A stretch of DNA of 64,000 nt, from NCBI GenBank assembly GCA_030148025.1, contig JASBUG010000029.1, positions 1-64,000 of the forward strand, written 5' to 3'. A model generated the notes under the pieces. The model made no database searches. It was not told where the DNA came from and saw nothing but the letters and a program-made list of their open reading frames with translations. Made by a program: the position numbers and the translations under genes. Below, one piece after another: positions 1-64,000 of the stretch (its first letter is position 1; every line of letters begins with the position of its first letter). This stretch comes from Flavobacteriaceae bacterium (lineage in GTDB: Bacteria > Bacteroidota > Bacteroidia > Flavobacteriales > Flavobacteriaceae).

Positions 1-921
1 AAGGAAAATATTTTTATTCTTACTAATGAGCGCTATAACGACCTGGTTTTCGAGCAATTACCTGATGTAACTAAGCGTCAAGTAGTTTTAGAACCCGCAA
101 TGCGTAATACGGCTCCATGTATTTTATATGCATCACTAAAAATTCAGAAAGAGAATAAAGATGCTGTAATGATTGTAGCACCTAGTGATCACTGGATTGA
201 AGATGAGCAAGCATTTACTAATAATGTGCAGCAAGCTTTTAATTTTTGTGAGAAAGAAGATGCGCTTATGACTTTAGGAATTCAGCCAACGTTTCCTAAC
301 ACTGGTTATGGATATATTGAGTATAACAAAGAAGCTACTTCAAATATTAAGGAAGTAGATCAGTTTAGGGAGAAACCAGATTACGATACTGCTAAATCAT
401 TTTTAGAGCAAGGTAATTTTTTATGGAATGCTGGAATATTTATGTGGAGTGTGACTTCTGTGGTAAAAGCGTTTCAAAATAATAGCCCTAGTTTGTTTGC
501 GTTATTTGAAAAAGGAATCGAGGTATATAATACCGATTTTGAAGATGATTTTATTCGAGATAACTATGGTAAAGCAGAGAATATTTCAGTCGATTATGCA
601 CTAATGGAAAAAAGTAATAATGTATATGTACTTCCTGCAACCTTCGATTGGAACGACCTGGGAACCTGGGGAAGTTTATACGACAAGATAGATAATGGTA
701 ATAAAGGAAACGCTATTGTAAACGCAAATGTGTTAACAAAGGATGCTTCAGGAAATATGATACGCTCTAAACAGGGAAAGATTGTAGTTGTTGAAGGTTT
801 GAACGATTATATAATTGTGGATAAAGATGAAGTTTTGCTTATCTTTCCAAAAGAAAAGGAACAAGATATTAAGAAACTACGACAAAGCGTAAGCGAAAAA
901 TTTGGAGATAAGTACGTGTAA
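1..921 (+). CDS. manC: Mannose-1-phosphate guanylyltransferase, 5' end missing
   Basis: Makes GDP-mannose from mannose-1-phosphate and GTP in the cytoplasm, feeding polysaccharide and glycan synthesis. The reading frame is open from base 1, so the start lies outside the window; the first in-frame ATG (position 100) is internal. Visible family motifs are EPAMRNTAPC near the start, the sugar-binding FREKP motif about 120 codons in, NAGIFMW, and DWNDLGTWGSLY near the C-terminus, all typical of the nucleotidyltransferase domain of ManC-type enzymes. There is no C-terminal isomerase domain, so this is the monofunctional form. The stop is 2 nt before the DUF389 gene, so the two are probably co-transcribed. 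Confidence 0.9.
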   Translation, partial: KENIFILTNERYNDLVFEQLPDVTKRQVVLEPAMRNTAPCILYASLKIQKENKDAVMIVAPSDHWIEDEQAFTNNVQQAFNFCEKEDALMTLGIQPTFPNTGYGYIEYNKEATSNIKEVDQFREKPDYDTAKSFLEQGNFLWNAGIFMWSVTSVVKAFQNNSPSLFALFEKGIEVYNTDFEDDFIRDNYGKAENISVDYALMEKSNNVYVLPATFDWNDLGTWGSLYDKIDNGNKGNAIVNANVLTKDASGNMIRSKQGKIVVVEGLNDYIIVDKDEVLLIFPKEKEQDIKKLRQSVSEKFGDKYV

Positions 922-923
922 AT

Positions 924-2402
924 ATGGAAGAAAATAAGTTCAATTTTACTGAGGAAGAAAACAAAGAGCAAGCTGTTGAGCAATCTAAAGAAGCTGTAAA
1001 GCAAGGTGCAAAAGGTTTGTGGTTAAATATAAAAACCTTTTTAGTTGAACTTTTAGATTTTAGACATGATACAGATCGTGATGCAACTATAGATGCTATA
1101 AAGGGAGATATTCCTTTTAAAGGCGCTACAGCTTGGATTTTAATATGTTCTATTTTTGTGGCTTCGGTAGGATTGAATGCGAATTCTACAGCTGTAGTGA
1201 TTGGAGCCATGTTAATTTCTCCACTAATGGGACCAATTTTAGGTGTTGGTTTGTCCATTGCTATTAATGATATTGATACGCTTAGGAAATCATTGGTAAA
1301 CTTATCAACCATGATTGTTCTTAGTTTAATAACTGCGTTTCTGTTCTTCTATTTATTTCCATTAAGTGAAGATACTTCAGAGTTGTTAGGTCGTACAAAA
1401 CCAGATATTCGTGATGTACTTATAGCCTTTTTTGGTGGTTTAGCATTAATTATCGCCAGAACTAAAAAAGGAACAATAGCTTCAGTTATTTTTGGTGTGG
1501 CTATCGCAACAGCGTTAATGCCACCTTTGTGTACTGCGGGTTATGGACTAGCTACAGCCTTAAGAGAAGATGCTGCAAGAGGATTAGAATTTGCTACTGG
1601 AGCAATGTATTTGTTTGCTATTAATACTGTATTTATAGCTTTAGCAACATTTTTAGTGCTAAAACTTTTAAGGTTTCCAATGCTTAGGTATGCTAATTCG
1701 CAAAAACGTAAGCGCATAGCTAGGTTTGCAACATTATTAGCCATTGCAGCAATGATTCCTGCAGGTTTTACATTTGTTAATGTGCTTAAGGAAAGTAGGT
1801 TTAATCATGACGCTAAAAAGTTTATCGCAACAGAATTAGAAGGGTTGCCTAATAAGAATTACATTAAGAAGAATGCGACGTACGATTACGATGCAGCTAA
1901 TGGCTCTAAAATAGAGATATCTACTTTTGGATCGGATGAAATACCGCAATCTACTATAGATGTTTTAAAGCAAAGATTTGCTTCTTATAGCTCTCTTGAA
2001 GGGGCTACACTTACCGTTAATCAGGCAACAAATAGGGTGATAAATAATCTGGAGTATATGGAAGAATTGCGTTATCGCGATTCGCTGGATCTGATGTCGC
2101 AGCAACAAAAAATAGTGTTCTTAGAAGATAAGGTGGCGCAATTATCGAAGTTAGAAAGAGATCAAATTCCGTTTACAGATATTTCTAGTGAGGCGCAGGT
2201 ATTGTTTGATAAGATATCTAAATTATCATACTCTAGAGAAGTGACTACAGATTTTAAAACCTTAGATACATTATCTGTGTTTACTATTAAATGGAACGAC
2301 TCAACGGCAACTTCTCAAAGTATTTCTGAAGACAATGTAAAATTATCGAACTGGTTAAAGCAACGATTGAGTCTTGATACCTTGATCGTTAAAAATAGAT
2401 AG
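924..2402 (+). CDS. DUF389 family membrane protein
   Basis: The function of this family is unknown. The 492-residue protein has a charged N-terminal segment of about 65 residues, then a block of hydrophobic segments (about residues 70-290) carrying the DUF389 signatures NSTAVVIGAMLISPLMGP and ATALMPPLC, then a soluble C-terminal region of about 200 residues. The ATG lies 2 nt after the upstream guanylyltransferase stop. The gene converges on the ABC ATPase gene with only 5 nt between stops and no obvious hairpin there. The family is confident from the motifs; no substrate can be proposed. Confidence 0.85.
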   Translation: MEENKFNFTEEENKEQAVEQSKEAVKQGAKGLWLNIKTFLVELLDFRHDTDRDATIDAIKGDIPFKGATAWILICSIFVASVGLNANSTAVVIGAMLISPLMGPILGVGLSIAINDIDTLRKSLVNLSTMIVLSLITAFLFFYLFPLSEDTSELLGRTKPDIRDVLIAFFGGLALIIARTKKGTIASVIFGVAIATALMPPLCTAGYGLATALREDAARGLEFATGAMYLFAINTVFIALATFLVLKLLRFPMLRYANSQKRKRIARFATLLAIAAMIPAGFTFVNVLKESRFNHDAKKFIATELEGLPNKNYIKKNATYDYDAANGSKIEISTFGSDEIPQSTIDVLKQRFASYSSLEGATLTVNQATNRVINNLEYMEELRYRDSLDLMSQQQKIVFLEDKVAQLSKLERDQIPFTDISSEAQVLFDKISKLSYSREVTTDFKTLDTLSVFTIKWNDSTATSQSISEDNVKLSNWLKQRLSLDTLIVKNR

Positions 2403-2407
2403 TTAAT

Positions 2408-3175
2408 TTATTCGTTTTCTTCTAAGTACATACGACGTACTTTTTTGAATAGTTCTGAGGAATATACAAAGTCTGTTACAGCTTTATTTTCTGTTTTAAA
2501 GATGTTGTGTTTTGATCCTTCCCATTCTTTTAAACCCAATTGAAGAAATACAATTTTTTCGCCAATCTCCATAACAGAATTCATATCGTGCGAATTTATT
2601 ACAGTGGTAATATTGTATTCGTCTGTAATCTCTTGAATTAGATTGTCGATAACCATTGCTGTTTTTGGATCTAATCCAGAGTTTGGCTCATCACAAAATA
2701 AATATTTAGGGTTGTTTACAATAGCTCTTGCAATAGCAACACGTTTTTGCATACCTCCTGAAGCTTCGCTTGGCATTTTAAAATGTGCCTCTGGAAGATT
2801 AACACGCTTTAATACAAAATCGGCACGATCTTCCATTTCACTTTTGCTCATTTTAGTGAACATACGTAATGGAAACATTACATTTTCTTGAATCGTCATA
2901 GAATCAAACAAAGCACTCCCTTGGAATACCATGCCAATTTCGGCACGAAGGTTGCGTTTTTGATCTTCTGATAATTCAGAATATATTTTACCATCATAAG
3001 AAATACTGCCTTGTTCATACGAGAACAAACCTAATAAACACTTTAAAAAAACAGTTTTTCCTGAGCCACTTTGTCCAATGACCAAACTTGTTTTTCCTTT
3101 TTCAAAAGACGTAGTAATGCCTTTTAAAATGTGAGCATCCCCAAACGATTTATGTAGATCTTTTACTTCTATCAT
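2408..3175 (-). CDS. ABC transporter ATPase, MlaF-like
   Basis: ATPase subunit of a probable Mla-type transporter that moves phospholipids between the inner and outer membranes. The 255-residue protein shows Walker A GQSGSGKT (about residues 33-40), a Q-loop region GMVFQGSALFDSM, the signature ASGGMQKR in the variant form typical of MlaF, and Walker B followed by FCDEPNSGLDP. Its start overlaps the stop of the permease gene by one base, so the two form a tight pair. An MCE-domain (MlaD) partner is not next to them in this window. The stop is 5 nt from that of the convergent DUF389 gene. Confidence 0.88.
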   Translation of the reverse strand: MIEVKDLHKSFGDAHILKGITTSFEKGKTSLVIGQSGSGKTVFLKCLLGLFSYEQGSISYDGKIYSELSEDQKRNLRAEIGMVFQGSALFDSMTIQENVMFPLRMFTKMSKSEMEDRADFVLKRVNLPEAHFKMPSEASGGMQKRVAIARAIVNNPKYLFCDEPNSGLDPKTAMVIDNLIQEITDEYNITTVINSHDMNSVMEIGEKIVFLQLGLKEWEGSKHNIFKTENKAVTDFVYSSELFKKVRRMYLEENE

Positions 3176-3912
3176 TATCCTAAAAGCATATCGGTTAAAA
3201 TATAATTCAATAAAATAATTACCACACTAGTCCAAACAAACGATGTGGTACTGGCTTTACCAACCTCTAAAGCACCACCTTTCATATAAAAACCATGGAA
3301 GGATGGGATGGTAGCAAGAATAAAAGCAAAAACAAATGTTTTAATAAAAGAGTATGTCATATGAAAACCATCAAAGTCCATTTGCACACCTAATATATAA
3401 TCTTCAAGAGTTGTGTATCCACCATAAACACAAGCGGCCATACCACCTAAAATACCTAAAAACATACCTATAGCAATAGCAAAAGGGTAAAGCATCATTG
3501 CTACTGTTTTAGGGAATACAAGATAATTTAAAGCATTAATACCCATTACTTCTAAAGCATCTATTTGTTCAGTAACACGCATGGTTCCAATACTGGAAGT
3601 GATAAAAGATCCAACTTTACCAGCCATAATAATAGAGGTGAATGTTGGTGCAAATTCTAAAATAACAGATTGTCTTGTGGCAAAACCAACTAGATATTTT
3701 GGGATTAAAGGGTTGCTAATATTTAAAGCGGTTTGAATGGTAATTACACCACCTACAAAAAACGAAATAAAAGCAACAATACCTAAAGAACCTATTACAA
3801 GGTCGTCAATGTCTTTCAATATCAATCCTTTCATTACCGACCATTTGGTTGGCTTACGAAACATCTCCTTGATCATTAAAAAATAAAGGCCAATATTATT
3901 AAGGTATGTCAT
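3175..3912 (-). CDS. ABC transporter permease, MlaE-like
   Basis: Inner-membrane permease partner of the adjacent ATPase, 245 residues with about five hydrophobic segments. The features are those of MlaE/YrbE permeases: an amphipathic N-terminus, the stretch LEFAPTFTSIIMAGKVGS in the middle, and RVTEQIDALEVMGINAL, which is a family hallmark. It is the first gene of a two-gene minus-strand operon with a 1-nt overlap. It is divergent from pafA across a 111-nt AT-rich gap that must hold both promoters. The lipid-transport role is inferred from the family. Confidence 0.87.
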   Translation of the reverse strand: MTYLNNIGLYFLMIKEMFRKPTKWSVMKGLILKDIDDLVIGSLGIVAFISFFVGGVITIQTALNISNPLIPKYLVGFATRQSVILEFAPTFTSIIMAGKVGSFITSSIGTMRVTEQIDALEVMGINALNYLVFPKTVAMMLYPFAIAIGMFLGILGGMAACVYGGYTTLEDYILGVQMDFDGFHMTYSFIKTFVFAFILATIPSFHGFYMKGGALEVGKASTTSFVWTSVVIILLNYILTDMLLG

Positions 3913-3991
3913 ATATATTTAAGTTACTGCTAAAGTAAAAAAATACTACTATTATTTAATGATTAATTAAAATAAGAATCACTAAAAACCG

Positions 3992-3999
3992 TATTTTTG
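3992..3999 (+). promoter_or_regulatory. Candidate -7 box for pafA
   Basis: TATTTTTG fits the Bacteroidetes -7 consensus TAnnTTTG and lies 24 nt before the pafA ATG. No convincing TTTG-type -33 element is seen at the usual distance, so this rests on one half of the promoter only. Confidence 0.35.
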
Positions 4000-4023
4000 G
4001 TTTCTTAATTAATTTTTACAAAA

Positions 4024-5676
4024 ATGAAGAAATTTCTGTTATCTATTATTGCTGTTACGTTAAGTTTTAATTGTTTGTCTCAAAGCAGTGCTCCTATTGC
4101 TGAATCAACAAATAATCAGCCTAAATTGGTAGTTGGTATTGTTGTAGACCAAATGAGGTATGAATATTTAACAAGATTTCAACATAGATTTGGAGATGGT
4201 GGGTTTATGAGAATGATTAATGATGGCTTTAATTGTAAAAACAACCATTTTAATTATATCCCAACTTATACTGGTCCAGGTCATGCCTCGGTTTATACCG
4301 GAACAACACCTAAGTATCATGGAGTAATTGCAAATAATTGGTATGATAAAGAAGTGAAAAAGAGTGTGTATTGTGCAGGAGACGATGCCATGAATTCATT
4401 AGGAACTAATAGTAGTGCTGGAAAGATGTCGCCACATAGAATGAAAACTACCACGTTTGCAGATGAGAACAGGTTATTTACTCAAATGAAAGGAAAAACA
4501 ATTGGTATTTCTATAAAAGATAGAGGTGCGATTTTACCAGCAGGACATACGGCTAATGCTGCTTATTGGTTTCAAGGGAAAGATGAAGGGAATTGGGTTT
4601 CAAGCTCGTTTTATATGGATGCGCTGCCAAAATGGGTTCAAGAGTTTAATAAGAAAAAGAGTGTAGATAAATATTTAACTACATGGAATACATTATATAA
4701 TATCGATACATATACTGAAAGTGGCGATGATTTAAATGAATTTGAAGGTGGTTTTAAAGGGAAAGAAACAGCAACGTTTCCTTATGATCTTGCAAAATTG
4801 AAGGATCAGAATATGGGCTACGATATTTTAAAAGCGACGGCATTTGGTAATACTATTGTAACAGATTTTGCTTTAGCTGCCATTGATGCTGAAGGATTAG
4901 GCGCCGATGCTGTTACAGATGTGTTGGCAGTTAGTTTTTCAAGTCCAGATTACGTAGGTCATAATTTTGGCGTGAATTCTAAAGAGGTGCAAGATACTTA
5001 CCTGCGTTTAGATCTTGAGCTTGAGCGTTTATTTAAGGCTTTGGATGCAAAAGTTGGGAAAGGAGAGTATACTGTATTTTTAACTGCAGATCATGGGGCT
5101 GTTCATGTACCAGCGTATTTAAAAAGTGTTAAAATTCCAGCAGGTTTGGTAGATTCAAAGAAAACCAAAGCACAGTTTACTGAGTTTCTAACTAAGAAAT
5201 ATGGATCTGCAGATTTAGTTGAAAATGTTAGCAATAATCAAGTGTTTTTAGATCGACAAAAAATAGCGAGTATGGGACTTGAACTAGCAGATGTTCAAGA
5301 GGCTATTGTAAATGAAATAATTGCTTACGAAAACATAGATAAGGCCTATACTGCTAAAACAATGACTAATGGCGGGTTTAATGACGGTGTAGAAAAATTA
5401 TTGCAAAATGGCTATAATCAAAAACGATCGGGTGATGTGATATACGTTTATGATCCAGCATTTATTTCATATAGTAAAACTGGTTCTACACACGGAAGTG
5501 GTTTTAACTATGATACCCAGGTGCCATTATTATTCTACGGAAAAGGAATAAATCAAGGTAGTACTTTAAAGCGAACAAGAATTATTGATATAGCACCTAC
5601 AATGTCGGCATTATTAGGGACAAGTTTTCCAAGTGGAACAACCGGATTGCCTTTGGAGTTTGTGTTAAAGAATTAA
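4024..5676 (+). CDS. pafA: PafA-type alkaline phosphatase
   Basis: Secreted phosphate-monoester hydrolase of the alkaline phosphatase superfamily, used by Bacteroidetes to release phosphate outside the cytoplasm. The 550-residue product starts with a signal peptide ending near residue 19 (SFNCLSQ). The nucleophile is probably Thr83 in TYTGPGHAS. An Asn follows in VIANNWYD, and the Lys/Arg pair of SIKDRGAI (K165, R167) corresponds to the pair that distinguishes PafA from E. coli PhoA. Metal ligands are visible in [18 protein letters not shown] and the C-terminal STHGSG. Length and motifs match the family. The stop overlaps the convergent yihA stop by 4 nt. Confidence 0.9.
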
Positions 5677-6275
5677 TTCTTAATATCGTTGTTGATCGCC
5701 TCGATATAATCTAGTAAATCGTCTTTTCCAATCTTTTTAGAAGATGAGGTAACGAAGTAATTAGGCATTTCTTCCCAGGTCTCCAGTAAGATTTCTTTGT
5801 AAGACGCAACATGGTTTTCAATAGCCTTTGGTTTTAGCTTATCTGCCTTTGTAAAAATGATAGAAAAAGGAATCATATTTTCGCCTAACCATTGCATAAA
5901 CTCTAGATCTATCGGTTGAGGTTTGTGCCTTATGTCTACTAATACAAAAGCCGAAACTAGTTGCTTCCTTTTTTCAAAATAAGCTGTGATAAATTTTTGA
6001 AATACTTTTTTTGTAGATTTAGAAACACGAGCGTATCCATATCCAGGTAAATCTACTAAATACCAGTTTTTATTGATTATAAAATGATTGATAAGCTGTG
6101 TTTTTCCTGGGCGACCTGAAGTTTTTGCTAAACTCTTCCTGTCTGTTAACATGTTGATGAGAGAAGATTTACCAACGTTACTTCTTCCAATAAAGGCATA
6201 TTCAGGAAGATTGTTAGATGGGCATTTAGACACATCTTGGTTGCTTACAACAAATTCAGCTGATTTTATTTTCAT
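5673..6275 (-). CDS. yihA: Ribosome-assembly GTPase YihA/YsxC
   Basis: Small TRAFAC-class GTPase required for late assembly of the large ribosomal subunit. The 200-residue protein has all the G motifs: G1 GRSNVGKSS (residues 30-38), a conserved Thr in the G2 region, G3 DLPGYGYA, G4 TKAD and a G5-like SSSKK. The length is normal for the family. It follows the alpha/beta hydrolase gene on the same strand with a 34-nt gap and is probably co-transcribed with it. Its 3' end overlaps the end of pafA. Confidence 0.93.
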
Positions 6276-6309
6276 GACATTTTTCCGCGAATGCGAAAAT
6301 CGATTTATA

Positions 6310-7074
6310 TTAAAAACCTCTTTCGGTTAACCACTCAAAAAGTAGTCTATTAAATTCATCTGGATGTTCCATCATGGCAGCATGACCACATTTATCGATC
6401 CAAAATAAGTCTGAATCTGGTAAAAGCTCGTGAAATTCTTCAGCTACATTAGGAGGTGTTACCGTGTCGTTTCTTCCCCAAATAATGCAAGTAGGCGTGT
6501 GCATTTTTGGAAGGTCTTTAGCCATGTTATGTCTAATGGCGCTTTTAGCAATAGCTAAGGTTTTTATAAGCTTATTCCTGTCATTAACAGTAGCATAAAC
6601 ATCATCTACAATTTCTTTGGTCGCTACAGCTGGGTCGTAAAACACTTCTTGCGCTTTTTTCTTTATCACTTCATAATCACTACGTTTTGTGTAGCCGCCA
6701 CCCATAGCACTTTCATAGAGTCCCGAACTACCAGTAATTACTAATGCTTTTACTTTTTCATGGTAAAGTTTGGTATGATAGAGTCCTATATGTCCGCCAA
6801 GAGAATTACCCAGTAAAATAACGTTGTCAAAACCTTTAAATTCAATGAATTCATAAAGGTATTTAGCAAAACTTTTAACATTAGTTTTTAGTAAAGACAT
6901 GGTGTAAATTGGTAACTCAGGAATTACAATTTTATAACCATTACTGCCAAAAAATTTGGTCACAGCATCAAAATTACTAAGGCCTCCCATGAGCCCATGT
7001 AAAATAATAATTGGAGTGCCTTCTCCTATTTCTATATAGCTGTAATTACCTTCCTTTTTTAAGTTGTGAGTCAT
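6310..7074 (-). CDS. Alpha/beta hydrolase
   Basis: A 254-residue cytoplasmic hydrolase of the alpha/beta fold, substrate unknown. The N-terminal oxyanion motif LHGLMGG (about residues 25-31), the nucleophile elbow GNSLGG with Ser91, the acid in [10 protein letters not shown] (Asp203) and His231 in [10 protein letters not shown] form a complete catalytic triad. It has no signal peptide. It leads a two-gene minus-strand unit with yihA and is divergent from the dcw cluster. An annotation more specific than esterase/hydrolase would be speculative. Confidence 0.85.
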
Positions 7075-7323
7075 GTTTTACTTACGGTTTCTCTCAGTAG
7101 CAAATCTACACAAATTTATTTTAAGATAAAGCAATGCTCATAAACAAAATCTATGGAAAAAAAGCAATGAAATTAAGGCTTTTTAAATGTGGTAAAAAGG
7201 AGTTTTAAACAGCGATTGTTAATTATTAAATGGCAATTGTAACTATTTGATTTTCAACATGCGTTTTGTCGTTTAAATGTGTTTTTTGACGATTTATACT
7301 GTTTTTGGTAGAATTTTATTAAC

Positions 7324-7350
7324 AAAGTGGGTGAAAGTGGTAAAAAGTGG
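7324..7350 (+). promoter_or_regulatory. Three MraZ boxes upstream of the dcw cluster
   Basis: AAAGTGG occurs three times, at 7324-7330, 7334-7340 and 7344-7350, with an exact 10-nt period so that all copies face the same side of the helix. MraZ proteins are known to bind short GTG-containing direct repeats with this spacing ahead of their own operon. The boxes lie just upstream of the candidate -7 box, where bound MraZ would repress. The rest of the 326-nt gap from 7075 shows no gene. Confidence 0.8.
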
Positions 7351-7362
7351 TAGAATTTTTAT

Positions 7363-7370
7363 TAGATTTG
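7363..7370 (+). promoter_or_regulatory. Candidate -7 box of the mraZ promoter
   Basis: TAGATTTG matches TAnnTTTG and lies 31 nt before the mraZ TTG start. The position expected for the -33 element falls inside the MraZ boxes and has no good TTTG, consistent with a weak, repressible promoter. Confidence 0.5.
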
Positions 7371-7400
7371 AATCTTATACGGTTAAACTGTTTGTAAAAC

Positions 7401-7865
7401 TTGATTTCATTAATAGGAACATACGAATGTAAGATTGATGCTAAGGGTAGAATGATGATGCCTTCAGCGTTAAAAAAACAGCTTGCTTCAACATTGCAAA
7501 AAGGCTTTGTGTTGAAACGTGCTGTGTTTCAGCCTTGTTTGGAATTGTATCCTATGGAGGAATGGGAGGTGTTAATGCAAAAGGTAAACAAGTTAAATAG
7601 GTTTAAGAAAAAGAATAACGACTTCATTCGTCGTTTTACAGCAGGTGTAAAGTTTGTTGAATTGGATGCTTCTGGCAGACTATTGGTGTCTAAAGATTTG
7701 ATCTCTTTTGCAGATATTTCTAAAGATGTTGTGGTCTCTTCTGTTGGTAGTATTATGGAAGTTTGGGATAAAGATAAATATGAGAAGGCTATAGATGATG
7801 CAGTTGTTGATTTTGCAGATCTGGCTGAAGAAGTAATGGGAGGAGATGAAGATGGAGTATCATAA
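7401..7865 (+). CDS. mraZ: Transcriptional regulator MraZ
   Basis: First gene of the division and cell-wall cluster. MraZ is a ring-forming DNA-binding protein that controls its own operon. The 154-residue product has two SpoVT/AbrB-like halves: IGTYECKIDAKGRMMMPSAL near the N-terminus and VKFVELDASGRLLVSKDL around residues 90-107. The start is a TTG, chosen because the family begins with an M-I-x-L-I-G-T-Y segment and no ATG is available there. The three repeats at 7324-7350 are its likely binding site. It overlaps rsmH. Confidence 0.92.
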   Translation: MISLIGTYECKIDAKGRMMMPSALKKQLASTLQKGFVLKRAVFQPCLELYPMEEWEVLMQKVNKLNRFKKKNNDFIRRFTAGVKFVELDASGRLLVSKDLISFADISKDVVVSSVGSIMEVWDKDKYEKAIDDAVVDFADLAEEVMGGDEDGVS

Positions 7866-8748
7866 TCCAGTATTGCTAAAAGAAACGGTTGACGGTTTAA
7901 ATATTAAAGAGGATGGGACGTATGTAGATGTGACATTTGGAGGAGGTGGTCATAGTAGAGAAATTTTAAATCGCTTAGGTAAACAAGGAAGGTTGATAGC
8001 TTTCGATCAAGATCAAGACGCTCTTTTAAATAAAATTGATGATAGCAGATTTACGCTAATAAATGAAAACTTCAGATACGTGAAGAGGTTTCTGAGGTTT
8101 CATGGCGTAAAGAAAGTTGATGGAATTTTGGCAGATTTTGGTGTGTCATCACATCAGTTTGATAAGCCTGAGCGTGGGTTTTCTATTCGCTTTGATGCCA
8201 ATTTGGATATGCGAATGAATCAAGAAGATGAGTTGTCTGCATTTCATGTGGTAAACGACTATGATGAAGAGCAGCTTAAAAAGATGTTTTATGAATATGG
8301 AGAGTTAAGGCAGGCACCAGCTATCGCTAGAACAATTGTAGCGGCTCGTCAAGAAGATAATATTAAAACATCAGAACAGTTAAAAACAGTTTTAAAAAAA
8401 TATTTACCACCAAGAAAAGAAAATAAGATTCTGGCTCAAATTTATCAAGCGATAAGAATTGAGGTAAATCAGGAGATAGAGGCTTTAAAGGAATTTTTAA
8501 CACAAGTTCCAGAATTATTAGATAAAGGTGGGCGTTTAAGTTTTATATCATATCACTCGTTAGAGGATAGATTGGTGAAGCGTTTTATAAGAAATGGAAT
8601 GTTTGAAGGAGAGCCGGAGAAAGATGTGTTTGGAAATGTAGAAGTACCTCTGAAAAAAATTGGAAAACTAATAATTCCTACTCAGGAGGAAATAGCAATA
8701 AATAATCGAGCTCGAAGTGCAAAGCTAAGAGTGGCTGAAAAATTATAA
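7852..8748 (+). CDS. rsmH: 16S rRNA (cytosine-1402-N4)-methyltransferase RsmH
   Basis: Methylates N4 of C1402 in the ribosomal P site using S-adenosylmethionine. The SAM-binding loop VDVTFGGGGHS is near the N-terminus, followed by DFGVSSHQ and SYHSLEDRLVK, all RsmH hallmarks. An ATG at 7846 would add two residues. The ATG at 7852 is preferred because it gives the usual MEYHNPVLL start and places a GGAGG sequence (7838-7842) at normal spacing. The start lies inside mraZ, and the stop overlaps the ftsL-like gene by one base. Confidence 0.93.
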   Translation: MEYHNPVLLKETVDGLNIKEDGTYVDVTFGGGGHSREILNRLGKQGRLIAFDQDQDALLNKIDDSRFTLINENFRYVKRFLRFHGVKKVDGILADFGVSSHQFDKPERGFSIRFDANLDMRMNQEDELSAFHVVNDYDEEQLKKMFYEYGELRQAPAIARTIVAARQEDNIKTSEQLKTVLKKYLPPRKENKILAQIYQAIRIEVNQEIEALKEFLTQVPELLDKGGRLSFISYHSLEDRLVKRFIRNGMFEGEPEKDVFGNVEVPLKKIGKLIIPTQEEIAINNRARSAKLRVAEKL

Positions 8749-9068
8749 TGGCGAAAAGAAGTATACATAATATTTTGAAGGGAACTTTCTTGATAAGTGA
8801 AGATTCCTTTAAGAATTGGAGAATGATCATCTTTTTGTCTTTGTTGGCTGTTATTATGATTGGAAGCTCTCATAGTGCAGATAGGAAAGTGCATGAAATA
8901 GCGAGTTTGAATGAAGAAGTAAAAGAGTATCGATCTCAGTTTATTGATGGACGATCCATATTGATGGAGTTGAAAATGGAATCGACTATTAGGGGGAAGC
9001 TAAAAGATAAGGAGGTCTTGCCGTCTGTAGAGCCTCCAATAAAGGTAAAGGTTAAATCACAAAAATAA
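8748..9068 (+). CDS. ftsL: FtsL-like division protein
   Basis: Short bitopic membrane protein of 106 residues: a basic cytoplasmic N-terminus, one hydrophobic segment (about residues 26-43, IIFLSLLAVIMIG), then a periplasmic part with heptad-like spacing (about residues 48-90) typical of FtsL coiled coils. FtsL joins FtsQ and the FtsI/FtsW synthase in the divisome. Sequence conservation in this family is poor, so the call rests on size, topology and position between rsmH and ftsI. Its ATG overlaps the rsmH stop. Confidence 0.75.
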   Translation: MAKRSIHNILKGTFLISEDSFKNWRMIIFLSLLAVIMIGSSHSADRKVHEIASLNEEVKEYRSQFIDGRSILMELKMESTIRGKLKDKEVLPSVEPPIKVKVKSQK

Positions 9069-9077
9069 AGTTCGGTC

Positions 9078-11096
9078 TTGGCAGTAAACGAGAAGAACAT
9101 ATTAAACCGATTGTATTTTGTGGCAGGATGTATGTTCATCTTTGCGCTTCTGGTGGTGTATAAGCTTTTGAGTATTCAGTTTGTGCAAGGGGAGCGCTAT
9201 CGTGGTTTGGCAGAGAAAAGGGCGGAAAAGAATTTTGTAATTCCTGCTAATCGTGGTAATGTGTATTCTGCTGATGGTAGTTTGTTGGCTACTTCAGTGC
9301 CTAAATACGATATTAGAATTGATGCAGTTACACCGTCTTCAAAAAACTTTAATAAGCATATAAAAGGCTTGTGTGATTCGTTGTCAAAATTTCACGGAAA
9401 ATCTTCAGGACATTACCAGCAAGCGATACGTAAGGCACGAGAAAATAAAAACAGATATTTTTTGCTGGCTCGAAATTTAGGGTATTCAGATTATTTAAGA
9501 ATAAGAAACTTTCCATTGTTGCGAATGGGTGCTTTTAAAGGAGGATTGATTGTTGAGCAAACTACAAAGCGTGAACACCCTATGGGAGCTATTGCTCAAA
9601 GAACAATTGGGTATGAACGATGGGATGATCAGGGTAATGTTACACGTCCAGGTATTGATGGTGCCTTTGGAGAAAAATATTTAAGAGGAACAAACGGAAG
9701 GCGTTTAAAGCAGCAAATAGGGAAAGGGCAATGGAAACCTATTAGCGATGCTAATGAAGTAGAGCCTCAGGATGGATATGATGTTTATACGACGCTTGAT
9801 GTAAATATACAGGATATAGCTCATCATGCGCTTCTAGAGCAGTTAGAAAAGTATAAAGCAGATCATGGGTGTGTGGTAGTTATGGAAACTAAAACGGGTG
9901 AGATTAAAGCAATTTCTAACCTTGGAAGAAATAAAAACGGCCATTATTATGAGCGTTTAAACTATGCAGTAGGAGAATCGCATGAACCTGGGTCTACGTT
10001 TAAGTTAATGGCGCTAGCGGTTGCTTTGGAAGATAAGGTGATAGACACATCAACTGTGGTCGATACAGAGAAAGGTGTGTTGACATTTTATGGAAACAAG
10101 GTTCGTGATTCCAGATATGGTGGTTACGGTAAGATAAGTTTAGCAAAGGCTTTTGAGGTATCTTCAAATACTGGTATTGTTAAAGCAATACATAATAGTT
10201 ATACAGATAATCCAAAGAAGTTTGTTGATGGATTGTATGATATGAATCTTCAGGACACACTTAGTTTACCATTGATTGGTGAAGGTAAACCAGTTATTCC
10301 CGACCCTAGAATTAAAGATGGGTTATGGAGTGGTATTGCGTTAGAGTGGATGGCTTATGGCTATAATGTGAAATTAACACCGCTTCAATCCTTAACATTT
10401 TATAATGCTATTGCTAATAATGGTGAAATGGTAAGGCCTAGATTCTTGAAAGAAGTAAAAGAATTTGGTAATAGTATTGAGTCTTTTGATAAAGAGGTTA
10501 TAAATCCCCGAGTATGCTCAAAAGAAACAGTTTCTAAGTTGCAGAAACTATTGCAAAATGTGGTAGAGAAAAAGCATGGTACTGGAAATGATCTGTATTC
10601 AAAAAACTTTTCTATGGCAGGAAAAACAGGTACAGCACAAACCGAATATTGGATGGATGACTGGGATGAAAATAAACGCTATATATCATCATTTACTGGG
10701 TACTTTCCTGCTGAAGACCCTAAGTATTCTTGCATTGTAGTAATACACAAGCCAGATATTAGTGTTGGGTATTATGGAGCTGATGTGTCTGGGCCAGTGT
10801 TTAAAAAAATTGCACAGAAAATATATACAGATACTCCAATGATAGATGCCGTTGCTGATCTTGAAGAGCAGGATGAAACTGTAGGGCAAAATTTCGAATC
10901 TTATTATAGTGTTGCACAAACCTATAAAACAATAATGCCTAACCTTAAAGGTGTACCAGCAATGGATGCTCTTACACTTTTAGAGAATATGGGAATGAAG
11001 GTGAAGTTGATTGGTACAGGTAATGTTGTAAAGCAGTCGGTAGTTAAAGGAACGAAGCTTAAGAAAAATCAAACCATAATATTAACACTGTCTTGA
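9078..11096 (+). CDS. ftsI: Division transpeptidase FtsI (PBP3) with PASTA domain
   Basis: Septal peptidoglycan transpeptidase. The 672-residue protein has an N-terminal membrane anchor (about residues 11-33), a PBP dimerisation domain, and the transpeptidase domain with SxxK at Ser306-Lys309, SxN at Ser362-Asn364 and KTG at 516-518. One PASTA domain occupies about residues 613-672; it is absent from E. coli FtsI but common in Bacteroidetes. The start is a TTG 9 nt after the ftsL stop. An in-frame stop at 9066 excludes any earlier start. The stop overlaps the murE start. Confidence 0.92.
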   Translation: MAVNEKNILNRLYFVAGCMFIFALLVVYKLLSIQFVQGERYRGLAEKRAEKNFVIPANRGNVYSADGSLLATSVPKYDIRIDAVTPSSKNFNKHIKGLCDSLSKFHGKSSGHYQQAIRKARENKNRYFLLARNLGYSDYLRIRNFPLLRMGAFKGGLIVEQTTKREHPMGAIAQRTIGYERWDDQGNVTRPGIDGAFGEKYLRGTNGRRLKQQIGKGQWKPISDANEVEPQDGYDVYTTLDVNIQDIAHHALLEQLEKYKADHGCVVVMETKTGEIKAISNLGRNKNGHYYERLNYAVGESHEPGSTFKLMALAVALEDKVIDTSTVVDTEKGVLTFYGNKVRDSRYGGYGKISLAKAFEVSSNTGIVKAIHNSYTDNPKKFVDGLYDMNLQDTLSLPLIGEGKPVIPDPRIKDGLWSGIALEWMAYGYNVKLTPLQSLTFYNAIANNGEMVRPRFLKEVKEFGNSIESFDKEVINPRVCSKETVSKLQKLLQNVVEKKHGTGNDLYSKNFSMAGKTGTAQTEYWMDDWDENKRYISSFTGYFPAEDPKYSCIVVIHKPDISVGYYGADVSGPVFKKIAQKIYTDTPMIDAVADLEEQDETVGQNFESYYSVAQTYKTIMPNLKGVPAMDALTLLENMGMKVKLIGTGNVVKQSVVKGTKLKKNQTIILTLS

Positions 11097-12556
11097 TAGA
11101 ATTAAAGAACATATTATATAAAGTTACTCTAAATGCTGTTGTTGGGAGCACTAGTGTACAGATTGAAAATGTGCAATTTGATTCTAGAAAAGTGCAGAAG
11201 AACGACTTATTTGTTGCTATAGCAGGAGTTGTGTCTGATGGACATGAGTTTATAGAAAAAGCAATAGAGCAAGGAGCTGTAGCTGTTGTGTGTGAAATAC
11301 TTCCAGAGAATATTGTAGAAGGTGTTACTTATATTCAGGTGGATAGCTCTAGTAGCGCATTGGCAATATTAGCTTCTAATTATTACGGTGTGCCGTCAGA
11401 GAATTTAAAGCTGGTTGGTGTAACAGGTACCAATGGTAAGACCACCATTGCTTCATTGTTATATCAATTGTTTAAAAAAGCAGGATATAAAGTTGGGCTG
11501 CTCTCTACAGTTAAAATATTGGTTGATGATAAAACATATAAAGCAACACATACAACGCCAGATTCTTTAACCATAAACAGATATTTAAAAGAGATGAATA
11601 ATGAAGGTGTAGAGTTCTGTTTTATGGAAGTGAGTTCACATGGTATTCATCAAAACAGAACAGAAGGCTTGCATTTTGAAGGTGGTATTTTTACCAATTT
11701 ATCTCATGATCATTTAGATTACCATAAGTCTTTTGCAGAGTATCGCGATGTTAAAAAGTTGTTTTTTGACAACTTACCAAAATCAGCATTTTCTCTTGTA
11801 AATATTGACGATAAGAATGGGCTTGTGATGCAGCAAAATACGGTGTCCAAAAAATATACATATGCTTTAAAAAGCTATGCTAATTATCGTGCGCAAATTT
11901 TAGAAAATCAATTAAACGGACTTTTCTTAAAAATAAATGATAATGAAGTTTGGACACGATTAATAGGGAACTTTAATGCTTATAATTTACTAGCTATTTA
12001 CGGCACAGCAGATCTGCTGGGCTTAGAAAATGTAGAGATCTTACGATTAATGAGTGAATTGGAAAGTGTTAGTGGTCGTTTTCAGTATTTAATATCTGAT
12101 GATAAGATCACTGCAATAATTGATTATGCGCATACGCCTGATGCATTAAAGAACGTACTGGAAACCATTAATAGTATTAGAACTAAAAACGAAGAGCTTA
12201 TAACGGTTGTTGGTTGTGGTGGAGATAGAGATAAAACAAAGCGTCCTAAAATGGCACATATTGCTTCAGCTTTAAGTACTAAAGTGATTTTAACAAGTGA
12301 TAATCCTAGAACAGAATCGCCTGAAGCTATTATTAAGGATATGGAAGAAGGTGTAGAACCGCAAAATTTCAAAAAAATAATATCGATTACAGATAGAAAA
12401 CAAGCGATTAAAACGGCATGCCAATTGGCTAATGCTAACGATATTATTCTAATTGCGGGAAAAGGGCATGAAACATATCAAGAAATAAACGGTGTAAGAA
12501 CCGATTTCAATGATTATAAAATAGTAGAAGAATTTTTAAAACAATTACAAAAGTAA
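11093..12556 (+). CDS. murE: UDP-MurNAc-tripeptide synthetase MurE
   Basis: Adds the third stem-peptide residue to UDP-MurNAc-L-Ala-D-Glu in the cytoplasm. The ATP-binding motif TGTNGKTT is at residues 111-118. The DNPRTE motif near residue 403 is the form associated with meso-diaminopimelate specificity, so the peptidoglycan is predicted to be the DAP type. The length of 487 residues is normal. The start is a TTG that shares the sequence TTGA with the ftsI stop, suggesting translational coupling. The mraY start follows after 1 nt. Confidence 0.93.
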
Positions 12557-12557
12557 G

Positions 12558-13799
12558 ATGCTATATTACCTATTTGAATACTTAGAAAAAGAATTTCAGT
12601 TTCCAGGAGCGTCATTATTTGGGTTCCTAACATTTAGGGCTGCGATAGCAATCATTTTATCATTGCTAATTTCTACTATTTATGGAAAACGAATTATTAA
12701 TTTCTTAAGAAGACAACAGGTAGGAGAAACTATTAGAGATCTCGGACTTGAAGGGCAACAAGAAAAGGCGGGCACACCAACTATGGGTGGAATTATTATC
12801 ATTTTGGCAACTCTGATTCCTGTGCTGTTATTAGCAAAACTAGATAACATTTATATCATTCTACTTTTAGTAACAACTGTTTGGATGGGAGTTATTGGGT
12901 TTATTGATGATTATATCAAGAAGTTTAAGAACGATAAAGAAGGATTGAAGGGAAGATTTAAAGTACTTGGGCAAGTTGGTTTAGGGATCATTGTCGGTGC
13001 TACTTTATATTTTCATAACGACGTTACTATAAAAGAAAAACTTCCTGTAGAACAACAACAGGAATTAATAGCTAGCAATGCAAATACTTCGGCTTTTGAT
13101 CTTCTTCAAAAAGAAACAAAATCAACAAAAACAACCATACCTTTTGTAAAAGGCAATGAGTTTGATTATGCCGATTTAATTACTTGGATCAACCCTGGGT
13201 TAGAAAAATATGCCTGGATAATATTTATTCTAGCAGCCATATTTATTATTACAGCAGTGTCGAATGGCGCAAATTTAACCGACGGCATTGATGGTTTAGC
13301 AGCTGGAACATCAGCAATTATTGTATTGACACTTGGAATTTTTGCCTGGGTATCGGGTAACGTTATTTTTTCGAGCTATCTCGATATCATGTATATCCCA
13401 AGAGTGGAAGAAGTTACCATTTATATAGCAGCATTTGTAGGTGCGCTGATTGGCTTTTTATGGTATAATACCTATCCGGCTCAAGTGTTTATGGGAGATA
13501 CTGGAAGCTTAACAATTGGAGGAATTATAGCTGTAATAGCTATAGCTGTTAGAAAGGAATGGTTAATTCCTGTGTTATGTGGTATTTTCTTAGCAGAGAA
13601 TTTATCTGTAATGATGCAGGTAAGCTATTTTAAATATACCAAGAAGAAATATGGTGAAGGACGGCGCATATTCAAAATGTCGCCATTGCATCATCATTAC
13701 CAAAAATCAGGATATCATGAAAGTAAAATTGTTACACGATTTTGGATTATCGGTATTCTTTTGGCCATAGTTTCAATTGTGACTTTGAAGATTCGCTAG
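12558..13799 (+). CDS. mraY: Phospho-MurNAc-pentapeptide transferase MraY
   Basis: Transfers phospho-MurNAc-pentapeptide to undecaprenyl phosphate, giving lipid I in the inner membrane. The 413-residue polytopic protein carries the family motifs [33 protein letters not shown] and the C-terminal HHHYQKSG histidine cluster. It is about 50 residues longer than E. coli MraY because of a hydrophilic insertion around residues 155-210, a form seen in Bacteroidetes. It is directly abutted by murD. Confidence 0.94.
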
Positions 13800-15134
13800 A
13801 TGAAACGATTAGTGGTTTTAGGAGGAGGAGAAAGCGGTGTTGGAACGGCGCTTTTAGGAAAAGAGAAAGGATATGAAGTTTTTCTTTCTGATAAAGGAAA
13901 GATAAAAGAAAAATATAAAGAAGTTCTTGAACATAATGAGATTGAATGGGAAGAAGGTGAACATACTGAGTCTAAGATTCTAAATGCAGATGTAGTTATG
14001 AAAAGCCCTGGTATTCCTGATAAGGTTGCTTTGGTTCAAAAGCTAATTCAAAATAAGATTACGGTTGTTTCTGAAATTGAATTTGCCTCGCAATTTACAA
14101 GTGCTAACATTATTGGAATTACAGGGAGTAATGGAAAAACCACCACCACAATGTGGACACATCATATGCTTAAAAATGGAAACTTAAATGTAGCTATGGG
14201 TGGGAATATTGGTGACAGTTTTGCTAAACAGGTAGTCGAAGAGAAATATGAGCATTTTGTGTTAGAGTTGAGTAGCTTTCAGTTAGATGGCATTAAGGAA
14301 TTCAAACCACACATTGCTGTAATTACAAACATTACACCAGACCATTTAGACAGGTATGATTACAAGTTTGAAAATTATATCGCATCAAAATTTAGAATAG
14401 CCATGAATCAAACAAGTAATGATTATTTGATATATGATGCAGATGATGAAGTAATTGTAAATCACTTAAACCAGAATCCAGTTCAATCAACATTATTGCC
14501 GTTTTCACTAGAAAGGAAAATGGAACAAGGAGCTTATTTAGAAGAAAAGAACATAAAAATAATAATTGATAATAGTCAAATAATTATGCCAACAGCAAAC
14601 ATAGCTTTAGAGGGAAAACACAACGTTAAAAATGCCATGGCAGCATCAACTGTAGCGCATTTACTAAAAATTAGAAAACATACTATTAGAGAGAGTCTAG
14701 AAAATTTTCAAGGCGCAGAACACCGTTTAGAAAACGTACTTAGAATTAATAAAGTACAATATATAAACGACTCAAAAGCTACCAATGTGAATGCAACCTA
14801 TTTTGCTTTAGAAAGCATGGATGCGCCAACGGTTTGGATAGTTGGAGGGGAAGATAAAGGGAATAATTATAAAGAGCTTTTTCCGTTTGTTAACGAAAAA
14901 GTAAAAGCTATTGTGTGTCTAGGCGTAGATAACCAAAAGTTATTCGACACATTTAGCAACATGGTAGATGTGGTTGTTGAAACGCAGTTCATGACAGAGG
15001 CAGTTAAGATTGCTTATAAAATTGCTGAAGCTGGAGATAATGTACTATTGTCGCCTGCTTGCACAAGTTTTGATTTATTTGATAATTACGAAGATAGAGG
15101 CCGTCAATTTAAAGAAGCGGTTAGAAAATTATAA
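13800..15134 (+). CDS. murD: UDP-MurNAc-L-alanine:D-glutamate ligase MurD
   Basis: Adds D-glutamate to UDP-MurNAc-L-Ala. The 444-residue protein shows an N-terminal nucleotide-fold glycine loop (VLGGGESGVG), the ATP motif ITGSNGKTTTT near residues 108-118, LELSSFQLDG, the central-domain NITPDHLDRY and the C-terminal NDSKATN. The ATG starts immediately after the mraY stop. It is followed by the longest gap within the cluster (75 nt), which holds a strong hairpin. Confidence 0.94.
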   Translation: MKRLVVLGGGESGVGTALLGKEKGYEVFLSDKGKIKEKYKEVLEHNEIEWEEGEHTESKILNADVVMKSPGIPDKVALVQKLIQNKITVVSEIEFASQFTSANIIGITGSNGKTTTTMWTHHMLKNGNLNVAMGGNIGDSFAKQVVEEKYEHFVLELSSFQLDGIKEFKPHIAVITNITPDHLDRYDYKFENYIASKFRIAMNQTSNDYLIYDADDEVIVNHLNQNPVQSTLLPFSLERKMEQGAYLEEKNIKIIIDNSQIIMPTANIALEGKHNVKNAMAASTVAHLLKIRKHTIRESLENFQGAEHRLENVLRINKVQYINDSKATNVNATYFALESMDAPTVWIVGGEDKGNNYKELFPFVNEKVKAIVCLGVDNQKLFDTFSNMVDVVVETQFMTEAVKIAYKIAEAGDNVLLSPACTSFDLFDNYEDRGRQFKEAVRKL

Positions 15135-15156
15135 AACATGTTTTAAATCAAGGCTG

Positions 15157-15176
15157 TTTTGCTTGGGGAAGCAAAA
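15157..15176 (+). other. Intra-operon hairpin between murD and ftsW
   Basis: TTTTGCTT and AAGCAAAA form a perfect 8-bp stem closed by a GGGG loop. It is preceded by the palindrome AAAACATGTTTT at 15133-15144, which overlaps the murD stop. No T-run follows, so it is not a normal terminator; it could be an RNA processing or stability element. Confidence 0.5.
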
Positions 15177-15209
15177 GAGCTGTTTAAAAAATATATTAGT
15201 TAGGTTAAG

Positions 15210-16406
15210 ATGAAACTAGTATTTAATAATATTAAGGGAGACCGATTAATTTGGGCAATTGCTGCGTTGTTGGCAATATTCTCATTTCTTCCTGTATATA
15301 GTGCTGCTAGTAATTTAGCCTATGTAAGGGGAGATGGCGATACCTTTAACTATTTTGTTAAGCATTTCTTGCACCTTTTCCTTGGTTTTTCCATTATTTA
15401 TGTAGTTCATAAAACACCTTATCGCTACTTTAGAGGCTTGTCTATGATCATGATTCCTGTGGTGTTAGTGTTGTTGGCTGCAACCATGTTTCAAACAGAT
15501 AATTCAGAAAGCCTTACCAATGCAAGACGTTGGATAAGAGTGCCGTTTGTTGGGTTTACATTCCAGCCATCAACTTTAGCATCAATAGTGCTTATGGTGT
15601 ATGTAGCTCGATATTTGTCAAAGATCAAGGACAAACAAATAACCTTTAAAGAAACTATTTTACCGCTTTGGATGCCTGTATTTTTGGTGTTGGTACTTAT
15701 TCTTCCTGCTAATTTTTCTACTACGGCAATCATATTTACAATGGTAATGACCTTGGCTTTTTTAGGGGGTTATCCAATTAGGTATTTGGTGTTGATCTTG
15801 TTATCTGGAATAGTGGCCTTTGTAATGTTTATCATGGCTGCAAAAGCATTTCCAGAAGCAATGCCAAATCGTGTAGATACCTGGATGAGTAGAATAGATA
15901 GTTTTACAAATGGTGAAGATACTGAGGCCGATTATCAAATAGAAAAAGCAAAAATAGCTATAGCATCTGGTGGAATTCAAGGTGTGGGACCAGGGAAGAG
16001 TATTCAAAAGAACTTTTTACCGCAATCATCATCCGATTTCATTTTTGCAATTATTGTTGAAGAATACGGGTTGATAGGTGGGTTAACATTAATGTTGCTA
16101 TATCTTCTATTGCTGTTTAGAATTGTGATCGCATCACATAAAGCCGATACCATATTTGGAAAATTATTAGTTATAGGAGTTGGTTTGCCAATAGTATTTC
16201 AAGCATTAATAAATATGGCTGTGGCTGTTGAGCTATTTCCAGTAACAGGACAAACTTTACCATTAATAAGTAGTGGAGGGACCTCTATTTGGATTACATG
16301 TTTGGCTATTGGAATTATTCTTAGTGTAAGTGCTAAAAGGCAAGAAATAAAAGAAAAAGAAGAAAGAGAAGATAACCCACTTGAAATTTTAAGTGAGACT
16401 ATATAA
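15210..16406 (+). CDS. ftsW: Peptidoglycan glycosyltransferase FtsW
   Basis: SEDS-family polymerase of septal peptidoglycan, partner of FtsI. The 398-residue protein has about ten hydrophobic segments. Family motifs include GARRWI-like [16 protein letters not shown], the large-loop segment [19 protein letters not shown], and the C-terminal PLISSGGTS. Position between murD and murG supports FtsW rather than RodA. It overlaps the murG ATG by one base. Confidence 0.9.
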
Positions 16407-17500
16407 TGAGTAAGAAGTATAAAATCATATTATCTGGAGGAGGAACAGGAGGACATATTTATCCTGCAATTTCTATTGCAAATGAATTAAAATCTCGTTT
16501 TCCTGATGCTGAATTTTTGTTTGTTGGCGCAAATGATAAAATGGAAATGGAAAAAGTTCCGCAAGCAGGATATAAAATTGAAGGACTATGGATTTCTGGG
16601 ATACAGCGTAAGTTAACCTTAAAGAACTTGTCGTTTCCATTTAAGCTTATTAGTAGTTTAATGAGATCTCGAAAAATCATAAAACAATTTAAGCCAGATG
16701 TGGCAATTGGCACAGGAGGATTTGCTAGTGGTCCTTTGTTACAAGTGGCAGTATCTAAAGGGATTCCAAGTTTAATTCAAGAACAAAATTCGTATCCAGG
16801 AATTACTAATAAAATCTTAGCCAAAAAGGCAAATAAAATATGTGTGGCTTATGATGGACTTGAGCGCTTTTTCCCAAAAGATAAAATTGTAAAAACTGGA
16901 AATCCAGTACGTCAAGATTTACTTAGTATAGATAATAAAGTAGTTGAGGCAAAAGATTTTTTCCGTTTAAAACACAACAAAAGAACCCTGTTGGTATTAG
17001 GTGGAAGTTTAGGAGCAAGACGTGTTAACGAACTTATTGAATCGAAACTAGAATTTTTTGAAACGCAGAATGTACAAATTATATGGCAGTGCGGTAAGTT
17101 GTATTATAACATGTATAGACAATATAGTAATCTGGAACATGTACAGGTGCATGCATTTTTAAATAGAATGGATATGGCCTATGCAGCTGCAGATGTCATT
17201 ATTTCTAGGGCTGGAGCTAGTTCTGTGTCAGAGTTGTGCATTGTTGGTAAACCGGTAATATTTATCCCTTCGCCAAATGTAGCAGAAGACCATCAAACTA
17301 AAAATGCAAATGCTGTAGTAGAAAAAAATGGTGCCATTTTAATAAAAGAAGAGGATCTGGAGGTTGATTTTGAAAATAAGTTTTCACAGATAGCAAATTC
17401 AAATGAAAAACAACAGGAATTAGGAGAAAACATAAAAAAATTAGCATTGGTAAATGCTACAAAAGATATAGCAGACGAAGTTGAAAAACTTTTAAAATAA
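16406..17500 (+). CDS. murG: UDP-GlcNAc:lipid I GlcNAc transferase MurG
   Basis: Peripheral inner-membrane glycosyltransferase that turns lipid I into lipid II. The N-terminal [11 protein letters not shown] (about residues 11-21), [17 protein letters not shown], the donor-site loop LGGSLGAR and [11 protein letters not shown] are all diagnostic. The 364-residue length is normal. Its ATG overlaps the ftsW stop, and murC starts at the next base after its stop. Confidence 0.94.
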
Positions 17501-18853
17501 ATGAATTTAGGTAACGTACATAACGTATATTTTGTTGGTGTAGGAGGCATTGGTATGAGTGCACTTGCAAGATATTTTATTGCTGCTGGAAAAAATGTTT
17601 CAGGATACGATAAAACACCATCTGAAATTACAAGAGCGCTTCAAGATTTGGGTGTTGAAGTACACTTTGAAGATACCTTAGCTGCTATTGATAAAAAATA
17701 CTTGAATTCAGAAACTACCTTAATAGTCTATACACCTGCCATACCAGAAAAAAATAAACAATTAACTCATTTTAAAACAAATGGCTTTAATGTTTTAAAA
17801 CGATCGCAGGTACTGGGGTTAATTACTGAAAACACAGTGTGTTTGGCAGTGGCAGGCACACACGGAAAAACAACAACTACAAGCATTTTAGGACATTTAT
17901 TGGCTGAATGCCATGTAGAACTAACGGCATTTTTAGGTGGTATTTCAGAGAATTATAATTCAAATCTTATTCTTAAGGGGCAAAAGGTGTCGGTAGTTGA
18001 GGCAGATGAGTTTGATCGTTCATTTTTAACCTTGTCGCCAGATTTGGCTTGCATAACTTCAATGGATGCAGATCATTTAGATATCTATGGAGAGGCTTCA
18101 GAATTGGAAAAATCATTTGTAGAGTTTTCAAAACGATTAAAACCTCAAGGAACCTTATTTGTAAAGAAAGGCTTGCCTTTAAAAGGGATTACTTATGCAA
18201 TAGATGAAGATGCCGATTATGTTGCTACTAATATTAGAATAGAAAATGGAAGTTATGTGTTTGATGTAAAAACACCTAAGCAAAATATAGAGAACGTATT
18301 ATTTAACCTACCCGGTAGACATAATTTGTCGAATGCATTAATAGCGCTTGCAATGGCTGTAGAATTTGGTTGCGCTCCTTACAGTCTTGTAAGCGCATTA
18401 GCATCATATAAAGGGGTTAAAAGACGATTTACCTATCAAATTAAAACTGATGAATTTGTGTTCATTGATGACTATGCGCACCATCCAGAAGAAATCAATG
18501 CAGTGCATCAGGCAGTTAGAGAAATGTATCCAGATGATAGCGTTTTGGTGATTTTTCAGCCACATTTGTTTAGTAGAACAAAAGATTTTATCGATGAGTT
18601 TGCAAAGAGCCTTTCTCAGTTTGATGAAATACTACTTTTAGATATTTATCCCGCTAGAGAGTTGCCAATTGAAGGAGTGACTTCAGAGTGGTTATTGAGT
18701 AAAATTACAAACCCAAATAAAGGGTTGATACAGAAGTCTGAAATTGTATCTAAAGTACAAGAAAGTAATGCAAAGGTGGTAATGACCTTAGGTGCTGGAG
18801 ATATAGGAGCAGAAGTTAAAAATATTAAAGAAAAACTGAGTATTGCGAGTTAA
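17501..18853 (+). CDS. murC: UDP-MurNAc:L-alanine ligase MurC
   Basis: First amino-acid ligase of the peptidoglycan precursor pathway. The 450-residue protein has the N-terminal GVGGIGMSALA, the ATP motif AGTHGKTTTT (about residues 117-126), EADEFDRSF, and the C-terminal DDYAHHPEE motif that is typical of MurC. The 3' end overlaps ftsQ by 11 nt. Confidence 0.94.
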   Translation: MNLGNVHNVYFVGVGGIGMSALARYFIAAGKNVSGYDKTPSEITRALQDLGVEVHFEDTLAAIDKKYLNSETTLIVYTPAIPEKNKQLTHFKTNGFNVLKRSQVLGLITENTVCLAVAGTHGKTTTTSILGHLLAECHVELTAFLGGISENYNSNLILKGQKVSVVEADEFDRSFLTLSPDLACITSMDADHLDIYGEASELEKSFVEFSKRLKPQGTLFVKKGLPLKGITYAIDEDADYVATNIRIENGSYVFDVKTPKQNIENVLFNLPGRHNLSNALIALAMAVEFGCAPYSLVSALASYKGVKRRFTYQIKTDEFVFIDDYAHHPEEINAVHQAVREMYPDDSVLVIFQPHLFSRTKDFIDEFAKSLSQFDEILLLDIYPARELPIEGVTSEWLLSKITNPNKGLIQKSEIVSKVQESNAKVVMTLGAGDIGAEVKNIKEKLSIAS

Positions 18854-19562
18854 CTGGAATTTCATAAAAGGGCTTTTTTTACTAGTATTAGTGAGTTTTT
18901 TGTTCGCTTTTTCTAGTATGAGAAATAATGCGCGTAAGGTTGAGAAAGTTGCTGTAAATTTTATGGGTGAAACCAATCTGTTTATTACCGAATCAACGGT
19001 TAATAAATTGTTAATACAAAATGAAGACGGAGTTACGAATGTGACTAAAGAAATTTTAGATTTGAATGACTTAGAGTCTGTCCTAAAATCTAATCCCATG
19101 ATCAAAACTGCCCAAGTGCATCTTACTGTTAATGGAGAGGTTAGAGCAGATGTGATACAACGCAACCCTATTGCAAGAGTAAACACAAATGCTTCGTACT
19201 ATATAGATGATGAAGGTTCGTTCATGCCTTTGTCCTCAAATTATACAGCCCGTGTACCTCTGGTTACTGGTCATATTAGAAAAAATAATTTGAGCAATGT
19301 GTTTAAAATTGCCAATAAGATTTATAATGATCAATTTTTAAAAACGCAAGTGATTGAGATTCGTCAAAATCAAAATGAAACGTTTGTTCTTAAAACACGC
19401 GTGTACGATTTTGAGATCTTGGTTGGTGATTTGAAAAATTTAGATAAAAAGTTTAACAATTTTAAAGCTTTTTATCAAAAGGCTAAAAAAGACAAAGTGC
19501 TAAATAATTATAGTAAGGTGAATTTACAATTTGACAACCAGGTTGTATGCACTAAAAAATAA
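18843..19562 (+). CDS. ftsQ: Cell division protein FtsQ
   Basis: Bitopic divisome protein of 239 residues: a short cytoplasmic N-terminus, a membrane segment at about residues 9-27, a POTRA-like region (about 33-105), then a beta-rich domain. FtsQ sequences diverge strongly, so the identification rests on topology and the murC-ftsQ-ftsA-ftsZ order. The start is a TTG inside murC. This yields a basic residue and an aromatic segment just before the membrane helix, and no better start is available. The ftsA ATG follows 3 nt after the stop. Confidence 0.87.
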   Translation: MRVNWNFIKGLFLLVLVSFLFAFSSMRNNARKVEKVAVNFMGETNLFITESTVNKLLIQNEDGVTNVTKEILDLNDLESVLKSNPMIKTAQVHLTVNGEVRADVIQRNPIARVNTNASYYIDDEGSFMPLSSNYTARVPLVTGHIRKNNLSNVFKIANKIYNDQFLKTQVIEIRQNQNETFVLKTRVYDFEILVGDLKNLDKKFNNFKAFYQKAKKDKVLNNYSKVNLQFDNQVVCTKK

Positions 19563-19565
19563 ACT

Positions 19566-20891
19566 ATGGAGAGCAATAATATTTCAGTTGGATTAGACAT
19601 CGGAACCACAAAAATTGTGGCCATGATTGGTCGTAAAAATGAATACGGTAAGCTTGAAATTCTTGGTATAGGGAAATCGAAGAGTTTGGGTGTTCATAGA
19701 GGCGTGGTAAACAATATTACCCAGACGATTCAATCCATTCAGCAAGCGGTACAGGAAGCTGAAGCTGCTGCTGGAACTAAAATTGAAGGTGTAACCGTTG
19801 GTATTGCAGGACAGCATATTAGAAGCCTTCAACATAGCGATTACATTACCAGATCAAATTCTGAAGTGGTTATTGATGAGGATGACATAGATAGATTGAT
19901 AAATCAGGTTCATAAATTAGTAATGCTTCCTGGTGAAGAGATTATTCATGTGTTACCACAAGAATATAAAGTTGATGGTCAAGCCGAAATAAAAGAACCT
20001 ATAGGAATGTATGGTGGCAGATTAGAAGCCAATTTTCATGTGGTGGTAGGTCAAGTGTCTTCTATTAGAAATATTGGTCGCTGTGTTAAGAGTGCCGGAT
20101 TAGAGCTTGAAGGAATTACACTTGAGCCATTAGCGTCAGCAAATGCTGTTTTAAGTCAGGAAGAAAAAGAGGCAGGTGTAGCCTTAATTGATATAGGAGG
20201 AGGTACAACAGACTTAGCCATTTTTAGAGATGGTATTATTCGTCATACGGCTGTAATTCCATTTGGCGGAAATGTTATTACTGAAGATATTAAAGAAGGA
20301 TGCTCTATTATTGAAAAACAGGCTGAATTATTAAAAATTAAGTTTGGCTCTGCATGGCCTGGTGAAAACAAGGATAACGAGATTGTTTCTATTCCTGGGC
20401 TTCGTGGTAGAGAACCAAAAGAGATCACCTTGAAGAACTTGTCAAAAATCATCCATGCACGTGTCGTTGAAATTATTGAGCAAGTATATGTTGAGATCAA
20501 GAATTATGGACATGAAGAACAGAAGAAAAAACTAATAGCTGGTATTGTATTAACAGGAGGAGGAAGCCAGTTAAACCACTTAAAGCAATTAGTCGAATAT
20601 ATTACAGGAATGGATACCAGAATAGGTTATCCTAATGAACATTTAGCAGGCGATAGTGATGACGATGTCACAAGTCCATTATTTGCAACAGCTGTAGGAT
20701 TAGTAATGGATGGGCTAAAACGCCAGGAAAAGAAAAAATTAGAAAGTGTTACAAATGCAATAAATGAAGCAGACGAAGCACTACAAGATAACGAACAAGA
20801 ACAAACCATTGAACAACCAAAAAAGGAACGAAAATCCTTTTTAGATAAACTAACGGAACGCGTTAAAGATTTTTTAGATAACGCCGAGTAA
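19566..20891 (+). CDS. ftsA: Cell division protein FtsA
   Basis: Actin-like ATPase that tethers FtsZ to the membrane. Phosphate-1 motif GLDIGTTK is at residues 9-16, phosphate-2 ALIDIGGGTTDLA near 205, and the adenosine motif VLTGGGSQL near 325. The C-terminal tail is rich in E, Q and K and ends in a short amphipathic stretch (FLDKLTERVKDFLDNAE) that can act as membrane-targeting helix. Its 441 residues are close to other Bacteroidetes FtsA proteins. ftsZ begins 27 nt later. Confidence 0.94.
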   Translation: MESNNISVGLDIGTTKIVAMIGRKNEYGKLEILGIGKSKSLGVHRGVVNNITQTIQSIQQAVQEAEAAAGTKIEGVTVGIAGQHIRSLQHSDYITRSNSEVVIDEDDIDRLINQVHKLVMLPGEEIIHVLPQEYKVDGQAEIKEPIGMYGGRLEANFHVVVGQVSSIRNIGRCVKSAGLELEGITLEPLASANAVLSQEEKEAGVALIDIGGGTTDLAIFRDGIIRHTAVIPFGGNVITEDIKEGCSIIEKQAELLKIKFGSAWPGENKDNEIVSIPGLRGREPKEITLKNLSKIIHARVVEIIEQVYVEIKNYGHEEQKKKLIAGIVLTGGGSQLNHLKQLVEYITGMDTRIGYPNEHLAGDSDDDVTSPLFATAVGLVMDGLKRQEKKKLESVTNAINEADEALQDNEQEQTIEQPKKERKSFLDKLTERVKDFLDNAE

Positions 20892-20918
20892 ATTAACCGA
20901 ACCAGTAAAACTAATTTT

Positions 20919-22838
20919 ATGAGTAGCAACAACGACATTGGCAATATAACCTTTGATTTACCAAAAAATCAATCCAACGTCATTAAAGTAATTGGAGTAG
21001 GTGGTGGAGGAAGCAACGCCATTAACCACATGTTTCAACAAGGCATTAAAGGTGTAGATTTTGTGATCTGTAATACAGATGCACAAGCATTACACAATAG
21101 TGGTGTCCCAAATAAGATCCAGTTAGGTGTAAGTCTAACAGAAGGACTTGGTGCGGGTGCCAATCCAGAAATTGGAGAACAAGCTGCCCTAGAGAGTCTT
21201 GAAGACATTCGCCGCATGTTAGATACCAATACAAAAATGGTATTTATTACTGCAGGAATGGGTGGAGGAACAGGAACTGGAGCTGCGCCTATTATTGCTA
21301 AAATGGCTAAAGAAATGGACATTCTTACTGTGGGTATTGTAACGATGCCATTTCAGTTTGAAGGGAAAATAAGAAACGAACAAGCCCAAAAAGGTGTGGA
21401 GACATTACGATCTCATGTGGATTCTTTGGTGGTTATTAATAACAATAAGTTACGAGAGGTATATGGTAACTTAGGGTTTAAAGCTGGCTTCTCTAAAGCA
21501 GACGAAGTACTTTCGACAGCCTCTAGAGGAATTGCAGAAGTAATAACACATCACTATACGCAAAATATAGATTTACGTGATGCCAAAACCGTTTTAAGTA
21601 ATAGTGGTACAGCAATTATGGGGTCGTCAACGGCAGCAGGACCAAGTCGTGCACAAGAAGCTATTATGAAAGCTTTAGATTCACCATTGCTTAACGATAA
21701 TAAAATTACTGGAGCTAAAAACGTACTGTTGCTTATCGTTTCAGGTTCTCAGGAAATTACTATTGATGAGATAGGTGAGATTAACGATCATATTCAAGCC
21801 GAAGCTGGTTACGGTGCGAATATTATTATGGGTGTTGGTGAAGATGATGCTTTAGAAGAAGCTATCTCTGTTACAATCATTGCTACTGGTTTTAACGCAG
21901 AACAACAAAACGAAATTTCTAATACCGAAGCTAAAAAGGTCATTCACTCTTTAGAAGAAGAGCAAGCGATGGAACAGGATCTTACAACAGATAGAGAGCC
22001 TGCTATTATTACGCCAGATATTATTTTAGAGAAGAAAGAAGAAAAAGTGATTCATACATTAATAGATGATGAAGAGGATATTGAAGAAGAGTATTCTTCA
22101 ATGGATTTAGTTGCCACTACAGAGATCATCAAAAATATTGATGTTGTTTATGATGAGGTGCTGGCGAATATTACAGAAACAGATTTTATAATCAATGAAG
22201 TAATTCAGGAAGAAACTATTGAAGAGCCTGAAGTAAAGGAAGAACAAACAATGCTAACGTTTGATTTACCTTTAACAACGCCTGAGCCAAATGAAACAAT
22301 AGAAGAACCTATAGTAGAAGAGAAAGTAACATTCGAACTTGATGATGATGTTAAGGATATTTCTGTAAATGATTATATAGAATTGATTCCAGTAACTGAA
22401 GCCAATGAAGAGGGCGAAACACGTTATGCGCTGGATGATTACATTGTGTTGGAGTCTACAATGAACGAAAAAGAACAGAAAAAGGAATTAGTGCTTGATA
22501 TAGAGGAAGATATAGTGTTCGAAAAGAAGGTTGTAGAAGATACAGTTACCGAAGAACCAATTGAAGAATTAGATCCAATTAATAGCCCAATTTCTGAATT
22601 ATTGAAAGAAAGAGCTAACGAACGTCGTAGAAAGATGAAAGAGTTTAACTATAAATTCAATAATGCAAAAATTGATGATATAGAAAAAGAACCAGCCTAT
22701 AAGCGCCAAGGTGTTAATCTGGAAGAAACAGAACATTCATCTGAAAATAACGCCTCTAGAATGTCGGTAGGATTAGATGATAATGACGATATTCAACTAA
22801 GGAATAACAACTCGTTTTTACACGATAATGTAGATTAA
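20919..22838 (+). CDS. ftsZ: Cell division protein FtsZ with long acidic C-terminal extension
   Basis: Tubulin-like GTPase that forms the Z ring. The GTPase domain covers about residues 20-330, with the tubulin signature GGGTGTG near 115-121 and the synergy loop around residues 215-225 (DLRDAKTVLSNSGTAIMG region). The remaining 300 or so residues form an extension very rich in Glu and Asp, ending in a basic stretch (ERRRKMKEFNYKFNNAK) and a short tail. At 639 residues it is well above the roughly 380 of E. coli. It is the last gene of the cluster, followed by a strong terminator. Confidence 0.95.
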   Translation: MSSNNDIGNITFDLPKNQSNVIKVIGVGGGGSNAINHMFQQGIKGVDFVICNTDAQALHNSGVPNKIQLGVSLTEGLGAGANPEIGEQAALESLEDIRRMLDTNTKMVFITAGMGGGTGTGAAPIIAKMAKEMDILTVGIVTMPFQFEGKIRNEQAQKGVETLRSHVDSLVVINNNKLREVYGNLGFKAGFSKADEVLSTASRGIAEVITHHYTQNIDLRDAKTVLSNSGTAIMGSSTAAGPSRAQEAIMKALDSPLLNDNKITGAKNVLLLIVSGSQEITIDEIGEINDHIQAEAGYGANIIMGVGEDDALEEAISVTIIATGFNAEQQNEISNTEAKKVIHSLEEEQAMEQDLTTDREPAIITPDIILEKKEEKVIHTLIDDEEDIEEEYSSMDLVATTEIIKNIDVVYDEVLANITETDFIINEVIQEETIEEPEVKEEQTMLTFDLPLTTPEPNETIEEPIVEEKVTFELDDDVKDISVNDYIELIPVTEANEEGETRYALDDYIVLESTMNEKEQKKELVLDIEEDIVFEKKVVEDTVTEEPIEELDPINSPISELLKERANERRRKMKEFNYKFNNAKIDDIEKEPAYKRQGVNLEETEHSSENNASRMSVGLDDNDDIQLRNNNSFLHDNVD

Positions 22839-22877
22839 ATTAATTAATAGCACACCATAAATGGTGCTTAAAGTTAA

Positions 22878-22914
22878 CCCGAAGTATTCCCTCATTACTT
22901 CGGGTTTTGTTTTT
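22878..22914 (+). terminator. Terminator of the dcw cluster
   Basis: CCCGAAGTA (22878-22886) pairs perfectly with TACTTCGGG (22896-22904) around a 9-nt loop, followed by TTTTGTTTTT. It is placed 40 nt after the ftsZ stop and is a clear rho-independent terminator. Confidence 0.9.
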
Positions 22915-22931
22915 AAATACTTTATGCTTTA

Positions 22932-22963
22932 TTGTTTATGCAACAATCTATTTTTTATCTTCG
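22932..22963 (+). promoter_or_regulatory. Candidate promoter of the yqeY-like gene
   Basis: TTG at 22932-22934 and TATCTTCG at 22956-22963 (one base off TAnnTTTG) are separated by 21 nt, a spacing accepted for Bacteroidetes sigma-A promoters. The -7 box ends 25 nt before the ATG. Confidence 0.4.
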
Positions 22964-22988
22964 CAATTCAATATTTAATCGCTAGAAT

Positions 22989-23441
22989 ATGAGTTTACAA
23001 GAAGGAATAATGGCTGCAATGAAAACAGCTATGAAAGCTAAAGATCAAACAGCTTTAACAGCTTTACGAGCAGTAAAATCTGCCATTTTGTTGGCAAAAA
23101 CAGAAAGTGGAGCAGGGACAGAGTTAACCGAAGAACAAGAACTAAAGATCCTTCAAAAACAAGTAAAACAACGTAGGGATAGTGCGGCAGTTTTTAAAGA
23201 GCAGGGACGAGATGATCTCGCGGCACCAGAATTAGCAGAAGCAGAAGTTATCTCTCAGTTTTTACCTGAAGCGATGAGTGAAGAAGAAGTTGAAAAAATA
23301 GTTGTTTCAACCATAGAGACTTTGGGAGCAAGCGGTATGAAAGATATGGGAAAAGTAATGGGCGTAGTGAGTAAAGAATTAGCTGGAAAAGCCGATGGTA
23401 AAACTATTTCTACAATAGTAAAGGCTAAGTTAATGGCTTAA
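22989..23441 (+). CDS. GatB/YqeY domain protein
   Basis: A 150-residue cytoplasmic protein of the YqeY family, related to the tail domain of the GatB subunit of Glu-tRNA amidotransferase. Its precise role is unresolved. Typical stretches are MKAKDQTALTALRAVKSAI near the N-terminus, LKILQKQVKQRRDSA, and the C-terminal MGKVMGVVSKELAGKADGK. The length is normal for stand-alone YqeY. It stands alone between the ftsZ terminator and a tRNA-Arg gene only 5 nt downstream, so they may share a transcript. Confidence 0.9.
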   Translation: MSLQEGIMAAMKTAMKAKDQTALTALRAVKSAILLAKTESGAGTELTEEQELKILQKQVKQRRDSAAVFKEQGRDDLAAPELAEAEVISQFLPEAMSEEEVEKIVVSTIETLGASGMKDMGKVMGVVSKELAGKADGKTISTIVKAKLMA

Positions 23442-23446
23442 AAACA

Positions 23447-23520
23447 GGCCACGTAGCTCAGCTGAATAGAGCACTGGATTTCGGCTCCAGCGGTCGGGGG
23501 TTTGAATCCCTCCGTGGTCA
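23447..23520 (+). tRNA. tRNA-Arg (anticodon UCG)
   Basis: A complete cloverleaf of 74 nt. The acceptor stem GGCCACG pairs with CGTGGTC with one G-U pair. The D arm carries AGCTCAGCTGAATAGAGC, and the anticodon stem CTGGA/TCCAG encloses the loop TTTCGGC, so the anticodon is TCG and reads CGA codons. The T loop is TTTGAAT on a GGGGG/CCCTC stem. The discriminator base is A, and CCA is not encoded. Confidence 0.93.
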
Positions 23521-23547
23521 CTAAAATAATTTCAATTTAATTCATTA

Positions 23548-23580
23548 CCCCACAGTTTGTTGGAACTGTGGGGTTTTTTG
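23548..23580 (+). terminator. Terminator after tRNA-Arg
   Basis: CCCCACAGTT (23548-23557) and AACTGTGGGG (23564-23573) form a perfect 10-bp stem with a 6-nt loop, followed directly by TTTTTTG. It is a strong intrinsic terminator 27 nt after the tRNA. Confidence 0.92.
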
Positions 23581-24058
23581 TTTTCAGTTAAATTCGAAAT
23601 AATTCATTTGATGTTATTTTTTATTCCGTCATAGCGTAGCAAGAACTCTTTTAACAAAAAGAAATATAAGAAGTCATTTTATCATTTTTGAAACTTTTGA
23701 AATACTAGAAGATTAAATTTTTGAGTGTTAGAAGTTTTAAACTAATGCATGCATTGCTATTCATTGACTATTTAAAAATTCGTAGACTGAATTGAAAAAG
23801 ATTGAGCTCAAAAATCAGTCTGTAAATATGTAAACAGCTGTTTTTGAGTTAAGTAGTGTTTTTTTGGGCGTTTTCACCTTAGTAAAACTAAGTGAAAAGC
23901 CTTAGTAAAGTGGTCTTTTTTAATTACTTTAAGTATGGTTTTTAGCTTACCAATCTTAAGCTAAAATCGTACTATTTATAAGTTATTCCCTTAGCTGTTT
24001 CTCTCAAGTTGTTTGTAGGTTTAGGTGTTAATTTAAATCCTATTTTAAAACTCAAAAC
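23581..24058. other. 478-nt non-coding leader region before the RHS genes
   Basis: No gene is visible. It contains two inverted repeats: TTTTCACCTTAG facing CTAAGTGAAAA with one bulged base (23871-23897), and TTTAGCTTA facing TAAGCTAAA (23941-23965, perfect 9-bp arms, 7-nt loop). Neither is followed by a T-run. They may be regulatory elements of the downstream RHS transcript. Confidence 0.5.
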
Positions 24059-27000
24059 ATGAAAGCACCAACCATTAAAAAATTAGTATTACTAATTTTT
24101 ACAGCAACGATATCGTCGATATCATTTGGACAAATTTATGATGATTCATTTAATCTCACTGCTGAATCTATTCGTTTAGCGCCAGTTCCAAATTCGCCAG
24201 AAGCACAAGCATTTACTAAATATGGAAATACTCCAGTGAATTTATATACTGGATCGCCAAACATTTCAATACCTATTTATACTTATAAAGGTAGGGAAAT
24301 AGATTTACCAATAAGTTTGACATATGATGCTTCAGGTATTAAAGTAGAACAACTGGCAAACCAAGTGGGATTAGGATGGAATTTAAATGTTGGTGGTCGT
24401 ATTTCAAGAATAGTTAATGGAATGCCAGATGATTTTCATTTGTCTAGCCATACTTACGGACCTTATAAATCACTTTGGGATACCGAAGTTAATAGTGGTA
24501 TTATAGCTTATGATGATATTTCTTCTAATCCGTCTTTTAATACTCAGGCTGAACTTATAGATTACATGTATTTCTTAAAGAAAACAGATGAAGGAGAGTA
24601 CGATACACAACCCGATTATTTTAGTTTCAATGCTCTTGGGAATAGCGATATGTTTACGATTGATGTGGTCTCAAAAACTCCTAAGTCCTTAGATAATTCA
24701 CGTTTAAAAGTCTCTATCACTAAGGCGTTTGGTGGTGCAAATACGCCAATTACCAAATGGGTTGTTACTACAGATGATGGTACCAAATATACCTTTGAAG
24801 AAGAAGAGGTGACAAAAGACACAAATTTAAATGATATAGGTGAATTTAGTGTTTTTGGTATGAAGAAAGAATATAACTCTTCCTGGTTACTAAGTAAGAT
24901 AGAGTCTGCAAACAATAAAGATGTTTACGAATTTACCTATACACCTTATGGTTCAGATAATAGAGTAGCAAATAATGTAATAGGTGTTACAAATATTATT
25001 TCTGTTCAAAATGGTGCTCCACAGCAAACACCAACGCCAACCAATTTGATGGGATATAGTAATACGGAATATGTTATTGATCAAAAAATACTGAGTAAAA
25101 TTACGCATAACGGAAAAGTAATCGTTGATGTTGATTTATTGGCAAACCGTTGGGATATGAATGCCAATGCATCTGCAATAGAAAAAATAAACATCTATGA
25201 TAATCACAATACCACAACCAATGTAAAAGATCTGCATAAGTCTTATACATTCAATTACGATTATTTTAGAACCTCCAATGCTCCTGTGCCACCGTATAAT
25301 TCTGGTAATGCGCCAAACCCAATTTTGTTGAGGTTAATGTTGGAGAGTCTTGATGTAAATGATAAGAATAATAACCAAATTAAATCATATACATTCGATT
25401 ATGAAACGCCATATGCAATGCCACCAACCTCTTCGTTGGCACAAGATTATTATGGGTATTACAATGGAGCAACTCTTAACACGGTACTTTATCCTACATA
25501 CAGCCATCCATATGTGCCAAATAACGGGGCAAACAGATCGTCCAATTTTAGTTTTTCAAAAAGAGGCACCTTAAAAAAAATAACCTACCCTACAGGAGGA
25601 TACACCAATTTTGAATACGAACCTAATTACGAAAAAGAAATTACTGGAAGCACTACCACTTGGCAAAATGTTGCTTCGGTATCGATGGTAAATCCAAGTC
25701 TTCCAGCATACAATTTAAATGCTTGTAATGCCATTTTTCCGTTTCCAACTGGCCAAGTTACTCCAGCCACATTGTTTGATACTTTCGAGGTTACCAGTAA
25801 TCAAACCGATTATAAAATTATCTATGATCAATCAGGAAGTTTAGGAAAAAACTTTACTGTAGAAAAAGTAGTGAGTATTGTAAAAATAGCTAGCCCTACT
25901 GCAACCTTGTCATGGACAGATATTTACGATAATAACTGTAATGTTAAAGCTGGTGTAGATGTGGTTTGGAATAGTCTAAGCCTAATAAGCGGTGGGATGA
26001 CACCAGTTTATCCTTATACTACAACAATAACTCTGGACTCAGGACATTACCAAGTTATTTTGGCAAACCCATCATCAAATTTTACCAACTCTGTAGATGT
26101 AGAAAAAGGTACAATTGTAAATACCTATACCTATAATGAAAAAGCAGGAATTCGCATAAAATCTATTAAAGATTATAGTGATGCTTCAACTTTAACATTA
26201 CATAAATCATACGAGTATCCTAGTGGTACTGTTATTTCAGAACCAAGGCATACCTATACCTCAACTCAGTTTTCACTTGATAGTGGTGGCTTACCAGTTC
26301 AATCTACCATATTACATAGGTTGTCGTATGCTGGAGGAACCGATAAACCCCATATTGGTTATAGTTCGGTTGTTGAAACTACTATCGATGCTAATGGAAA
26401 TACCAATGGAAAAACAATTCATGAATTCAATACCACCAATAGTACAAACTATAAATCTGGCATCTATACCTATTATATTAATGGTAAAGAAACGGCAAAA
26501 CAATATGGAGTGTCTTATGAGTTAGGAAAATCTAAAGGCAAAACCATCTATGATAAAAACGATATTGTAGTTGCTAGCTCTACAAATGCATATTACGACA
26601 AAGAATATTATAACAACACTGGTATTTATTTGCATGTAGATGAGAGTAAAAGTGACCTTTGGCCAATACCTCATTTAAGTCCCACAGGAAAGTGGAAAAT
26701 TTCTTATATACCATATGACAAAGGAAGTAATCTTTATAGTCCATCATTAAACATAGGCTCTATGTCTGGAGGTGTACAGTTGCATAGACCAAGTGAATGT
26801 GTAGACACACAAATTTGGAATAATATTAATGATGCTCATGAATTATGTTGGCCAAATGTTGGTAGATTATTAAAGCAAACCTCGAAAGCATGGGGGAAAT
26901 TTGGAGCTATTACAAATGCATCTTCAAAACAATATTATAATGCTGCTGCCGATATTGTTGAACAGATTACATCATATACCTATTACGATGAAGACTTGGT

Positions 27001-27682
27001 AACTTACCCAATTCCAAATAAACCTGCAGTTATTTTACCTGCCAATTTTTTATTAAAAGACACACAAACCACAAATAGTAAAGGAGAAACATTAAAGCAG
27101 GAGTTCTTATATGCTGATCATCTATCTACTACTGGAGCAGGATCTTTAAAGTCTAAAAACATGGTTGCGATTCCATTAGAAACAAAAGTGTATAAAGGAA
27201 CTAGCTTAATGTCTTATAAAAAAACGCATTATAGCGGCACACTTCCTTCTAAAATTCAAACGGCTAAAGGCACTGCAGCTTTAGAAGACAGATTGCTTTA
27301 CGAGCGTTTTGAAGCTGGAAATTTAGTTCAGGTAAAACAAGTTAATGGAGCGTCTACAGCTTATATATGGGGCTATGACAATCGCTATGTTATTGCAAAA
27401 ATAGAAAATGCTACGTATGCACAAATAGAAAGCTTGAGTGCCTTTGGGAATGGGTTTACTATTACTGAGAATCTTACAACAACCCAAGAAACACAACTTA
27501 GAGCTTTATCGAACACACTAGTTACTACCTATATATACGATCCTATGGTTGGTGTAACGAGTACTAAAGATCCAAGAGGTAATATTACAACCTTCGAGTA
27601 TGATGATTTTCATAGGCTCAAGCAGGTAAAAGATAAGGACGGAAATATCCTAAGTAAAAACGAATACAACTACGCTAACTAA
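24059..27682 (+). CDS. Secreted RHS/YD-repeat protein without core
   Basis: A large exported protein of 1207 residues with a signal peptide of about 25 residues (ending SSISFGQ). The N-terminal part (about 50-130) has the pattern NLYTGSPNISIPIYTYKG, then LSYD-like LTYDASGIKVEQ and GLGWNLNVGG, which begins many Bacteroidetes RHS-type proteins. The C-terminus is YD-repeat-like, ending DPRGNITTFEYDDFHRLKQVKDKDGN. It lacks the conserved RHS core and a variable tip. The next RHS gene starts 13 nt after its stop, so the two are made together and probably form one surface or secreted shell. The function is inferred from RHS/Tc biology. Confidence 0.8.
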   Translation: MKAPTIKKLVLLIFTATISSISFGQIYDDSFNLTAESIRLAPVPNSPEAQAFTKYGNTPVNLYTGSPNISIPIYTYKGREIDLPISLTYDASGIKVEQLANQVGLGWNLNVGGRISRIVNGMPDDFHLSSHTYGPYKSLWDTEVNSGIIAYDDISSNPSFNTQAELIDYMYFLKKTDEGEYDTQPDYFSFNALGNSDMFTIDVVSKTPKSLDNSRLKVSITKAFGGANTPITKWVVTTDDGTKYTFEEEEVTKDTNLNDIGEFSVFGMKKEYNSSWLLSKIESANNKDVYEFTYTPYGSDNRVANNVIGVTNIISVQNGAPQQTPTPTNLMGYSNTEYVIDQKILSKITHNGKVIVDVDLLANRWDMNANASAIEKINIYDNHNTTTNVKDLHKSYTFNYDYFRTSNAPVPPYNSGNAPNPILLRLMLESLDVNDKNNNQIKSYTFDYETPYAMPPTSSLAQDYYGYYNGATLNTVLYPTYSHPYVPNNGANRSSNFSFSKRGTLKKITYPTGGYTNFEYEPNYEKEITGSTTTWQNVASVSMVNPSLPAYNLNACNAIFPFPTGQVTPATLFDTFEVTSNQTDYKIIYDQSGSLGKNFTVEKVVSIVKIASPTATLSWTDIYDNNCNVKAGVDVVWNSLSLISGGMTPVYPYTTTITLDSGHYQVILANPSSNFTNSVDVEKGTIVNTYTYNEKAGIRIKSIKDYSDASTLTLHKSYEYPSGTVISEPRHTYTSTQFSLDSGGLPVQSTILHRLSYAGGTDKPHIGYSSVVETTIDANGNTNGKTIHEFNTTNSTNYKSGIYTYYINGKETAKQYGVSYELGKSKGKTIYDKNDIVVASSTNAYYDKEYYNNTGIYLHVDESKSDLWPIPHLSPTGKWKISYIPYDKGSNLYSPSLNIGSMSGGVQLHRPSECVDTQIWNNINDAHELCWPNVGRLLKQTSKAWGKFGAITNASSKQYYNAAADIVEQITSYTYYDEDLVTYPIPNKPAVILPANFLLKDTQTTNSKGETLKQEFLYADHLSTTGAGSLKSKNMVAIPLETKVYKGTSLMSYKKTHYSGTLPSKIQTAKGTAALEDRLLYERFEAGNLVQVKQVNGASTAYIWGYDNRYVIAKIENATYAQIESLSAFGNGFTITENLTTTQETQLRALSNTLVTTYIYDPMVGVTSTKDPRGNITTFEYDDFHRLKQVKDKDGNILSKNEYNYAN

Positions 27683-27695
27683 ATCTATAAGAATC

Positions 27696-30600
27696 ATGAA
27701 AACTATTTTATATACTATCATCTTAATGTTTTTTGTGACTTTTACAGTTGCAGCACAAACAACAACCAAAAATTATGTCAAGACCACGACCTATCAGGTA
27801 GGAAGTTCAACAGGTAGTGTAGCTAACAATGAAAAAGTAGAAACTATATCCTATTATGATGGGCTGGGGCGCCCAGAACAATCTAGAGTTAAACACGGTG
27901 GTGGTTCATCACTTAGTCATAATGTTATAGATTGGAAAAATAATTGGGTACTGGGCACAGGTACAATACCTTTTTTTAATAATAATGGTAGTCCGGAAGA
28001 AAACAATCGCATTTTAGGGGTCAATCCGCATGGTGATTCAGCTATGCTTTGGGAGTGTGTTAATGATAGTGGAAATAATGGCGATGGCGGATGGAATACA
28101 GATTATATTTCTGTAGACAATACAAAAAGTTACAGATATACAGTTTGGGTAAAACGAACAGGATCAAATAATGGTACAACATATCATGGCACTCAAAATG
28201 TAAACAATTTAGATGGAACAGCGAATAGTAATCCTTATTTTTGGACTGGTGACCTTCCTCAACTTAACCAATGGTATTTATTAGTTGGGGTAATTCATTC
28301 CAGTGGATATACCGGAAATTATTCAGGTGTTTCTGGAGTTTATGATATCAATGGAAACAAGGTTATTAGTGGAACAGAATTTAAGTGGGCAAATACTACA
28401 ACCACTTCTAGATTTAGAAGTTATTTATACTATGCCACCGACACAAGTGTAAGACAATATTTCTACAACCCTATAGTACAAATCCTAGACGGCAACGAAT
28501 CTAGTATACTTGATATTATCGATGAAAAATATGGTAACGATATTGTAACGCCTGTTGTGTACGATAGATTTGGAAGACAACCCAAACAATATTTGCCTTA
28601 TGCCGATAGTGGTACTAGTAATTTAAACTATACAGCTACATCTGGCTTACTAACAACTATAGAGAACTATTATAAAAACAATTTTCCAGACGATATTGAT
28701 GCGATAAATCCTAACCCATTCTCAGAAAGTGTATATGATGATTCACCACTTAATAGAGTAAAGCAGCAAGGAGCACCTGGAGAAGATTGGGCTATAGGGA
28801 ACGGACATGAAATACAGTTTGAATATGGAACAAATACCAACGAAGTAAAGCTCTTTGACGTAAGCTTAAGTTTTGCTGACGACACCTATACACCTACGTT
28901 AAGTCTAAATGGTACCTATGCAGCGAATACCCTTACAAAGACTATTACTAAAAACGAAAACTGGACAAGTGGGAATAACAATACCATACATGAGTATAAA
29001 AATAAGGCTGGACAAGTGGTGTTAAAGCGTAATTATGCTAATGTAGGAGGTGTGCCAACACCGCATGACACTTATTATGTGTATGATGATTATGGTAATC
29101 TAACCTATGTGCTGCCACCAAAAATGAACGCTAGTACAGTGGCAATAAGTACGATCAATAGTCAATTAAACGATCTTGGCTACCAATACAAATACGATAG
29201 TCGCAACAGGTTGGTTGAAAAGAAAATACCTGGAAAAGGCTGGGAAAATATTGTATATAACAAACTGGACCAACCCATTATGACCCAAGATGCCAATTTA
29301 AATGCACAAAACATGTGGTTATTTACCAAGTACGATCAATTTGGGAGGGTAGCTTATACGGGAGAAATGAGTTTAAATATTTCCAGAACCAGTTTACAAT
29401 CTACTGTCGATGGAGTAAGTAGTAACTATGTTACTAGAGTAGATCCTTCCATAACAATTGATGCTACTACCATTTACTACACTAATACGGCTTATCCTAC
29501 TGCCAACATAACAGACATTCATACTATAAATTATTACGATAGTTATGTTGATCTACCATCTGGTTTAGGTAGTACAGCTACAACATATTATGGGTTAAGT
29601 TCAAGTACAGATACAAAAAGCTTACCAACAGTAAGTAAAACCAGAGTGTTAGGTACATCAAACTGGATTACAGCAGTAAATTATTATGATGCTAAGGGGC
29701 AACCTATATATGTCTATAGTAAAAATGATTATTTAAGCACTACAGATATTGTAGAAAGCAAGTACAATTTTACGGGGCAGCCCACAGAAATTAAAACAAG
29801 ACATACCAAAGCAGGAGTAACCATTACCACGCTCGAAAAATTCTATTACGATCATGGAGGTCGATTAATAAAACAAACCCATAAAATAAACAGCAATCCA
29901 GAAGAGGTAATAGTAGAGAATCATTACGATGCCTTAGGACAGCTTATATATAAAGAAGTAGGAAATACTAGTGCTAACCCATTACAAACGGTAGATTATA
30001 AGTACAATATAAGAGGCTGGCTAAAACAAATTAACAACCCAGTTAATTTAGGCAATGATTTGTTTGGTTTTAAAATAAATTACAATACACATGATCATGG
30101 TGGTACAAAGTTGTATAATGGCAACATAGCCGAAACTGTATGGAAAACTGGTAATACAGATAATAGTTTAAAATGGTACAAATACTCGTATGATGCTCTT
30201 AATAGAATTAGTAGTGCTACTGATAATACTAATCGATATAATTTGAGTAATATAACTTACGATAAGAATGGAAATATACTTAGTTTAACTCGTAAGGGGC
30301 ATATTGTAGATAACCCTATTTCTACAAATAGTTCTCATTTTGGAACTATGGATATACTAACATACCATTATGATGGCGGTAGTAATAGATTACGAAAAGT
30401 AATAGATGCAGCTGCTGTAGATAAATATGGATTTAAAGATGATGCAGTTAATACAGCTTCTGATTCTACTAACGATTATTATTACGATGATAATGGAAAT
30501 ATGTTATCAGACACTAATAAAGGTGTAGGCGTTTCATCTCATATTAGTTATAACCATTTAAATTTACCTACCAATGTACCTGTAGGTAGTGAAAATATTT

Positions 30601-32147
30601 CTTACATTTACGATGCTACAGGTGTGAAGCTTAAAAAAGTAGTTAGCACTGGGGTAACAACAGAGTATGCAGGCAATTATGTATACGAAAACGGTTCTTT
30701 GAAATTCTTTAACCACCCTGAAGGGTATATAGATGCTAGTGGTAGTGCATATGAATATGTATACCAATACAAAGACCATTTAGGGAATGTACGTTTGAGT
30801 TATAAAGATCCTAATGGGAACTATCAGCAAATTATTGATAGCGATTTTGAAAGCGATATGGACGGATGGATTCATAACATTAATACCACCTCTAATTTTG
30901 AAAATGGACGTTTAAAAGTAAATGTAGATGGTTCTTGGGAAGGGATCCGCCACGAAACACCAACACTAACAGTGGCGCCAGGAGAAGTGTATACCGCTAA
31001 AATAGTCTTTGATAAAGGGAATACACAATCTATCGTTAGGTTTTACGTACAGGAGTTTGATTCTAACGGAAATCATTTAGGCTATACCGGATTAAACTAT
31101 AATATAGCGACAGGAACAGGGTCTTATAGCTACACCGTTGGAAGTAATGTTTCTAAAATCCATTTAAGATTAGACAAAGACAATACTAACACTGGTACGC
31201 AAACTTATTTCTATGTAGATCATATAAGTTTTACAAGAGGAGCTCTTGAAATCCAGGAAGAAAACAACTACTATCCTTTTGGCTTAAAACATAAAGGGTA
31301 TAATGGGAATGTTAATTCTACTAACTTAGCACTCAAAAGAAAATTTGGAGGAAAAGAGTATCAGGATGAGCTTGGTTTAGGTTGGTATGATATTACAGCT
31401 AGAAACTATGACCCAGCTCTTGGTAGATGGATGAATTTAGACCCTCTAGCTGAGGAAATGAGAAGACATAGTCCATATAATTATGCCTTTGATAATCCAA
31501 TATTCTTTCAAGATCCTGATGGAATGAAGCCTTGCCCAACAGGTGATTGTGATGATGATATTATAAAAAAAGGAAAAGAAGCTGGCACAAAAATAATTAA
31601 TTCATTTATGAATTTTGTAAGTTCATTAACAGGGTTTGATGATAATCCAATGCCTTCAAATAAGAATAGTAATACTCAAAAGGATGAAGAAGATGGTCAA
31701 AATAAAAAAGTTGATGCTGTAGTAGATTTAGTTGATACTGTAAAAGAAAATGCAGCACCTGCTGCTAAAGGATTAACTTACATGGCTGCTACTGAAGTAA
31801 AAGAAACTGCAGAAACAGTTTCTGATGTAGCTAATGCTACTACGGTTGCTACAGGAGGGGCTAGCTTGCCAATTACGGGACCAGTAGCTAAACTTGCGGA
31901 TGGTGTAGCATCTACTGCAACGACTGTTCAAGGTACTATCCATGCAATGGAAGGCAATATTGATGAAGCTGCAAGTTTGGGAAAAGAAGCTTTAGTTAGC
32001 GCTCTTACAACATCAGCAGTTAAAAAAACAATGAAGCAGACTAAAAAATATAGTAAATTAACAAAAAAGCAAGAAGCAGTTCAATCAAAAGGATTAACTT
32101 TGTTTATGAATGTTATGACTAGTATATTTCTTACACCACATTTCTAA
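27696..32147 (+). CDS. RHS-core protein with variable C-terminal tip (putative polymorphic toxin)
   Basis: A 1483-residue exported protein with a signal peptide (about 1-21). The N-terminal region (about 25-65, VETISYYDGLGRPEQ) resembles DUF6443. A lectin-like insertion follows at about residues 75-270. YD repeats fill much of 280-1040, and a second jelly-roll/CBM-like insertion lies at about 1048-1183. The RHS-associated core follows (NNYYPFGLKHKGYN near 1189 to NPIFFQDPDGM near 1275). Residues after 1275 form a tip rich in Ala/Val and hydrophobic segments, ending in a Lys-rich stretch. In RHS systems such tips are toxins released from the shell; no known toxin motif is recognised here. Small membrane-protein genes follow within a few bases. 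Confidence 0.82.
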   Translation: MKTILYTIILMFFVTFTVAAQTTTKNYVKTTTYQVGSSTGSVANNEKVETISYYDGLGRPEQSRVKHGGGSSLSHNVIDWKNNWVLGTGTIPFFNNNGSPEENNRILGVNPHGDSAMLWECVNDSGNNGDGGWNTDYISVDNTKSYRYTVWVKRTGSNNGTTYHGTQNVNNLDGTANSNPYFWTGDLPQLNQWYLLVGVIHSSGYTGNYSGVSGVYDINGNKVISGTEFKWANTTTTSRFRSYLYYATDTSVRQYFYNPIVQILDGNESSILDIIDEKYGNDIVTPVVYDRFGRQPKQYLPYADSGTSNLNYTATSGLLTTIENYYKNNFPDDIDAINPNPFSESVYDDSPLNRVKQQGAPGEDWAIGNGHEIQFEYGTNTNEVKLFDVSLSFADDTYTPTLSLNGTYAANTLTKTITKNENWTSGNNNTIHEYKNKAGQVVLKRNYANVGGVPTPHDTYYVYDDYGNLTYVLPPKMNASTVAISTINSQLNDLGYQYKYDSRNRLVEKKIPGKGWENIVYNKLDQPIMTQDANLNAQNMWLFTKYDQFGRVAYTGEMSLNISRTSLQSTVDGVSSNYVTRVDPSITIDATTIYYTNTAYPTANITDIHTINYYDSYVDLPSGLGSTATTYYGLSSSTDTKSLPTVSKTRVLGTSNWITAVNYYDAKGQPIYVYSKNDYLSTTDIVESKYNFTGQPTEIKTRHTKAGVTITTLEKFYYDHGGRLIKQTHKINSNPEEVIVENHYDALGQLIYKEVGNTSANPLQTVDYKYNIRGWLKQINNPVNLGNDLFGFKINYNTHDHGGTKLYNGNIAETVWKTGNTDNSLKWYKYSYDALNRISSATDNTNRYNLSNITYDKNGNILSLTRKGHIVDNPISTNSSHFGTMDILTYHYDGGSNRLRKVIDAAAVDKYGFKDDAVNTASDSTNDYYYDDNGNMLSDTNKGVGVSSHISYNHLNLPTNVPVGSENISYIYDATGVKLKKVVSTGVTTEYAGNYVYENGSLKFFNHPEGYIDASGSAYEYVYQYKDHLGNVRLSYKDPNGNYQQIIDSDFESDMDGWIHNINTTSNFENGRLKVNVDGSWEGIRHETPTLTVAPGEVYTAKIVFDKGNTQSIVRFYVQEFDSNGNHLGYTGLNYNIATGTGSYSYTVGSNVSKIHLRLDKDNTNTGTQTYFYVDHISFTRGALEIQEENNYYPFGLKHKGYNGNVNSTNLALKRKFGGKEYQDELGLGWYDITARNYDPALGRWMNLDPLAEEMRRHSPYNYAFDNPIFFQDPDGMKPCPTGDCDDDIIKKGKEAGTKIINSFMNFVSSLTGFDDNPMPSNKNSNTQKDEEDGQNKKVDAVVDLVDTVKENAAPAAKGLTYMAATEVKETAETVSDVANATTVATGGASLPITGPVAKLADGVASTATTVQGTIHAMEGNIDEAASLGKEALVSALTTSAVKKTMKQTKKYSKLTKKQEAVQSKGLTLFMNVMTSIFLTPHF
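31260..31304 (+). repeat. RHS-core repeat, copy 1
   Basis: 45 nt encoding the core segment ENNYYPFGLKHKGYN. It recurs at 45084-45128 in the same orientation with a single mismatch (31277 versus 45101). It marks the upstream homology shared by both tip cassettes. Confidence 0.9.
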
Positions 32148-32150
32148 TTT

Positions 32151-32372
32151 ATGAAAGAAAGAATCGGAGAATTTCTTCAAGCAAATCCAGTTATGGCTGG
32201 TTTAATATTTATAATTATAGGCCTTATTTTTCTCCTATTTAGGTTAGGCAAGAATAATTCTTTTAAAATGAAAGACCATAGATATATATCATGGAGGCTA
32301 TTAGTTAAAACATGGGGTGTTATTGTTATGTTTATCCTGATGGGTTTGATTATAATTATTAATAATATTTAA
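32151..32372 (+). CDS. Small membrane protein behind the RHS tip, candidate immunity component
   Basis: A 73-residue protein with two hydrophobic segments (about residues 15-30 and 55-71). It starts 3 nt after the RHS stop and is followed 1 nt later by another membrane protein. No family is recognised. Its position directly behind a variable RHS tip is where the cognate immunity gene is expected. A membrane-located immunity protein would fit a toxin acting on the membrane, but that is inference. Confidence 0.6.
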   Translation: MKERIGEFLQANPVMAGLIFIIIGLIFLLFRLGKNNSFKMKDHRYISWRLLVKTWGVIVMFILMGLIIIINNI

Positions 32373-32373
32373 T

Positions 32374-32754
32374 ATGAAAAGTAGAGTTTATTTTGAGAAC
32401 AAGAATTTTAGAGTTTTTCTAATAAGCTATTTGTTATTGTTGATCCTTTATAATGGATATAACGTTGTTTTTAACTTTCCAAATGGATGGTCTCCAGCTA
32501 TTATAAACATGGTGATTTTAATTTTAGTAATGGCTAAAAGTAAATACTTGAAAAACATATTAAGAATTTGGAGTGGAATTTTTTTAGTGTTTTTCCCATT
32601 AATGCAAGTGATATCTTCATTATTTAAATTCTTTCTTGATGGTGAAGCTTTTTATGGAGTAAGCTTCTTAATGGCATTATTTTTTATAATTGTTGGTGTA
32701 ATTATTTTTACGATGTCAAAAACAGTGAAGAATATAAAAAACAACTCCAATTAG
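32374..32754 (+). CDS. Polytopic membrane protein, candidate RHS immunity protein
   Basis: A 126-residue protein with four predicted membrane segments (about 12-28, 42-57, 64-82, 93-113) and short loops; family not recognised. It is the last gene of the first tip cassette. Its TAG stop (32752-32754) lies at the very edge of the 3' repeat shared with the orphan cassette, which supports its being part of the exchangeable tip-immunity unit. Confidence 0.6.
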   Translation: MKSRVYFENKNFRVFLISYLLLLILYNGYNVVFNFPNGWSPAIINMVILILVMAKSKYLKNILRIWSGIFLVFFPLMQVISSLFKFFLDGEAFYGVSFLMALFFIIVGVIIFTMSKTVKNIKNNSN

Positions 32755-32958
32755 TGGATGACATTTTAAGATGTTTTAACTAATTAAATAATAAAAGCAG
32801 GTATATTTAGGTATATCTGCTTTGTTTTATAATGGAAGACATTAAACAAGAATATAGAGTACAAATAACCATGTATGCTGGTCATAAGATTAGTTTAGGT
32901 GATGATACCTATGTAGAATTAAAATTTAACTACAAAGATGTATATATGTTACTATGGG
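32749..32958 (+). repeat. Cassette 3' repeat, copy 1 (about 210 nt)
   Basis: Homologous to 47051-47251 in the same orientation. Of this, 81 nt are identical (32817-32897 and 47115-47195). It starts in the stop codon region of the immunity gene and runs through a terminator-like hairpin into the first 42 codons of the next gene. Confidence 0.9.
32793..32828 (+). terminator. Terminator-like hairpin in the cassette repeat
   Basis: AAAAGCAG and CTGCTTT close a stem that continues through TATA/TATA around TTTAGG, followed by GTTTT. It lies after the immunity gene stop and before the next start, so it probably ends the RHS cassette transcript. The same structure is at 47091-47126. Confidence 0.6.
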
Positions 32959-33149
32959 AATTAGATATCATCGTAGGTAATCAAAAAACATTAAGTAGTA
33001 CTAAACCAACTCATGCTATTGTAAAATGTAGATTACCAATTGAAGAAACAGGGAAAGTAAATTTAGGAGATAAGTTTAGTATAATAGACCATGATTATCC
33101 TAAGAAAATTGGTAAAGGACATATTATTGAGATTGTGAAGCAAGAGTGA
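32832..33149 (+). CDS. Conserved cassette-flanking protein, EF-Tu C-terminal-like
   Basis: A 105-residue cytoplasmic protein without signal peptide or membrane segment. The arrangement KPTHAIVKCRLPIEETGKVNLGD, then a short gap, then KKIGKGHIIEI is reminiscent of the third domain of translation factor EF-Tu, where a similar beta-barrel ends in G-x-T-V-G-x-G. The similarity is judged by eye and weak. A truncated, frameshifted copy lies at 47130-47251 behind the orphan tip, so the gene is part of the flanking homology rather than cassette-specific. Confidence 0.55.
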   Translation: MEDIKQEYRVQITMYAGHKISLGDDTYVELKFNYKDVYMLLWELDIIVGNQKTLSSTKPTHAIVKCRLPIEETGKVNLGDKFSIIDHDYPKKIGKGHIIEIVKQE

Positions 33150-33227
33150 GTGTTATTTAGATTTGTTTACTTTATATTAATAGTAAATGGTTTTTGAAAT
33201 GGTGAGAACGAGAGTGTCAAAATACAT

Positions 33228-33372
33228 AAAAACATGTTTTAGTTTTTTGATATAGTTTCGTGAACTTTCATCAGTTTTAAGAAACACTGAAATTTCACAT
33301 TATGTGAACTTTTGCCATCATTAATGTGAATTATTACGCATTTAATACACATTATTTGTATTAATGATGCTA
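33228..33372. repeat. Cluster of palindromes at the left island edge
   Basis: Within 145 nt there are AAAACATGTTTT near 33228, TTTCACATTATGTGAA near 33293, CATCATTAAT (33316-33325) facing ATTAATGATG (33360-33369), and TTAATACA facing TGTATTAA (33342-33364). There is no gene here. Such density suggests protein-binding or recombination sites, but this is not proven. Confidence 0.45.
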
Positions 33373-33383
33373 ATAATTTAGAA

Positions 33384-33599
33384 TCAGATTTTTTTTATAT
33401 CTACAGGTAATACTTGTAAACTGTCAATGTCACAATCAAAATTCATTAAAACCTTAATTAAGTTTCGTGTATTTTGAATTAGTTTTTTGAACACATTAGG
33501 TTTTTTTAAAAAAGGGAATAGAATTACAAACAACATTCCTAGCACGAAAGAAACTCCGTCTGAAAGAAGATTGATAAGGATGTCTTTTAGTAACTCCAT
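33384..33599 (-). CDS. Small predicted membrane protein
   Basis: A 71-residue protein with one strong hydrophobic segment (about residues 14-30, GVSFVLGMLFVILFPFL) followed by a basic region and an acidic tail. No homologue is recognised. It is the only sizeable reading frame in this 800-nt stretch. CATATTTG (minus strand, 33605-33612) is close to a -7 box and would give an almost leaderless mRNA. It may be real or may be chance. Confidence 0.4.
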   Translation of the reverse strand: MELLKDILINLLSDGVSFVLGMLFVILFPFLKKPNVFKKLIQNTRNLIKVLMNFDCDIDSLQVLPVDIKKI

Positions 33600-33990
33600 C
33601 TATTTCAAATATGTAAAAATTACACCTGTTTATTAATTTGACCTAATATATTTATTCGACTATTTTACTAAACTTACAGTAAGAGAAAACGTCAAAAACC
33701 CGATTAAAAAGTGTACAATTTCGTATACTACAAAGTTTGCTTTTTTGAGAATGATTTGCATATACAAGTACAAACAAAATTATAATAATGAACGCAAATG
33801 TTAATTGAAAAAATCACCATAAAAGTAAGATGCAATATCAAATATAGTAAAAAAATAAATTTTAAAGAAGTATAAAAAAATAAATTAATTAGATGTAAAT
33901 TGTTAATTTGCAGGCATATAGAGCATTTCTTTCAATTTAAGTTATTTTATTATATTTGAATCTCCTTAAGAGTTATTTTATAATAACTAT
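33600..33990. other. Gene-free AT-rich stretch with a promoter for the membrane-protein pair
   Basis: No coding frame is seen. TATATTTG at 33951-33958 matches the TAnnTTTG -7 box on the plus strand, 33 nt before the next ATG. The rest is low-complexity A/T sequence. Confidence 0.45.
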
Positions 33991-34362
33991 ATGTCAAGAA
34001 ATGAAAAGAGCCGGAAAAGGAATAATTCCTTTCGACCTAACATGTGGGGTTTTTTAAGAGATGTTATAATTGCTGCCTTAGATAAAGGCCAATTACCCGT
34101 GATGTTTATAGGATTGTACATTCTAATATTTTTTCTCAAATTTCCAAGTGATCAATTAAAACCATTTTTCTTTGATATAATAAATCACGACAATTTCGTT
34201 AATATACTAGGTTGGTTTGGTTTTGTATCAGTTAGTATCGTTAGTTTTTACATAAATAGACGACAAAGAAGGTTACACAATATTGAGATGTCAAGGGTTA
34301 CTGAAGAAAAAAGAATTTTACATGAACAATTAATTAAAAGAAAATTGCCAACCAGTACTTAA
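33991..34362 (+). CDS. Unrecognised membrane protein, first of a pair
   Basis: A 123-residue protein: a strongly basic N-terminus (SRNEKSRKRNN), two hydrophobic segments (about 36-50 and 72-88), then a basic, coiled-coil-like C-terminal tail. The topology suggests both termini in the cytoplasm. It is followed 2 nt later by another membrane protein, so the two are translationally linked. A TAnnTTTG box lies 33 nt upstream. No family or function is recognised. Confidence 0.65.
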   Translation: MSRNEKSRKRNNSFRPNMWGFLRDVIIAALDKGQLPVMFIGLYILIFFLKFPSDQLKPFFFDIINHDNFVNILGWFGFVSVSIVSFYINRRQRRLHNIEMSRVTEEKRILHEQLIKRKLPTST

Positions 34363-34364
34363 TT

Positions 34365-34928
34365 ATGAAAACTTTAATATTTCTATTCTTATTTTTCGGA
34401 CTTTATCATTTTATTTATGAAAGTGTTATAGCTCCGTCGTTGCGTCTAACTCTTAGATATAATTATTTTGCTTTAAGAGATAAGTTGAGAAACCTTGAAA
34501 TTAATGGTGAAGTAGATGGAAAAGATCTTGAACTTATTGAATTACTTGATAAATCTATTTGTAATATAATTAATAATATATCATACATTAGTTTTGGGAG
34601 TTATTATACAATTTATCATAGATTGGTACGAGATAGTAATAAATTTAAAACTTTTTCTGAAAGAAAGAAAATGATGATTGAAGGTGCTCAGAATGCTGAA
34701 TTAAAAGGAGTTGCTAAGGAAATGAGTAATCTTTCTTTAAAAGCATTATTTATTAATAATGGAGCTTGGTTTATTTATTTAATAATTCCTGCAATTATTG
34801 TGGTTGTAATTGCTTATATATCTATGCAGATGGGTAAATTAATTGATCATTTTAGGATAATTAGTGATAGGTTATTTTATAGTTCTAATTTAAGAAATGG
34901 AAATAATTTTCCTGCTAGGACAGCATAA
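34365..34928 (+). CDS. Unrecognised membrane protein, second of a pair
   Basis: A 187-residue protein with an N-terminal hydrophobic segment (about 3-18), a soluble middle part of about 110 residues with charged helices (RDKLRNLEINGEVDGKDLELIELL), and a second membrane segment (about 133-154). It probably works with the 123-residue protein encoded 2 nt upstream. A clear terminator follows. The function is unknown; it may be cargo of the island. Confidence 0.65.
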   Translation: MKTLIFLFLFFGLYHFIYESVIAPSLRLTLRYNYFALRDKLRNLEINGEVDGKDLELIELLDKSICNIINNISYISFGSYYTIYHRLVRDSNKFKTFSERKKMMIEGAQNAELKGVAKEMSNLSLKALFINNGAWFIYLIIPAIIVVVIAYISMQMGKLIDHFRIISDRLFYSSNLRNGNNFPARTA

Positions 34929-34980
34929 GTCAATAATGTCTTAAATTAGACATAATACATTAAATTTAAATTATTGAGAA

Positions 34981-35011
34981 AACAGCAACTGTTACATTTG
35001 CTGTTTTTTTT
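34981..35011 (+). terminator. Terminator of the membrane-protein pair
   Basis: AACAGCAA (34981-34988) pairs with TTGCTGTT (34998-35005), followed by an uninterrupted T-run. It separates the pair from the next gene. Confidence 0.8.
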
Positions 35012-35056
35012 ATTCTAACTTTTGAACTGTCAATTTTATATTTTCTATTTTTAAAT

Positions 35057-35941
35057 ATGATTGATTATTTAAAGGAGTTTTATAATGAAGAATTTCGAGG
35101 TTATGATTCATTAGATTTAGAAGATTTAATTTTTAACTACAAAGAAAATTGTAAAAACTATTTTAAAAACAATGGCTATCCCGACGAGTTAAGAGACTAT
35201 TTTGAGTTTTTAAGGCTTATACATTATCGCAATAATGTCTTATGGATTAGTATTCATGAAAAGTTCAAATTTTCCACACGGGATAAGTTTGATAACTTAA
35301 CTTCTCTATTTTATGATTATCAATTTATTTTAACAGTATTACAAAATAATCTACAAGTACTACATAAAATTTTATCAGAGGGCTTCGAGTATCAGTCTGT
35401 TCTAATTTTAAGAAATCATCTTGAACTATTAGAGTTGACGCTTAGTATTTTTGGAGATGAGAATCAATACAAGCTCTACAAGGAAGTAATTCAATCAAAA
35501 GAAGGAGAATCTAATAGAACTATGAAATTCAGTACGACTCAAAAAGTCAACAACAAAATATTAAATCCTTATAAAGGCAAACCAGGGTATGAATATTATA
35601 AAGGATTTTATGATGATTTCAAAGATATTAAATCGAAGTATTATGATAAGTTTTCTTCAGTAAGTCATCCAAATAGAACTAATGTTATTTTAGGAGCTTA
35701 TGCATTAACAGAAGATGAATACCTTGAGTGTAATATAGGAGGAAAGATAGGGATGAGTACTAAGAATATATTAGAGGATTTAATACACATAGAAATGCTT
35801 TCATTTAATAGTATTCTTACTATACAGATTGAATTGCATAAAATGAGTTTTAATAAGTATGGAGAAAACTCTTCGAAGCTAACTTTTTTAGTTACTAGTG
35901 CTTGGAGTATCTACAATAACAAATTAAAAAGTTTAATGTAA
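35057..35941 (+). CDS. Hypothetical protein, mostly helical
   Basis: A 294-residue cytoplasmic protein without signal or membrane segments. A central motif QSVLILRNHLELLELTLSIF (about 117-136) followed later by YDKFSSVSHPNR recalls the helical DUF5677-like proteins in which an R-x-x-x-E and an S-x-x-x-H motif recur; this resemblance is by eye only. It stands alone between a terminator and the convergent recombinase pair. The codon usage is AT-rich like its neighbours. The function is unknown. Confidence 0.65.
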   Translation: MIDYLKEFYNEEFRGYDSLDLEDLIFNYKENCKNYFKNNGYPDELRDYFEFLRLIHYRNNVLWISIHEKFKFSTRDKFDNLTSLFYDYQFILTVLQNNLQVLHKILSEGFEYQSVLILRNHLELLELTLSIFGDENQYKLYKEVIQSKEGESNRTMKFSTTQKVNNKILNPYKGKPGYEYYKGFYDDFKDIKSKYYDKFSSVSHPNRTNVILGAYALTEDEYLECNIGGKIGMSTKNILEDLIHIEMLSFNSILTIQIELHKMSFNKYGENSSKLTFLVTSAWSIYNNKLKSLM

Positions 35942-35998
35942 ATGCTTTCAAGTCAGTACCAACAGACCTTCTCAATTTCAGTTATCGTAACAAAATAA

Positions 35999-36850
35999 TT
36001 ACATCGGATGAAACTTAATTACACTATTCTTCAGGTGTTGTAAGTCTTTTGACAAGTAAGATTCAGTACTACTAATGTATTTGTGTCCCGCATAGTATTG
36101 TACGGTTCTTAGATCATGTGTTTTCAACCAATTTTTAATCACAGATGTTCTTATCAAGCGAAGATTAGGTTGATACGGCAGTTTTGGCAGTTTCTTGTTG
36201 AGTTGATTGAGAATACTTCGTGTACTGTTTTTGTTTTTAGAAGTTACAATTAACGCTTGTTCCTTGGAGTTACTAACCATTTCGTTTCTAGTAACTGTCA
36301 AGTACTTACTTAATAGTAGAACCTGTTTAATATCCAAAGGCAATACCCTTTTATTACTATTGTTACTTTGTTTGATTGTCAATGTCAGTTTATCGAGATT
36401 AATATCTTCAACATAAATATTCTTGACTTCGTGAGATTGTATTCCTTGAAAAATGAATAATCCCAACAGTACTTTATCTCTTATCTCGATATTAGACGTA
36501 TTCGGATAACTATCGTATATGTGATGTAATTGTTCACGTGAAAGTGTTTTGGAACTAATAAGTGTTGGTTGTCTTTTGATATGAAGTTTGACTGGATTGT
36601 ATTGTACATTTCTATAGTTGAAGTAATGACGTAAAGCTACCAAATGAAGATTGACCGATGTGTCGTTATTGTTACGTCTTAGATATTTGATATACGTTAA
36701 TATCTCTTTATAGTCTATAGAGAAATCTTCGCTTTCTTCGCATTCGGCTATATCTTTATACGTAAGAAACTTTGTTGCCAAATAACAATATGTAGTTACT
36801 GTACTTTCAGTAAAGTGTTTCTGTTGTAGATATGATTTAAAACCACTCAT
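35999..36850 (-). CDS. Tyrosine-recombinase homologue with degenerate active site
   Basis: A 283-residue protein with the two-domain layout of XerC/D-type recombinases: an N-terminal SAM-like core-binding domain (about 1-95) and a catalytic-domain fold. The active site is incomplete. The first Arg is replaced (GIQSHEV, Gln138), and the His of HxxR is Arg231 (LRLIRTS), while Arg234, His256 (AGHKYIS) and Tyr265 remain. Its start overlaps the stop of the intact recombinase by 4 nt. It is probably a structural or regulatory partner in a hetero-complex, or it is decaying. The first reading is favoured because the frame is intact. Confidence 0.85.
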   Translation of the reverse strand: MSGFKSYLQQKHFTESTVTTYCYLATKFLTYKDIAECEESEDFSIDYKEILTYIKYLRRNNNDTSVNLHLVALRHYFNYRNVQYNPVKLHIKRQPTLISSKTLSREQLHHIYDSYPNTSNIEIRDKVLLGLFIFQGIQSHEVKNIYVEDINLDKLTLTIKQSNNSNKRVLPLDIKQVLLLSKYLTVTRNEMVSNSKEQALIVTSKNKNSTRSILNQLNKKLPKLPYQPNLRLIRTSVIKNWLKTHDLRTVQYYAGHKYISSTESYLSKDLQHLKNSVIKFHPM

Positions 36851-37716
36851 AATTTATCTACGATATGGGTATATATCTGTGTTGATTCTAAAGAACTATG
36901 ACCGAGAAACTCACTAATATCATAGATTGACATTTGTTGTTGTAAAAAATGAGTTGCAATACTGTGTCGTAATGTATGAAGTCCGACTTTGTCTGTTATT
37001 CCAGCTCGTTTACAAAGTGTATTCAATCTCAACTGTAGTGCTTGTGCTTTTACTTTCTCACCCTTGTAACTGATAAGAAGTGTATTTCTGAATTTGTGTT
37101 TACGATTGAGTCGTCGTCTTCCAATGTTAATGTATTCTCTAAGATATTGATGTGTGCTTTGAGTAAACGGAACATAGCGTTGTTTGCCTCCTTTACCCTT
37201 TCTAACAAATAATACATTGTTATCAAAATCAATATCACTTAACTGTACATGTAGTGCTTCACTACGTCTAAGTCCACAACTGTAATACAACGATAACATT
37301 GCTTTATCTCTATAGCCTAGTTTGGTATTATCACATACTTCAAACAATTGTTTGACTTGATTTATTGTTAAGATGTTCTTTTCAGGAGTATCAACTTTTA
37401 GATAAGTTAGATGTTCTGTGTTGAGATCAATATTGTTTACTTGAAACAAGAACTTACTAAAACGTTTTAATGAAATGATGTAACCGTTGATATGGGAATG
37501 ACTCAGTTTGTTTTGTGTTCTTACACTGGTAGTGTTTCTCAAATGATCTACAAACAACAACACATCATCTTTAGATAACTGTTTGATAGGTTTATCACAG
37601 TATTCCAAGAAGTGAGTAATCATATTTGGAGAATTATAACATACAATATGACTATATCCAATGGTAATTAGATACTGTGTAAACTCTTTGATGATATTGT
37701 TATAATGACTGTCCAA
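36847..37716 (-). CDS. Tyrosine recombinase/integrase
   Basis: A 289-residue site-specific recombinase. The core-binding domain covers about residues 1-105. The catalytic domain has the full set: Arg150 (SCGLRRSEA), a Lys in RKGKGGKQR (about 172-180), His247-x-x-Arg250 (LHTLRHS), His273 (FLGHSS) and nucleophile Tyr282. It overlaps the gene of the degenerate homologue by 4 nt, so the two are coupled. It lies 55 nt downstream of a serine recombinase on the same strand. It probably integrates, excises or rearranges the island. Confidence 0.92.
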   Translation of the reverse strand: MDSHYNNIIKEFTQYLITIGYSHIVCYNSPNMITHFLEYCDKPIKQLSKDDVLLFVDHLRNTTSVRTQNKLSHSHINGYIISLKRFSKFLFQVNNIDLNTEHLTYLKVDTPEKNILTINQVKQLFEVCDNTKLGYRDKAMLSLYYSCGLRRSEALHVQLSDIDFDNNVLFVRKGKGGKQRYVPFTQSTHQYLREYINIGRRRLNRKHKFRNTLLISYKGEKVKAQALQLRLNTLCKRAGITDKVGLHTLRHSIATHFLQQQMSIYDISEFLGHSSLESTQIYTHIVDKL

Positions 37717-37771
37717 AAAAACGTAGGATTATTTGGGACGATAATCGCCCAATTAATTACCACTAAATATG

Positions 37772-38326
37772 CTATGCGACATTTCGGTTTTTCACAGGAG
37801 GATTATTTGGACTGGATTTCATACGAATACTTCTTAGTAAATATCCAGTTTTACTTCTTGACGATTTGTCTTTGCTTCCTCTTGGACGACCAAGTGTTTT
37901 TCCTTGTTTTTTTGCTCTAGCTAATCCCTCTAGTGTTCTTTGGCGAATAAACTCTCTTTCTAATTCAGCAAAAGCACTTAGAATTGTAAAGTATAGTTTC
38001 CCTGTTGGAGATGTGAAGTCAATGTTTTCTTTGTAGCTGTAAAATTCAATACCCTTATTTACCAGTTCGTTGATTTCTAAAATTAGTTCTGTACAACTTC
38101 TAGCCCAACGATCTAACTTATAAACTAACAGTCCGTCATACTTCTTTTTTCGAAGATCATTTAACAGTTGTTTTTTGATTGGTCTTGTCTTACGAGTGGA
38201 TTTAACTTCTTCAAATACAACAAATTTAAAACCCATTGATGTTGCAAAACGTTCTAAGGCTAGGACCTGATTAAGAGTTGTTTGTTGTGTAGTACTTACA
38301 CGGGTGTAGATTGCGATTGTTTTCAT
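37772..38326 (-). CDS. Small serine recombinase (resolvase/invertase type)
   Basis: A 184-residue protein with an N-terminal catalytic domain: the nucleophile Ser11 lies in YTRVSTTQQ, and KLDRWARS and the long dimerisation helix (FAELEREFIRQRTLEGLARAK) are present. The C-terminal DNA-binding part is short, with GRPRGS and basic residues. The ATG at 38326 is chosen because the family starts at the first strand (MKTIAIYTRVS); an upstream ATG at 38353 would only add nine unsupported residues. It may resolve replication co-integrates or invert DNA. Confidence 0.88.
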   Translation of the reverse strand: MKTIAIYTRVSTTQQTTLNQVLALERFATSMGFKFVVFEEVKSTRKTRPIKKQLLNDLRKKKYDGLLVYKLDRWARSCTELILEINELVNKGIEFYSYKENIDFTSPTGKLYFTILSAFAELEREFIRQRTLEGLARAKKQGKTLGRPRGSKDKSSRSKTGYLLRSIRMKSSPNNPPVKNRNVA

Positions 38327-38424
38327 GTTACGATTATTTTTGGTAACCGTCATGATTAAATCGACAGGAGAGTACTCAAAAAGATAATTATTAGTTATTT
38401 CACATCATTACATATGTGCTATAA

Positions 38425-38460
38425 CAAAAACAGTCCGACGATCTAATCGCCAGACTGTTA
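38425..38460 (-). terminator. Terminator downstream of the primase/helicase gene
   Basis: On the minus strand AACAGTC and GACTGTT close a stem with an inner CGAT/ATCG stem, followed by TTTTTG. It lies about 70 nt after the stop of the primase/helicase gene and before the serine recombinase start. Confidence 0.65.
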
Positions 38461-38531
38461 TTTTGCACTTAATTAAATAGTGCCTATAATTTGTATTTTC
38501 CTATTCAATAGAAAAATTGAAAAAACACAAC

Positions 38532-40877
38532 TTAATTTAATGACTGTGTGTTAGCCGTTTCAATAAATGATACGTAATGAACATTATTGCTGTATCTGAA
38601 TTCGGTTTTATATTTAAAAGCCTGTCCGTACAACTTTAACCAGCTATTAAACTTAAAAGCTGTGAACCACTTATGATCCTTGATGTGAGGATATTCAGCC
38701 TCAAACTTTTGTTTGATCTTCTTCACTGGATATTCCTTACCGTTCTTCTCTAGCAGGTCTAGCTTCTTACTAAAATAAGAGAATTCTTTTCCAGCTTTTT
38801 GACGAAGTTTTCTTCTTGGAATGTTTTTAACAACAGGTTTTATAATTCCTGTTCCTAAAAAGTGTTGAATACAACTAGTCATAAATAAATCAAAGTATAT
38901 CCATTGTTCATCGGACCAGTCATCAAAAAGTGTTTTCTGGAATTCGTCAAATGGCGTATGATCTTTGTTATAATGTTGCGAAAATTCTATCTCAACTTTA
39001 CGACGATCGAATGAATTACCTTCACCCTCAATTACATAATTAGTAGTAATTAAAACTTTAGGAGAATCTTGATATTTAAGATACATTGTATCTCTCTGCT
39101 TCTTTTCCACCGTTGCGCCTTCAGTAATTACACTAAAAAGGCTTTTGAAGTCAAACGCCATCTTCACATCATCAAACGATAATATTTTAGTATCTAAATC
39201 TACTTGCTGAAAAGCAAAGTTTTTATTAAAACTAAAATTCTTACCATCTATTACAGTCATTTTTTTGTATTTACTCAAGGCAGACATTACTAACCCCTTG
39301 CAAGTTCCCCCTTCTGGATTGTCAGAAATCTGCTCGTCACAAAAGATAATCGCTTTTGCATTCTTCGGGTCTTTGTAATCATGGAGTAAATAACCTAAAA
39401 TAGTTCTCATGCTTTCATATCTAGAGAAATCTGGATTATTCTCTTTATCTCCAGTCACACCTCTTACCAATTGAGAGAAATCACCTTTAGTGATAAAATC
39501 CATCAGTTGCACTTTTGTTGGATTGTACTCACGATCAATTATTGATGATTCCCAAATCAAATCCTCCACTTCATTATAATCGATTAGCTCTTTATCTAAC
39601 TTCGTTATTTTCAGCACTCCATTTTTGAAGAATTTATAACAAGTGTCCGAAGTGTCTTGTACGAACTTGCGATTCAATTTTAAAAATGTGTTCAACTGAT
39701 TTTCAGAAGTAAGATGATTCAGCTTGTTGTGGAATTTCTCCAACAGATCAAACTTTGTGCACTGGTCTCCAATATCGTAATCGAGATTGCGAATGAAATT
39801 CATCGTAAAATCGATGATATCCTCTTTCTTAACGATCGAAACAATATTGTTTTGAACCCTTACCAAGATTCGGCTACCGTTATACAGATAACCCCAAAAG
39901 CCATTTCGATTTAAGAAAGTATAGTACATATTGGTAAGTATCGATACTTTACCTTCATAACTATACCAAAACTGATAATTGGTTTTTGAAATTGAAATGC
40001 CTTTAACTGGTTTTGGGTTTTCTAAACCATAGATTAAACCATTTTCAATGGTTTTAACTGCATTGTTAACGTTTTCAATTTCGTCCTTTCTCTGTTGAAC
40101 AGCATTAAAAAGAGCATTGTAACTGCTCGTATAATCCAACAACTTAGCATTAATGAAATATCCTAAGTGTGTCGCCTGATTTAAAAGTACGTTGTGCTTT
40201 TCTCCATTCTTACACTCTAAGAACTTTTTGACTGCGTTCGCTAAAGCTTTTTTACCAACTTCATTGTCAGCTTCAATTTGTTCACTCTCAATTATTAGCC
40301 CTTGATTTTGTATTTCTGTATTCTTAATAGGAAAATACTTTTCTACAAAGTCAAAATCGAGAGTGTTGCTTTCAATGTTATAGTACGCAGATGCGTCGTA
40401 ACTTAAGAAACATCCTCTACTAATATCCTTGCAAGCTTTATCAATTTCAATTTTCAAGTCGCTAAAATGCTTTTGTAAAGCTTTGAAGTAACGGAGATGT
40501 TCTTCCTCGTTAGTAGCATTAATTTTAATAATGACTTTTAAGCCTCTTGAAGGCGATACAAACATATAATGTATGTAGTCTTCCTCCTTTAAACGTTCTT
40601 TAAGTTCATTTGCATAAGGAATATCGTCGATATCCAAACAAATAAAACCTGAGTGTTCAACCAACTCAGATTTCTTACGCTTGTCAAATACGCCACTAAA
40701 AGTTACTAGTGGTAAGTCCATCTTTAAACTTTTATCTTTTGTTTTACGATAAAGTTCAATTTTAGACTTTAGCTCATCACCTCGAATTATTTCATCGAGT
40801 ACATCCATACCTATCGTTCTAGACGGTGTTGTGTTTTTCAAATTGTCAAAGAACGAATACTCAAAATTAAATTCCAT
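38532..40877 (-). CDS. VirE-N/primase-like and SF3 helicase replication protein
   Basis: A 781-residue protein. The N-terminal domain (about 1-180) matches the BT4734/VirE-N type, a relative of archaeo-eukaryotic primases: FICLDIDD (Asp82, Asp84), VSPSRGLKVIIKI and KDISRGCFLSYD. The C-terminal half is a superfamily 3 helicase: Walker A-like DNPEGGTCKG (519-528), Walker B ILSFDD (565-570) and sensor VLITTNY (608-614). The combination is typical of replication proteins of plasmids, phages and integrative elements. It probably starts replication of the island after excision. Phased TGTCAA repeats lie about 100 nt upstream. Confidence 0.82.
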   Translation of the reverse strand: MEFNFEYSFFDNLKNTTPSRTIGMDVLDEIIRGDELKSKIELYRKTKDKSLKMDLPLVTFSGVFDKRKKSELVEHSGFICLDIDDIPYANELKERLKEEDYIHYMFVSPSRGLKVIIKINATNEEEHLRYFKALQKHFSDLKIEIDKACKDISRGCFLSYDASAYYNIESNTLDFDFVEKYFPIKNTEIQNQGLIIESEQIEADNEVGKKALANAVKKFLECKNGEKHNVLLNQATHLGYFINAKLLDYTSSYNALFNAVQQRKDEIENVNNAVKTIENGLIYGLENPKPVKGISISKTNYQFWYSYEGKVSILTNMYYTFLNRNGFWGYLYNGSRILVRVQNNIVSIVKKEDIIDFTMNFIRNLDYDIGDQCTKFDLLEKFHNKLNHLTSENQLNTFLKLNRKFVQDTSDTCYKFFKNGVLKITKLDKELIDYNEVEDLIWESSIIDREYNPTKVQLMDFITKGDFSQLVRGVTGDKENNPDFSRYESMRTILGYLLHDYKDPKNAKAIIFCDEQISDNPEGGTCKGLVMSALSKYKKMTVIDGKNFSFNKNFAFQQVDLDTKILSFDDVKMAFDFKSLFSVITEGATVEKKQRDTMYLKYQDSPKVLITTNYVIEGEGNSFDRRKVEIEFSQHYNKDHTPFDEFQKTLFDDWSDEQWIYFDLFMTSCIQHFLGTGIIKPVVKNIPRRKLRQKAGKEFSYFSKKLDLLEKNGKEYPVKKIKQKFEAEYPHIKDHKWFTAFKFNSWLKLYGQAFKYKTEFRYSNNVHYVSFIETANTQSLN

Positions 40878-40976
40878 TTTTACTGGATTTAATTAATAAA
40901 GAGTAAGGCCTTAACTCAACTACCACTATGGTAGCTGACGCTAAGGTATAGGAATGCATTACGGAAAGAATTGACG

Positions 40977-41002
40977 TGTCAATGACTGTCAAGAGGTGTC
41001 AA
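40977..41002. repeat. Three helically phased TGTCAA repeats
   Basis: TGTCAA occurs at 40977-40982, 40987-40992 and 40997-41002, exactly 10 nt apart, with a partial inverted half (TTGACG) at 40971. They lie between the 268-residue protein gene and the primase/helicase gene, whose start is about 100 nt away. A short hairpin CTACCA/TGGTAG lies at about 40919-40933. The pattern fits iterons of a replication origin or an operator. Confidence 0.6.
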
Positions 41003-41805
41003 GAAAAAATCTTTTGAAATGAAGACTCTAAATCTTCAACTAATTGTCTTTTGGTTTTGTCTTTTGGATATTCTTTAAGCGCATTTAATCCTGTACGTAA
41101 AGGAGTTTTAAAAGCATTACCATTATTATCAATAAAAAGTTGATTCTTAGTAAAAATGTCACTCTTCTCGGTATCTAAAACAATTCCGTATTTATCAAAT
41201 AACCTGAACACATGATAAAGTATAATAGGTTCAAATTTAAATTTGATATGTGGCTTTCTGGTTAGTTCTTTTTCAGTAAAACAAACAATAAAAAAGTCAG
41301 GTTCAACTTTCTGATCAATAATTTCTAATCGTTGAAGTTCCTTAAAAACTGAAAGCAGTTGTTCCTTTGTGACTTTTGAAGAAGTACGGAAAGTGGGGTA
41401 TGTTTTGGTTGGGATTGTTTTTTGTTTAATTGAGTACTTATCCAATAGAGATTTAATCTCTTTCTGTTTTCTTTCAAACCAAATATTGTGTGCATCATGA
41501 CTAACTTCTTCGTCTCTTAAAATACCTTTACTCGTTACATTTAAGTCCGCTTCCTTGTAATCATCATCTGAATAATTGTATTCAATGTAACTATATGCAG
41601 TGTTTTCTTTTATATAAATACAAGGTTTTAGGTATTTATCAAACAACAACTCAAATGGTTCTGACAGTTTCTCTAAAACTCTGTCGTGTATATGTCTAGA
41701 TCTATTTTCAGTTAGTTCTAAAAATACATCATATGTATCTTTTGTAGTATATAAAACTTTTAATACTATATCTTCTACGCTAATAATATTATTTGATTCC
41801 GACAC
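40999..41805 (-). CDS. Hypothetical island protein
   Basis: A 268-residue soluble protein with no recognised domain. The middle is rich in charged residues and the C-terminal half contains a possible helical segment (EQLLSVFKELQRLEII) and ends in a basic region. It lies upstream of the primase/helicase gene on the same strand with a 121-nt gap that holds phased repeats, which suggests a role in replication, mobilisation or control of the island. This is context only; no motif supports a specific function. Confidence 0.65.
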   Translation of the reverse strand: MSESNNIISVEDIVLKVLYTTKDTYDVFLELTENRSRHIHDRVLEKLSEPFELLFDKYLKPCIYIKENTAYSYIEYNYSDDDYKEADLNVTSKGILRDEEVSHDAHNIWFERKQKEIKSLLDKYSIKQKTIPTKTYPTFRTSSKVTKEQLLSVFKELQRLEIIDQKVEPDFFIVCFTEKELTRKPHIKFKFEPIILYHVFRLFDKYGIVLDTEKSDIFTKNQLFIDNNGNAFKTPLRTGLNALKEYPKDKTKRQLVEDLESSFQKIFS

Positions 41806-41983
41806 TCTCCAAAAATACAGTTAAAGTTTCTATTTTACTATTGGAATAGAAAAATACAAAAATGTTGAATCTTAGTAAAATTGCGATACTTATTAGTTAT
41901 AGTGTTTCGGTATATTATTGCTACTTTTACTCTAACAAAACGAAGAGAATTATAAGAATATAATTAAATAAAAATATTAGATA

Positions 41984-42145
41984 AGCGTTAGCTGTTATTC
42001 TGTCTGAAAAAATCGCCAATTAAGTATAGACTACATAATAACAAGTTTCTAATGCTCACGCATGGGCGTGGGTTAGTACTTGTATGTAGTCGGGTGTTTG
42101 GCGATACCTTTCAGTCAGCAAGGTTTGAAACCCCACGCTTTTTTA
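41984..42145 (+). ncRNA. Long structured inverted repeat with attenuator-like alternative stem
   Basis: A nested imperfect hairpin spans 42000-42118: outer arms 42000-42019 with 42098-42118, a perfect 8-bp stem GACTACAT/ATGTAGTC (42029-42036 with 42084-42091), ACAAGT/ACTTGT, CTAA/TTAG, and an apical CTCACGC/GCGTGGG stem with loop ATGG. GCGTGGG (42066-42072) can instead pair with CCCACGC (42132-42138), which is followed by TTTTTT. This resembles a terminator/antiterminator choice ahead of the gene at 42188. It could also be a folded DNA recombination site. The family is not recognised. The remainder of the 382-nt gap shows no gene. Confidence 0.55.
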
Positions 42146-42187
42146 ATTTAAATCACTTCACTTAGGGGTTTGAGTGATACCAAAAAA

Positions 42188-43318
42188 ATGAAAAACTTAA
42201 TTCTACTAGTAGTAATTCTGCTATTTCAATTTCATTCCTATTGCCAAAAACAACAAATTGTACAATTAGTTCAGATAGACTCTCAAACTAAAGCGTTTGG
42301 ACAAAACTTAATCCAGTACACTAAAAAATATAAGGTAGTTAGTAAAGATTATACAGAAAGTGAAGAAATCACTTTAAAGGTATTCAAGTTTAGAAATAGT
42401 GATGACTACTATAACATTCATTGGGGACAGAATGATTTACAATTTTTGTTTTCTGCAATGGATAGAAGTAACCCAAATAGACAGTTGAAAATATTTCCCG
42501 ACAACGATAATCAAATAACTAGTTTTCGTAAAAAACGAAAGTTCACAATTAAAGAAGTAAGCAACAATAATTACATTCCTGTTAGCTTGTTATTAGAGAG
42601 AATGCACTTAGAATATCAGTATGAGATTGTTGGGAAACAATCTAAATCTAAAGAACAGTTATTGGAAGAGTTAGAGGAGAAAAGCATAAAACTAGAGTTA
42701 GAAGCTAGGATTGAAACAATGGTATCTAAAACACATTCGTTAAAAGAATATTCAATTTCAGAATACAATGGTTTTGTTTATAAATACAGTGCTAAAGTTG
42801 CTTATAACTTCAAAGATTATGCATCTAAACAATTGAAGAAATTCAAGGATAGTATCTATAGACTAGGTAAAAGAACTATAAAATCTGATATGTTTCAATC
42901 AACAACATTCAACGATATCTCTTCAGCTAAATTTATGAGGAAATACAATAATAGATCAACTTCAAATTATTCTCCCTTTGTCAATAGTACAAATGATGTA
43001 ATGAAACAATTTTTACAGGTTGATATGTATGATATTCCAAGAGCGTGTTACAAAGTTGAAGGTTCTGACAAATGTTATTGGGTTACTACTGAAATTCGAA
43101 TAGACAATTTCACGACTTCGTTTAAACGAGGTGTGACTATTGTGAGAACTAAAACCATGACAGATGATTTAAAATTCTATGAAGATTTAGATCAGGATAT
43201 TAAAAACAAGATATCTAAAAAACTAAAGGGATTTCGTCAAGGTAGATACATTGTTAGTTATCAAATTGGAAACGTAAACTCTTATAAAATTTCTGACATC
43301 GTCTTTGAAAAGTTGTAA
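42188..43318 (+). CDS. Secreted hypothetical protein behind a structured leader
   Basis: A 376-residue protein with a clear signal peptide (about 1-20, NLILLVVILLFQFHSYCQ). The ATG at 42188 is chosen over an upstream TTG (42170) because it places the hydrophobic segment correctly. After the signal there is a beta-rich part, a charged coiled-coil-like segment (about 153-180, LLEELEEKSIKLELEARIE) and a C-terminal domain of unknown type. It stands alone, immediately behind the structured element at 41984-42145, which may control it. No family is recognised. Confidence 0.7.
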   Translation: MKNLILLVVILLFQFHSYCQKQQIVQLVQIDSQTKAFGQNLIQYTKKYKVVSKDYTESEEITLKVFKFRNSDDYYNIHWGQNDLQFLFSAMDRSNPNRQLKIFPDNDNQITSFRKKRKFTIKEVSNNNYIPVSLLLERMHLEYQYEIVGKQSKSKEQLLEELEEKSIKLELEARIETMVSKTHSLKEYSISEYNGFVYKYSAKVAYNFKDYASKQLKKFKDSIYRLGKRTIKSDMFQSTTFNDISSAKFMRKYNNRSTSNYSPFVNSTNDVMKQFLQVDMYDIPRACYKVEGSDKCYWVTTEIRIDNFTTSFKRGVTIVRTKTMTDDLKFYEDLDQDIKNKISKKLKGFRQGRYIVSYQIGNVNSYKISDIVFEKL

Positions 43319-43371
43319 ATAATTGATCAATTTTAAAATGGTGATAGTTACGATTACAAAACAATCGTACT

Positions 43372-43755
43372 ATGACATCGTTACATAACTTCAGCAATCA
43401 TCTTCAGTCTATTACTAAAGAACAATGGGATAACTTATTTGTACTTGTAGATCAATTACATCATTCTAAAATAAATAACGGTGTTAAATCGATTGAAACA
43501 CATCAATTACTATTTGATGCCATTGAAACAATAATATCGTTAGGACTACTTGTCAAATTTGATTATACAAAGTGTAAGTTAGTAGATCAAGTACTAGAAA
43601 GTAATAACTACAATGATCTAGACACTTTAGATGTATGTAAAATACTAACGGTTATCATTAGAAAGGATAAATTCGTGTTTAATACTATTCAAACCTATTT
43701 TGAAATGGGTGTATGGACTAAACTACTAGAACGTCTAAAATATCTTCATCAATAG
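43372..43755 (+). CDS. Hypothetical protein, DUF6508-like C-terminus
   Basis: A 127-residue soluble, helical protein. The C-terminal pattern CKILTVIIRKDKFVFNTIQ, then G-x-W-T-K-L-L-E-R-L, resembles the DUF6508 signature in which a conserved I-R-x-D-[RK]-F motif precedes a last helix. This is a by-eye match of moderate strength. Such proteins are common on Bacteroidetes mobile elements without a known role. It has its own 5' region of 53 nt after the secreted protein gene. Confidence 0.6.
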   Translation: MTSLHNFSNHLQSITKEQWDNLFVLVDQLHHSKINNGVKSIETHQLLFDAIETIISLGLLVKFDYTKCKLVDQVLESNNYNDLDTLDVCKILTVIIRKDKFVFNTIQTYFEMGVWTKLLERLKYLHQ

Positions 43756-43839
43756 GCTTTTAATTGCTTATTAAAAATAAGATAAATACCTACTTCTATT
43801 ATCAGGTAAAGTTTTATCTTAGATCAATAAATTTATATA

Positions 43840-44229
43840 ATGAATGGACTTAACTTAGATCCTGCAATTTGGGCACTAATTGGTGTTGTTTTAGGAGCAG
43901 TACTAACAGGTATAATAAACTATCGTCTTCAAAAATCTCAGTTTAAGCATAATGAAAAGATGTTCTTTTTACAAAACAAGAGTGACGAGAAAGCAAAAGA
44001 GATTTTAGCAGATTTACTCAATCATAGAGTTTTTACAGACAGATCATTTACAGTAATTAAGCAGCGAGTTGGTGGATTTAGTGATGATGAATTAAGAAAA
44101 CTGTTAATTGCTATTGGAGCTCAAAGGTCTTCATCCCGAAAGGAAGGAGAATGGTGGTATCTATTGGAAAGGCAACAGGAAAGAATTGCTAAAAGAAAAG
44201 CAAAGAGTAAAAAAGACAAATCAATATGA
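43840..44229 (+). CDS. Single-pass membrane protein, first of an overlapping pair
   Basis: A 129-residue protein: one membrane segment near the N-terminus (about 10-28, AIWALIGVVLGAVLTGII), then a charged helical region with QLF-like spacing and a strongly basic C-terminus (RIAKRKAKSKKDKS). It overlaps the next gene by 4 nt (ATGA), implying coupled translation and possibly a complex. The family is not recognised. Confidence 0.65.
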   Translation: MNGLNLDPAIWALIGVVLGAVLTGIINYRLQKSQFKHNEKMFFLQNKSDEKAKEILADLLNHRVFTDRSFTVIKQRVGGFSDDELRKLLIAIGAQRSSSRKEGEWWYLLERQQERIAKRKAKSKKDKSI

Positions 44230-44921
44230 AAGATTTATGGAATTTAATTTTTGGTCCTCAAGGTTTAATACTTCTAGGTGGTATCATAACTCTTATTGGT
44301 GCATTTTGGTCAGCTAATAGAGATCTAAATACTGAACATGAATTAAATGAAAAGAATGAAATTATAATTCAAAAAACAGAAAAGATTTCTGAATTGAATG
44401 ACAAAATTGTTAATGTTTTGACTGGAGGTGATTCGTTTCCTTTTGTTGAATTTGGAATCCCTGATAAAATACACGGAACTCCAGTGTTAAAACTGAATGG
44501 AGATAATGCTATTCAAAATGTTAATGGCAGATTTATTGATGTTAGAGAATTAAGAAAGGAACAAAGAAGAGGAAATTTTATAAATGGGACTGGTATTAAC
44601 TTTACTAAGAATATAGTTTCTCCTGCTTATGTACAACATTTAGTAAATGAACAAGCATATTATGATATTTCAAAAGGAGGCCGCTACATGATACATTATT
44701 ATACTCCTTATAATATATTTACACAATATTTAGCCGTTGAACCGAGAGCTGAAGATGGTTTTCCACTTCAAGCTTATAAAATTTATAAAGGAAAGCAGAA
44801 AGAACTAATTCATACTGAATATCCTGAAAGCTTTCCGATCCCTCTAGATGAGATAGATTTCTTAGAGTCTTTAAGTCAAGAAGAGATTGATGCAATTAGA
44901 GCAAATAAAGAAAAAAATTAA
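44226..44921 (+). CDS. Membrane-anchored hypothetical protein, second of an overlapping pair
   Basis: A 231-residue protein with an N-terminal membrane segment (about 12-28, GLILLGGIITLIGAFWS), a short coiled-coil-like stretch (about 35-62), then a soluble domain of about 150 residues with many aromatic residues (SKGGRYMIHYYTPYNIFTQYLA). It is probably a partner of the 129-residue membrane protein. The function is unknown. It is the last intact gene before the orphan RHS cassette. Confidence 0.65.
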   Translation: MKDLWNLIFGPQGLILLGGIITLIGAFWSANRDLNTEHELNEKNEIIIQKTEKISELNDKIVNVLTGGDSFPFVEFGIPDKIHGTPVLKLNGDNAIQNVNGRFIDVRELRKEQRRGNFINGTGINFTKNIVSPAYVQHLVNEQAYYDISKGGRYMIHYYTPYNIFTQYLAVEPRAEDGFPLQAYKIYKGKQKELIHTEYPESFPIPLDEIDFLESLSQEEIDAIRANKEKN

Positions 44922-45083
44922 GTAGTAAAAATTAGTTATGTGATTCTGTAATTCTTTTGTTGAAAGATAATCACATTAAAACGTTCTTTTACATATATAG
45001 TAAGAATCGAAAGATTTGAAAGAAATAGAAGTAATATCAGTCTTTAGATTTCGATGTAACTTTTTCAGTCCGAAATAGTTCCC

Positions 45084-45128
45084 GAAAACAACTACTATCC
45101 GTTTGGCTTAAAACATAAAGGGTATAAT
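45084..45128 (+). repeat. RHS-core repeat, copy 2
   Basis: Matches 31260-31304 at 44 of 45 positions. It is in frame with the orphan tip. Just upstream the same frame is closed by TAA at 45057-45059, so no full RHS protein precedes it. Confidence 0.9.
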
Positions 45129-45131
45129 AAT

Positions 45132-46058
45132 GTGCCGCTTACTAATCACCCTTATAAGTATAATGGGGTTGAGCTGAATGAGAGTTTAGGGTTGAATTTG
45201 TATGAGATGGATTTTAGACAATATGACCCTGCGATAGCTAGATTTACTAGTATTGACCCTGTGACTCATTGGAGTATGTCTACTTATACGGGATTTGATA
45301 ATAATCCTGTTTATTGGGCAGACCCGAGTGGTGCGGATGGGATTATAAATTGGGGAAATCAAAATGAAGCTGGAGCAATTGAATTAGCAGAACTTGACCA
45401 TAAATACGGAAGTAATCATTCTACGACTAAGAAAAAGAAAGAAAATAAAAAGAAAAACAGTGATGTCATGGATATTGATATCAATAAATTATCTGAAAAC
45501 CTCAATATAGAGTTCGGATTAAATTCATCCTCAAACTTAAGTGTAGGTGAGGCTGTGGTAAATACATACTTGTCTCAAATAATTTTAAAAGTTTATTTAG
45601 ACGCTCTGATTGAGTTATTCATGAGTACATCAGGGCATAAAACAATATCATATATCCCTACAAGCGCTGTTAGATTAAGAACTCAAAGAGTTAGAAATTG
45701 GAGAAAAGCGATGAAGCAAAACAGAAATTATGGATCTATAAGTTTTAGTCACGAGTATAGTGTAAACAGTGTTGCTGAATATTCAACTAGTGGAGATTAT
45801 GGTTATCTCTATAATTCAGGTACAAATGTAGCTACAAATAATATGGGGGCTGATAATCTTGTATATACAAATAGAAACTCTTATGGAGATGGTACCTTTA
45901 GCGGTTATTCATATATTCTTTTTAAGGATAGAGAAAAGAATAAGGTAGGAGAATTATTATTTAGAACTGAAGAGTTAAAAGATAAATTTATTCATTATTT
46001 TAATATAGTTTTAAAAGAAAAATTCAAAAAATCATTGCAAAAAAAAAATGAAAACTAA
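45132..46058 (+). CDS. Orphan RHS core remnant with distinct C-terminal tip
   Basis: Displaced end of an RHS protein. The frame is open from 45060 and encodes the core segments NNYYPFGLKHKGYN, YNGVELNESLGLNLYEMDFR, YDPAIARFTSIDP and NPVYWADPSG, then a tip of about 240 residues unlike the first one (Lys-rich linker, one hydrophobic stretch, a Tyr/Ser-rich end). There is no ATG or clear start; a GTG at 45132 is the first usable codon. It is probably silent until recombined onto the complete RHS gene, or is a relic. The following gene overlaps its stop by one base, as expected for an immunity gene. Confidence 0.75.
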   Translation: MPLTNHPYKYNGVELNESLGLNLYEMDFRQYDPAIARFTSIDPVTHWSMSTYTGFDNNPVYWADPSGADGIINWGNQNEAGAIELAELDHKYGSNHSTTKKKKENKKKNSDVMDIDINKLSENLNIEFGLNSSSNLSVGEAVVNTYLSQIILKVYLDALIELFMSTSGHKTISYIPTSAVRLRTQRVRNWRKAMKQNRNYGSISFSHEYSVNSVAEYSTSGDYGYLYNSGTNVATNNMGADNLVYTNRNSYGDGTFSGYSYILFKDREKNKVGELLFRTEELKDKFIHYFNIVLKEKFKKSLQKKNEN

Positions 46059-47056
46059 TGAAAAAAATATTTATTGTTCTAATAGCTATATTCTTAATGA
46101 ATTGTAATAATCCCAATATTGAGGGTAAATATTATGAAGCAAATGATCAATTAATATTTGAATTTGATAAATCAGAAGTAATTATCTACAATTTAATTGA
46201 TTCAATCAAAGAATCTTATTCAATAAAAATGTTTGATAGTGAAATTGTTTTTATGGATAATGCTAATCAAGAAGTAACAATTGAATATGTTTATGATGAA
46301 AACCAATTGATTCTTTTTGATTATAACCTTAACTTAACTCAAAGTGAGAAAATATTTCTGAAACAATTAAAACATAATAAAAATATAGATATTGATAAAT
46401 TCTATAATAATTATTGGAAAAGTGAAGCAAAGCTTGATACAATTCCTCTTATATTGAAAGTTGTAGATAGTACAAATAAAGGCTTTGAGTACAGAGTGCA
46501 AGCTTCATTGCCTGAAGATATTTTGTTTGACAGCAAAATATATATTGATAAATTTAATTATTTTAACAAGTTTTATGTATATAAATTTCATTCATCATCC
46601 TTTGCCGATACAGATTATTTAGTAGAAAATATTGACTTTGATTCTCTTACTATCATGGATTTAAATTCATGTCGTAGATTTAAATTTTCAAAATATAAAT
46701 CTCAATTAAATGAAAATCTTTTTGGAAATTGGAAATCAACTATAAATAGTAATATAAGAAATGCTTCACGGGCTTATGAAAACCCTAGTTTAGTATTTTT
46801 TGGAGAAAGATTTATAATTAAAAAAAACAATACGATTGAAATTAAACATGGAGCTAATATTAGGGAAGTTGATTTTGATTTAGGTCTAGATTCAAAATAT
46901 ATATTCATAGATGAGCTTGATTTTAGTGAGTTTAAGATTATTGAATCTTCTAGTAATTATTTAATAATTGAGAATCCAATTATTAAAAATGAAAGCGGGA
47001 AGCCGAAGTTAATGAGGTATCTCAAAATTGATAGTTTAGATCACACCACAAATTAG
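46058..47056 (+). CDS. Predicted lipoprotein, candidate immunity to the orphan RHS tip
   Basis: A 332-residue protein with a lipoprotein signal: hydrophobic segment 4-14 followed by a lipobox ending in Cys16 (IFLMNC). The rest is beta-rich with many Lys, Asn and Ile residues and no recognised domain. Its ATG overlaps the orphan tip stop (TAATG), and its TAG stop (47054-47056) lies at the start of the 3' cassette repeat. Placement argues for a periplasmic or surface immunity protein of this tip; the function is inferred from context. Confidence 0.65.
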   Translation: MKKIFIVLIAIFLMNCNNPNIEGKYYEANDQLIFEFDKSEVIIYNLIDSIKESYSIKMFDSEIVFMDNANQEVTIEYVYDENQLILFDYNLNLTQSEKIFLKQLKHNKNIDIDKFYNNYWKSEAKLDTIPLILKVVDSTNKGFEYRVQASLPEDILFDSKIYIDKFNYFNKFYVYKFHSSSFADTDYLVENIDFDSLTIMDLNSCRRFKFSKYKSQLNENLFGNWKSTINSNIRNASRAYENPSLVFFGERFIIKKNNTIEIKHGANIREVDFDLGLDSKYIFIDELDFSEFKIIESSSNYLIIENPIIKNESGKPKLMRYLKIDSLDHTTN

Positions 47057-47090
47057 TGAATGACACTTTTGAGATTTTTAACTAATTAAT

Positions 47091-47126
47091 AAAAGCAGGT
47101 ATATCTAGGTATAACTGCTTTGTTTT
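47091..47126 (+). terminator. Terminator-like hairpin in cassette repeat copy 2
   Basis: AAAAGCAG (47091-47098) and CTGCTTT (47115-47121) close a stem followed by GTTTT, equivalent to the structure at 32793-32828. Confidence 0.55.
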
Positions 47127-47129
47127 ATA

Positions 47130-47251
47130 ATGGAAGACATTAAACAAGAATATAGAGTACAAATAACCATGTATGCTGGTCATAAGATTAGTTTATAATG
47201 CCTATGTAGAATTAAAATTTAACTACAAAGATGAGTATAAGTTACTTTGGG
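47130..47251 (+). pseudogene. Truncated, frameshifted copy of the cassette-flanking gene at 32832
   Basis: The first 22 codons are identical to the intact gene. Then 11 nt of the intact copy are replaced by 6 nt, giving an immediate TAA stop and a frameshift; similarity resumes and ends near 47251. The remaining two-thirds is missing. This is a broken copy left at the edge of the orphan cassette. Confidence 0.85.
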
Positions 47252-47343
47252 CTTTTTATTTTAAACAGATGCTCATTCTTTAAATTAAATTGGGTTAACT
47301 TAGTTCATACAATTATCATTTATAAATTATCGTTACTGTAAGT

Positions 47344-48195
47344 ATGGCATTAACCTTGGCTTTAGAACAATTTACATCTACTAGCAAGATCATTTTGGGC
47401 GTTTTTTTAACAGCTCTGGCTTTTATGATGTTTTATTATGGGTTTAAAATGGTAGAGTTAGCCAATGTAATGCGTAATAAGAAACCTTTTTTTGTACACT
47501 TTTATATTTTTAAAAAACGCTTGTCAAAAAACCAAAAACGTATTTTAAAACAACGTTTCTCCTTTTATAATAAGTTAACGCCTAAAGAGCAACGCTATTT
47601 TGAACATAGAACAGCATCATTTATTGCAGATAAAACCTTTATTGGAAGACAAGGGTTAGTTATAAACGATGAGATAGCGGTACTTATTTCTGCAACAGCA
47701 GTGATGTTAACCTTTGGATTTCGTGATTTTTATATAGGGTTAATAGATAAAATATTTGTCTACCCAGAAGCATTTTATTCTCAAACAAATGAAGATTACC
47801 ACAAGGGAGAGTTTAATCCAAAATTAAAAGCATTGGTATTGTCTTGGCATGATTTTAAGGAAGGTTATAATATAGGTGATGATAATTTAAATTTGGGTAT
47901 TCACGAGTTTGCACATGCCATACATTTAAATAGCTTAAAGGAGAAAGATGTGAGCTCTATTATTTTTAAAGATACGTTTAAAGAGTTAACACAAATGCTT
48001 TCAGAAAACAAACCGTTACGTGACGAGTTGATAGCTTCAAAGTACTTTAGGGAATATGCCTACACTAATCAATTTGAGTTTTTGGCAGTTTTAATAGAGT
48101 ACTTTATGGAAACACCAGTAGCCTTTAGAAATCAGTTTCCAACATTGTATAATAAGGTGAAACTAATGCTTAATTTTAATTATGATGGGTATTAA
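47344..48195 (+). CDS. MtfA-like zinc metallopeptidase
   Basis: A 283-residue protein of the M90/MtfA-type family, here with an N-terminal membrane segment (about 15-34) not found in cytosolic E. coli MtfA. The zinc-binding motif is HEFAH (His187-Glu188, His191), and a downstream Glu in EFLAVLIEYF fits as third ligand. Typical family stretches are LISATAVMLTFG and VLSWHDF. In E. coli MtfA links to glucose-uptake control; the role here is unknown. It is the first chromosomal-type gene after the RHS region. Confidence 0.85.
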   Translation: MALTLALEQFTSTSKIILGVFLTALAFMMFYYGFKMVELANVMRNKKPFFVHFYIFKKRLSKNQKRILKQRFSFYNKLTPKEQRYFEHRTASFIADKTFIGRQGLVINDEIAVLISATAVMLTFGFRDFYIGLIDKIFVYPEAFYSQTNEDYHKGEFNPKLKALVLSWHDFKEGYNIGDDNLNLGIHEFAHAIHLNSLKEKDVSSIIFKDTFKELTQMLSENKPLRDELIASKYFREYAYTNQFEFLAVLIEYFMETPVAFRNQFPTLYNKVKLMLNFNYDGY

Positions 48196-48232
48196 AAAAG
48201 TGCCAATCAAAAAATAGATGATTGACACTTTT
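48196..48232. terminator. Bidirectional terminator between the MtfA-like gene and trxA
   Basis: AAAAGTGCCAATCA (48196-48209) pairs with TGATTGACACTTTT (48219-48232), 14 pairs with one wobble. Flanking A- and T-runs let it serve both convergent genes. Confidence 0.8.
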
Positions 48233-48264
48233 AAGGTTTATCTAGTGTTATGAATATGTTGCTA

Positions 48265-48582
48265 TTAATTTAGTAGGGAGTCAAGTTTTTCTCTTAAAAC
48301 TGTTTCTGTTTGCAAACCATTTGTCTTGTCGACTATTTCAGAGTTTTTTAAAAAGAACAACGCAGGAATGCTTCTTACTCCAAATTGTGCTGCTAGCTCT
48401 TTGTTTTGATCAACATTTATTTTTCTAATTTCTATTTCCCCTTCATAGACCTTCGAAAGTTTATCAACCGTAGGTAATAACGTTTGGCAAGGGCCACACC
48501 AATCTGCATAAAAGTCTAGGAGTATGGGTTTATCTTGAGTCATTAATTGTTCGAAATCATTATAATTTTCTATTGTTTTCAT
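48265..48582 (-). CDS. trxA: Thioredoxin
   Basis: A 105-residue cytoplasmic thiol-disulfide oxidoreductase. The active site is WCGPC (Cys29 and Cys32), Asp23 is the buried acid, and SIPALF carries the cis-proline. There is no signal peptide. It probably shares a transcript with a 42-codon ORF 13 nt upstream, from a promoter near 48753 that has the same operator as the isochorismatase gene promoter, suggesting AraC-dependent expression. It may be a stress-induced second thioredoxin. Confidence 0.92.
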   Translation of the reverse strand: MKTIENYNDFEQLMTQDKPILLDFYADWCGPCQTLLPTVDKLSKVYEGEIEIRKINVDQNKELAAQFGVRSIPALFFLKNSEIVDKTNGLQTETVLREKLDSLLN

Positions 48583-48595
48583 ATCAATATTGTAT

Positions 48596-48724
48596 TTAAT
48601 TAAACTTAAATCGAGTAATATATGAATGGCGTCTGCGGCTATTCCATAAATAACTTTTTGTATTTGTTAATAAATCGAAATTTGAAATATTAGATTTATT
48701 GTTTTTTAATTTTGCTGTTCTCAT
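48596..48724 (-). CDS. Possible small protein upstream of trxA
   Basis: A 42-codon frame with ATG at 48724, rich in Asn, Lys and Arg, with no recognised family. It begins 29 nt after a candidate -7 box (48753-48759) that is shared in sequence and geometry with another promoter, and ends 13 nt before trxA. It might encode a small protein or a leader, or may simply be the 5' UTR of trxA. Confidence 0.35.
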   Translation of the reverse strand: MRTAKLKNNKSNISNFDLLTNTKSYLWNSRRRHSYITRFKFN

Positions 48725-48752
48725 AATACTTAGTTGTTGTGTTATTATGAAG

Positions 48753-48818
48753 CAAAGATCTGAAGATAAGCCTGTTATTTGGTAGGCAAGGTTTCCCTAG
48801 TAGTTGGCAATATTTCCC
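48753..48818 (-). promoter_or_regulatory. Promoter and direct-repeat operator of the trxA unit
   Basis: On the minus strand GGGAAA occurs twice, 21 nt apart (48813-48818 and 48792-48797), with ATTGCCAA between them. An ATCTTTG -7-like box follows 32 nt later (48753-48759). The same elements with identical spacings occur at 50599-50664. Two direct half-sites one helical double-turn apart fit an AraC-type activator. Confidence 0.7.
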
Positions 48819-48820
48819 AA

Positions 48821-49642
48821 TTACATGGTTTCTTTAAAAACAGAAGGAGATATGCCTTCTTGTGTTTTGAAAAAGCGACTAAATGCTTGAATATCATCGT
48901 AACCAATTTCATATGCAATTTCTTGAATTTGCATGTCACTATAACGTAAACGACGCCTAGCTTCCAGCATTTTTCGTTCTTGAATGTATTGCAGCGGTGT
49001 TTTAGAGCCTATTTTTGAGAAGATATTTGATAGTGTTTTAGGCGATTTATTCAACAACGCAGCATATTCAGCAACACTGTGCTTGGTTTTAAAATGTTGC
49101 TCTACTAAAAAATTAAATTCTCTTACAATATCTGTTTCTACTTTTACTTCTGGATATTGCGCTTGTGTTTTAAACAGGCGCGTGCATAAAATTAAGTAGC
49201 GTTTAAGCATCATTTGAAGCATGTCAATTTGCAAATTGTCTTTAGATTGCATTTCAATGTTGAACATGGTCCAAAGTGTTTCAAACTGTAAGAGGTCTTC
49301 ATCTGGAATTTGAATTACAGGTAATTGAGAGGCTCCAAAAAACAACACACCTTTACAACCAACCTCAGTATCATGGTCTATGACACAGTAAAACGGACGA
49401 TTAAATCTAAGGAAACGAGTAGGCTCAATGTGTTTTACGTGTACCTGATGAAATTCGGTAAGGAAAACAATTTGATGCTTATTAAAGGTATATGATTTGC
49501 CGTCGATAATTAATTCATTAGCATCGTCTTGAAACCATAAAATGGTAAGACTTCCTTCAATAGTTTCTTTAAATACACTACGGTCACATTGTTCAAGAGT
49601 TTTAAGCTGAAGATATTCGTTAGTATTTCCAATAAATTTCAT
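48821..49642 (-). CDS. AraC family transcriptional regulator
   Basis: A 273-residue regulator. The N-terminal part (about 1-130) looks like a cupin-type sensor domain (FNKHQIVFLTEFHQVHVKHIEPTRFLRF region). The C-terminal AraC DNA-binding domain (about 170-270) has two helix-turn-helix units, SVAEYAALLNKSPKTLSNIF and MQIQEIAYEIGYDDIQAFSRFF, and the final FKTQEGISPSVF signature. It sits between two promoters (48753-48818 and 50599-50664) that share an AraC-like direct-repeat operator and is the obvious candidate to bind them. The inducer is unknown. Confidence 0.9.
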   Translation of the reverse strand: MKFIGNTNEYLQLKTLEQCDRSVFKETIEGSLTILWFQDDANELIIDGKSYTFNKHQIVFLTEFHQVHVKHIEPTRFLRFNRPFYCVIDHDTEVGCKGVLFFGASQLPVIQIPDEDLLQFETLWTMFNIEMQSKDNLQIDMLQMMLKRYLILCTRLFKTQAQYPEVKVETDIVREFNFLVEQHFKTKHSVAEYAALLNKSPKTLSNIFSKIGSKTPLQYIQERKMLEARRRLRYSDMQIQEIAYEIGYDDIQAFSRFFKTQEGISPSVFKETM

Positions 49643-49730
49643 AGTCTCTGTGTCGTAAAATGTAATAAAACCTTATCGTGTTACTTTAATTACGAATATA
49701 CCATTCTTTTGTTTGAAAACTAACAATAAA

Positions 49731-49764
49731 AAAAGTACCAATCGTAAAACGACTGATACTTTTT
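49731..49764 (-). terminator. Terminator downstream of the isochorismatase-like gene
   Basis: AAAAGTACCAATCGT (49731-49745) faces ACGACTGATACTTTT (49749-49763) with two weak positions and a 3-nt loop. The A-run at 49728-49734 reads as a T-run on the minus strand. Confidence 0.7.
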
Positions 49765-49839
49765 CGCTATTAATCAACACTCCTCTTGTAATTAATTATA
49801 TGTTAGAATTAGTATCTAATACTATATTAGTAATTAGCA

Positions 49840-50559
49840 TTACTTGTTTAATTTTTTTGCAAGTTCTTTTGTACTATATACATGACTCGCGATAAAGCGG
49901 AAGTTTGTTTGCGCAGCTTCATTTCCATCATATCCAGGAATAATTGCTGAGGCTGTTGCATCACCTACTACTGCCACTTCAAAACCATCTTCAATAAGCT
50001 CTCTCATATGTGCTTCCACACATAAATTTCCAGACATACCTGCTAATATTACTTTGTCAATTTTCTGTTTTCTTAGCTGCAAGCTTAAATCGTTTTGCTC
50101 TGGGCCAAAAACTTTGTGAGGACCAACCACAGTTACAAAATCTTTGTCGATGTATTTTTTATAGCGATCTAACCAGTCGGCACCAGAACCCTTAAACCCT
50201 TTTTTGTTTAATTGGTCGCCACGATCAAACATGTTTATATTGTGCATTAATTGTTCTAAAGCACCTTCAAATTGCCAGTGATGATCATGCTCGTAATAGT
50301 AATGTGGAGAGATAAATACTTTTATACCATTAGCTTCAGCCAATTTAAAAAGTGTTTCAATATTCTCTACGGTGTTATTTTTAGTAACACTTTCTCCAAC
50401 GACACCCCAGGTAACACCATGTGGACTTAAAAAATCATTTTGCGGATCGGTGATTACGATAGCTGTTACACCATCAATATCAAATTCATTGTCTGGAAGT
50501 TGTGCGAATGCATTTGTTACTCCTAAAAGTAGCGTCAATGCTAAAATTACTTTTTTCAT
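49840..50559 (-). CDS. Exported isochorismatase-like cysteine hydrolase
   Basis: A 239-residue protein with a signal peptide (1-19, ending NAFA), so it acts in the periplasm. The isochorismatase/nicotinamidase-fold triad is visible: Asp in VITDPQNDF (Asp38/Asp42), Lys149 in GPHKVFG, and Cys180 in GMSGNLCVEAH. Export is unusual for this cysteine hydrolase family, whose substrates include nicotinamide, isochorismate and N-carbamoyl compounds; the substrate here is not predictable. The promoter at 50599-50664 matches that of trxA, implying joint AraC control. Confidence 0.85.
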   Translation of the reverse strand: MKKVILALTLLLGVTNAFAQLPDNEFDIDGVTAIVITDPQNDFLSPHGVTWGVVGESVTKNNTVENIETLFKLAEANGIKVFISPHYYYEHDHHWQFEGALEQLMHNINMFDRGDQLNKKGFKGSGADWLDRYKKYIDKDFVTVVGPHKVFGPEQNDLSLQLRKQKIDKVILAGMSGNLCVEAHMRELIEDGFEVAVVGDATASAIIPGYDGNEAAQTNFRFIASHVYSTKELAKKLNK

Positions 50560-50598
50560 TTTTCTATGTTTTTACTGTTTATAAATATTTTGATACAG

Positions 50599-50664
50599 CA
50601 AAGATGCGACGAGAATGAAAGGAATAGCTAGGTAGATTTTCCCGAGGAATTGGCAATTTTTCCC
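50599..50664 (-). promoter_or_regulatory. Promoter and direct-repeat operator of the isochorismatase-like gene
   Basis: On the minus strand GGGAAA occurs at 50659-50664 and 50638-50643 (21 nt apart) with ATTGCCAA between. ATCTTTG follows exactly 32 nt later at 50599-50605, about 40 nt before the ATG. The spacing is identical to that at 48753-48818. Confidence 0.7.
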
Positions 50665-50860
50665 TAAGCTATATTTTTAGTAAAAAATTGAGATCATTTG
50701 ATTGATATGTGTAAAAAGCTTCCCAATTGAGGTGGGTTTTAAACTTAACTATATGAGGCATGTGTTTTAATTAATTCGTAAATGTTAATATTTAATTTAG
50801 GATGTAACAAATATGAAACTGAGAGGTCTTTATTTGTAACAATCAAAAAAATATACTACA
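50606..50860. other. Divergent intergenic region between the isochorismatase and S41 genes
   Basis: The 301-nt gap (50560-50860) holds the operator and promoter listed separately on its left side. No gene is seen in the rest. The plus-strand promoter of the S41 gene is expected near 50830, where TTTATTTG is a poor match to TAnnTTTG. Confidence 0.4.
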
Positions 50861-52327
50861 ATGAAACGACACTTATTCGCATTCTTTTTTCTAAGCTCCT
50901 TTTTTTTAACAGCGCAAACACAAGATTGTGATTGTGAATCTAATTTTAAATGGCTTAAAACAACTTTTGAGAAAAATGATGCTGGATTTGCCTATGCTTT
51001 AGAGCAAAAAGGCGCATCTGCTTATAAGGCACATAATACCAAGATAAGTGAACAAGTTAAAAGTATTACAAACATATCAGACTGTAATACAACCCTAAAT
51101 GCTTGGTTGCGCTTTTTTAGATCAGGGCATGTATCACTTAGGCCCGTTGTGCAAAACAATTCGGGGACTACTAATAGCAACGTGAGTAATGAGTCTGTGA
51201 TTGCACAGTTTAAAAACTGGGAAAAACTAGATGTTGATCTTCCTAAGTTTACTAAATACCTACAGTCTAAAGAAAATATTGATTTTGAAGGCATTTGGGT
51301 ATCAGGTGTGTATACTATTGGAATTAAAAAAATAGATGATGCTTTTGTGGGCTTTATAGTTGAAGCTGATGGTGTGTATTGGACTAAAGATCAAGTAAAA
51401 TTAAAAATAGCTGCAGATAAATCTGCAACTTTTTATATGAGAGACCATTCTGCAGTTAATTTCGATAAAGCTACTTTGTTAAGCGATAATTATTTACAAA
51501 TGGGGCATATCAACTTAAAAAGAAAAGTGCCTGAATTAAAAACCAATCCTGCTGTTGAACGTTATTTTAAAATAATAGAGGCAGAACAACCTTATTTTGA
51601 AAAAATAGACGATCAAACAACATTTTTACGTATCCCTAGTTTTTCAGGATCACGCAAACCAATTATCGATTCTGTAATTCATGCCAACAAGGAGCTAATA
51701 CTAAAAACACCTAACTTAATTATAGATATACGAAATAATGGAGGTGGTAGTGACCGTAGTTATCATGAGTTGTTGCCAATAATGTATACCAACCCTATAC
51801 GTACGGTAGGTATGGAAATGTATTCAACAGAGTTGAATAATCAGCGCATGTTAGATTTTATTAATAAGCCGGAATATGGGTTTAGCGATGATGAAAAAAA
51901 ATGGGCACAAAGCTCTTATGATACACTGTCAAAACACCTAGGTGAGTTTGTGAATTTGAATGAAGGTGTGGTTAGTATAACTAAATATGATGAAGTTCAT
52001 GAGTTTCCAAAAAACATAGCAATACTCATTAACGAAGCCAATGGAAGTACAGCAGAACAGTTTTTACTAGCGGCTAAACAAAGTAAAAAGGTGAAGCTGT
52101 TTGGTACAACTACCTATGGCGTGCTAGATATTTCTAACATGTATTTTGTAAAATCACCTAGTGAAGAGTTTGAACTAGGTTATTGTTTGTCTAAAAGTAT
52201 GCGTATTCCTGAAATGACCATTGATGATAAAGGGATTCAACCAGATTACTATATCGACAAAGGTATTCCTAAATATGAATGGATAAAGTTTACTATGGAT
52301 GTTTTAAAAGAAACATCACAGGAGTAA
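50861..52327 (+). CDS. Exported S41 family peptidase
   Basis: A 488-residue protein with an N-terminal signal peptide (about 1-19). The C-terminal tail-specific-protease domain (about 250-470) contains the strand LIIDIRNNGGGSD (286-298) and the nucleophile Ser396 in NEANGSTAEQF; the usual Lys four turns away would lie near K406-K410 (AAKQSKK). No PDZ domain is evident, so it resembles the tricorn/interphotoreceptor-type members rather than CtpA. It stands alone and ends at a bidirectional terminator. The substrate is unknown. Confidence 0.85.
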   Translation: MKRHLFAFFFLSSFFLTAQTQDCDCESNFKWLKTTFEKNDAGFAYALEQKGASAYKAHNTKISEQVKSITNISDCNTTLNAWLRFFRSGHVSLRPVVQNNSGTTNSNVSNESVIAQFKNWEKLDVDLPKFTKYLQSKENIDFEGIWVSGVYTIGIKKIDDAFVGFIVEADGVYWTKDQVKLKIAADKSATFYMRDHSAVNFDKATLLSDNYLQMGHINLKRKVPELKTNPAVERYFKIIEAEQPYFEKIDDQTTFLRIPSFSGSRKPIIDSVIHANKELILKTPNLIIDIRNNGGGSDRSYHELLPIMYTNPIRTVGMEMYSTELNNQRMLDFINKPEYGFSDDEKKWAQSSYDTLSKHLGEFVNLNEGVVSITKYDEVHEFPKNIAILINEANGSTAEQFLLAAKQSKKVKLFGTTTYGVLDISNMYFVKSPSEEFELGYCLSKSMRIPEMTIDDKGIQPDYYIDKGIPKYEWIKFTMDVLKETSQE

Positions 52328-52353
52328 TAGTGTTTATAGAGTCGATTAAAAAT

Positions 52354-52385
52354 AAAGGCACTCTCAAATTGGGAGTGCCTTTTAT
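52354..52385. terminator. Bidirectional terminator
   Basis: AAAGGCACTCTC (52354-52365) pairs with GGGAGTGCCTTT (52371-52382) around AAATT, followed by T's. It ends the S41 gene on one strand and the tautomerase gene on the other. Confidence 0.85.
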
Positions 52386-52424
52386 TATATGCTATATCTC
52401 AAATATGTGTTTTTAATAAAACGT

Positions 52425-52769
52425 TTAAACCATGGTTTTATTGCAATAGGTAGCTTTTTCAAAATCCCGAATATTTATTGATATGATTGGTGCTTCAGGG
52501 AACATGACTTTCAATTCACTAACAATACTTTTGCTCAGATCACTTTTTTGAGTAGTAGTCCTGCCCTCCATAATATTTGCAAATACATGTATAAAATCTT
52601 TTTTCCCATTACCAACCATATATTTTGTAAATGGATTGATACGTACCTTAATATCATCAGGAGCAAAAAGGGTAGAGGCTAAAGCAGTATCATAAACCTT
52701 TTGCATAATGGTTTCAGGTGTTTGTTGTTGTATGATAGTTTCAGAACAGTCTATTACAAAGTGCGGCAT
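52425..52769 (-). CDS. 5-carboxymethyl-2-hydroxymuconate isomerase-like tautomerase
   Basis: A 114-residue protein of the tautomerase superfamily. The N-terminal MPHFVIDCSETI leaves Pro1 as the catalytic base after Met removal, and the CHMI-type core is visible (DIKVRINPFTKYMVGNGKKDFIH region). The ATG at 52769 is chosen for Pro1; a longer frame upstream only overlaps the RidA gene and has no homology-like features. CHMI acts in homoprotocatechuate degradation, but the other pathway genes are not here. It lies 28 nt after the RidA gene. Confidence 0.85.
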   Translation of the reverse strand: MPHFVIDCSETIIQQQTPETIMQKVYDTALASTLFAPDDIKVRINPFTKYMVGNGKKDFIHVFANIMEGRTTTQKSDLSKSIVSELKVMFPEAPIISINIRDFEKATYCNKTMV

Positions 52770-52797
52770 AATTTTAATGTTGTGTTTATTTTTATAA

Positions 52798-53256
52798 TTA
52801 TTTTTTGATGGTGAACGTGGAGGTAAGACCAACGCTAAAGTTTCTTGGTAGTTTCTCAACTCCAAAAATAGCTCTGGAATGTGTGCCTTTATCTTCCAAT
52901 ACTTTAGCAAAAAGCTCAGAAGCACCATTAACAATAGTCGGAGATTCATCCCATCCATCAGCAGCTTGAAAATAGGCATCAATATGATTAAGGCCAACAA
53001 TATTTTCAAATCCAACTTTGGCTTGTATTTGAGCCAGTACATTTAATGCACAAAGTTCCATGGCTTTAAAACCGTCTTCAGTTGTTATACTATCTCCTAA
53101 CCGACCTTGATATAAATAGGTGTCGTTATGTATTGGAAACTGAATAGCAACATAGGCTATGTTTTCTCGAATATTCACAGATACATAGGAACCTCCTGGA
53201 GTAGATACTTTAGGAAGTTCTAAATTTAGTGCTTTAAGATTTTCTAATGGATTCAT
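52798..53256 (-). CDS. RidA/YjgF family protein
   Basis: A 152-residue member of the RidA superfamily, YjgF-like subgroup with a long N-terminus. These trimeric enzymes remove reactive enamine/imine intermediates, or act on related imines. The conserved Arg128 in HSRAIFGVEKLP is the substrate-carboxylate anchor. YVAIQFPI and the central DAYF strand fit the family. It sits in a minus-strand run of small oxidative or catabolic enzymes. The exact substrate is not predictable. Confidence 0.87.
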   Translation of the reverse strand: MNPLENLKALNLELPKVSTPGGSYVSVNIRENIAYVAIQFPIHNDTYLYQGRLGDSITTEDGFKAMELCALNVLAQIQAKVGFENIVGLNHIDAYFQAADGWDESPTIVNGASELFAKVLEDKGTHSRAIFGVEKLPRNFSVGLTSTFTIKK

Positions 53257-53287
53257 AAATTTTAACCGATATCTTAATTGTTCGAAA

Positions 53288-53887
53288 CTAATCTTTTTTT
53301 GTAATTAAACGTTCTTCTAGGAGTTTAATTTTATCGTATAATGGAGTTGTGATTTTTTCAATATCCTCGACTGTAAAACGTTGCTTAATATGTTGTCTGC
53401 AGTTAATATCCCAGGCTTTTACTTTAAATACAATCGCTCTTTCTAGCTTGGCTTTGTAAGATGGATCATGTAGTGATTTTATTAATTCTGAATCATCGGT
53501 AATTACCTTGGCTGTCCCCCATATTTTTATTCGAGACTGACTTGGGTAATGCATTAAAAAAATGGTTGCCTGATCATTCTCACTTAAATTTCCAATAGAA
53601 ATGTACTGCATGTTGCCTGAGTAATCAGCAAAAGCAAGATGTTCATTGTCTATGGCTTTTAAAAAACCTTTGGGTCCGCCACGATGCTGAATATAGGGCT
53701 GTCCATTATTATTAGCTGTTCCAAAATAAAACGAATCTATTTTTTCGAGAAATTGAATAAGATCTGATGTTACTTGCGTATTCCAGCCACCATATTGCTC
53801 CATTCTGGCATAACTATTTCTGGATTTATAGTGTTCTTGAAGTTTTTTTACTGCTGGTGTAAAAACAATGTCGCTTGGATATGTCAT
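53288..53887 (-). CDS. Pyridoxamine 5'-phosphate oxidase-family flavoprotein
   Basis: A 199-residue FMN-binding split-barrel protein. Family features are FYFGTANNNGQPYIQHRGGPKGFLK (about 53-77; first strands and substrate-side Gly-Gly-Pro), LAFADYSGNMQY, and QSRIKIWGTAKV. This subgroup is not the biosynthetic PdxH but small oxidoreductases of unknown substrate. The start overlaps the deaminase stop by 4 nt, so the two are coupled. Confidence 0.85.
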   Translation of the reverse strand: MTYPSDIVFTPAVKKLQEHYKSRNSYARMEQYGGWNTQVTSDLIQFLEKIDSFYFGTANNNGQPYIQHRGGPKGFLKAIDNEHLAFADYSGNMQYISIGNLSENDQATIFLMHYPSQSRIKIWGTAKVITDDSELIKSLHDPSYKAKLERAIVFKVKAWDINCRQHIKQRFTVEDIEKITTPLYDKIKLLEERLITKKD

Positions 53888-54342
53888 ATGTTACTGTTAA
53901 TTAATTTATATTGTTTGGATAGTGCTAAGCATTCATTTTCTAAAACTCCTTGAATGATCTTAGGTTTTACCTTCCAGTTCGCCACTTTATCTGTTTCTAA
54001 AATTTTAAAATTAGAAGTAGCACCTCCCACATATTTAGATTTTATACCGTACACAACGGTTTTTATTTGATGGTGTCTAATAACATAAGAACACATGATA
54101 CAAGGTTCATGAGTAGTATATAGAATGGCATTGTTTAATGGTTGATGGTTTTTTATGGCGTCTCTAATGGCTTCTATTTCTGCGTGTTTAGTGATGTCAT
54201 TTTCAGATTTTCCAGCTTCTCTACCAATACCTATTATAATATTATTACTCACAAGTATTGATCCAACTGGAGGATTGCCATTGAGCATTGCCTCTTTGCC
54301 TAATTCAATACACCTTTTCATGAATTGTATATGCGTTCTCAT
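53884..54342 (-). CDS. Zinc-dependent nucleoside/nucleobase deaminase
   Basis: A 152-residue protein of the cytidine-deaminase-like superfamily. The zinc site and catalytic Glu are in KHAEIEAIRD (His53, Glu55) and PCIMC (Cys81, Cys84). It resembles the guanine-deaminase/TadA-like group; NPPVGSILV is a typical first strand. The ATG at 54342 is selected because the longer frame upstream merely antiparallels the next gene and lacks family sequence. It overlaps the flavoprotein gene by 4 nt. Confidence 0.85.
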   Translation of the reverse strand: MRTHIQFMKRCIELGKEAMLNGNPPVGSILVSNNIIIGIGREAGKSENDITKHAEIEAIRDAIKNHQPLNNAILYTTHEPCIMCSYVIRHHQIKTVVYGIKSKYVGGATSNFKILETDKVANWKVKPKIIQGVLENECLALSKQYKLINSNI

Positions 54343-54365
54343 ATTAATTAGAGCTATTAATGTAA

Positions 54366-54797
54366 CTATGCTTTTGTGGGTTTTGCAATTGGTATTTCTA
54401 AGCCAATCATAAAAATTAATGGTATGGCATATACTAAATGGCGTACCATTGTTATAACAGGCATCATAGGATCCATGTCTAAACCTGCGACGCCAGCACC
54501 TAATAATGGCAACATAAATAGCCACACCAAAGCGATGGTTTCTCCAACTACAAATACAATAGCTCTAACCCATTTTGGTCCCCAAAGCGAAGGTGCTATT
54601 CCTGCATATAAAATTGATAATAAAATACCATTGCTATAATGTCCTATAACACCGTAAGCCAACCCTAATCCTGTTTTAGCTCCTAGTATTTCTGGTATGT
54701 CCCACCATTTTCCTGTAAATAGTAAACCTATAATATCAAATAATATGGTTCCTATAATTCCTGCGATAATTGCGTTTTTCCAATTAATTGTTTTCAT
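54366..54797 (-). CDS. Polytopic membrane protein of unknown function
   Basis: A 143-residue protein with four hydrophobic segments (about 7-25, 44-65, 80-103, 115-135) and a His-containing loop (GHYSNGILL). No family is recognised with confidence. It lies between the hydrolase and deaminase genes in the same minus-strand run and is probably co-transcribed with the deaminase gene (23-nt gap). Confidence 0.7.
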   Translation of the reverse strand: MKTINWKNAIIAGIIGTILFDIIGLLFTGKWWDIPEILGAKTGLGLAYGVIGHYSNGILLSILYAGIAPSLWGPKWVRAIVFVVGETIALVWLFMLPLLGAGVAGLDMDPMMPVITMVRHLVYAIPLIFMIGLEIPIAKPTKA

Positions 54798-54808
54798 GAT
54801 TCTGTTTG

Positions 54809-54946
54809 TTATTTGATTAATGATAAAGCTTCATAACAACCAGGTACAATGGTTGGCTTGGGGTAGGTTCTTTTTATTCTGCTATAGCTTTCTTCATGAA
54901 ATCTGATGTGAGAATATCTAAGATTATTTGTATAGTTTGTTTCCAT
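54809..54946 (-). CDS. Possible 45-residue small protein
   Basis: A 45-codon frame (ATG at 54946) with many aromatic and basic residues, ending 11 nt before the membrane-protein gene. No family is recognised. It fills the otherwise empty gap and lies next to a long inverted repeat at 54961-55054. Low confidence. Confidence 0.3.
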   Translation of the reverse strand: METNYTNNLRYSHIRFHEESYSRIKRTYPKPTIVPGCYEALSLIK

Positions 54947-54960
54947 GATTTACGATGTTG

Positions 54961-55054
54961 ATGTGATAGTCAGTCCGAGAAGAATTACCTCTTTTTGTAC
55001 ATTATGAAAAAAACACGGAAACTCGAACTGACTGCTACTAACTAACTATCACAT
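54961..55054. repeat. Long imperfect inverted repeat
   Basis: ATGTGATAGTCAGT (54961-54974) faces ACTAACTATCACAT (55041-55054), 13 of 14 matching. A second overlapping pairing is AGTCAGTCCGAG (54969-54980) with CTCGAACTGACT (55022-55033), 11 of 12. It sits just after the hydrolase stop with no clear T-run, so a simple terminator is doubtful. Confidence 0.6.
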
Positions 55055-55056
55055 GA

Positions 55057-56046
55057 TTATTTAATATTATTCTTTTGTAAAAAGTTCAAGATATATTTAG
55101 CTATTTCATCACCCTTTTCTTCTAAGGCAAAATGACCAGTATCTAGCAAATGAAACTCTAGATTTTTTAGATCTCGTTTGTAAGGATGTGCACCATCTGC
55201 CGGAAAAATATAATCGTTCTTTCCCCAAACAATTAATGTTGGTGGTTGATGTTCTCTAAAATATGTTTGCCATTTTGGATATAACGGTACATTGGTTCTG
55301 TAATCATAGAACATAGCTAATTGTATGTCGTTATTTTCTGTTCTGGTTAAATGCTGAAGATCTATATGCCAGTTGTCTGGACTAATAGTCGATGCATCTT
55401 TTACACCATGAGTATATTGCCATTTTAAACCATCAGGCGAATGAAAAGCTTCTAGTGGTTTTCCGTTTTCAGGTTTGTAGTCGTTCCAGTATTTTTTTAT
55501 TGGAATCCAAAAATCCTTTAAACCTTCATCATAAGCATTTCCATTTTGGATGATTAATGATTGTACACGTTTTGGGTATTTTGATGCAATTCTGAACCCT
55601 ATTGGAGCTCCGTAATCCATTAAATAAATACTATACTTTTTAATGTTAAGTTCATCTAACAGACTTTCAACAATGTTAGCCATGTTATCAAAAGTATATT
55701 CGAAGTCTTTCATTAAAGGTTGTTCACTTCTTCCAAAGCCTGGATAATCCGGAGCTATTACATGATAACGAACAGATAAGTCTGTTATTAAATTTCGAAA
55801 CATATGTGATGATGTTGGGTAACCGTGTAATAGCAAGATTGTTGGTTTGTTTCTACTTCCTGCTTCACGATAAAAAATGTCTAGCCCATTTATTTTAACC
55901 ATATTATAGGTTGTTTTAGTGTGGCTTTTTGAAATCTCTACTTCATTTACATTGTTAGTTGTTTTGTTTGAATTGAAGGAGTAAATTCCTAGTGCTAATA
56001 CTATTAATAGTACTGTTTTTGTGGTTGTTTTGATTAATGTGTTCAT
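55057..56046 (-). CDS. Exported alpha/beta hydrolase, epoxide hydrolase/haloalkane dehalogenase type
   Basis: A 329-residue protein with an N-terminal signal or anchor (about 9-24). The nucleophile is an Asp, Asp144 in YLMDYGAPIG, not a Ser, which places it with the epoxide hydrolases and haloalkane or haloacid-type dehalogenases. Other catalytic elements are LLHGYPTSS (oxyanion loop), Asp278 in WGKNDYIF and His305 in DTGHFAL. The substrate is unknown. It lies 27 nt after the DUF1348 gene and is probably in the TetR-controlled unit. Confidence 0.85.
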   Translation of the reverse strand: MNTLIKTTTKTVLLIVLALGIYSFNSNKTTNNVNEVEISKSHTKTTYNMVKINGLDIFYREAGSRNKPTILLLHGYPTSSHMFRNLITDLSVRYHVIAPDYPGFGRSEQPLMKDFEYTFDNMANIVESLLDELNIKKYSIYLMDYGAPIGFRIASKYPKRVQSLIIQNGNAYDEGLKDFWIPIKKYWNDYKPENGKPLEAFHSPDGLKWQYTHGVKDASTISPDNWHIDLQHLTRTENNDIQLAMFYDYRTNVPLYPKWQTYFREHQPPTLIVWGKNDYIFPADGAHPYKRDLKNLEFHLLDTGHFALEEKGDEIAKYILNFLQKNNIK

Positions 56047-56073
56047 AATTGTTCGTTTTTTGATTAATGATAT

Positions 56074-56481
56074 TTATAATGTTCTTTCTGATGCTTTAAT
56101 TTCAACATCGTTGGCACTCATGTCTCTTATTTGCATAAGACCATCTTTATTAAATTCCCAATGCTCATTACCGTGAGTTCGATACCACTGCCCAGTATCC
56201 TTGTTCTTCCATTCATACTCAAATCTCACCGAAATTCTATTATCTGTAAAAGACCAAAGATGCTTTTTTAATTTATAGTTAGTTTCTTTTTTCCACTTGT
56301 GCGTCAAAAAATCTACTATGGCGTCTCTTCCTTGGAAAAATAGATTTCTATTACGCCATTTGGAGTCTTTAGCATATGCCAAAGACACTTTTTCTGGGTT
56401 TTTACTATTCCAAGCATCTTCTGCGGCCTGAACTTTTGCTAAAGCAGTTTCCATTGTAAATGGTGGTACTAATTGCGTCAT
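56074..56481 (-). CDS. DUF1348/NTF2-like family protein
   Basis: A 135-residue cytoplasmic protein of the NTF2/SnoaL-like fold, DUF1348 type. Diagnostic stretches are [41 protein letters not shown], and the C-terminal HGNEHWEF and RDMSANDV. These proteins are small enzymes or binding proteins of unknown substrate. A palindromic operator shared with the TetR gene lies 57 nt upstream, so it is probably the first gene of a TetR-repressed unit with the hydrolase. Confidence 0.88.
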
Positions 56482-56538
56482 ATTTCTTTTTCTTTTTAAA
56501 TTATTATTTAGTCTTTGTCGTTATTTTTTGATGAACAT

Positions 56539-56552
56539 ACAGACAAGTCTGT
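56539..56552. promoter_or_regulatory. TetR operator, copy upstream of the DUF1348 gene
   Basis: ACAGACAAGTCTGT, a palindrome with 6-bp arms and a 2-nt centre, identical to 57181-57194. The match extends on both sides when one copy is read on the opposite strand. Confidence 0.75.
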
Positions 56553-56592
56553 TTATTTTGATTATTATATTATATTTAGATTCTACTTTTAA

Positions 56593-57150
56593 TTACTTTA
56601 ATATTTTGATACAGGCTTTTTTAGCTACTTTTATTGGCCAGTCATTTTTTTGGATCTGCGAGAGGATAATAGCCCCTTCAATTAATATTAAAACTTCATC
56701 ACCTAATTCCTCTGCTTGAGCATCTGTATATTCCTCTTCTTTTAATAGGTTATGAATCCAGTGTCTAACATCATTTTTATGTAAAATGGCTTGGTTTTTT
56801 ATTTTTTCATGATCATCTGGCAAATCGGTTATTATATTTTGCCACCCACAGCCTCTAAAATCTACTTCGTTTAACCACTTGATTAAATAGTCAAAGCATC
56901 CTATTACTTTTCCTTTAGATGTTTTCTTTACTGAAACACACTCATTTAATTGTCCCATCCACATAGCATGTCTTCCGATTAGGTAGGCAACGGCAATATC
57001 TTCTTTTGATCTGAAGTGTTGATACATGCTTGCTTTTGCCACATCTGCTTCGGCAATAATTTGATTTATGCCAGTTTGATTATATCCATTAAAATAGAAT
57101 AATCGTGAAGCTGCTTCAATAATTCTTTCTTTGACACCTAATTTTTTCAT
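56593..57150 (-). CDS. TetR/AcrR family repressor
   Basis: A 185-residue regulator. The N-terminal TetR DNA-binding domain (about 7-55) includes ERIIEAASRLFYFNGYNQTGINQIIAEADVAKASMYQHF, split here as two motifs: NGYNQTGINQII and ASMYQHFRSKEDI. The C-terminal part is a helical ligand-binding domain. It is flanked by two identical palindromes (56539 and 57181), one at its own promoter and one before the DUF1348 gene, so autorepression and control of the downstream block are likely. CAAATATA (57155-57162; TATATTTG on the minus strand) ends 4 nt before the ATG, suggesting a leaderless mRNA. Confidence 0.9.
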   Translation of the reverse strand: MKKLGVKERIIEAASRLFYFNGYNQTGINQIIAEADVAKASMYQHFRSKEDIAVAYLIGRHAMWMGQLNECVSVKKTSKGKVIGCFDYLIKWLNEVDFRGCGWQNIITDLPDDHEKIKNQAILHKNDVRHWIHNLLKEEEYTDAQAEELGDEVLILIEGAIILSQIQKNDWPIKVAKKACIKILK

Positions 57151-57180
57151 GAGACAAATATATAAATCTTAAACACAAAA

Positions 57181-57194
57181 ACAGACAAGTCTGT
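57181..57194. promoter_or_regulatory. TetR operator, copy at the regulator's own promoter
   Basis: ACAGACAAGTCTGT, identical to 56539-56552. It lies 19-32 nt upstream of the TATATTTG -7 box of the TetR gene, overlapping the expected -33 region, a position suited to repression. Confidence 0.75.
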
Positions 57195-57300
57195 ATGTTT
57201 TTAACATTATTTTAACAATAAGCTTGTTTTCACGACTGACTTTTATCATGAATTTACTTAGGCTATATGGCTAACTTTAGTATGGAATTTTAAACCAAGT

Positions 57301-57723
57301 ATGATGAAAAAAGGAACACCAATATCAGAGATAATGACAAGAAATGTCATCACTTTGAGCAGAGAAGATAGCTTAGAAACTGCCGAGCGCTTGTTTAAAA
57401 CAAATAATATTAGACATATTCCAGTAGTAAGTGGTAAAGAAATAAAAGGAATGCTTAGTTATACAGATTTGCTACGTATTAGCTTTGCAGATGCAGTTGA
57501 TGAATCTGAAGAATCTGTTGATACGGTTGTATACAATATGTTTACTATAGAGCAAGTAATGGCAAAGAATCTGGTAAGTGTACCATCTACAACTACCATT
57601 AAAGAGGTAGCCGAAATACTTTCAAAAAAAGAGTTTCATGCTATTCCTGTAGAAGACAATGGAAAATTAGTTGGTATTGTAACGACTACAGATTTAATGA
57701 ATTTTTTATTGAAGCAATTTTAG
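57301..57723 (+). CDS. Tandem CBS-domain protein
   Basis: A 140-residue cytoplasmic protein made of two CBS domains (about 8-62 and 78-138), each with the pattern of a hydrophobic strand, R/S-H-I/A-P-V and a D-L/DL-R helix (RHIPVVSGKEIKGMLSYTD; FHAIPVEDNGKLVGIVTTTD). CBS pairs bind adenosine nucleotides and act as sensors. There is no fused effector domain, so the partner is unknown. TAACTTTA at 57272-57279 is a possible -7 box. It ends at a bidirectional terminator. Confidence 0.9.
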   Translation: MMKKGTPISEIMTRNVITLSREDSLETAERLFKTNNIRHIPVVSGKEIKGMLSYTDLLRISFADAVDESEESVDTVVYNMFTIEQVMAKNLVSVPSTTTIKEVAEILSKKEFHAIPVEDNGKLVGIVTTTDLMNFLLKQF

Positions 57724-57726
57724 AAG

Positions 57727-57763
57727 AGCGAGTCTAAAAATTATATTTTTAGACTACGCTTTT
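57727..57763. terminator. Bidirectional terminator overlapping the rpe stop
   Basis: AGTCTAAAAA (57731-57740) pairs with TTTTTAGACT (57746-57755), extended by AGCG/CGCT outside and followed by TTTT. It serves the CBS gene and rpe. Confidence 0.75.
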
Positions 57764-58421
57764 ATGAGTTTGCAATTGCTTTTAGGTCTTTTATTGTAGC
57801 TGTTTGATCATTGCTTTTAAAAACATAACTACCAGCAACAAGAACATCTGCGCCTGCATCAACTAAAGTTTTAGCATTTTTATTAGTTACTCCTCCATCA
57901 ATTTCAATAAGGGTCGAGGCACCTTTTTTGTTTATTAAATCTTTTAGCTGTTTTACTTTATTATAAGTATTCTCAATAAAGCTTTGCCCACCAAAACCAG
58001 GATTAACACTCATAATACATACTAGATCTATATCATTTATGGTGTCTTCCAGTACATTAATATTTGTATGTGGGTTAATAGCAACTCCAGCTTTCATACC
58101 TTCAGCTTTTATTGCTTGAAGAGTACGGTGTAAGTGTGTACAGGCTTCATAATGTACTGTTAGTATGTTGCTTCCAAGCTCAGCAAATGTTTTTATATAA
58201 CGATCTGGGTCGACAATCATTAAATGTACATCGATAGTTTTTGTTGCATGTTTTGTTATGGCTTTTAAAACTGGCATTCCAAATGAGATGTTTGGAACAA
58301 ACACGCCATCCATAATATCGATGTGAAACCAATCGGCATCACTATTGTTTACCATTTCTACATCGCGTTGTAAGTTTCCAAAATCTGCTGCTAATACTGA
58401 AGGTGCAATTAATTTGCTCAT
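57762..58421 (-). CDS. rpe: Ribulose-phosphate 3-epimerase
   Basis: Interconverts ribulose-5-phosphate and xylulose-5-phosphate in the pentose phosphate pathway. The 219-residue TIM barrel shows IAPSVLAADF at the start, the catalytic/metal residues in FHIDIMDG and DVHLMI, MSVNPGFGGQ, and the phosphate loop EIDGGV/GSYVF. The ATG at 58421 is chosen; a longer frame from 58499 would run through the rpoD terminator and adds no family sequence. A candidate -7 box was not assigned. Confidence 0.93.
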   Translation of the reverse strand: MSKLIAPSVLAADFGNLQRDVEMVNNSDADWFHIDIMDGVFVPNISFGMPVLKAITKHATKTIDVHLMIVDPDRYIKTFAELGSNILTVHYEACTHLHRTLQAIKAEGMKAGVAINPHTNINVLEDTINDIDLVCIMSVNPGFGGQSFIENTYNKVKQLKDLINKKGASTLIEIDGGVTNKNAKTLVDAGADVLVAGSYVFKSNDQTATIKDLKAIANS

Positions 58422-58463
58422 TGAGTTTTGTTGATTGTTTCGGCAAAAATAGTGTAAAAAAAT

Positions 58464-58490
58464 GAACCCCCGGTAATCAGCCGAGGGTTC
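58464..58490 (-). terminator. Terminator of rpoD
   Basis: GAACCC and GGGTTC with an inner CGG/CCG stem (one mismatch) form a hairpin. On the minus strand it is followed by ATTTTTTTAC. It lies 66-92 nt after the rpoD stop. Confidence 0.85.
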
Positions 58491-58555
58491 TTTCATCAAT
58501 CAAAAAACGAACAGTTATGTAACTGTTTGTTGCGGTTATTAGGATATAAATATAA

Positions 58556-59419
58556 CTATCCTAAGTAAGTTTTTAAAATTTTACTACGAGATGTATGTTT
58601 TAATCTACGAATTGCCTTTTCTTTGATCTGGCGAACACGTTCTCTAGTTAAGTCGAAAGTTTCTCCAATTTCTTCCAAAGTCATTGGATGTTGATTTCCT
58701 AAACCAAAATATAAACGAATTACATCTGCTTCACGAGGCGTTAATGTTTCCAGAGCTCTTTCAATCTCTGTACGTAACGATTCGTGTAATAAATCTTTAT
58801 CTGGATTTGGAGATTCACCACTACGTAATACATCGTAAAGGTTAGAATCTTCACCTTCTACTAAAGGTGCATCCATTGAAACATGACGTCCAGAATTTTT
58901 CATAGATTCTTTAACGTCGTTTATTGTCATATCTAATTCCTTAGCAATTTCCTCTGCACTTGGCGGACGTTCATGAGATTGCTCTAAGAATGCATAGGTT
59001 TTATTAATTTTATTAATAGAACCAATTTTATTTAATGGTAAACGTACTATACGCGACTGTTCAGCTAGTGCTTGAAGAATCGATTGACGAATCCACCAAA
59101 CAGCATACGAAATGAACTTAAAACCTCTGGTTTCATCAAAACGCTGTGCTGCTTTTATAAGTCCTAAATTACCTTCATTAATTAAATCTGGGAGTGTTAA
59201 TCCTTGATTTTGGTATTGCTTAGCTACAGATACAACGAAACGTAAATTTGCTTTTGTCAACTTTTCAAGAGCAATTTGATCTCCTGCTTTTATACGTTGT
59301 GCTAATTCTACTTCTTCATCTGCTGTAATTAAGTCAACTTTACCTATTTCTTGAAGATATTTATCTAGGGAAGCAGTTTCTCTGTTTGTAACCTGCTTCG
59401 TAATTTTAAGTTGTCTCAT
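58556..59419 (-). CDS. rpoD: Primary sigma factor RpoD/SigA
   Basis: Main sigma factor of the cell. The 287-residue protein has region 1.2 ([15 protein letters not shown]), region 2 ([42 protein letters not shown]), region 3 and region 4 with the helix-turn-helix ([20 protein letters not shown]). The acidic region 1.1 is lacking, as is normal in Bacteroidetes, whose sigma-A recognises TTTG/TAnnTTTG promoters. A GGAG sequence about 10 nt before the ATG is a rather good ribosome-binding site for this group. Confidence 0.95.
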
Positions 59420-59552
59420 TTAAAGGTCTCCTTCTTTTTTGGGATTATTACTGTCGTCATATAGTTATACGTAAACTTACAGCAAAATGTTACAAAAAAA
59501 TAAAAATAGTTATTATTTCGGGTATTTGTATAAACTTATGTTAATTTTTTGA

Positions 59553-59583
59553 ATAAAAAAAACCTCCCAGAGTCTGGGAGGTT
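59553..59583 (-). terminator. Terminator of pnp
   Basis: AACCTCCCAGA (59561-59571) and TCTGGGAGGTT (59573-59583) form an 11-bp stem. The A-run at 59553-59562 gives the T-run on the minus strand. It is a strong hairpin 24 nt after the pnp stop. Confidence 0.9.
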
Positions 59584-59606
59584 TTATAGTTATAATAAAA
59601 GAAGTA

Positions 59607-61877
59607 TTAATCTTCTTTCTTTTCTTCATTTTTAGAGTTATCACGACGATTATCTCTTCTATTATCGCGATTTCTATTGTCACGTCCTCTGTTGTTATCA
59701 CGACCACGATTATTATTACGATCGTTATTTCTTGGAGGTCTTGGTTCCCAGCCTTCCGGTTTTGGTAAAATAGCTTTGCGTGATACTTTTTCTTTACGTG
59801 TTTTTGGATCTACACCAAAATACTTCACATCTAGAATATCTCCTATTTTAACAACATCACTAACATTGTCAGTACGTTCCCAAGCTAATTCACTTACGTG
59901 TAATAATACTTCATTTCCAGGAGCTTCAGTGTATTCTACAACAGCACCAAAATCTAGCATTTTTACAACTTTCACTTCGTAAACGCTTCCTTTTTCTGGT
60001 TTGAATAATAGAGCATCTATTTTAGCTAAAACAGCATCAATTCCTTCTTGACCTGTTCCTAAAATTTCAACAATACCTTCTTCGGTTACTGGATCTTCAT
60101 TAATTACAATAGTTGTATTTGTTTCTTTTTGTAATTCTTGAATTACCTTTCCACCAGGACCAATAAGTGCGCCTATATAATCTCCAGGAATAGTTCTGGT
60201 AACCATTTTAGGAGCATGAGATTTAACATCGTCATTAGGAGTTGCAATAGTGTCAACAATTCTATCTAGAATATGTAAACGACCATCACGTGCTTGATTT
60301 AAAGCATTTACAAGAATTTCGTACGATAATCCTTTTACTTTAATATCCATTTGGCAAGCGGTAATACCATCAGCAGTACCAGTTACTTTAAAGTCCATAT
60401 CACCTAAGTGATCTTCATCTCCTAAAATATCTGATAACACAGCATAGTTTCCTGTATCTGCATCAGAAATCAGTCCCATAGCAATACCCGAAACTGGTTT
60501 TTTCATTTGTACACCAGCATCCATCATTGCCATAGTACCAGCACAAACTGTTGCCATAGACGACGAACCGTTTGATTCTAAAATCTCTGAAACAACACGT
60601 ACTGTATAAGGACAATCTTCAGGAACCATTCCTTTTAAAGCACGTTGTGCTAAATTACCATGACCAACTTCACGTCTTGAAGTTCCTCTAATAGGTCTTG
60701 CCTCTCCAGTTGAGAAAGGAGGGAAGTTATAGTGTAAATAGAAACGCTCTTCACCTTCATACGACGGCATGTCTATTTGGTTAGCTTCTCTAGAAGTACC
60801 TAATGTAACCGTTGCTAAAGCTTGAGTTTCTCCACGAGTAAAGATGGACGATCCATGTGTAGATGGTAAATAATCTACTTCACACCAAATTGGTCTGATA
60901 TCTGTTGTTTTACGTCCATCTAAACGTAAACCTTCGTTAAGTGTTAGGTCACGAACGGCCGCTTTTTCGGCTTTACTATAATATTTAGAAACTAGATCTC
61001 CGAAATCTTCAATTTCTTCTTCTGTAAATGATGCAACAATCTCTTCTTTGATTTCTGCAAATGCAGCACCTCTTTCGTGTTTTGAAGATCCAGCTTTTGC
61101 CACAGCATATACTTTGTCGTATGCCATGTCATGAATTTTTTGAGCTAATTCTTCATCTGCTCTTTCCGGCTCATATTCACGAGTTTCTTTTTTACCAAAT
61201 GCCTCGGCTAATCTCAATTGCGCATCACATTGTACTTTAATAGCTTCATGTGCAAACTTAATAGCTTCAGTCATTTCTTCTTCAGAGATCTCGTCCATCT
61301 CACCTTCAACCATCATTACAGAATCTGCAGAAGCACCAATAACCATATCGATGTCTGATTCTTCTAACTGAGCTAATGAAGGGTTAATAATGAATTCACC
61401 ATTAATTCTACCAACTCGTACTTCAGAGATTGGACATTCAAAAGGGAAATCTGATAATTGAATAGCAGCTGAAGCAGCTAATCCTGCCATTGCATCTGGC
61501 ATAACTTCTGGATCGTGCGACATTAACTGAATCATTACCTGTGTTTCACTATGGTAATCTTTTGGGAATAACGGACGTAAAACACGGTCTACTAAACGCA
61601 TTGTTAATACCTCACCATCGCTTGGTCTGGCTTCTCTTTTAAAGAAACCTCCTGGATAACGTCCAGCAGCAGCAAATTTTTCGCGGTAATCTACTGTTAA
61701 GGGTAAAAAGTCAACATCTGCGGCTTTGTAATTGGAAACTACTGTACATAATAACATACACTTTCCCGATTGTACTACAACCGAACCATGTGCTTGTTTT
61801 GCTAGTTTTCCTGTTTCGATAGAAATCTCTCTTCCATCACCAAGGTCTATGACCTCTTTAAAAACTTTTGGAATCAT
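59607..61877 (-). CDS. pnp: Polyribonucleotide nucleotidyltransferase (PNPase)
   Basis: Phosphorolytic 3'-5' exoribonuclease of RNA decay. The 756-residue protein has two RNase PH domains (about 5-230 and 310-545; [44 protein letters not shown]), a KH domain (about 565-630, [15 protein letters not shown]) and an S1 domain (about 635-705, [18 protein letters not shown]). It ends in a tail of about 40 residues rich in Arg, Asn and Asp with RG and RD steps, not present in E. coli. The order rpsO-pnp is conserved with other bacteria, here with a hairpin-rich leader. Confidence 0.95.
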
Positions 61878-62047
61878 AAATATTTTTAATTCTAATTAAA
61901 CAATGGTCGTTGTGTTGTTGTAGTTGTTGTGTGACACTAAGTGTCTTGACCAATGAAAAACTATAATTAGCTTCTTCTAAATTTGTTCTGAAATAAATTT
62001 CAGATTGATTTGTAATTTAAACTCTTACGGGAGTTAATATAAATAAA
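61878..62047 (-). promoter_or_regulatory. Hairpin-rich pnp leader
   Basis: Between rpsO and pnp lie GACACTAAGTGTC (61933-61945), CTGAAA/TTTCAG (61988-62003) and a small AACTC/GAGTT hairpin near 62021-62038. In E. coli the pnp leader is a cleavage and autoregulation site; a similar role here is an inference. Confidence 0.45.
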
Positions 62048-62068
62048 AAAGAGGCGCGAAGCCTCTTT
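62048..62068 (-). terminator. Terminator of rpsO
   Basis: AAAGAGGC (62048-62055) and GCCTCTTT (62061-62068) enclose GCGAA (TTCGC on the minus strand, a stable UUCG-type loop), followed on the minus strand by TTTTTTATTT. It is 8 nt from the rpsO stop. Confidence 0.9.
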
Positions 62069-62075
62069 AGTATGA

Positions 62076-62345
62076 TTATTTTCTTAATCCTAATTCTTTA
62101 ACTATGGCACGATATCTTAAAATATCTTTCTTAGTTAAGTAATCTAGTAATGCTCTACGCTTACCTACCAATTTTACTAGAGATCTTTCAGTGTTATAAT
62201 CTTTACGATTATTCTTTAAGTGCTCTGTTAAGTGGTTAATTCTGTGAGTAAATAATGCAATCTGTCCTTCAGTAGATCCAGTATCATTAGCACCTTTACC
62301 GTGTTTTTTAAAGATTTCTTCTTTAATTTCTTTTGTTAAATACAT
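62076..62345 (-). CDS. rpsO: 30S ribosomal protein S15
   Basis: The 89-residue S15 protein binds 16S rRNA early in 30S assembly. Family motifs are GSTEGQIALFTHRINHLTEHLK, the basic helix NRKDYNTERSLVKLVGKRR and LLDYLTKKD. The length is exactly that of most bacterial S15 proteins. The gene is divergent from a lipoprotein gene and followed by a terminator and pnp. Confidence 0.96.
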   Translation of the reverse strand: MYLTKEIKEEIFKKHGKGANDTGSTEGQIALFTHRINHLTEHLKNNRKDYNTERSLVKLVGKRRALLDYLTKKDILRYRAIVKELGLRK

Positions 62346-62402
62346 TCCAATATTTATTTAAATGATTTTTATGTACTGATTACGATTCTCGTATTCAAGC
62401 GG

Positions 62403-62410
62403 CAAAGATA
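62403..62410 (-). promoter_or_regulatory. Candidate -7 box of rpsO
   Basis: The minus strand reads TATCTTTG, a full match to TAnnTTTG, 57 nt before the rpsO ATG. A -33 TTTG is not evident. Confidence 0.5.
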
Positions 62411-62573
62411 GTAAAAATTGATAAATTATAATCTTTTTTAAAATTCTTTTTGGTTTGCTTAAACACTTGTTTTTTAAGGGGCTAGTAAAGACTTTGTGTT
62501 GAAGATTTTATTTTTTAATTAAACCTTCTCATTTTAAGAAAGTCTTAACATTAAATAAACTTAAAATCAAGCA

Positions 62574-63431
62574 ATGATGAGAAAATTAAATTTAACTAAA
62601 CAAGTGTTTATGGGAATCATGGCTTTTTCGGTACTTACTTTTAGCTGTAGCGAAAATGAAGCTGTTGATAATTTAGAGCAAGAAGTTGATGCTTCTGAAA
62701 TAGTTATGTCTGCCGAAATAGATGTTGCTTCTGAAACAATGGATGATATCGCTATTGATGCCTATGAAGCACAGGAAGCCAGTGAAAATGTTTCTGGTAG
62801 AACAACTGGAAGTGAATCTTACACGTTACCTGGTTGTGTTACTGTAACAGTTGTAGCCGAATTGAATTCAAGAGAGATTACTGTTGATTTTGGAACAGAA
62901 GGGTGTGAAGTACGAGGAAATATTTTAAAAGGAAAAATAATACTATCGTACGAAAGAAATCCAGATGCGCAGCAGATATCTATATCTAAAAGCTTGGAGG
63001 ATTTCTATTTTAATGACCTAAATATTTTGGGAAGTAAAACAATTTTACGTCAGCGTTCTAATGACAGCGGAAACCCTCAATTTACTAAAACGGTAGATAT
63101 TACTGTTATTTGGCCTGATGGCTCTGAAGCTTCAAGAAATGGAATCAAAGTGAGAGAGTGGATAGAAGGTCATGGAAGTGGTGTGTGGAGCGATAATGTA
63201 TTTGAAGTAACTGGAAATTGGACCTCTAATTTTAAAAATGGCAATGTACACACTTATGAAGTTGTAATTCCTTTACGCAGAGAAGTAGTTTGTAAATTCT
63301 TTGTTCAGGGATCAATTGATGTAGAACGTACCAATTTTGCTGGTGTTTTTGATTATGGAGATGGTAATTGCGATAATCAAGCTACGTTTACCTTTGATGA
63401 TGGAACAGTTAGGGATGTAATTCTTAACTAA
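62574..63431 (+). CDS. Predicted lipoprotein
   Basis: A 285-residue protein with a lipoprotein signal: hydrophobic segment about 10-22 and a lipobox ending FSC (Cys25). The mature N-terminus is acidic (about 25-75, many Glu and Asp). The remainder is beta-rich with two Cys pairs and repeated charged turns, ending in a TFTFDDGTVRDV stretch. No family is recognised. Two adjacent ATGs (62574, 62577) are possible starts. It ends at a terminator shared with accD. Confidence 0.8.
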   Translation: MMRKLNLTKQVFMGIMAFSVLTFSCSENEAVDNLEQEVDASEIVMSAEIDVASETMDDIAIDAYEAQEASENVSGRTTGSESYTLPGCVTVTVVAELNSREITVDFGTEGCEVRGNILKGKIILSYERNPDAQQISISKSLEDFYFNDLNILGSKTILRQRSNDSGNPQFTKTVDITVIWPDGSEASRNGIKVREWIEGHGSGVWSDNVFEVTGNWTSNFKNGNVHTYEVVIPLRREVVCKFFVQGSIDVERTNFAGVFDYGDGNCDNQATFTFDDGTVRDVILN

Positions 63432-63460
63432 GCTTATAAAATGTGTGATTTTATAAGAAC

Positions 63461-63490
63461 AAAAAAGCGAACCATTTGGTTCGCTTTTTT
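63461..63490. terminator. Bidirectional terminator between the lipoprotein gene and accD
   Basis: AAAAAAGCGAACCA (63461-63474) and TGGTTCGCTTTTTT (63477-63490) are perfectly complementary; the hairpin has A-runs and T-runs on both sides. Confidence 0.9.
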
Positions 63491-63494
63491 AGTT

Positions 63495-64000
63495 TTATGC
63501 TCTTAACGGTTGATTTAATATTAAATCGATGTATAAGTTTATTTTGTTTTTCAGGTCTCTTCTATGTGTAATAAAATCTAGAAAACCATGTTCTAAAACA
63601 AATTCTGCCGTTTGAAAACCTTCAGGTAATTCTTTACCAGTAGTATCTCTAACTACACGTGGTCCAGCAAAGCCAATTAGAGCTCCTGGTTCACTTATGT
63701 TAATATCTCCTAACATAGCAAAAGATGCTGTTGTTCCTCCAGTTGTAGGATCTGTACATAGTGATATATAAGGTAATTTGGCATCTGCTAACTGTGCAAG
63801 TTTTGCCGATGTTTTAGCTAGCTGCATTAGGGATAATGCTGCTTCCATCATACGTGCGCCTCCAGATTTGGAGATGATCATAAAAGGTAATTTCTTTTTT
63901 AGGGCATAATCAGCTGCTCGTGCAATTTTTTCACCAACAACACTTCCCATAGAACCTCCAATAAAACTAAAATCCATACATGCAATTACTAGGTCTTTTC
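63495..64000 (-). CDS. accD: Acetyl-CoA carboxylase carboxyltransferase beta subunit, 5' end missing
   Basis: Beta subunit of the carboxyltransferase that makes malonyl-CoA for fatty-acid synthesis. The frame remains open to the window end (…[10 protein letters not shown]), so the true start and the zinc-finger domain lie outside; the ATG at 63977 is internal. Visible AccD motifs are [27 protein letters not shown], and [15 protein letters not shown], the last part of the biotin/CoA site, then GFAGPRVV. The C-terminal 160-odd residues are present. Confidence 0.93.

What the first reader, a model, noticed from the sequence alone, without database searches (positions are those of the whole stretch)
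31260..47251. Two RHS tip-immunity cassettes with matching upstream and downstream homology, one complete and one orphan
The complete RHS gene ends in a core segment, a variable tip, and small membrane-protein genes. About 14 kb downstream is a second core segment with a different tip and a lipoprotein gene. Both cassettes begin with the same 45-nt core repeat (31260-31304 and 45084-45128, one mismatch). Both end in the same repeat of 201-210 nt (32749-32958 and 47051-47251), which starts in the stop-codon region of each immunity gene. Orphan tips are established for rhs and CDI loci. What stands out is that both sides of each cassette carry homology, so a double crossover could swap tip and immunity together.
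Basis: partly seen in the sequence, partly recalled or inferred. Interest (0 to 1): 0.75.

Follow-up and report, generated by a model that had tools for sequence, protein, structure and literature searches.

The report
Mobile element that swaps toxin tips
Between the two toxin tips lies a 13.8-kb stretch with two integrase-type genes and a nearly identical 45-base site at both ends, so it has likely inserted itself into the toxin gene, giving it a new tip and a predicted protection gene and pushing the old pair downstream; related elements sit between such toxin-gene pieces in other bacteria.

Summary
The repeats are real, but a two-sided-homology swap is not the best reading. The 45-nt repeats (31260, 45084) look like attL and attR of a 13,824-bp integrative element inside the RHS gene. 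It carries tip A with putative immunity genes, defence-type genes and two overlapping tyrosine-recombinase genes (35999-37716). Tip B with its lipoprotein would be the displaced former end of the gene. Of 37 recombinase or ATPase-gene anchors examined (window included), 16 have RHS cores on both sides, 10 on one side with held sequence ending within 3 kb on the other, 2 on one side only, 9 on neither. Five loci with tandem copies pin the exchange to short stretches of the RHS core: TTTGG (twice), 18 nt holding TTTGG, TACGAG, TATGGATT; the last two are on named complete plasmids. The 2009 RHS paper proposed circular intermediates and knew no integrase co-occurring with Rhs. 3' repeats behind cassettes recur in other genomes, so homologous exchange stays possible. 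For the window, integration is inferred: no circle or empty site was seen, its recombinases are divergent, and 26 of 30 RHS genomes scored have no element-range rA.

The parts
24059..27682 (+). RHS-type protein, first ORF (1207 aa)
   Evidence: RHS_repeat PF05593 E 1e-7
27696..32147 (+). RHS-type protein, second ORF (1483 aa), core plus tip A
   Evidence: DUF6443 E 2e-30; core model hit at 31263
31260..31304 (+). attL (inferred): 45-nt core repeat encoding ENNYYPFGLKHKGYN; predicted exchange TTTGG at 31278-31282
   Evidence: exchange position by analogy with G310 and G019
31530..32147 (+). variable tip A of the RHS protein (approximate start)
   Evidence: sequence after the conserved core
32151..32754 (+). 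two small genes (73 and 126 aa) behind tip A, putative immunity
   Evidence: ORFs; membrane character by inspection only
32741..33149 (+). 3' repeat (32741-32958) with hairpin and complete 105-aa gene (32832-33149)
33991..34928 (+). two genes matching PADLOC 2TM-TIR and 1TM-TIR models (defence-type cargo)
   Evidence: E 9e-26 and 1e-35; no TIR gene recognised
35999..36850 (-). tyrosine-recombinase-like protein rB
   Evidence: PF00589 E 4e-13; 173 bits to relatives' rB model built without it
36847..37716 (-). tyrosine recombinase rA, residues that I take as catalytic are kept
   Evidence: PF00589 E 2e-43; alignment A5; 215 bits to a model built without it
37772..38353 (-). serine-recombinase-like protein (193 aa)
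   Evidence: NCBIfam invertase/Ccr-type matches, all below cut-off
38532..40877 (-). PrimPol / VirE-N-like protein (781 aa)
   Evidence: PF08800 E 2e-23; PrimPol-type models
44981..44989 (+). ACGTTCTTT, right-end motif about 106 nt upstream of the attR core
45084..45128 (+). attR (inferred): second 45-nt core repeat; RHS homology begins here
45132..46058 (+). displaced tip B (308 aa ORF, GTG start)
   Evidence: homologues
46058..47056 (+). putative immunity B, lipoprotein-like (332 aa)
   Evidence: homologue beside the tip B homologue in L063, 29% identity, E 4e-31
47043..47338 (+). second 3' repeat with truncated 105-aa gene

Best explanation
The 13,824 bp between the two 45-nt repeats is likely an integrative element that its own tyrosine recombinases inserted into the RHS gene at the codons for NNYYPFG, where it would replace the toxin tip and its immunity genes in one step and push the old pair (tip B and its lipoprotein) downstream. 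Shown: the position of the stretch, the recombinase pair, the repeats at both ends, and the same layout with homologous recombinases in relatives. Shown by sequence comparison in five other loci: identical tandem copies whose junctions change partner inside TTTGG (G310, G019), an 18-nt stretch that includes TTTGG (G017), TACGAG (Aureispira) or TATGGATT (Aureibacter), all within conserved RHS core codons. Inferred: that the recombinases catalyse the exchange, that a circle is the intermediate, that tips A and B are toxins, and that the window's element exchanged at TTTGG. Because the element brings its own 3' part of the core, the RHS frame stays open into the new tip. Repeated insertion would build the arrays of orphan tips. 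Short cassettes without recombinase that carry the same right-end motif (G144), or a GTTCATT variant of it (C17 and C47 of this genome), would be remnants or passengers mobilised in trans. The 3' repeats after the immunity genes would be shared backbone left by earlier insertions.
For: Layout: 37 anchors, 16 with RHS cores on both sides, 10 on one side with held sequence ending within 3 kb on the other, 2 on one side only, 9 on neither (cores down to 20 bits counted). 26 of the 37 lie in genomes first brought in by a search with the ATPase-type gene o1 alone (two of them seen only in the fetched surroundings): 8 both sides, 8 one side plus end, 1 one side only, 9 none. Exchange segments from tandem copies; units 100% identical in G019 (7706 nt), G017 (7170) and the 6247 nt compared in G310, and over a whole period in the two plasmids. 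In 7 of the 16 the left neighbour is an RHS ORF of 1424-2715 aa. The eight G095 tips share no similarity, so elements in a row there carry different tips. Right-end motif CGTTCTT within 160 nt of 8 of 9 short-core sites in loci fetched after the motif was noticed and of 12 of 24 in the first set, against 3 of 71 RHS-coded cores. Window rA and rB score 215 and 173 bits against relatives' models built without them; seven Xer-type proteins score 107-133 and 57-75. Tip B and its lipoprotein recur as a pair. Named complete replicons: Aureispira and Aureibacter plasmids.
Against: The window's element differs from the common type: recombinase genes inverted relative to RHS, no o1, identity 35-38% (rA) and 30-36% (rB), rA placed only weakly (65/67) with the mobile set, and no AAAA[CT]GC right end, which 11 of 33 short-core sites have. 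Elements without RHS cores nearby score almost as high or higher (rA up to 189, rB up to 184 bits, G174:C7), so the scores place the window's pair among mobile pairs, not specifically among RHS-inserting ones. The 45-nt sequence occurs in five cores of this genome, so it is not unique to the element's ends. No empty site, circle or read evidence. 26 of 30 RHS-bearing genomes scored had no rA above 153 bits (one of these, G102, has a truncated rA beside an o1, and G092 has an o1 fragment). G291 lacks a right core and G036 a left core over more than 8 kb; 9 anchors have no core, 4 of them with under 3 kb held on either side. G026's right-hand core follows another RHS fragment. Two of six RHS-coded cores in the later set also have CGTTCTT, both in G095. 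rB lacks the usual first catalytic Arg motif (by inspection). The genome is 88% complete in 47 contigs; identical tandem copies in drafts could be assembly effects, and the G019 attR lies on another contig.
Confidence: 0.77

Rival explanations
1. One reading: RecA-type double crossover between the 45-nt core and the 3' repeat swaps tip and immunity together.
For: Both flanks are homologous; 3' stretches outside the core are shared within 15 of 22 genomes; many long-core orphans share hundreds of nt of core.
Against: 45 nt is short for RecA exchange (general knowledge); it does not explain a recombinase element between exactly these repeats, nor the 5-8-bp exchange segments of G310, G019, Aureispira and Aureibacter. 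No joined form of tip B found.
Confidence: 0.12
2. The element is an ordinary hitchhiker that landed between two RHS cassettes; the array arose by homologous C-terminal displacement as proposed in 2009.
For: 26 of 30 RHS genomes scored have no element-range rA; the window element has an unusual gene set; related recombinase pairs also occur without RHS cores; the 45-nt core also occurs elsewhere in the genome.
Against: A homologous recombinase pair sits in the same place in many genera and in other classes, and in the common type the right-hand RHS homology starts at the same codons.
Confidence: 0.1
3. The repeats are only conserved protein motif and shared terminator, with no role in recombination.
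For: NYYPFGL.HKGYN is a widely conserved protein motif.
Against: Within this genome the motif DNA is 91-100% identical while the following 225 nt, compared without gaps, are 28-79%; between genomes the motif DNA averages 75%.
Confidence: 0.05

Closest known systems
RHS C-terminal displacement (Jackson 2009, PMC2935791)
   Same: New tip displaces the old one, leaving orphan tip arrays; circular intermediate proposed.
   Different: [quoted passage not shown] here recombinase genes lie inside the unit and exchange maps to 5-8 bp in four loci.
V. cholerae T6SS effector-immunity displacement arrays (PMC5361080)
   Same: Effector-immunity module inserted, older immunity genes pushed back; likeness to integrons noted.
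   Different: Homology-facilitated illegitimate recombination proposed; no evidence for an integrase (section 13).
rAID orphan immunity arrays of Bacteroidales (PMC12247911)
   Same: Tyrosine recombinase with an interbacterial-competition gene array.
   Different: Described as arrays of orphan immunity genes; the passages seen mention no toxin tips and no insertion into a toxin gene.
Neisseria TpsA/tpsC and MafB silent cassettes (PMC3848433, PMC2935791)
   Same: Silent toxin ends downstream can replace the active 3' end.
   Different: The tpsC abstract names no element or recombinase (outline and abstract only); MafB as described in a passage of Jackson 2009.
Tn554-like elements, integrative elements that enter genes, GMT elements (all from memory)
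   Same: Tyrosine recombinases; insertion at a fixed gene site; GMT said to carry weapon genes.
   Different: Here the insertion supplies a new end of a weapon gene; GmtY model score 26.6 against cut-off 340 for the window's rA. The GMT paper is not held.

Membership tests
RHS polymorphic toxin locus | RHS repeats and core, variable C-terminal tip, small gene behind it | tested here: met
   RHS_repeat and DUF6443; core model hit 143 bits at 31263; ORF order
RHS polymorphic toxin locus | toxic tip neutralised by the neighbour gene | not testable with these tools
   tip B model too uncertain (mean pLDDT 50); no bench data
Tyrosine-recombinase integrative element | tyrosine recombinase with catalytic residues | tested here: met
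   R150, K178, H247, R250, H273, Y282 invariant in A5 (their catalytic role is assigned from memory); PF00589
Tyrosine-recombinase integrative element | direct repeats at both ends at a fixed insertion site | tested here: met
   45-nt repeats; same site in relatives; the 45-nt sequence also occurs in three other cores of the genome
Tyrosine-recombinase integrative element | excised circle or empty site | tested here: inconclusive
   only attP-like tandem junctions in other genomes
Integron | integron-type integrase | tested here: not met
   rA 116.9 bits against cut-off 265 for TIGR02249
Integron | attC sites | not tested
   no attC model run
rAID | recombinase followed by an array of short orphan immunity genes | tested here: not met
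   cassettes here carry RHS core and tip
GMT element | GmtY recombinase | tested here: not met
   26.6 bits against cut-off 340

The most novel reading that the evidence does not exclude
A large, integron-like family of site-specific elements lives by re-arming RHS (and perhaps CDI) weapons: each carries a complete replacement toxin tip with its antidote, enters the weapon gene inside its open reading frame at one of several 5-8-bp sites in the conserved core, and stacks older tips behind it, across several classes of Bacteroidota and into Burkholderiales.
Probability: 0.6. Interest if true: 0.92.

Novelty: new variant of a known kind. Interest (0 to 1): 0.85.

Why it matters
How RHS toxin tips are exchanged has been open since 2009: homologous recombination was proposed and no integrase was known to co-occur. 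A resident recombinase with a defined short exchange site would turn tip displacement into a site-specific reaction that can be tested in a test tube. It would also explain why orphan tips stand in ordered arrays with their immunity genes, how tips cross species irrespective of the RHS context (suggested for Ornithobacterium and Bergeyella in PMC13183296, passages), and it gives a DNA signature for finding such elements.

Tried and rejected
Rejected or set aside. (1) Right-end motif as an rRNA boxA antitermination signal: similar sequences lie before 16S genes in relatives, but here the motif marks element ends, so likeness only; three chance-level matches of the window's right end in the own genome lie elsewhere. 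(2) 3' repeat as an integron attC: it looks like a terminator hairpin followed by a gene start; no attC model was run. (3) Tip B joined to a full RHS: not found. (4) 105-aa gene elsewhere: none confirmed in viral contigs, none outside the own genome among 295 class genomes and 397 family genomes. (5) ATPase-type gene o1 in phages and viral contigs: none confirmed. (6) Tip B structure: too uncertain to use. (7) Tree of rA: window placement weak. (8) 105-aa fold: EF-Tu domain 2/3-like matches, best E 0.011, not significant. (9) Motif counts were repeated, because sites at sequence edges had been counted wrongly. (10) Literature: ten full-text searches listed no paper on recombinase elements that swap RHS tips, judged from titles, abstract starts and the passages that I opened; most subscription papers are not held.
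Full report
OBSERVATION. The two 45-nt core repeats and the two 3' repeats are present at the stated places and are far beyond chance. The genome (47 contigs, 3.37 Mb, 88% complete) has two more cassette loci. C17 holds a second full RHS gene, a tip followed by an ankyrin-type gene, the 3' repeat, and then an orphan core with an HNH-like tip (both named by eye). C47 begins inside the same 130-nt stretch that precedes and starts the C17 orphan core, and carries a third orphan with a lipoprotein-like gene and the complete 105-aa gene. The 45-nt core thus occurs five times. Among these copies the compared 45-nt windows are 91-100% identical, while the next 225 nt, compared without gaps, are 28-79% identical.

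TIP AND IMMUNITY TRAVEL TOGETHER. A scan of genome contigs with a tip-B alignment gave one confirmed locus, L063, a Flavobacteriaceae MAG (JABSPM010000074.1; the window's own genome may be left out of such scans). There a tip-B homologue (39% identity) is followed by a homologue of the window lipoprotein (29%), again as an orphan in an array of three cassettes. Its spacers repeat at 94-98% and run straight into the core. Tip B was found in no full RHS gene: 2 of 397 family genomes had any hit with the tip alone, the own genome and G144; with homologue P0002 at E <= 1e-30, 2 of 296 order genomes had a hit, the own genome and one match confined to the core. The protein search listed 120 of 311 hits, most of them sharing only the core, but it cannot return full-length RHS proteins.

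3' REPEATS ELSEWHERE. With core-coding sequence masked, 15 of 22 genomes that had two or more examined cassettes share a 3' stretch of at least 60 nt behind different cassettes. Within genomes there were 92 matches in 226 zone pairs, between genomes 57 in 5,027. The zones include immunity genes, so some matches are related genes (G040). G017 and G019 are identical tandem copies, and one G165 pair is the same locus counted twice. Two-sided homology is therefore frequent, and exchange by homology remains possible.

WHAT LIES BETWEEN THE REPEATS. The window's interval holds two overlapping tyrosine-recombinase genes (35999-37716), a serine-recombinase-like gene, a PrimPol/VirE-like gene and two genes matching 2TM and 1TM members of a TIR-type defence system. 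In five relatives (G017, G019, G026, G067, G170) the interval between the attached cassette and the next core holds an ATPase-type gene (o1) and a homologous recombinase pair rA-rB. Window rA is 35-38% and rB 30-36% identical to these. With the window left out of the models, window rA scores 215 bits and rB 173, against 107-133 and 57-75 for seven Xer-type proteins. Mobile pairs without RHS cores nearby score up to 189 and 184, so the scores do not by themselves tie the window to the RHS-inserting group. The residues that I take as catalytic are invariant in rA; rB lacks the usual first Arg motif by inspection.

HOW GENERAL. A search of 299 family genomes with o1 alone found 17 genomes and 32 places. 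I fetched the surroundings of these and scored RHS cores. A search with rA in 30 RHS-bearing genomes found element-range scores (over 200 bits) in the own genome, G042, G036 and G055; the other 26 had 112-153 bits, the range of Xer proteins, though G102's is a truncated rA beside an o1 and G092 has an o1 fragment. The surroundings of the G042, G036 and G055 hits were added. In all, 37 anchors: 16 with RHS cores on both sides, 10 on one side with held sequence ending within 3 kb on the other, 2 on one side only with more than 8 kb held on the other (G291, G036), 9 on neither, of which 4 have under 3 kb held on both sides (weak cores down to 20 bits counted, such as 24 bits in G102, 25 in G055 and 30 in G042). 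Among the 26 anchors in genomes first brought in by o1 the figures are 8, 8, 1 and 9. For comparison, 33 of 149 family genomes have a core like the window's at E <= 1e-12. The o1 family has at least 5,493 protein clusters at E <= 1e-50 among the 7,999 scored. Longest-contig lengths shared between and the orphan-RHS list (1,324,667, 484,574 and 58,711) suggest the same linkage there, and 61,262 links a 105-aa homologue to an o1; suggestive only.

WHERE THE EXCHANGE HAPPENS. In G310, G019 and G017 identical tandem copies allow attL, an attP-like junction and attR to be compared (the G019 attR lies on another contig that overlaps by 77 nt). attL and the attP-like junction last differ just before TTTGG, and the attP-like junction and attR first differ just after it, in both G310 and G019; G017 gives AACTACTATCCCTTTGGA, which contains TTTGG. 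The window's single mismatch within the 45 nt is the base just before TTTGG; it is a third codon position, so this is only consistent. Two named, complete plasmids from other classes of Bacteroidota show the same layout with a longer, primase-fused o1: Aureispira sp. CCB-E (period 7,652, exchange TACGAG just before SNHLGN) and Aureibacter tunicatorum pAT2 (period 8,169, exchange TATGGATT at YGF of YRYGFNGKEKD). Related elements thus use at least three sites in the same conserved core. At the right end, CGTTCTT lies within 160 nt of 12 of 24 short-core sites in the first set and of 8 of 9 in loci fetched later, against 3 of 71 RHS-coded cores, two of these three in G095 (which replaces the counts).

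MECHANISM. Committed reading: the element circularises, and rA (with rB) recombines attP with a short core site inside the RHS open reading frame. The gene then ends in the element's own core fragment and tip, with immunity and cargo behind it; the former tip and immunity stand behind attR. Repeats of this build arrays: on G095 contig C54 four anchors stand in a row, and the eight G095 tips show no similarity to one another. Cassettes with a right-end motif but no recombinase (G144; with a GTTCATT variant C17 and C47) would be remnants or passengers. The circle, the catalysis, the toxicity of the tips and the exact base in the window are inferred.

AGAINST. The window's element is atypical and its rA is placed weakly. 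The 45-nt motif is not unique to its ends. Most RHS genomes scored have no resident rA of this range; G165, with large arrays, has none. G026's right-hand core is preceded by another RHS fragment. Draft assemblies can mislead about identical tandem copies; the two plasmids are complete records.

KNOWN WORK. [quoted passage not shown] Kirchberger 2017 (PMC5361080, passages and section 13) saw no evidence for an integrase in Vibrio effector displacement. rAID arrays (PMC12247911, passages) and Neisseria tpsC cassettes (PMC3848433, outline and abstract) are the nearest relatives in behaviour. A Serratia Rhs paper (PMC10539506, passages) attributes exchange to homologous recombination. The ten searches named under Tried and rejected listed no paper on recombinase elements that swap RHS tips.

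Noticed in passing
window 32832-33149: 105-aa protein with only five matches in 5.8 billion proteins (itself included) and an EF-Tu domain 2/3-like predicted fold; the best structural match, not significant, is an EF-Tu of a CdiA/CdiI complex.
   Followed up: partly
window 33991-34928: 2TM-TIR and 1TM-TIR type defence genes on the element; no TIR partner was recognised in the next ORF.
   Followed up: no
window 62343-62410: S15-Flavobacteria ribosomal leader.
   Followed up: no
window 23447-23521: tRNA-Arg just upstream of the RHS operon; a tRNA on the other strand also lies behind the C47 orphan.
   Followed up: no
L171 (Paraburkholderia plasmid NZ_CP155076.1): HTH-toprim-XerC modules beside HYD1-type and HNH-type toxin genes with small neighbours, next to FHA and ShlB genes: a possible CDI counterpart.
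   Followed up: partly
L170 (Caballeronia plasmid NZ_CP049318.1): Weak RHS core hits (36-39 bits) alternate with an o1-type gene and recombinase hits of 140 bits in a betaproteobacterium.
   Followed up: partly
L049 and L063: Some displaced tips begin with an MGCFKI/MGCLKL leader that runs in frame into the core; such leaders are common on small Bacteroidota RHS ORFs (from memory), so element ends may supply new starts.
   Followed up: no
L104 (G073), L101-L103 (G142): Many copies of repeats, mostly about 50-150 nt, behind cassettes and outside the core (whose output was cut).
   Followed up: no
L063 3163-4073: The tip-B homologue's ORF ends at 3969 while the match goes on to 4073; described only.
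   Followed up: no
L063 7038-7217: Group II intron match near the cassette array.
   Followed up: no
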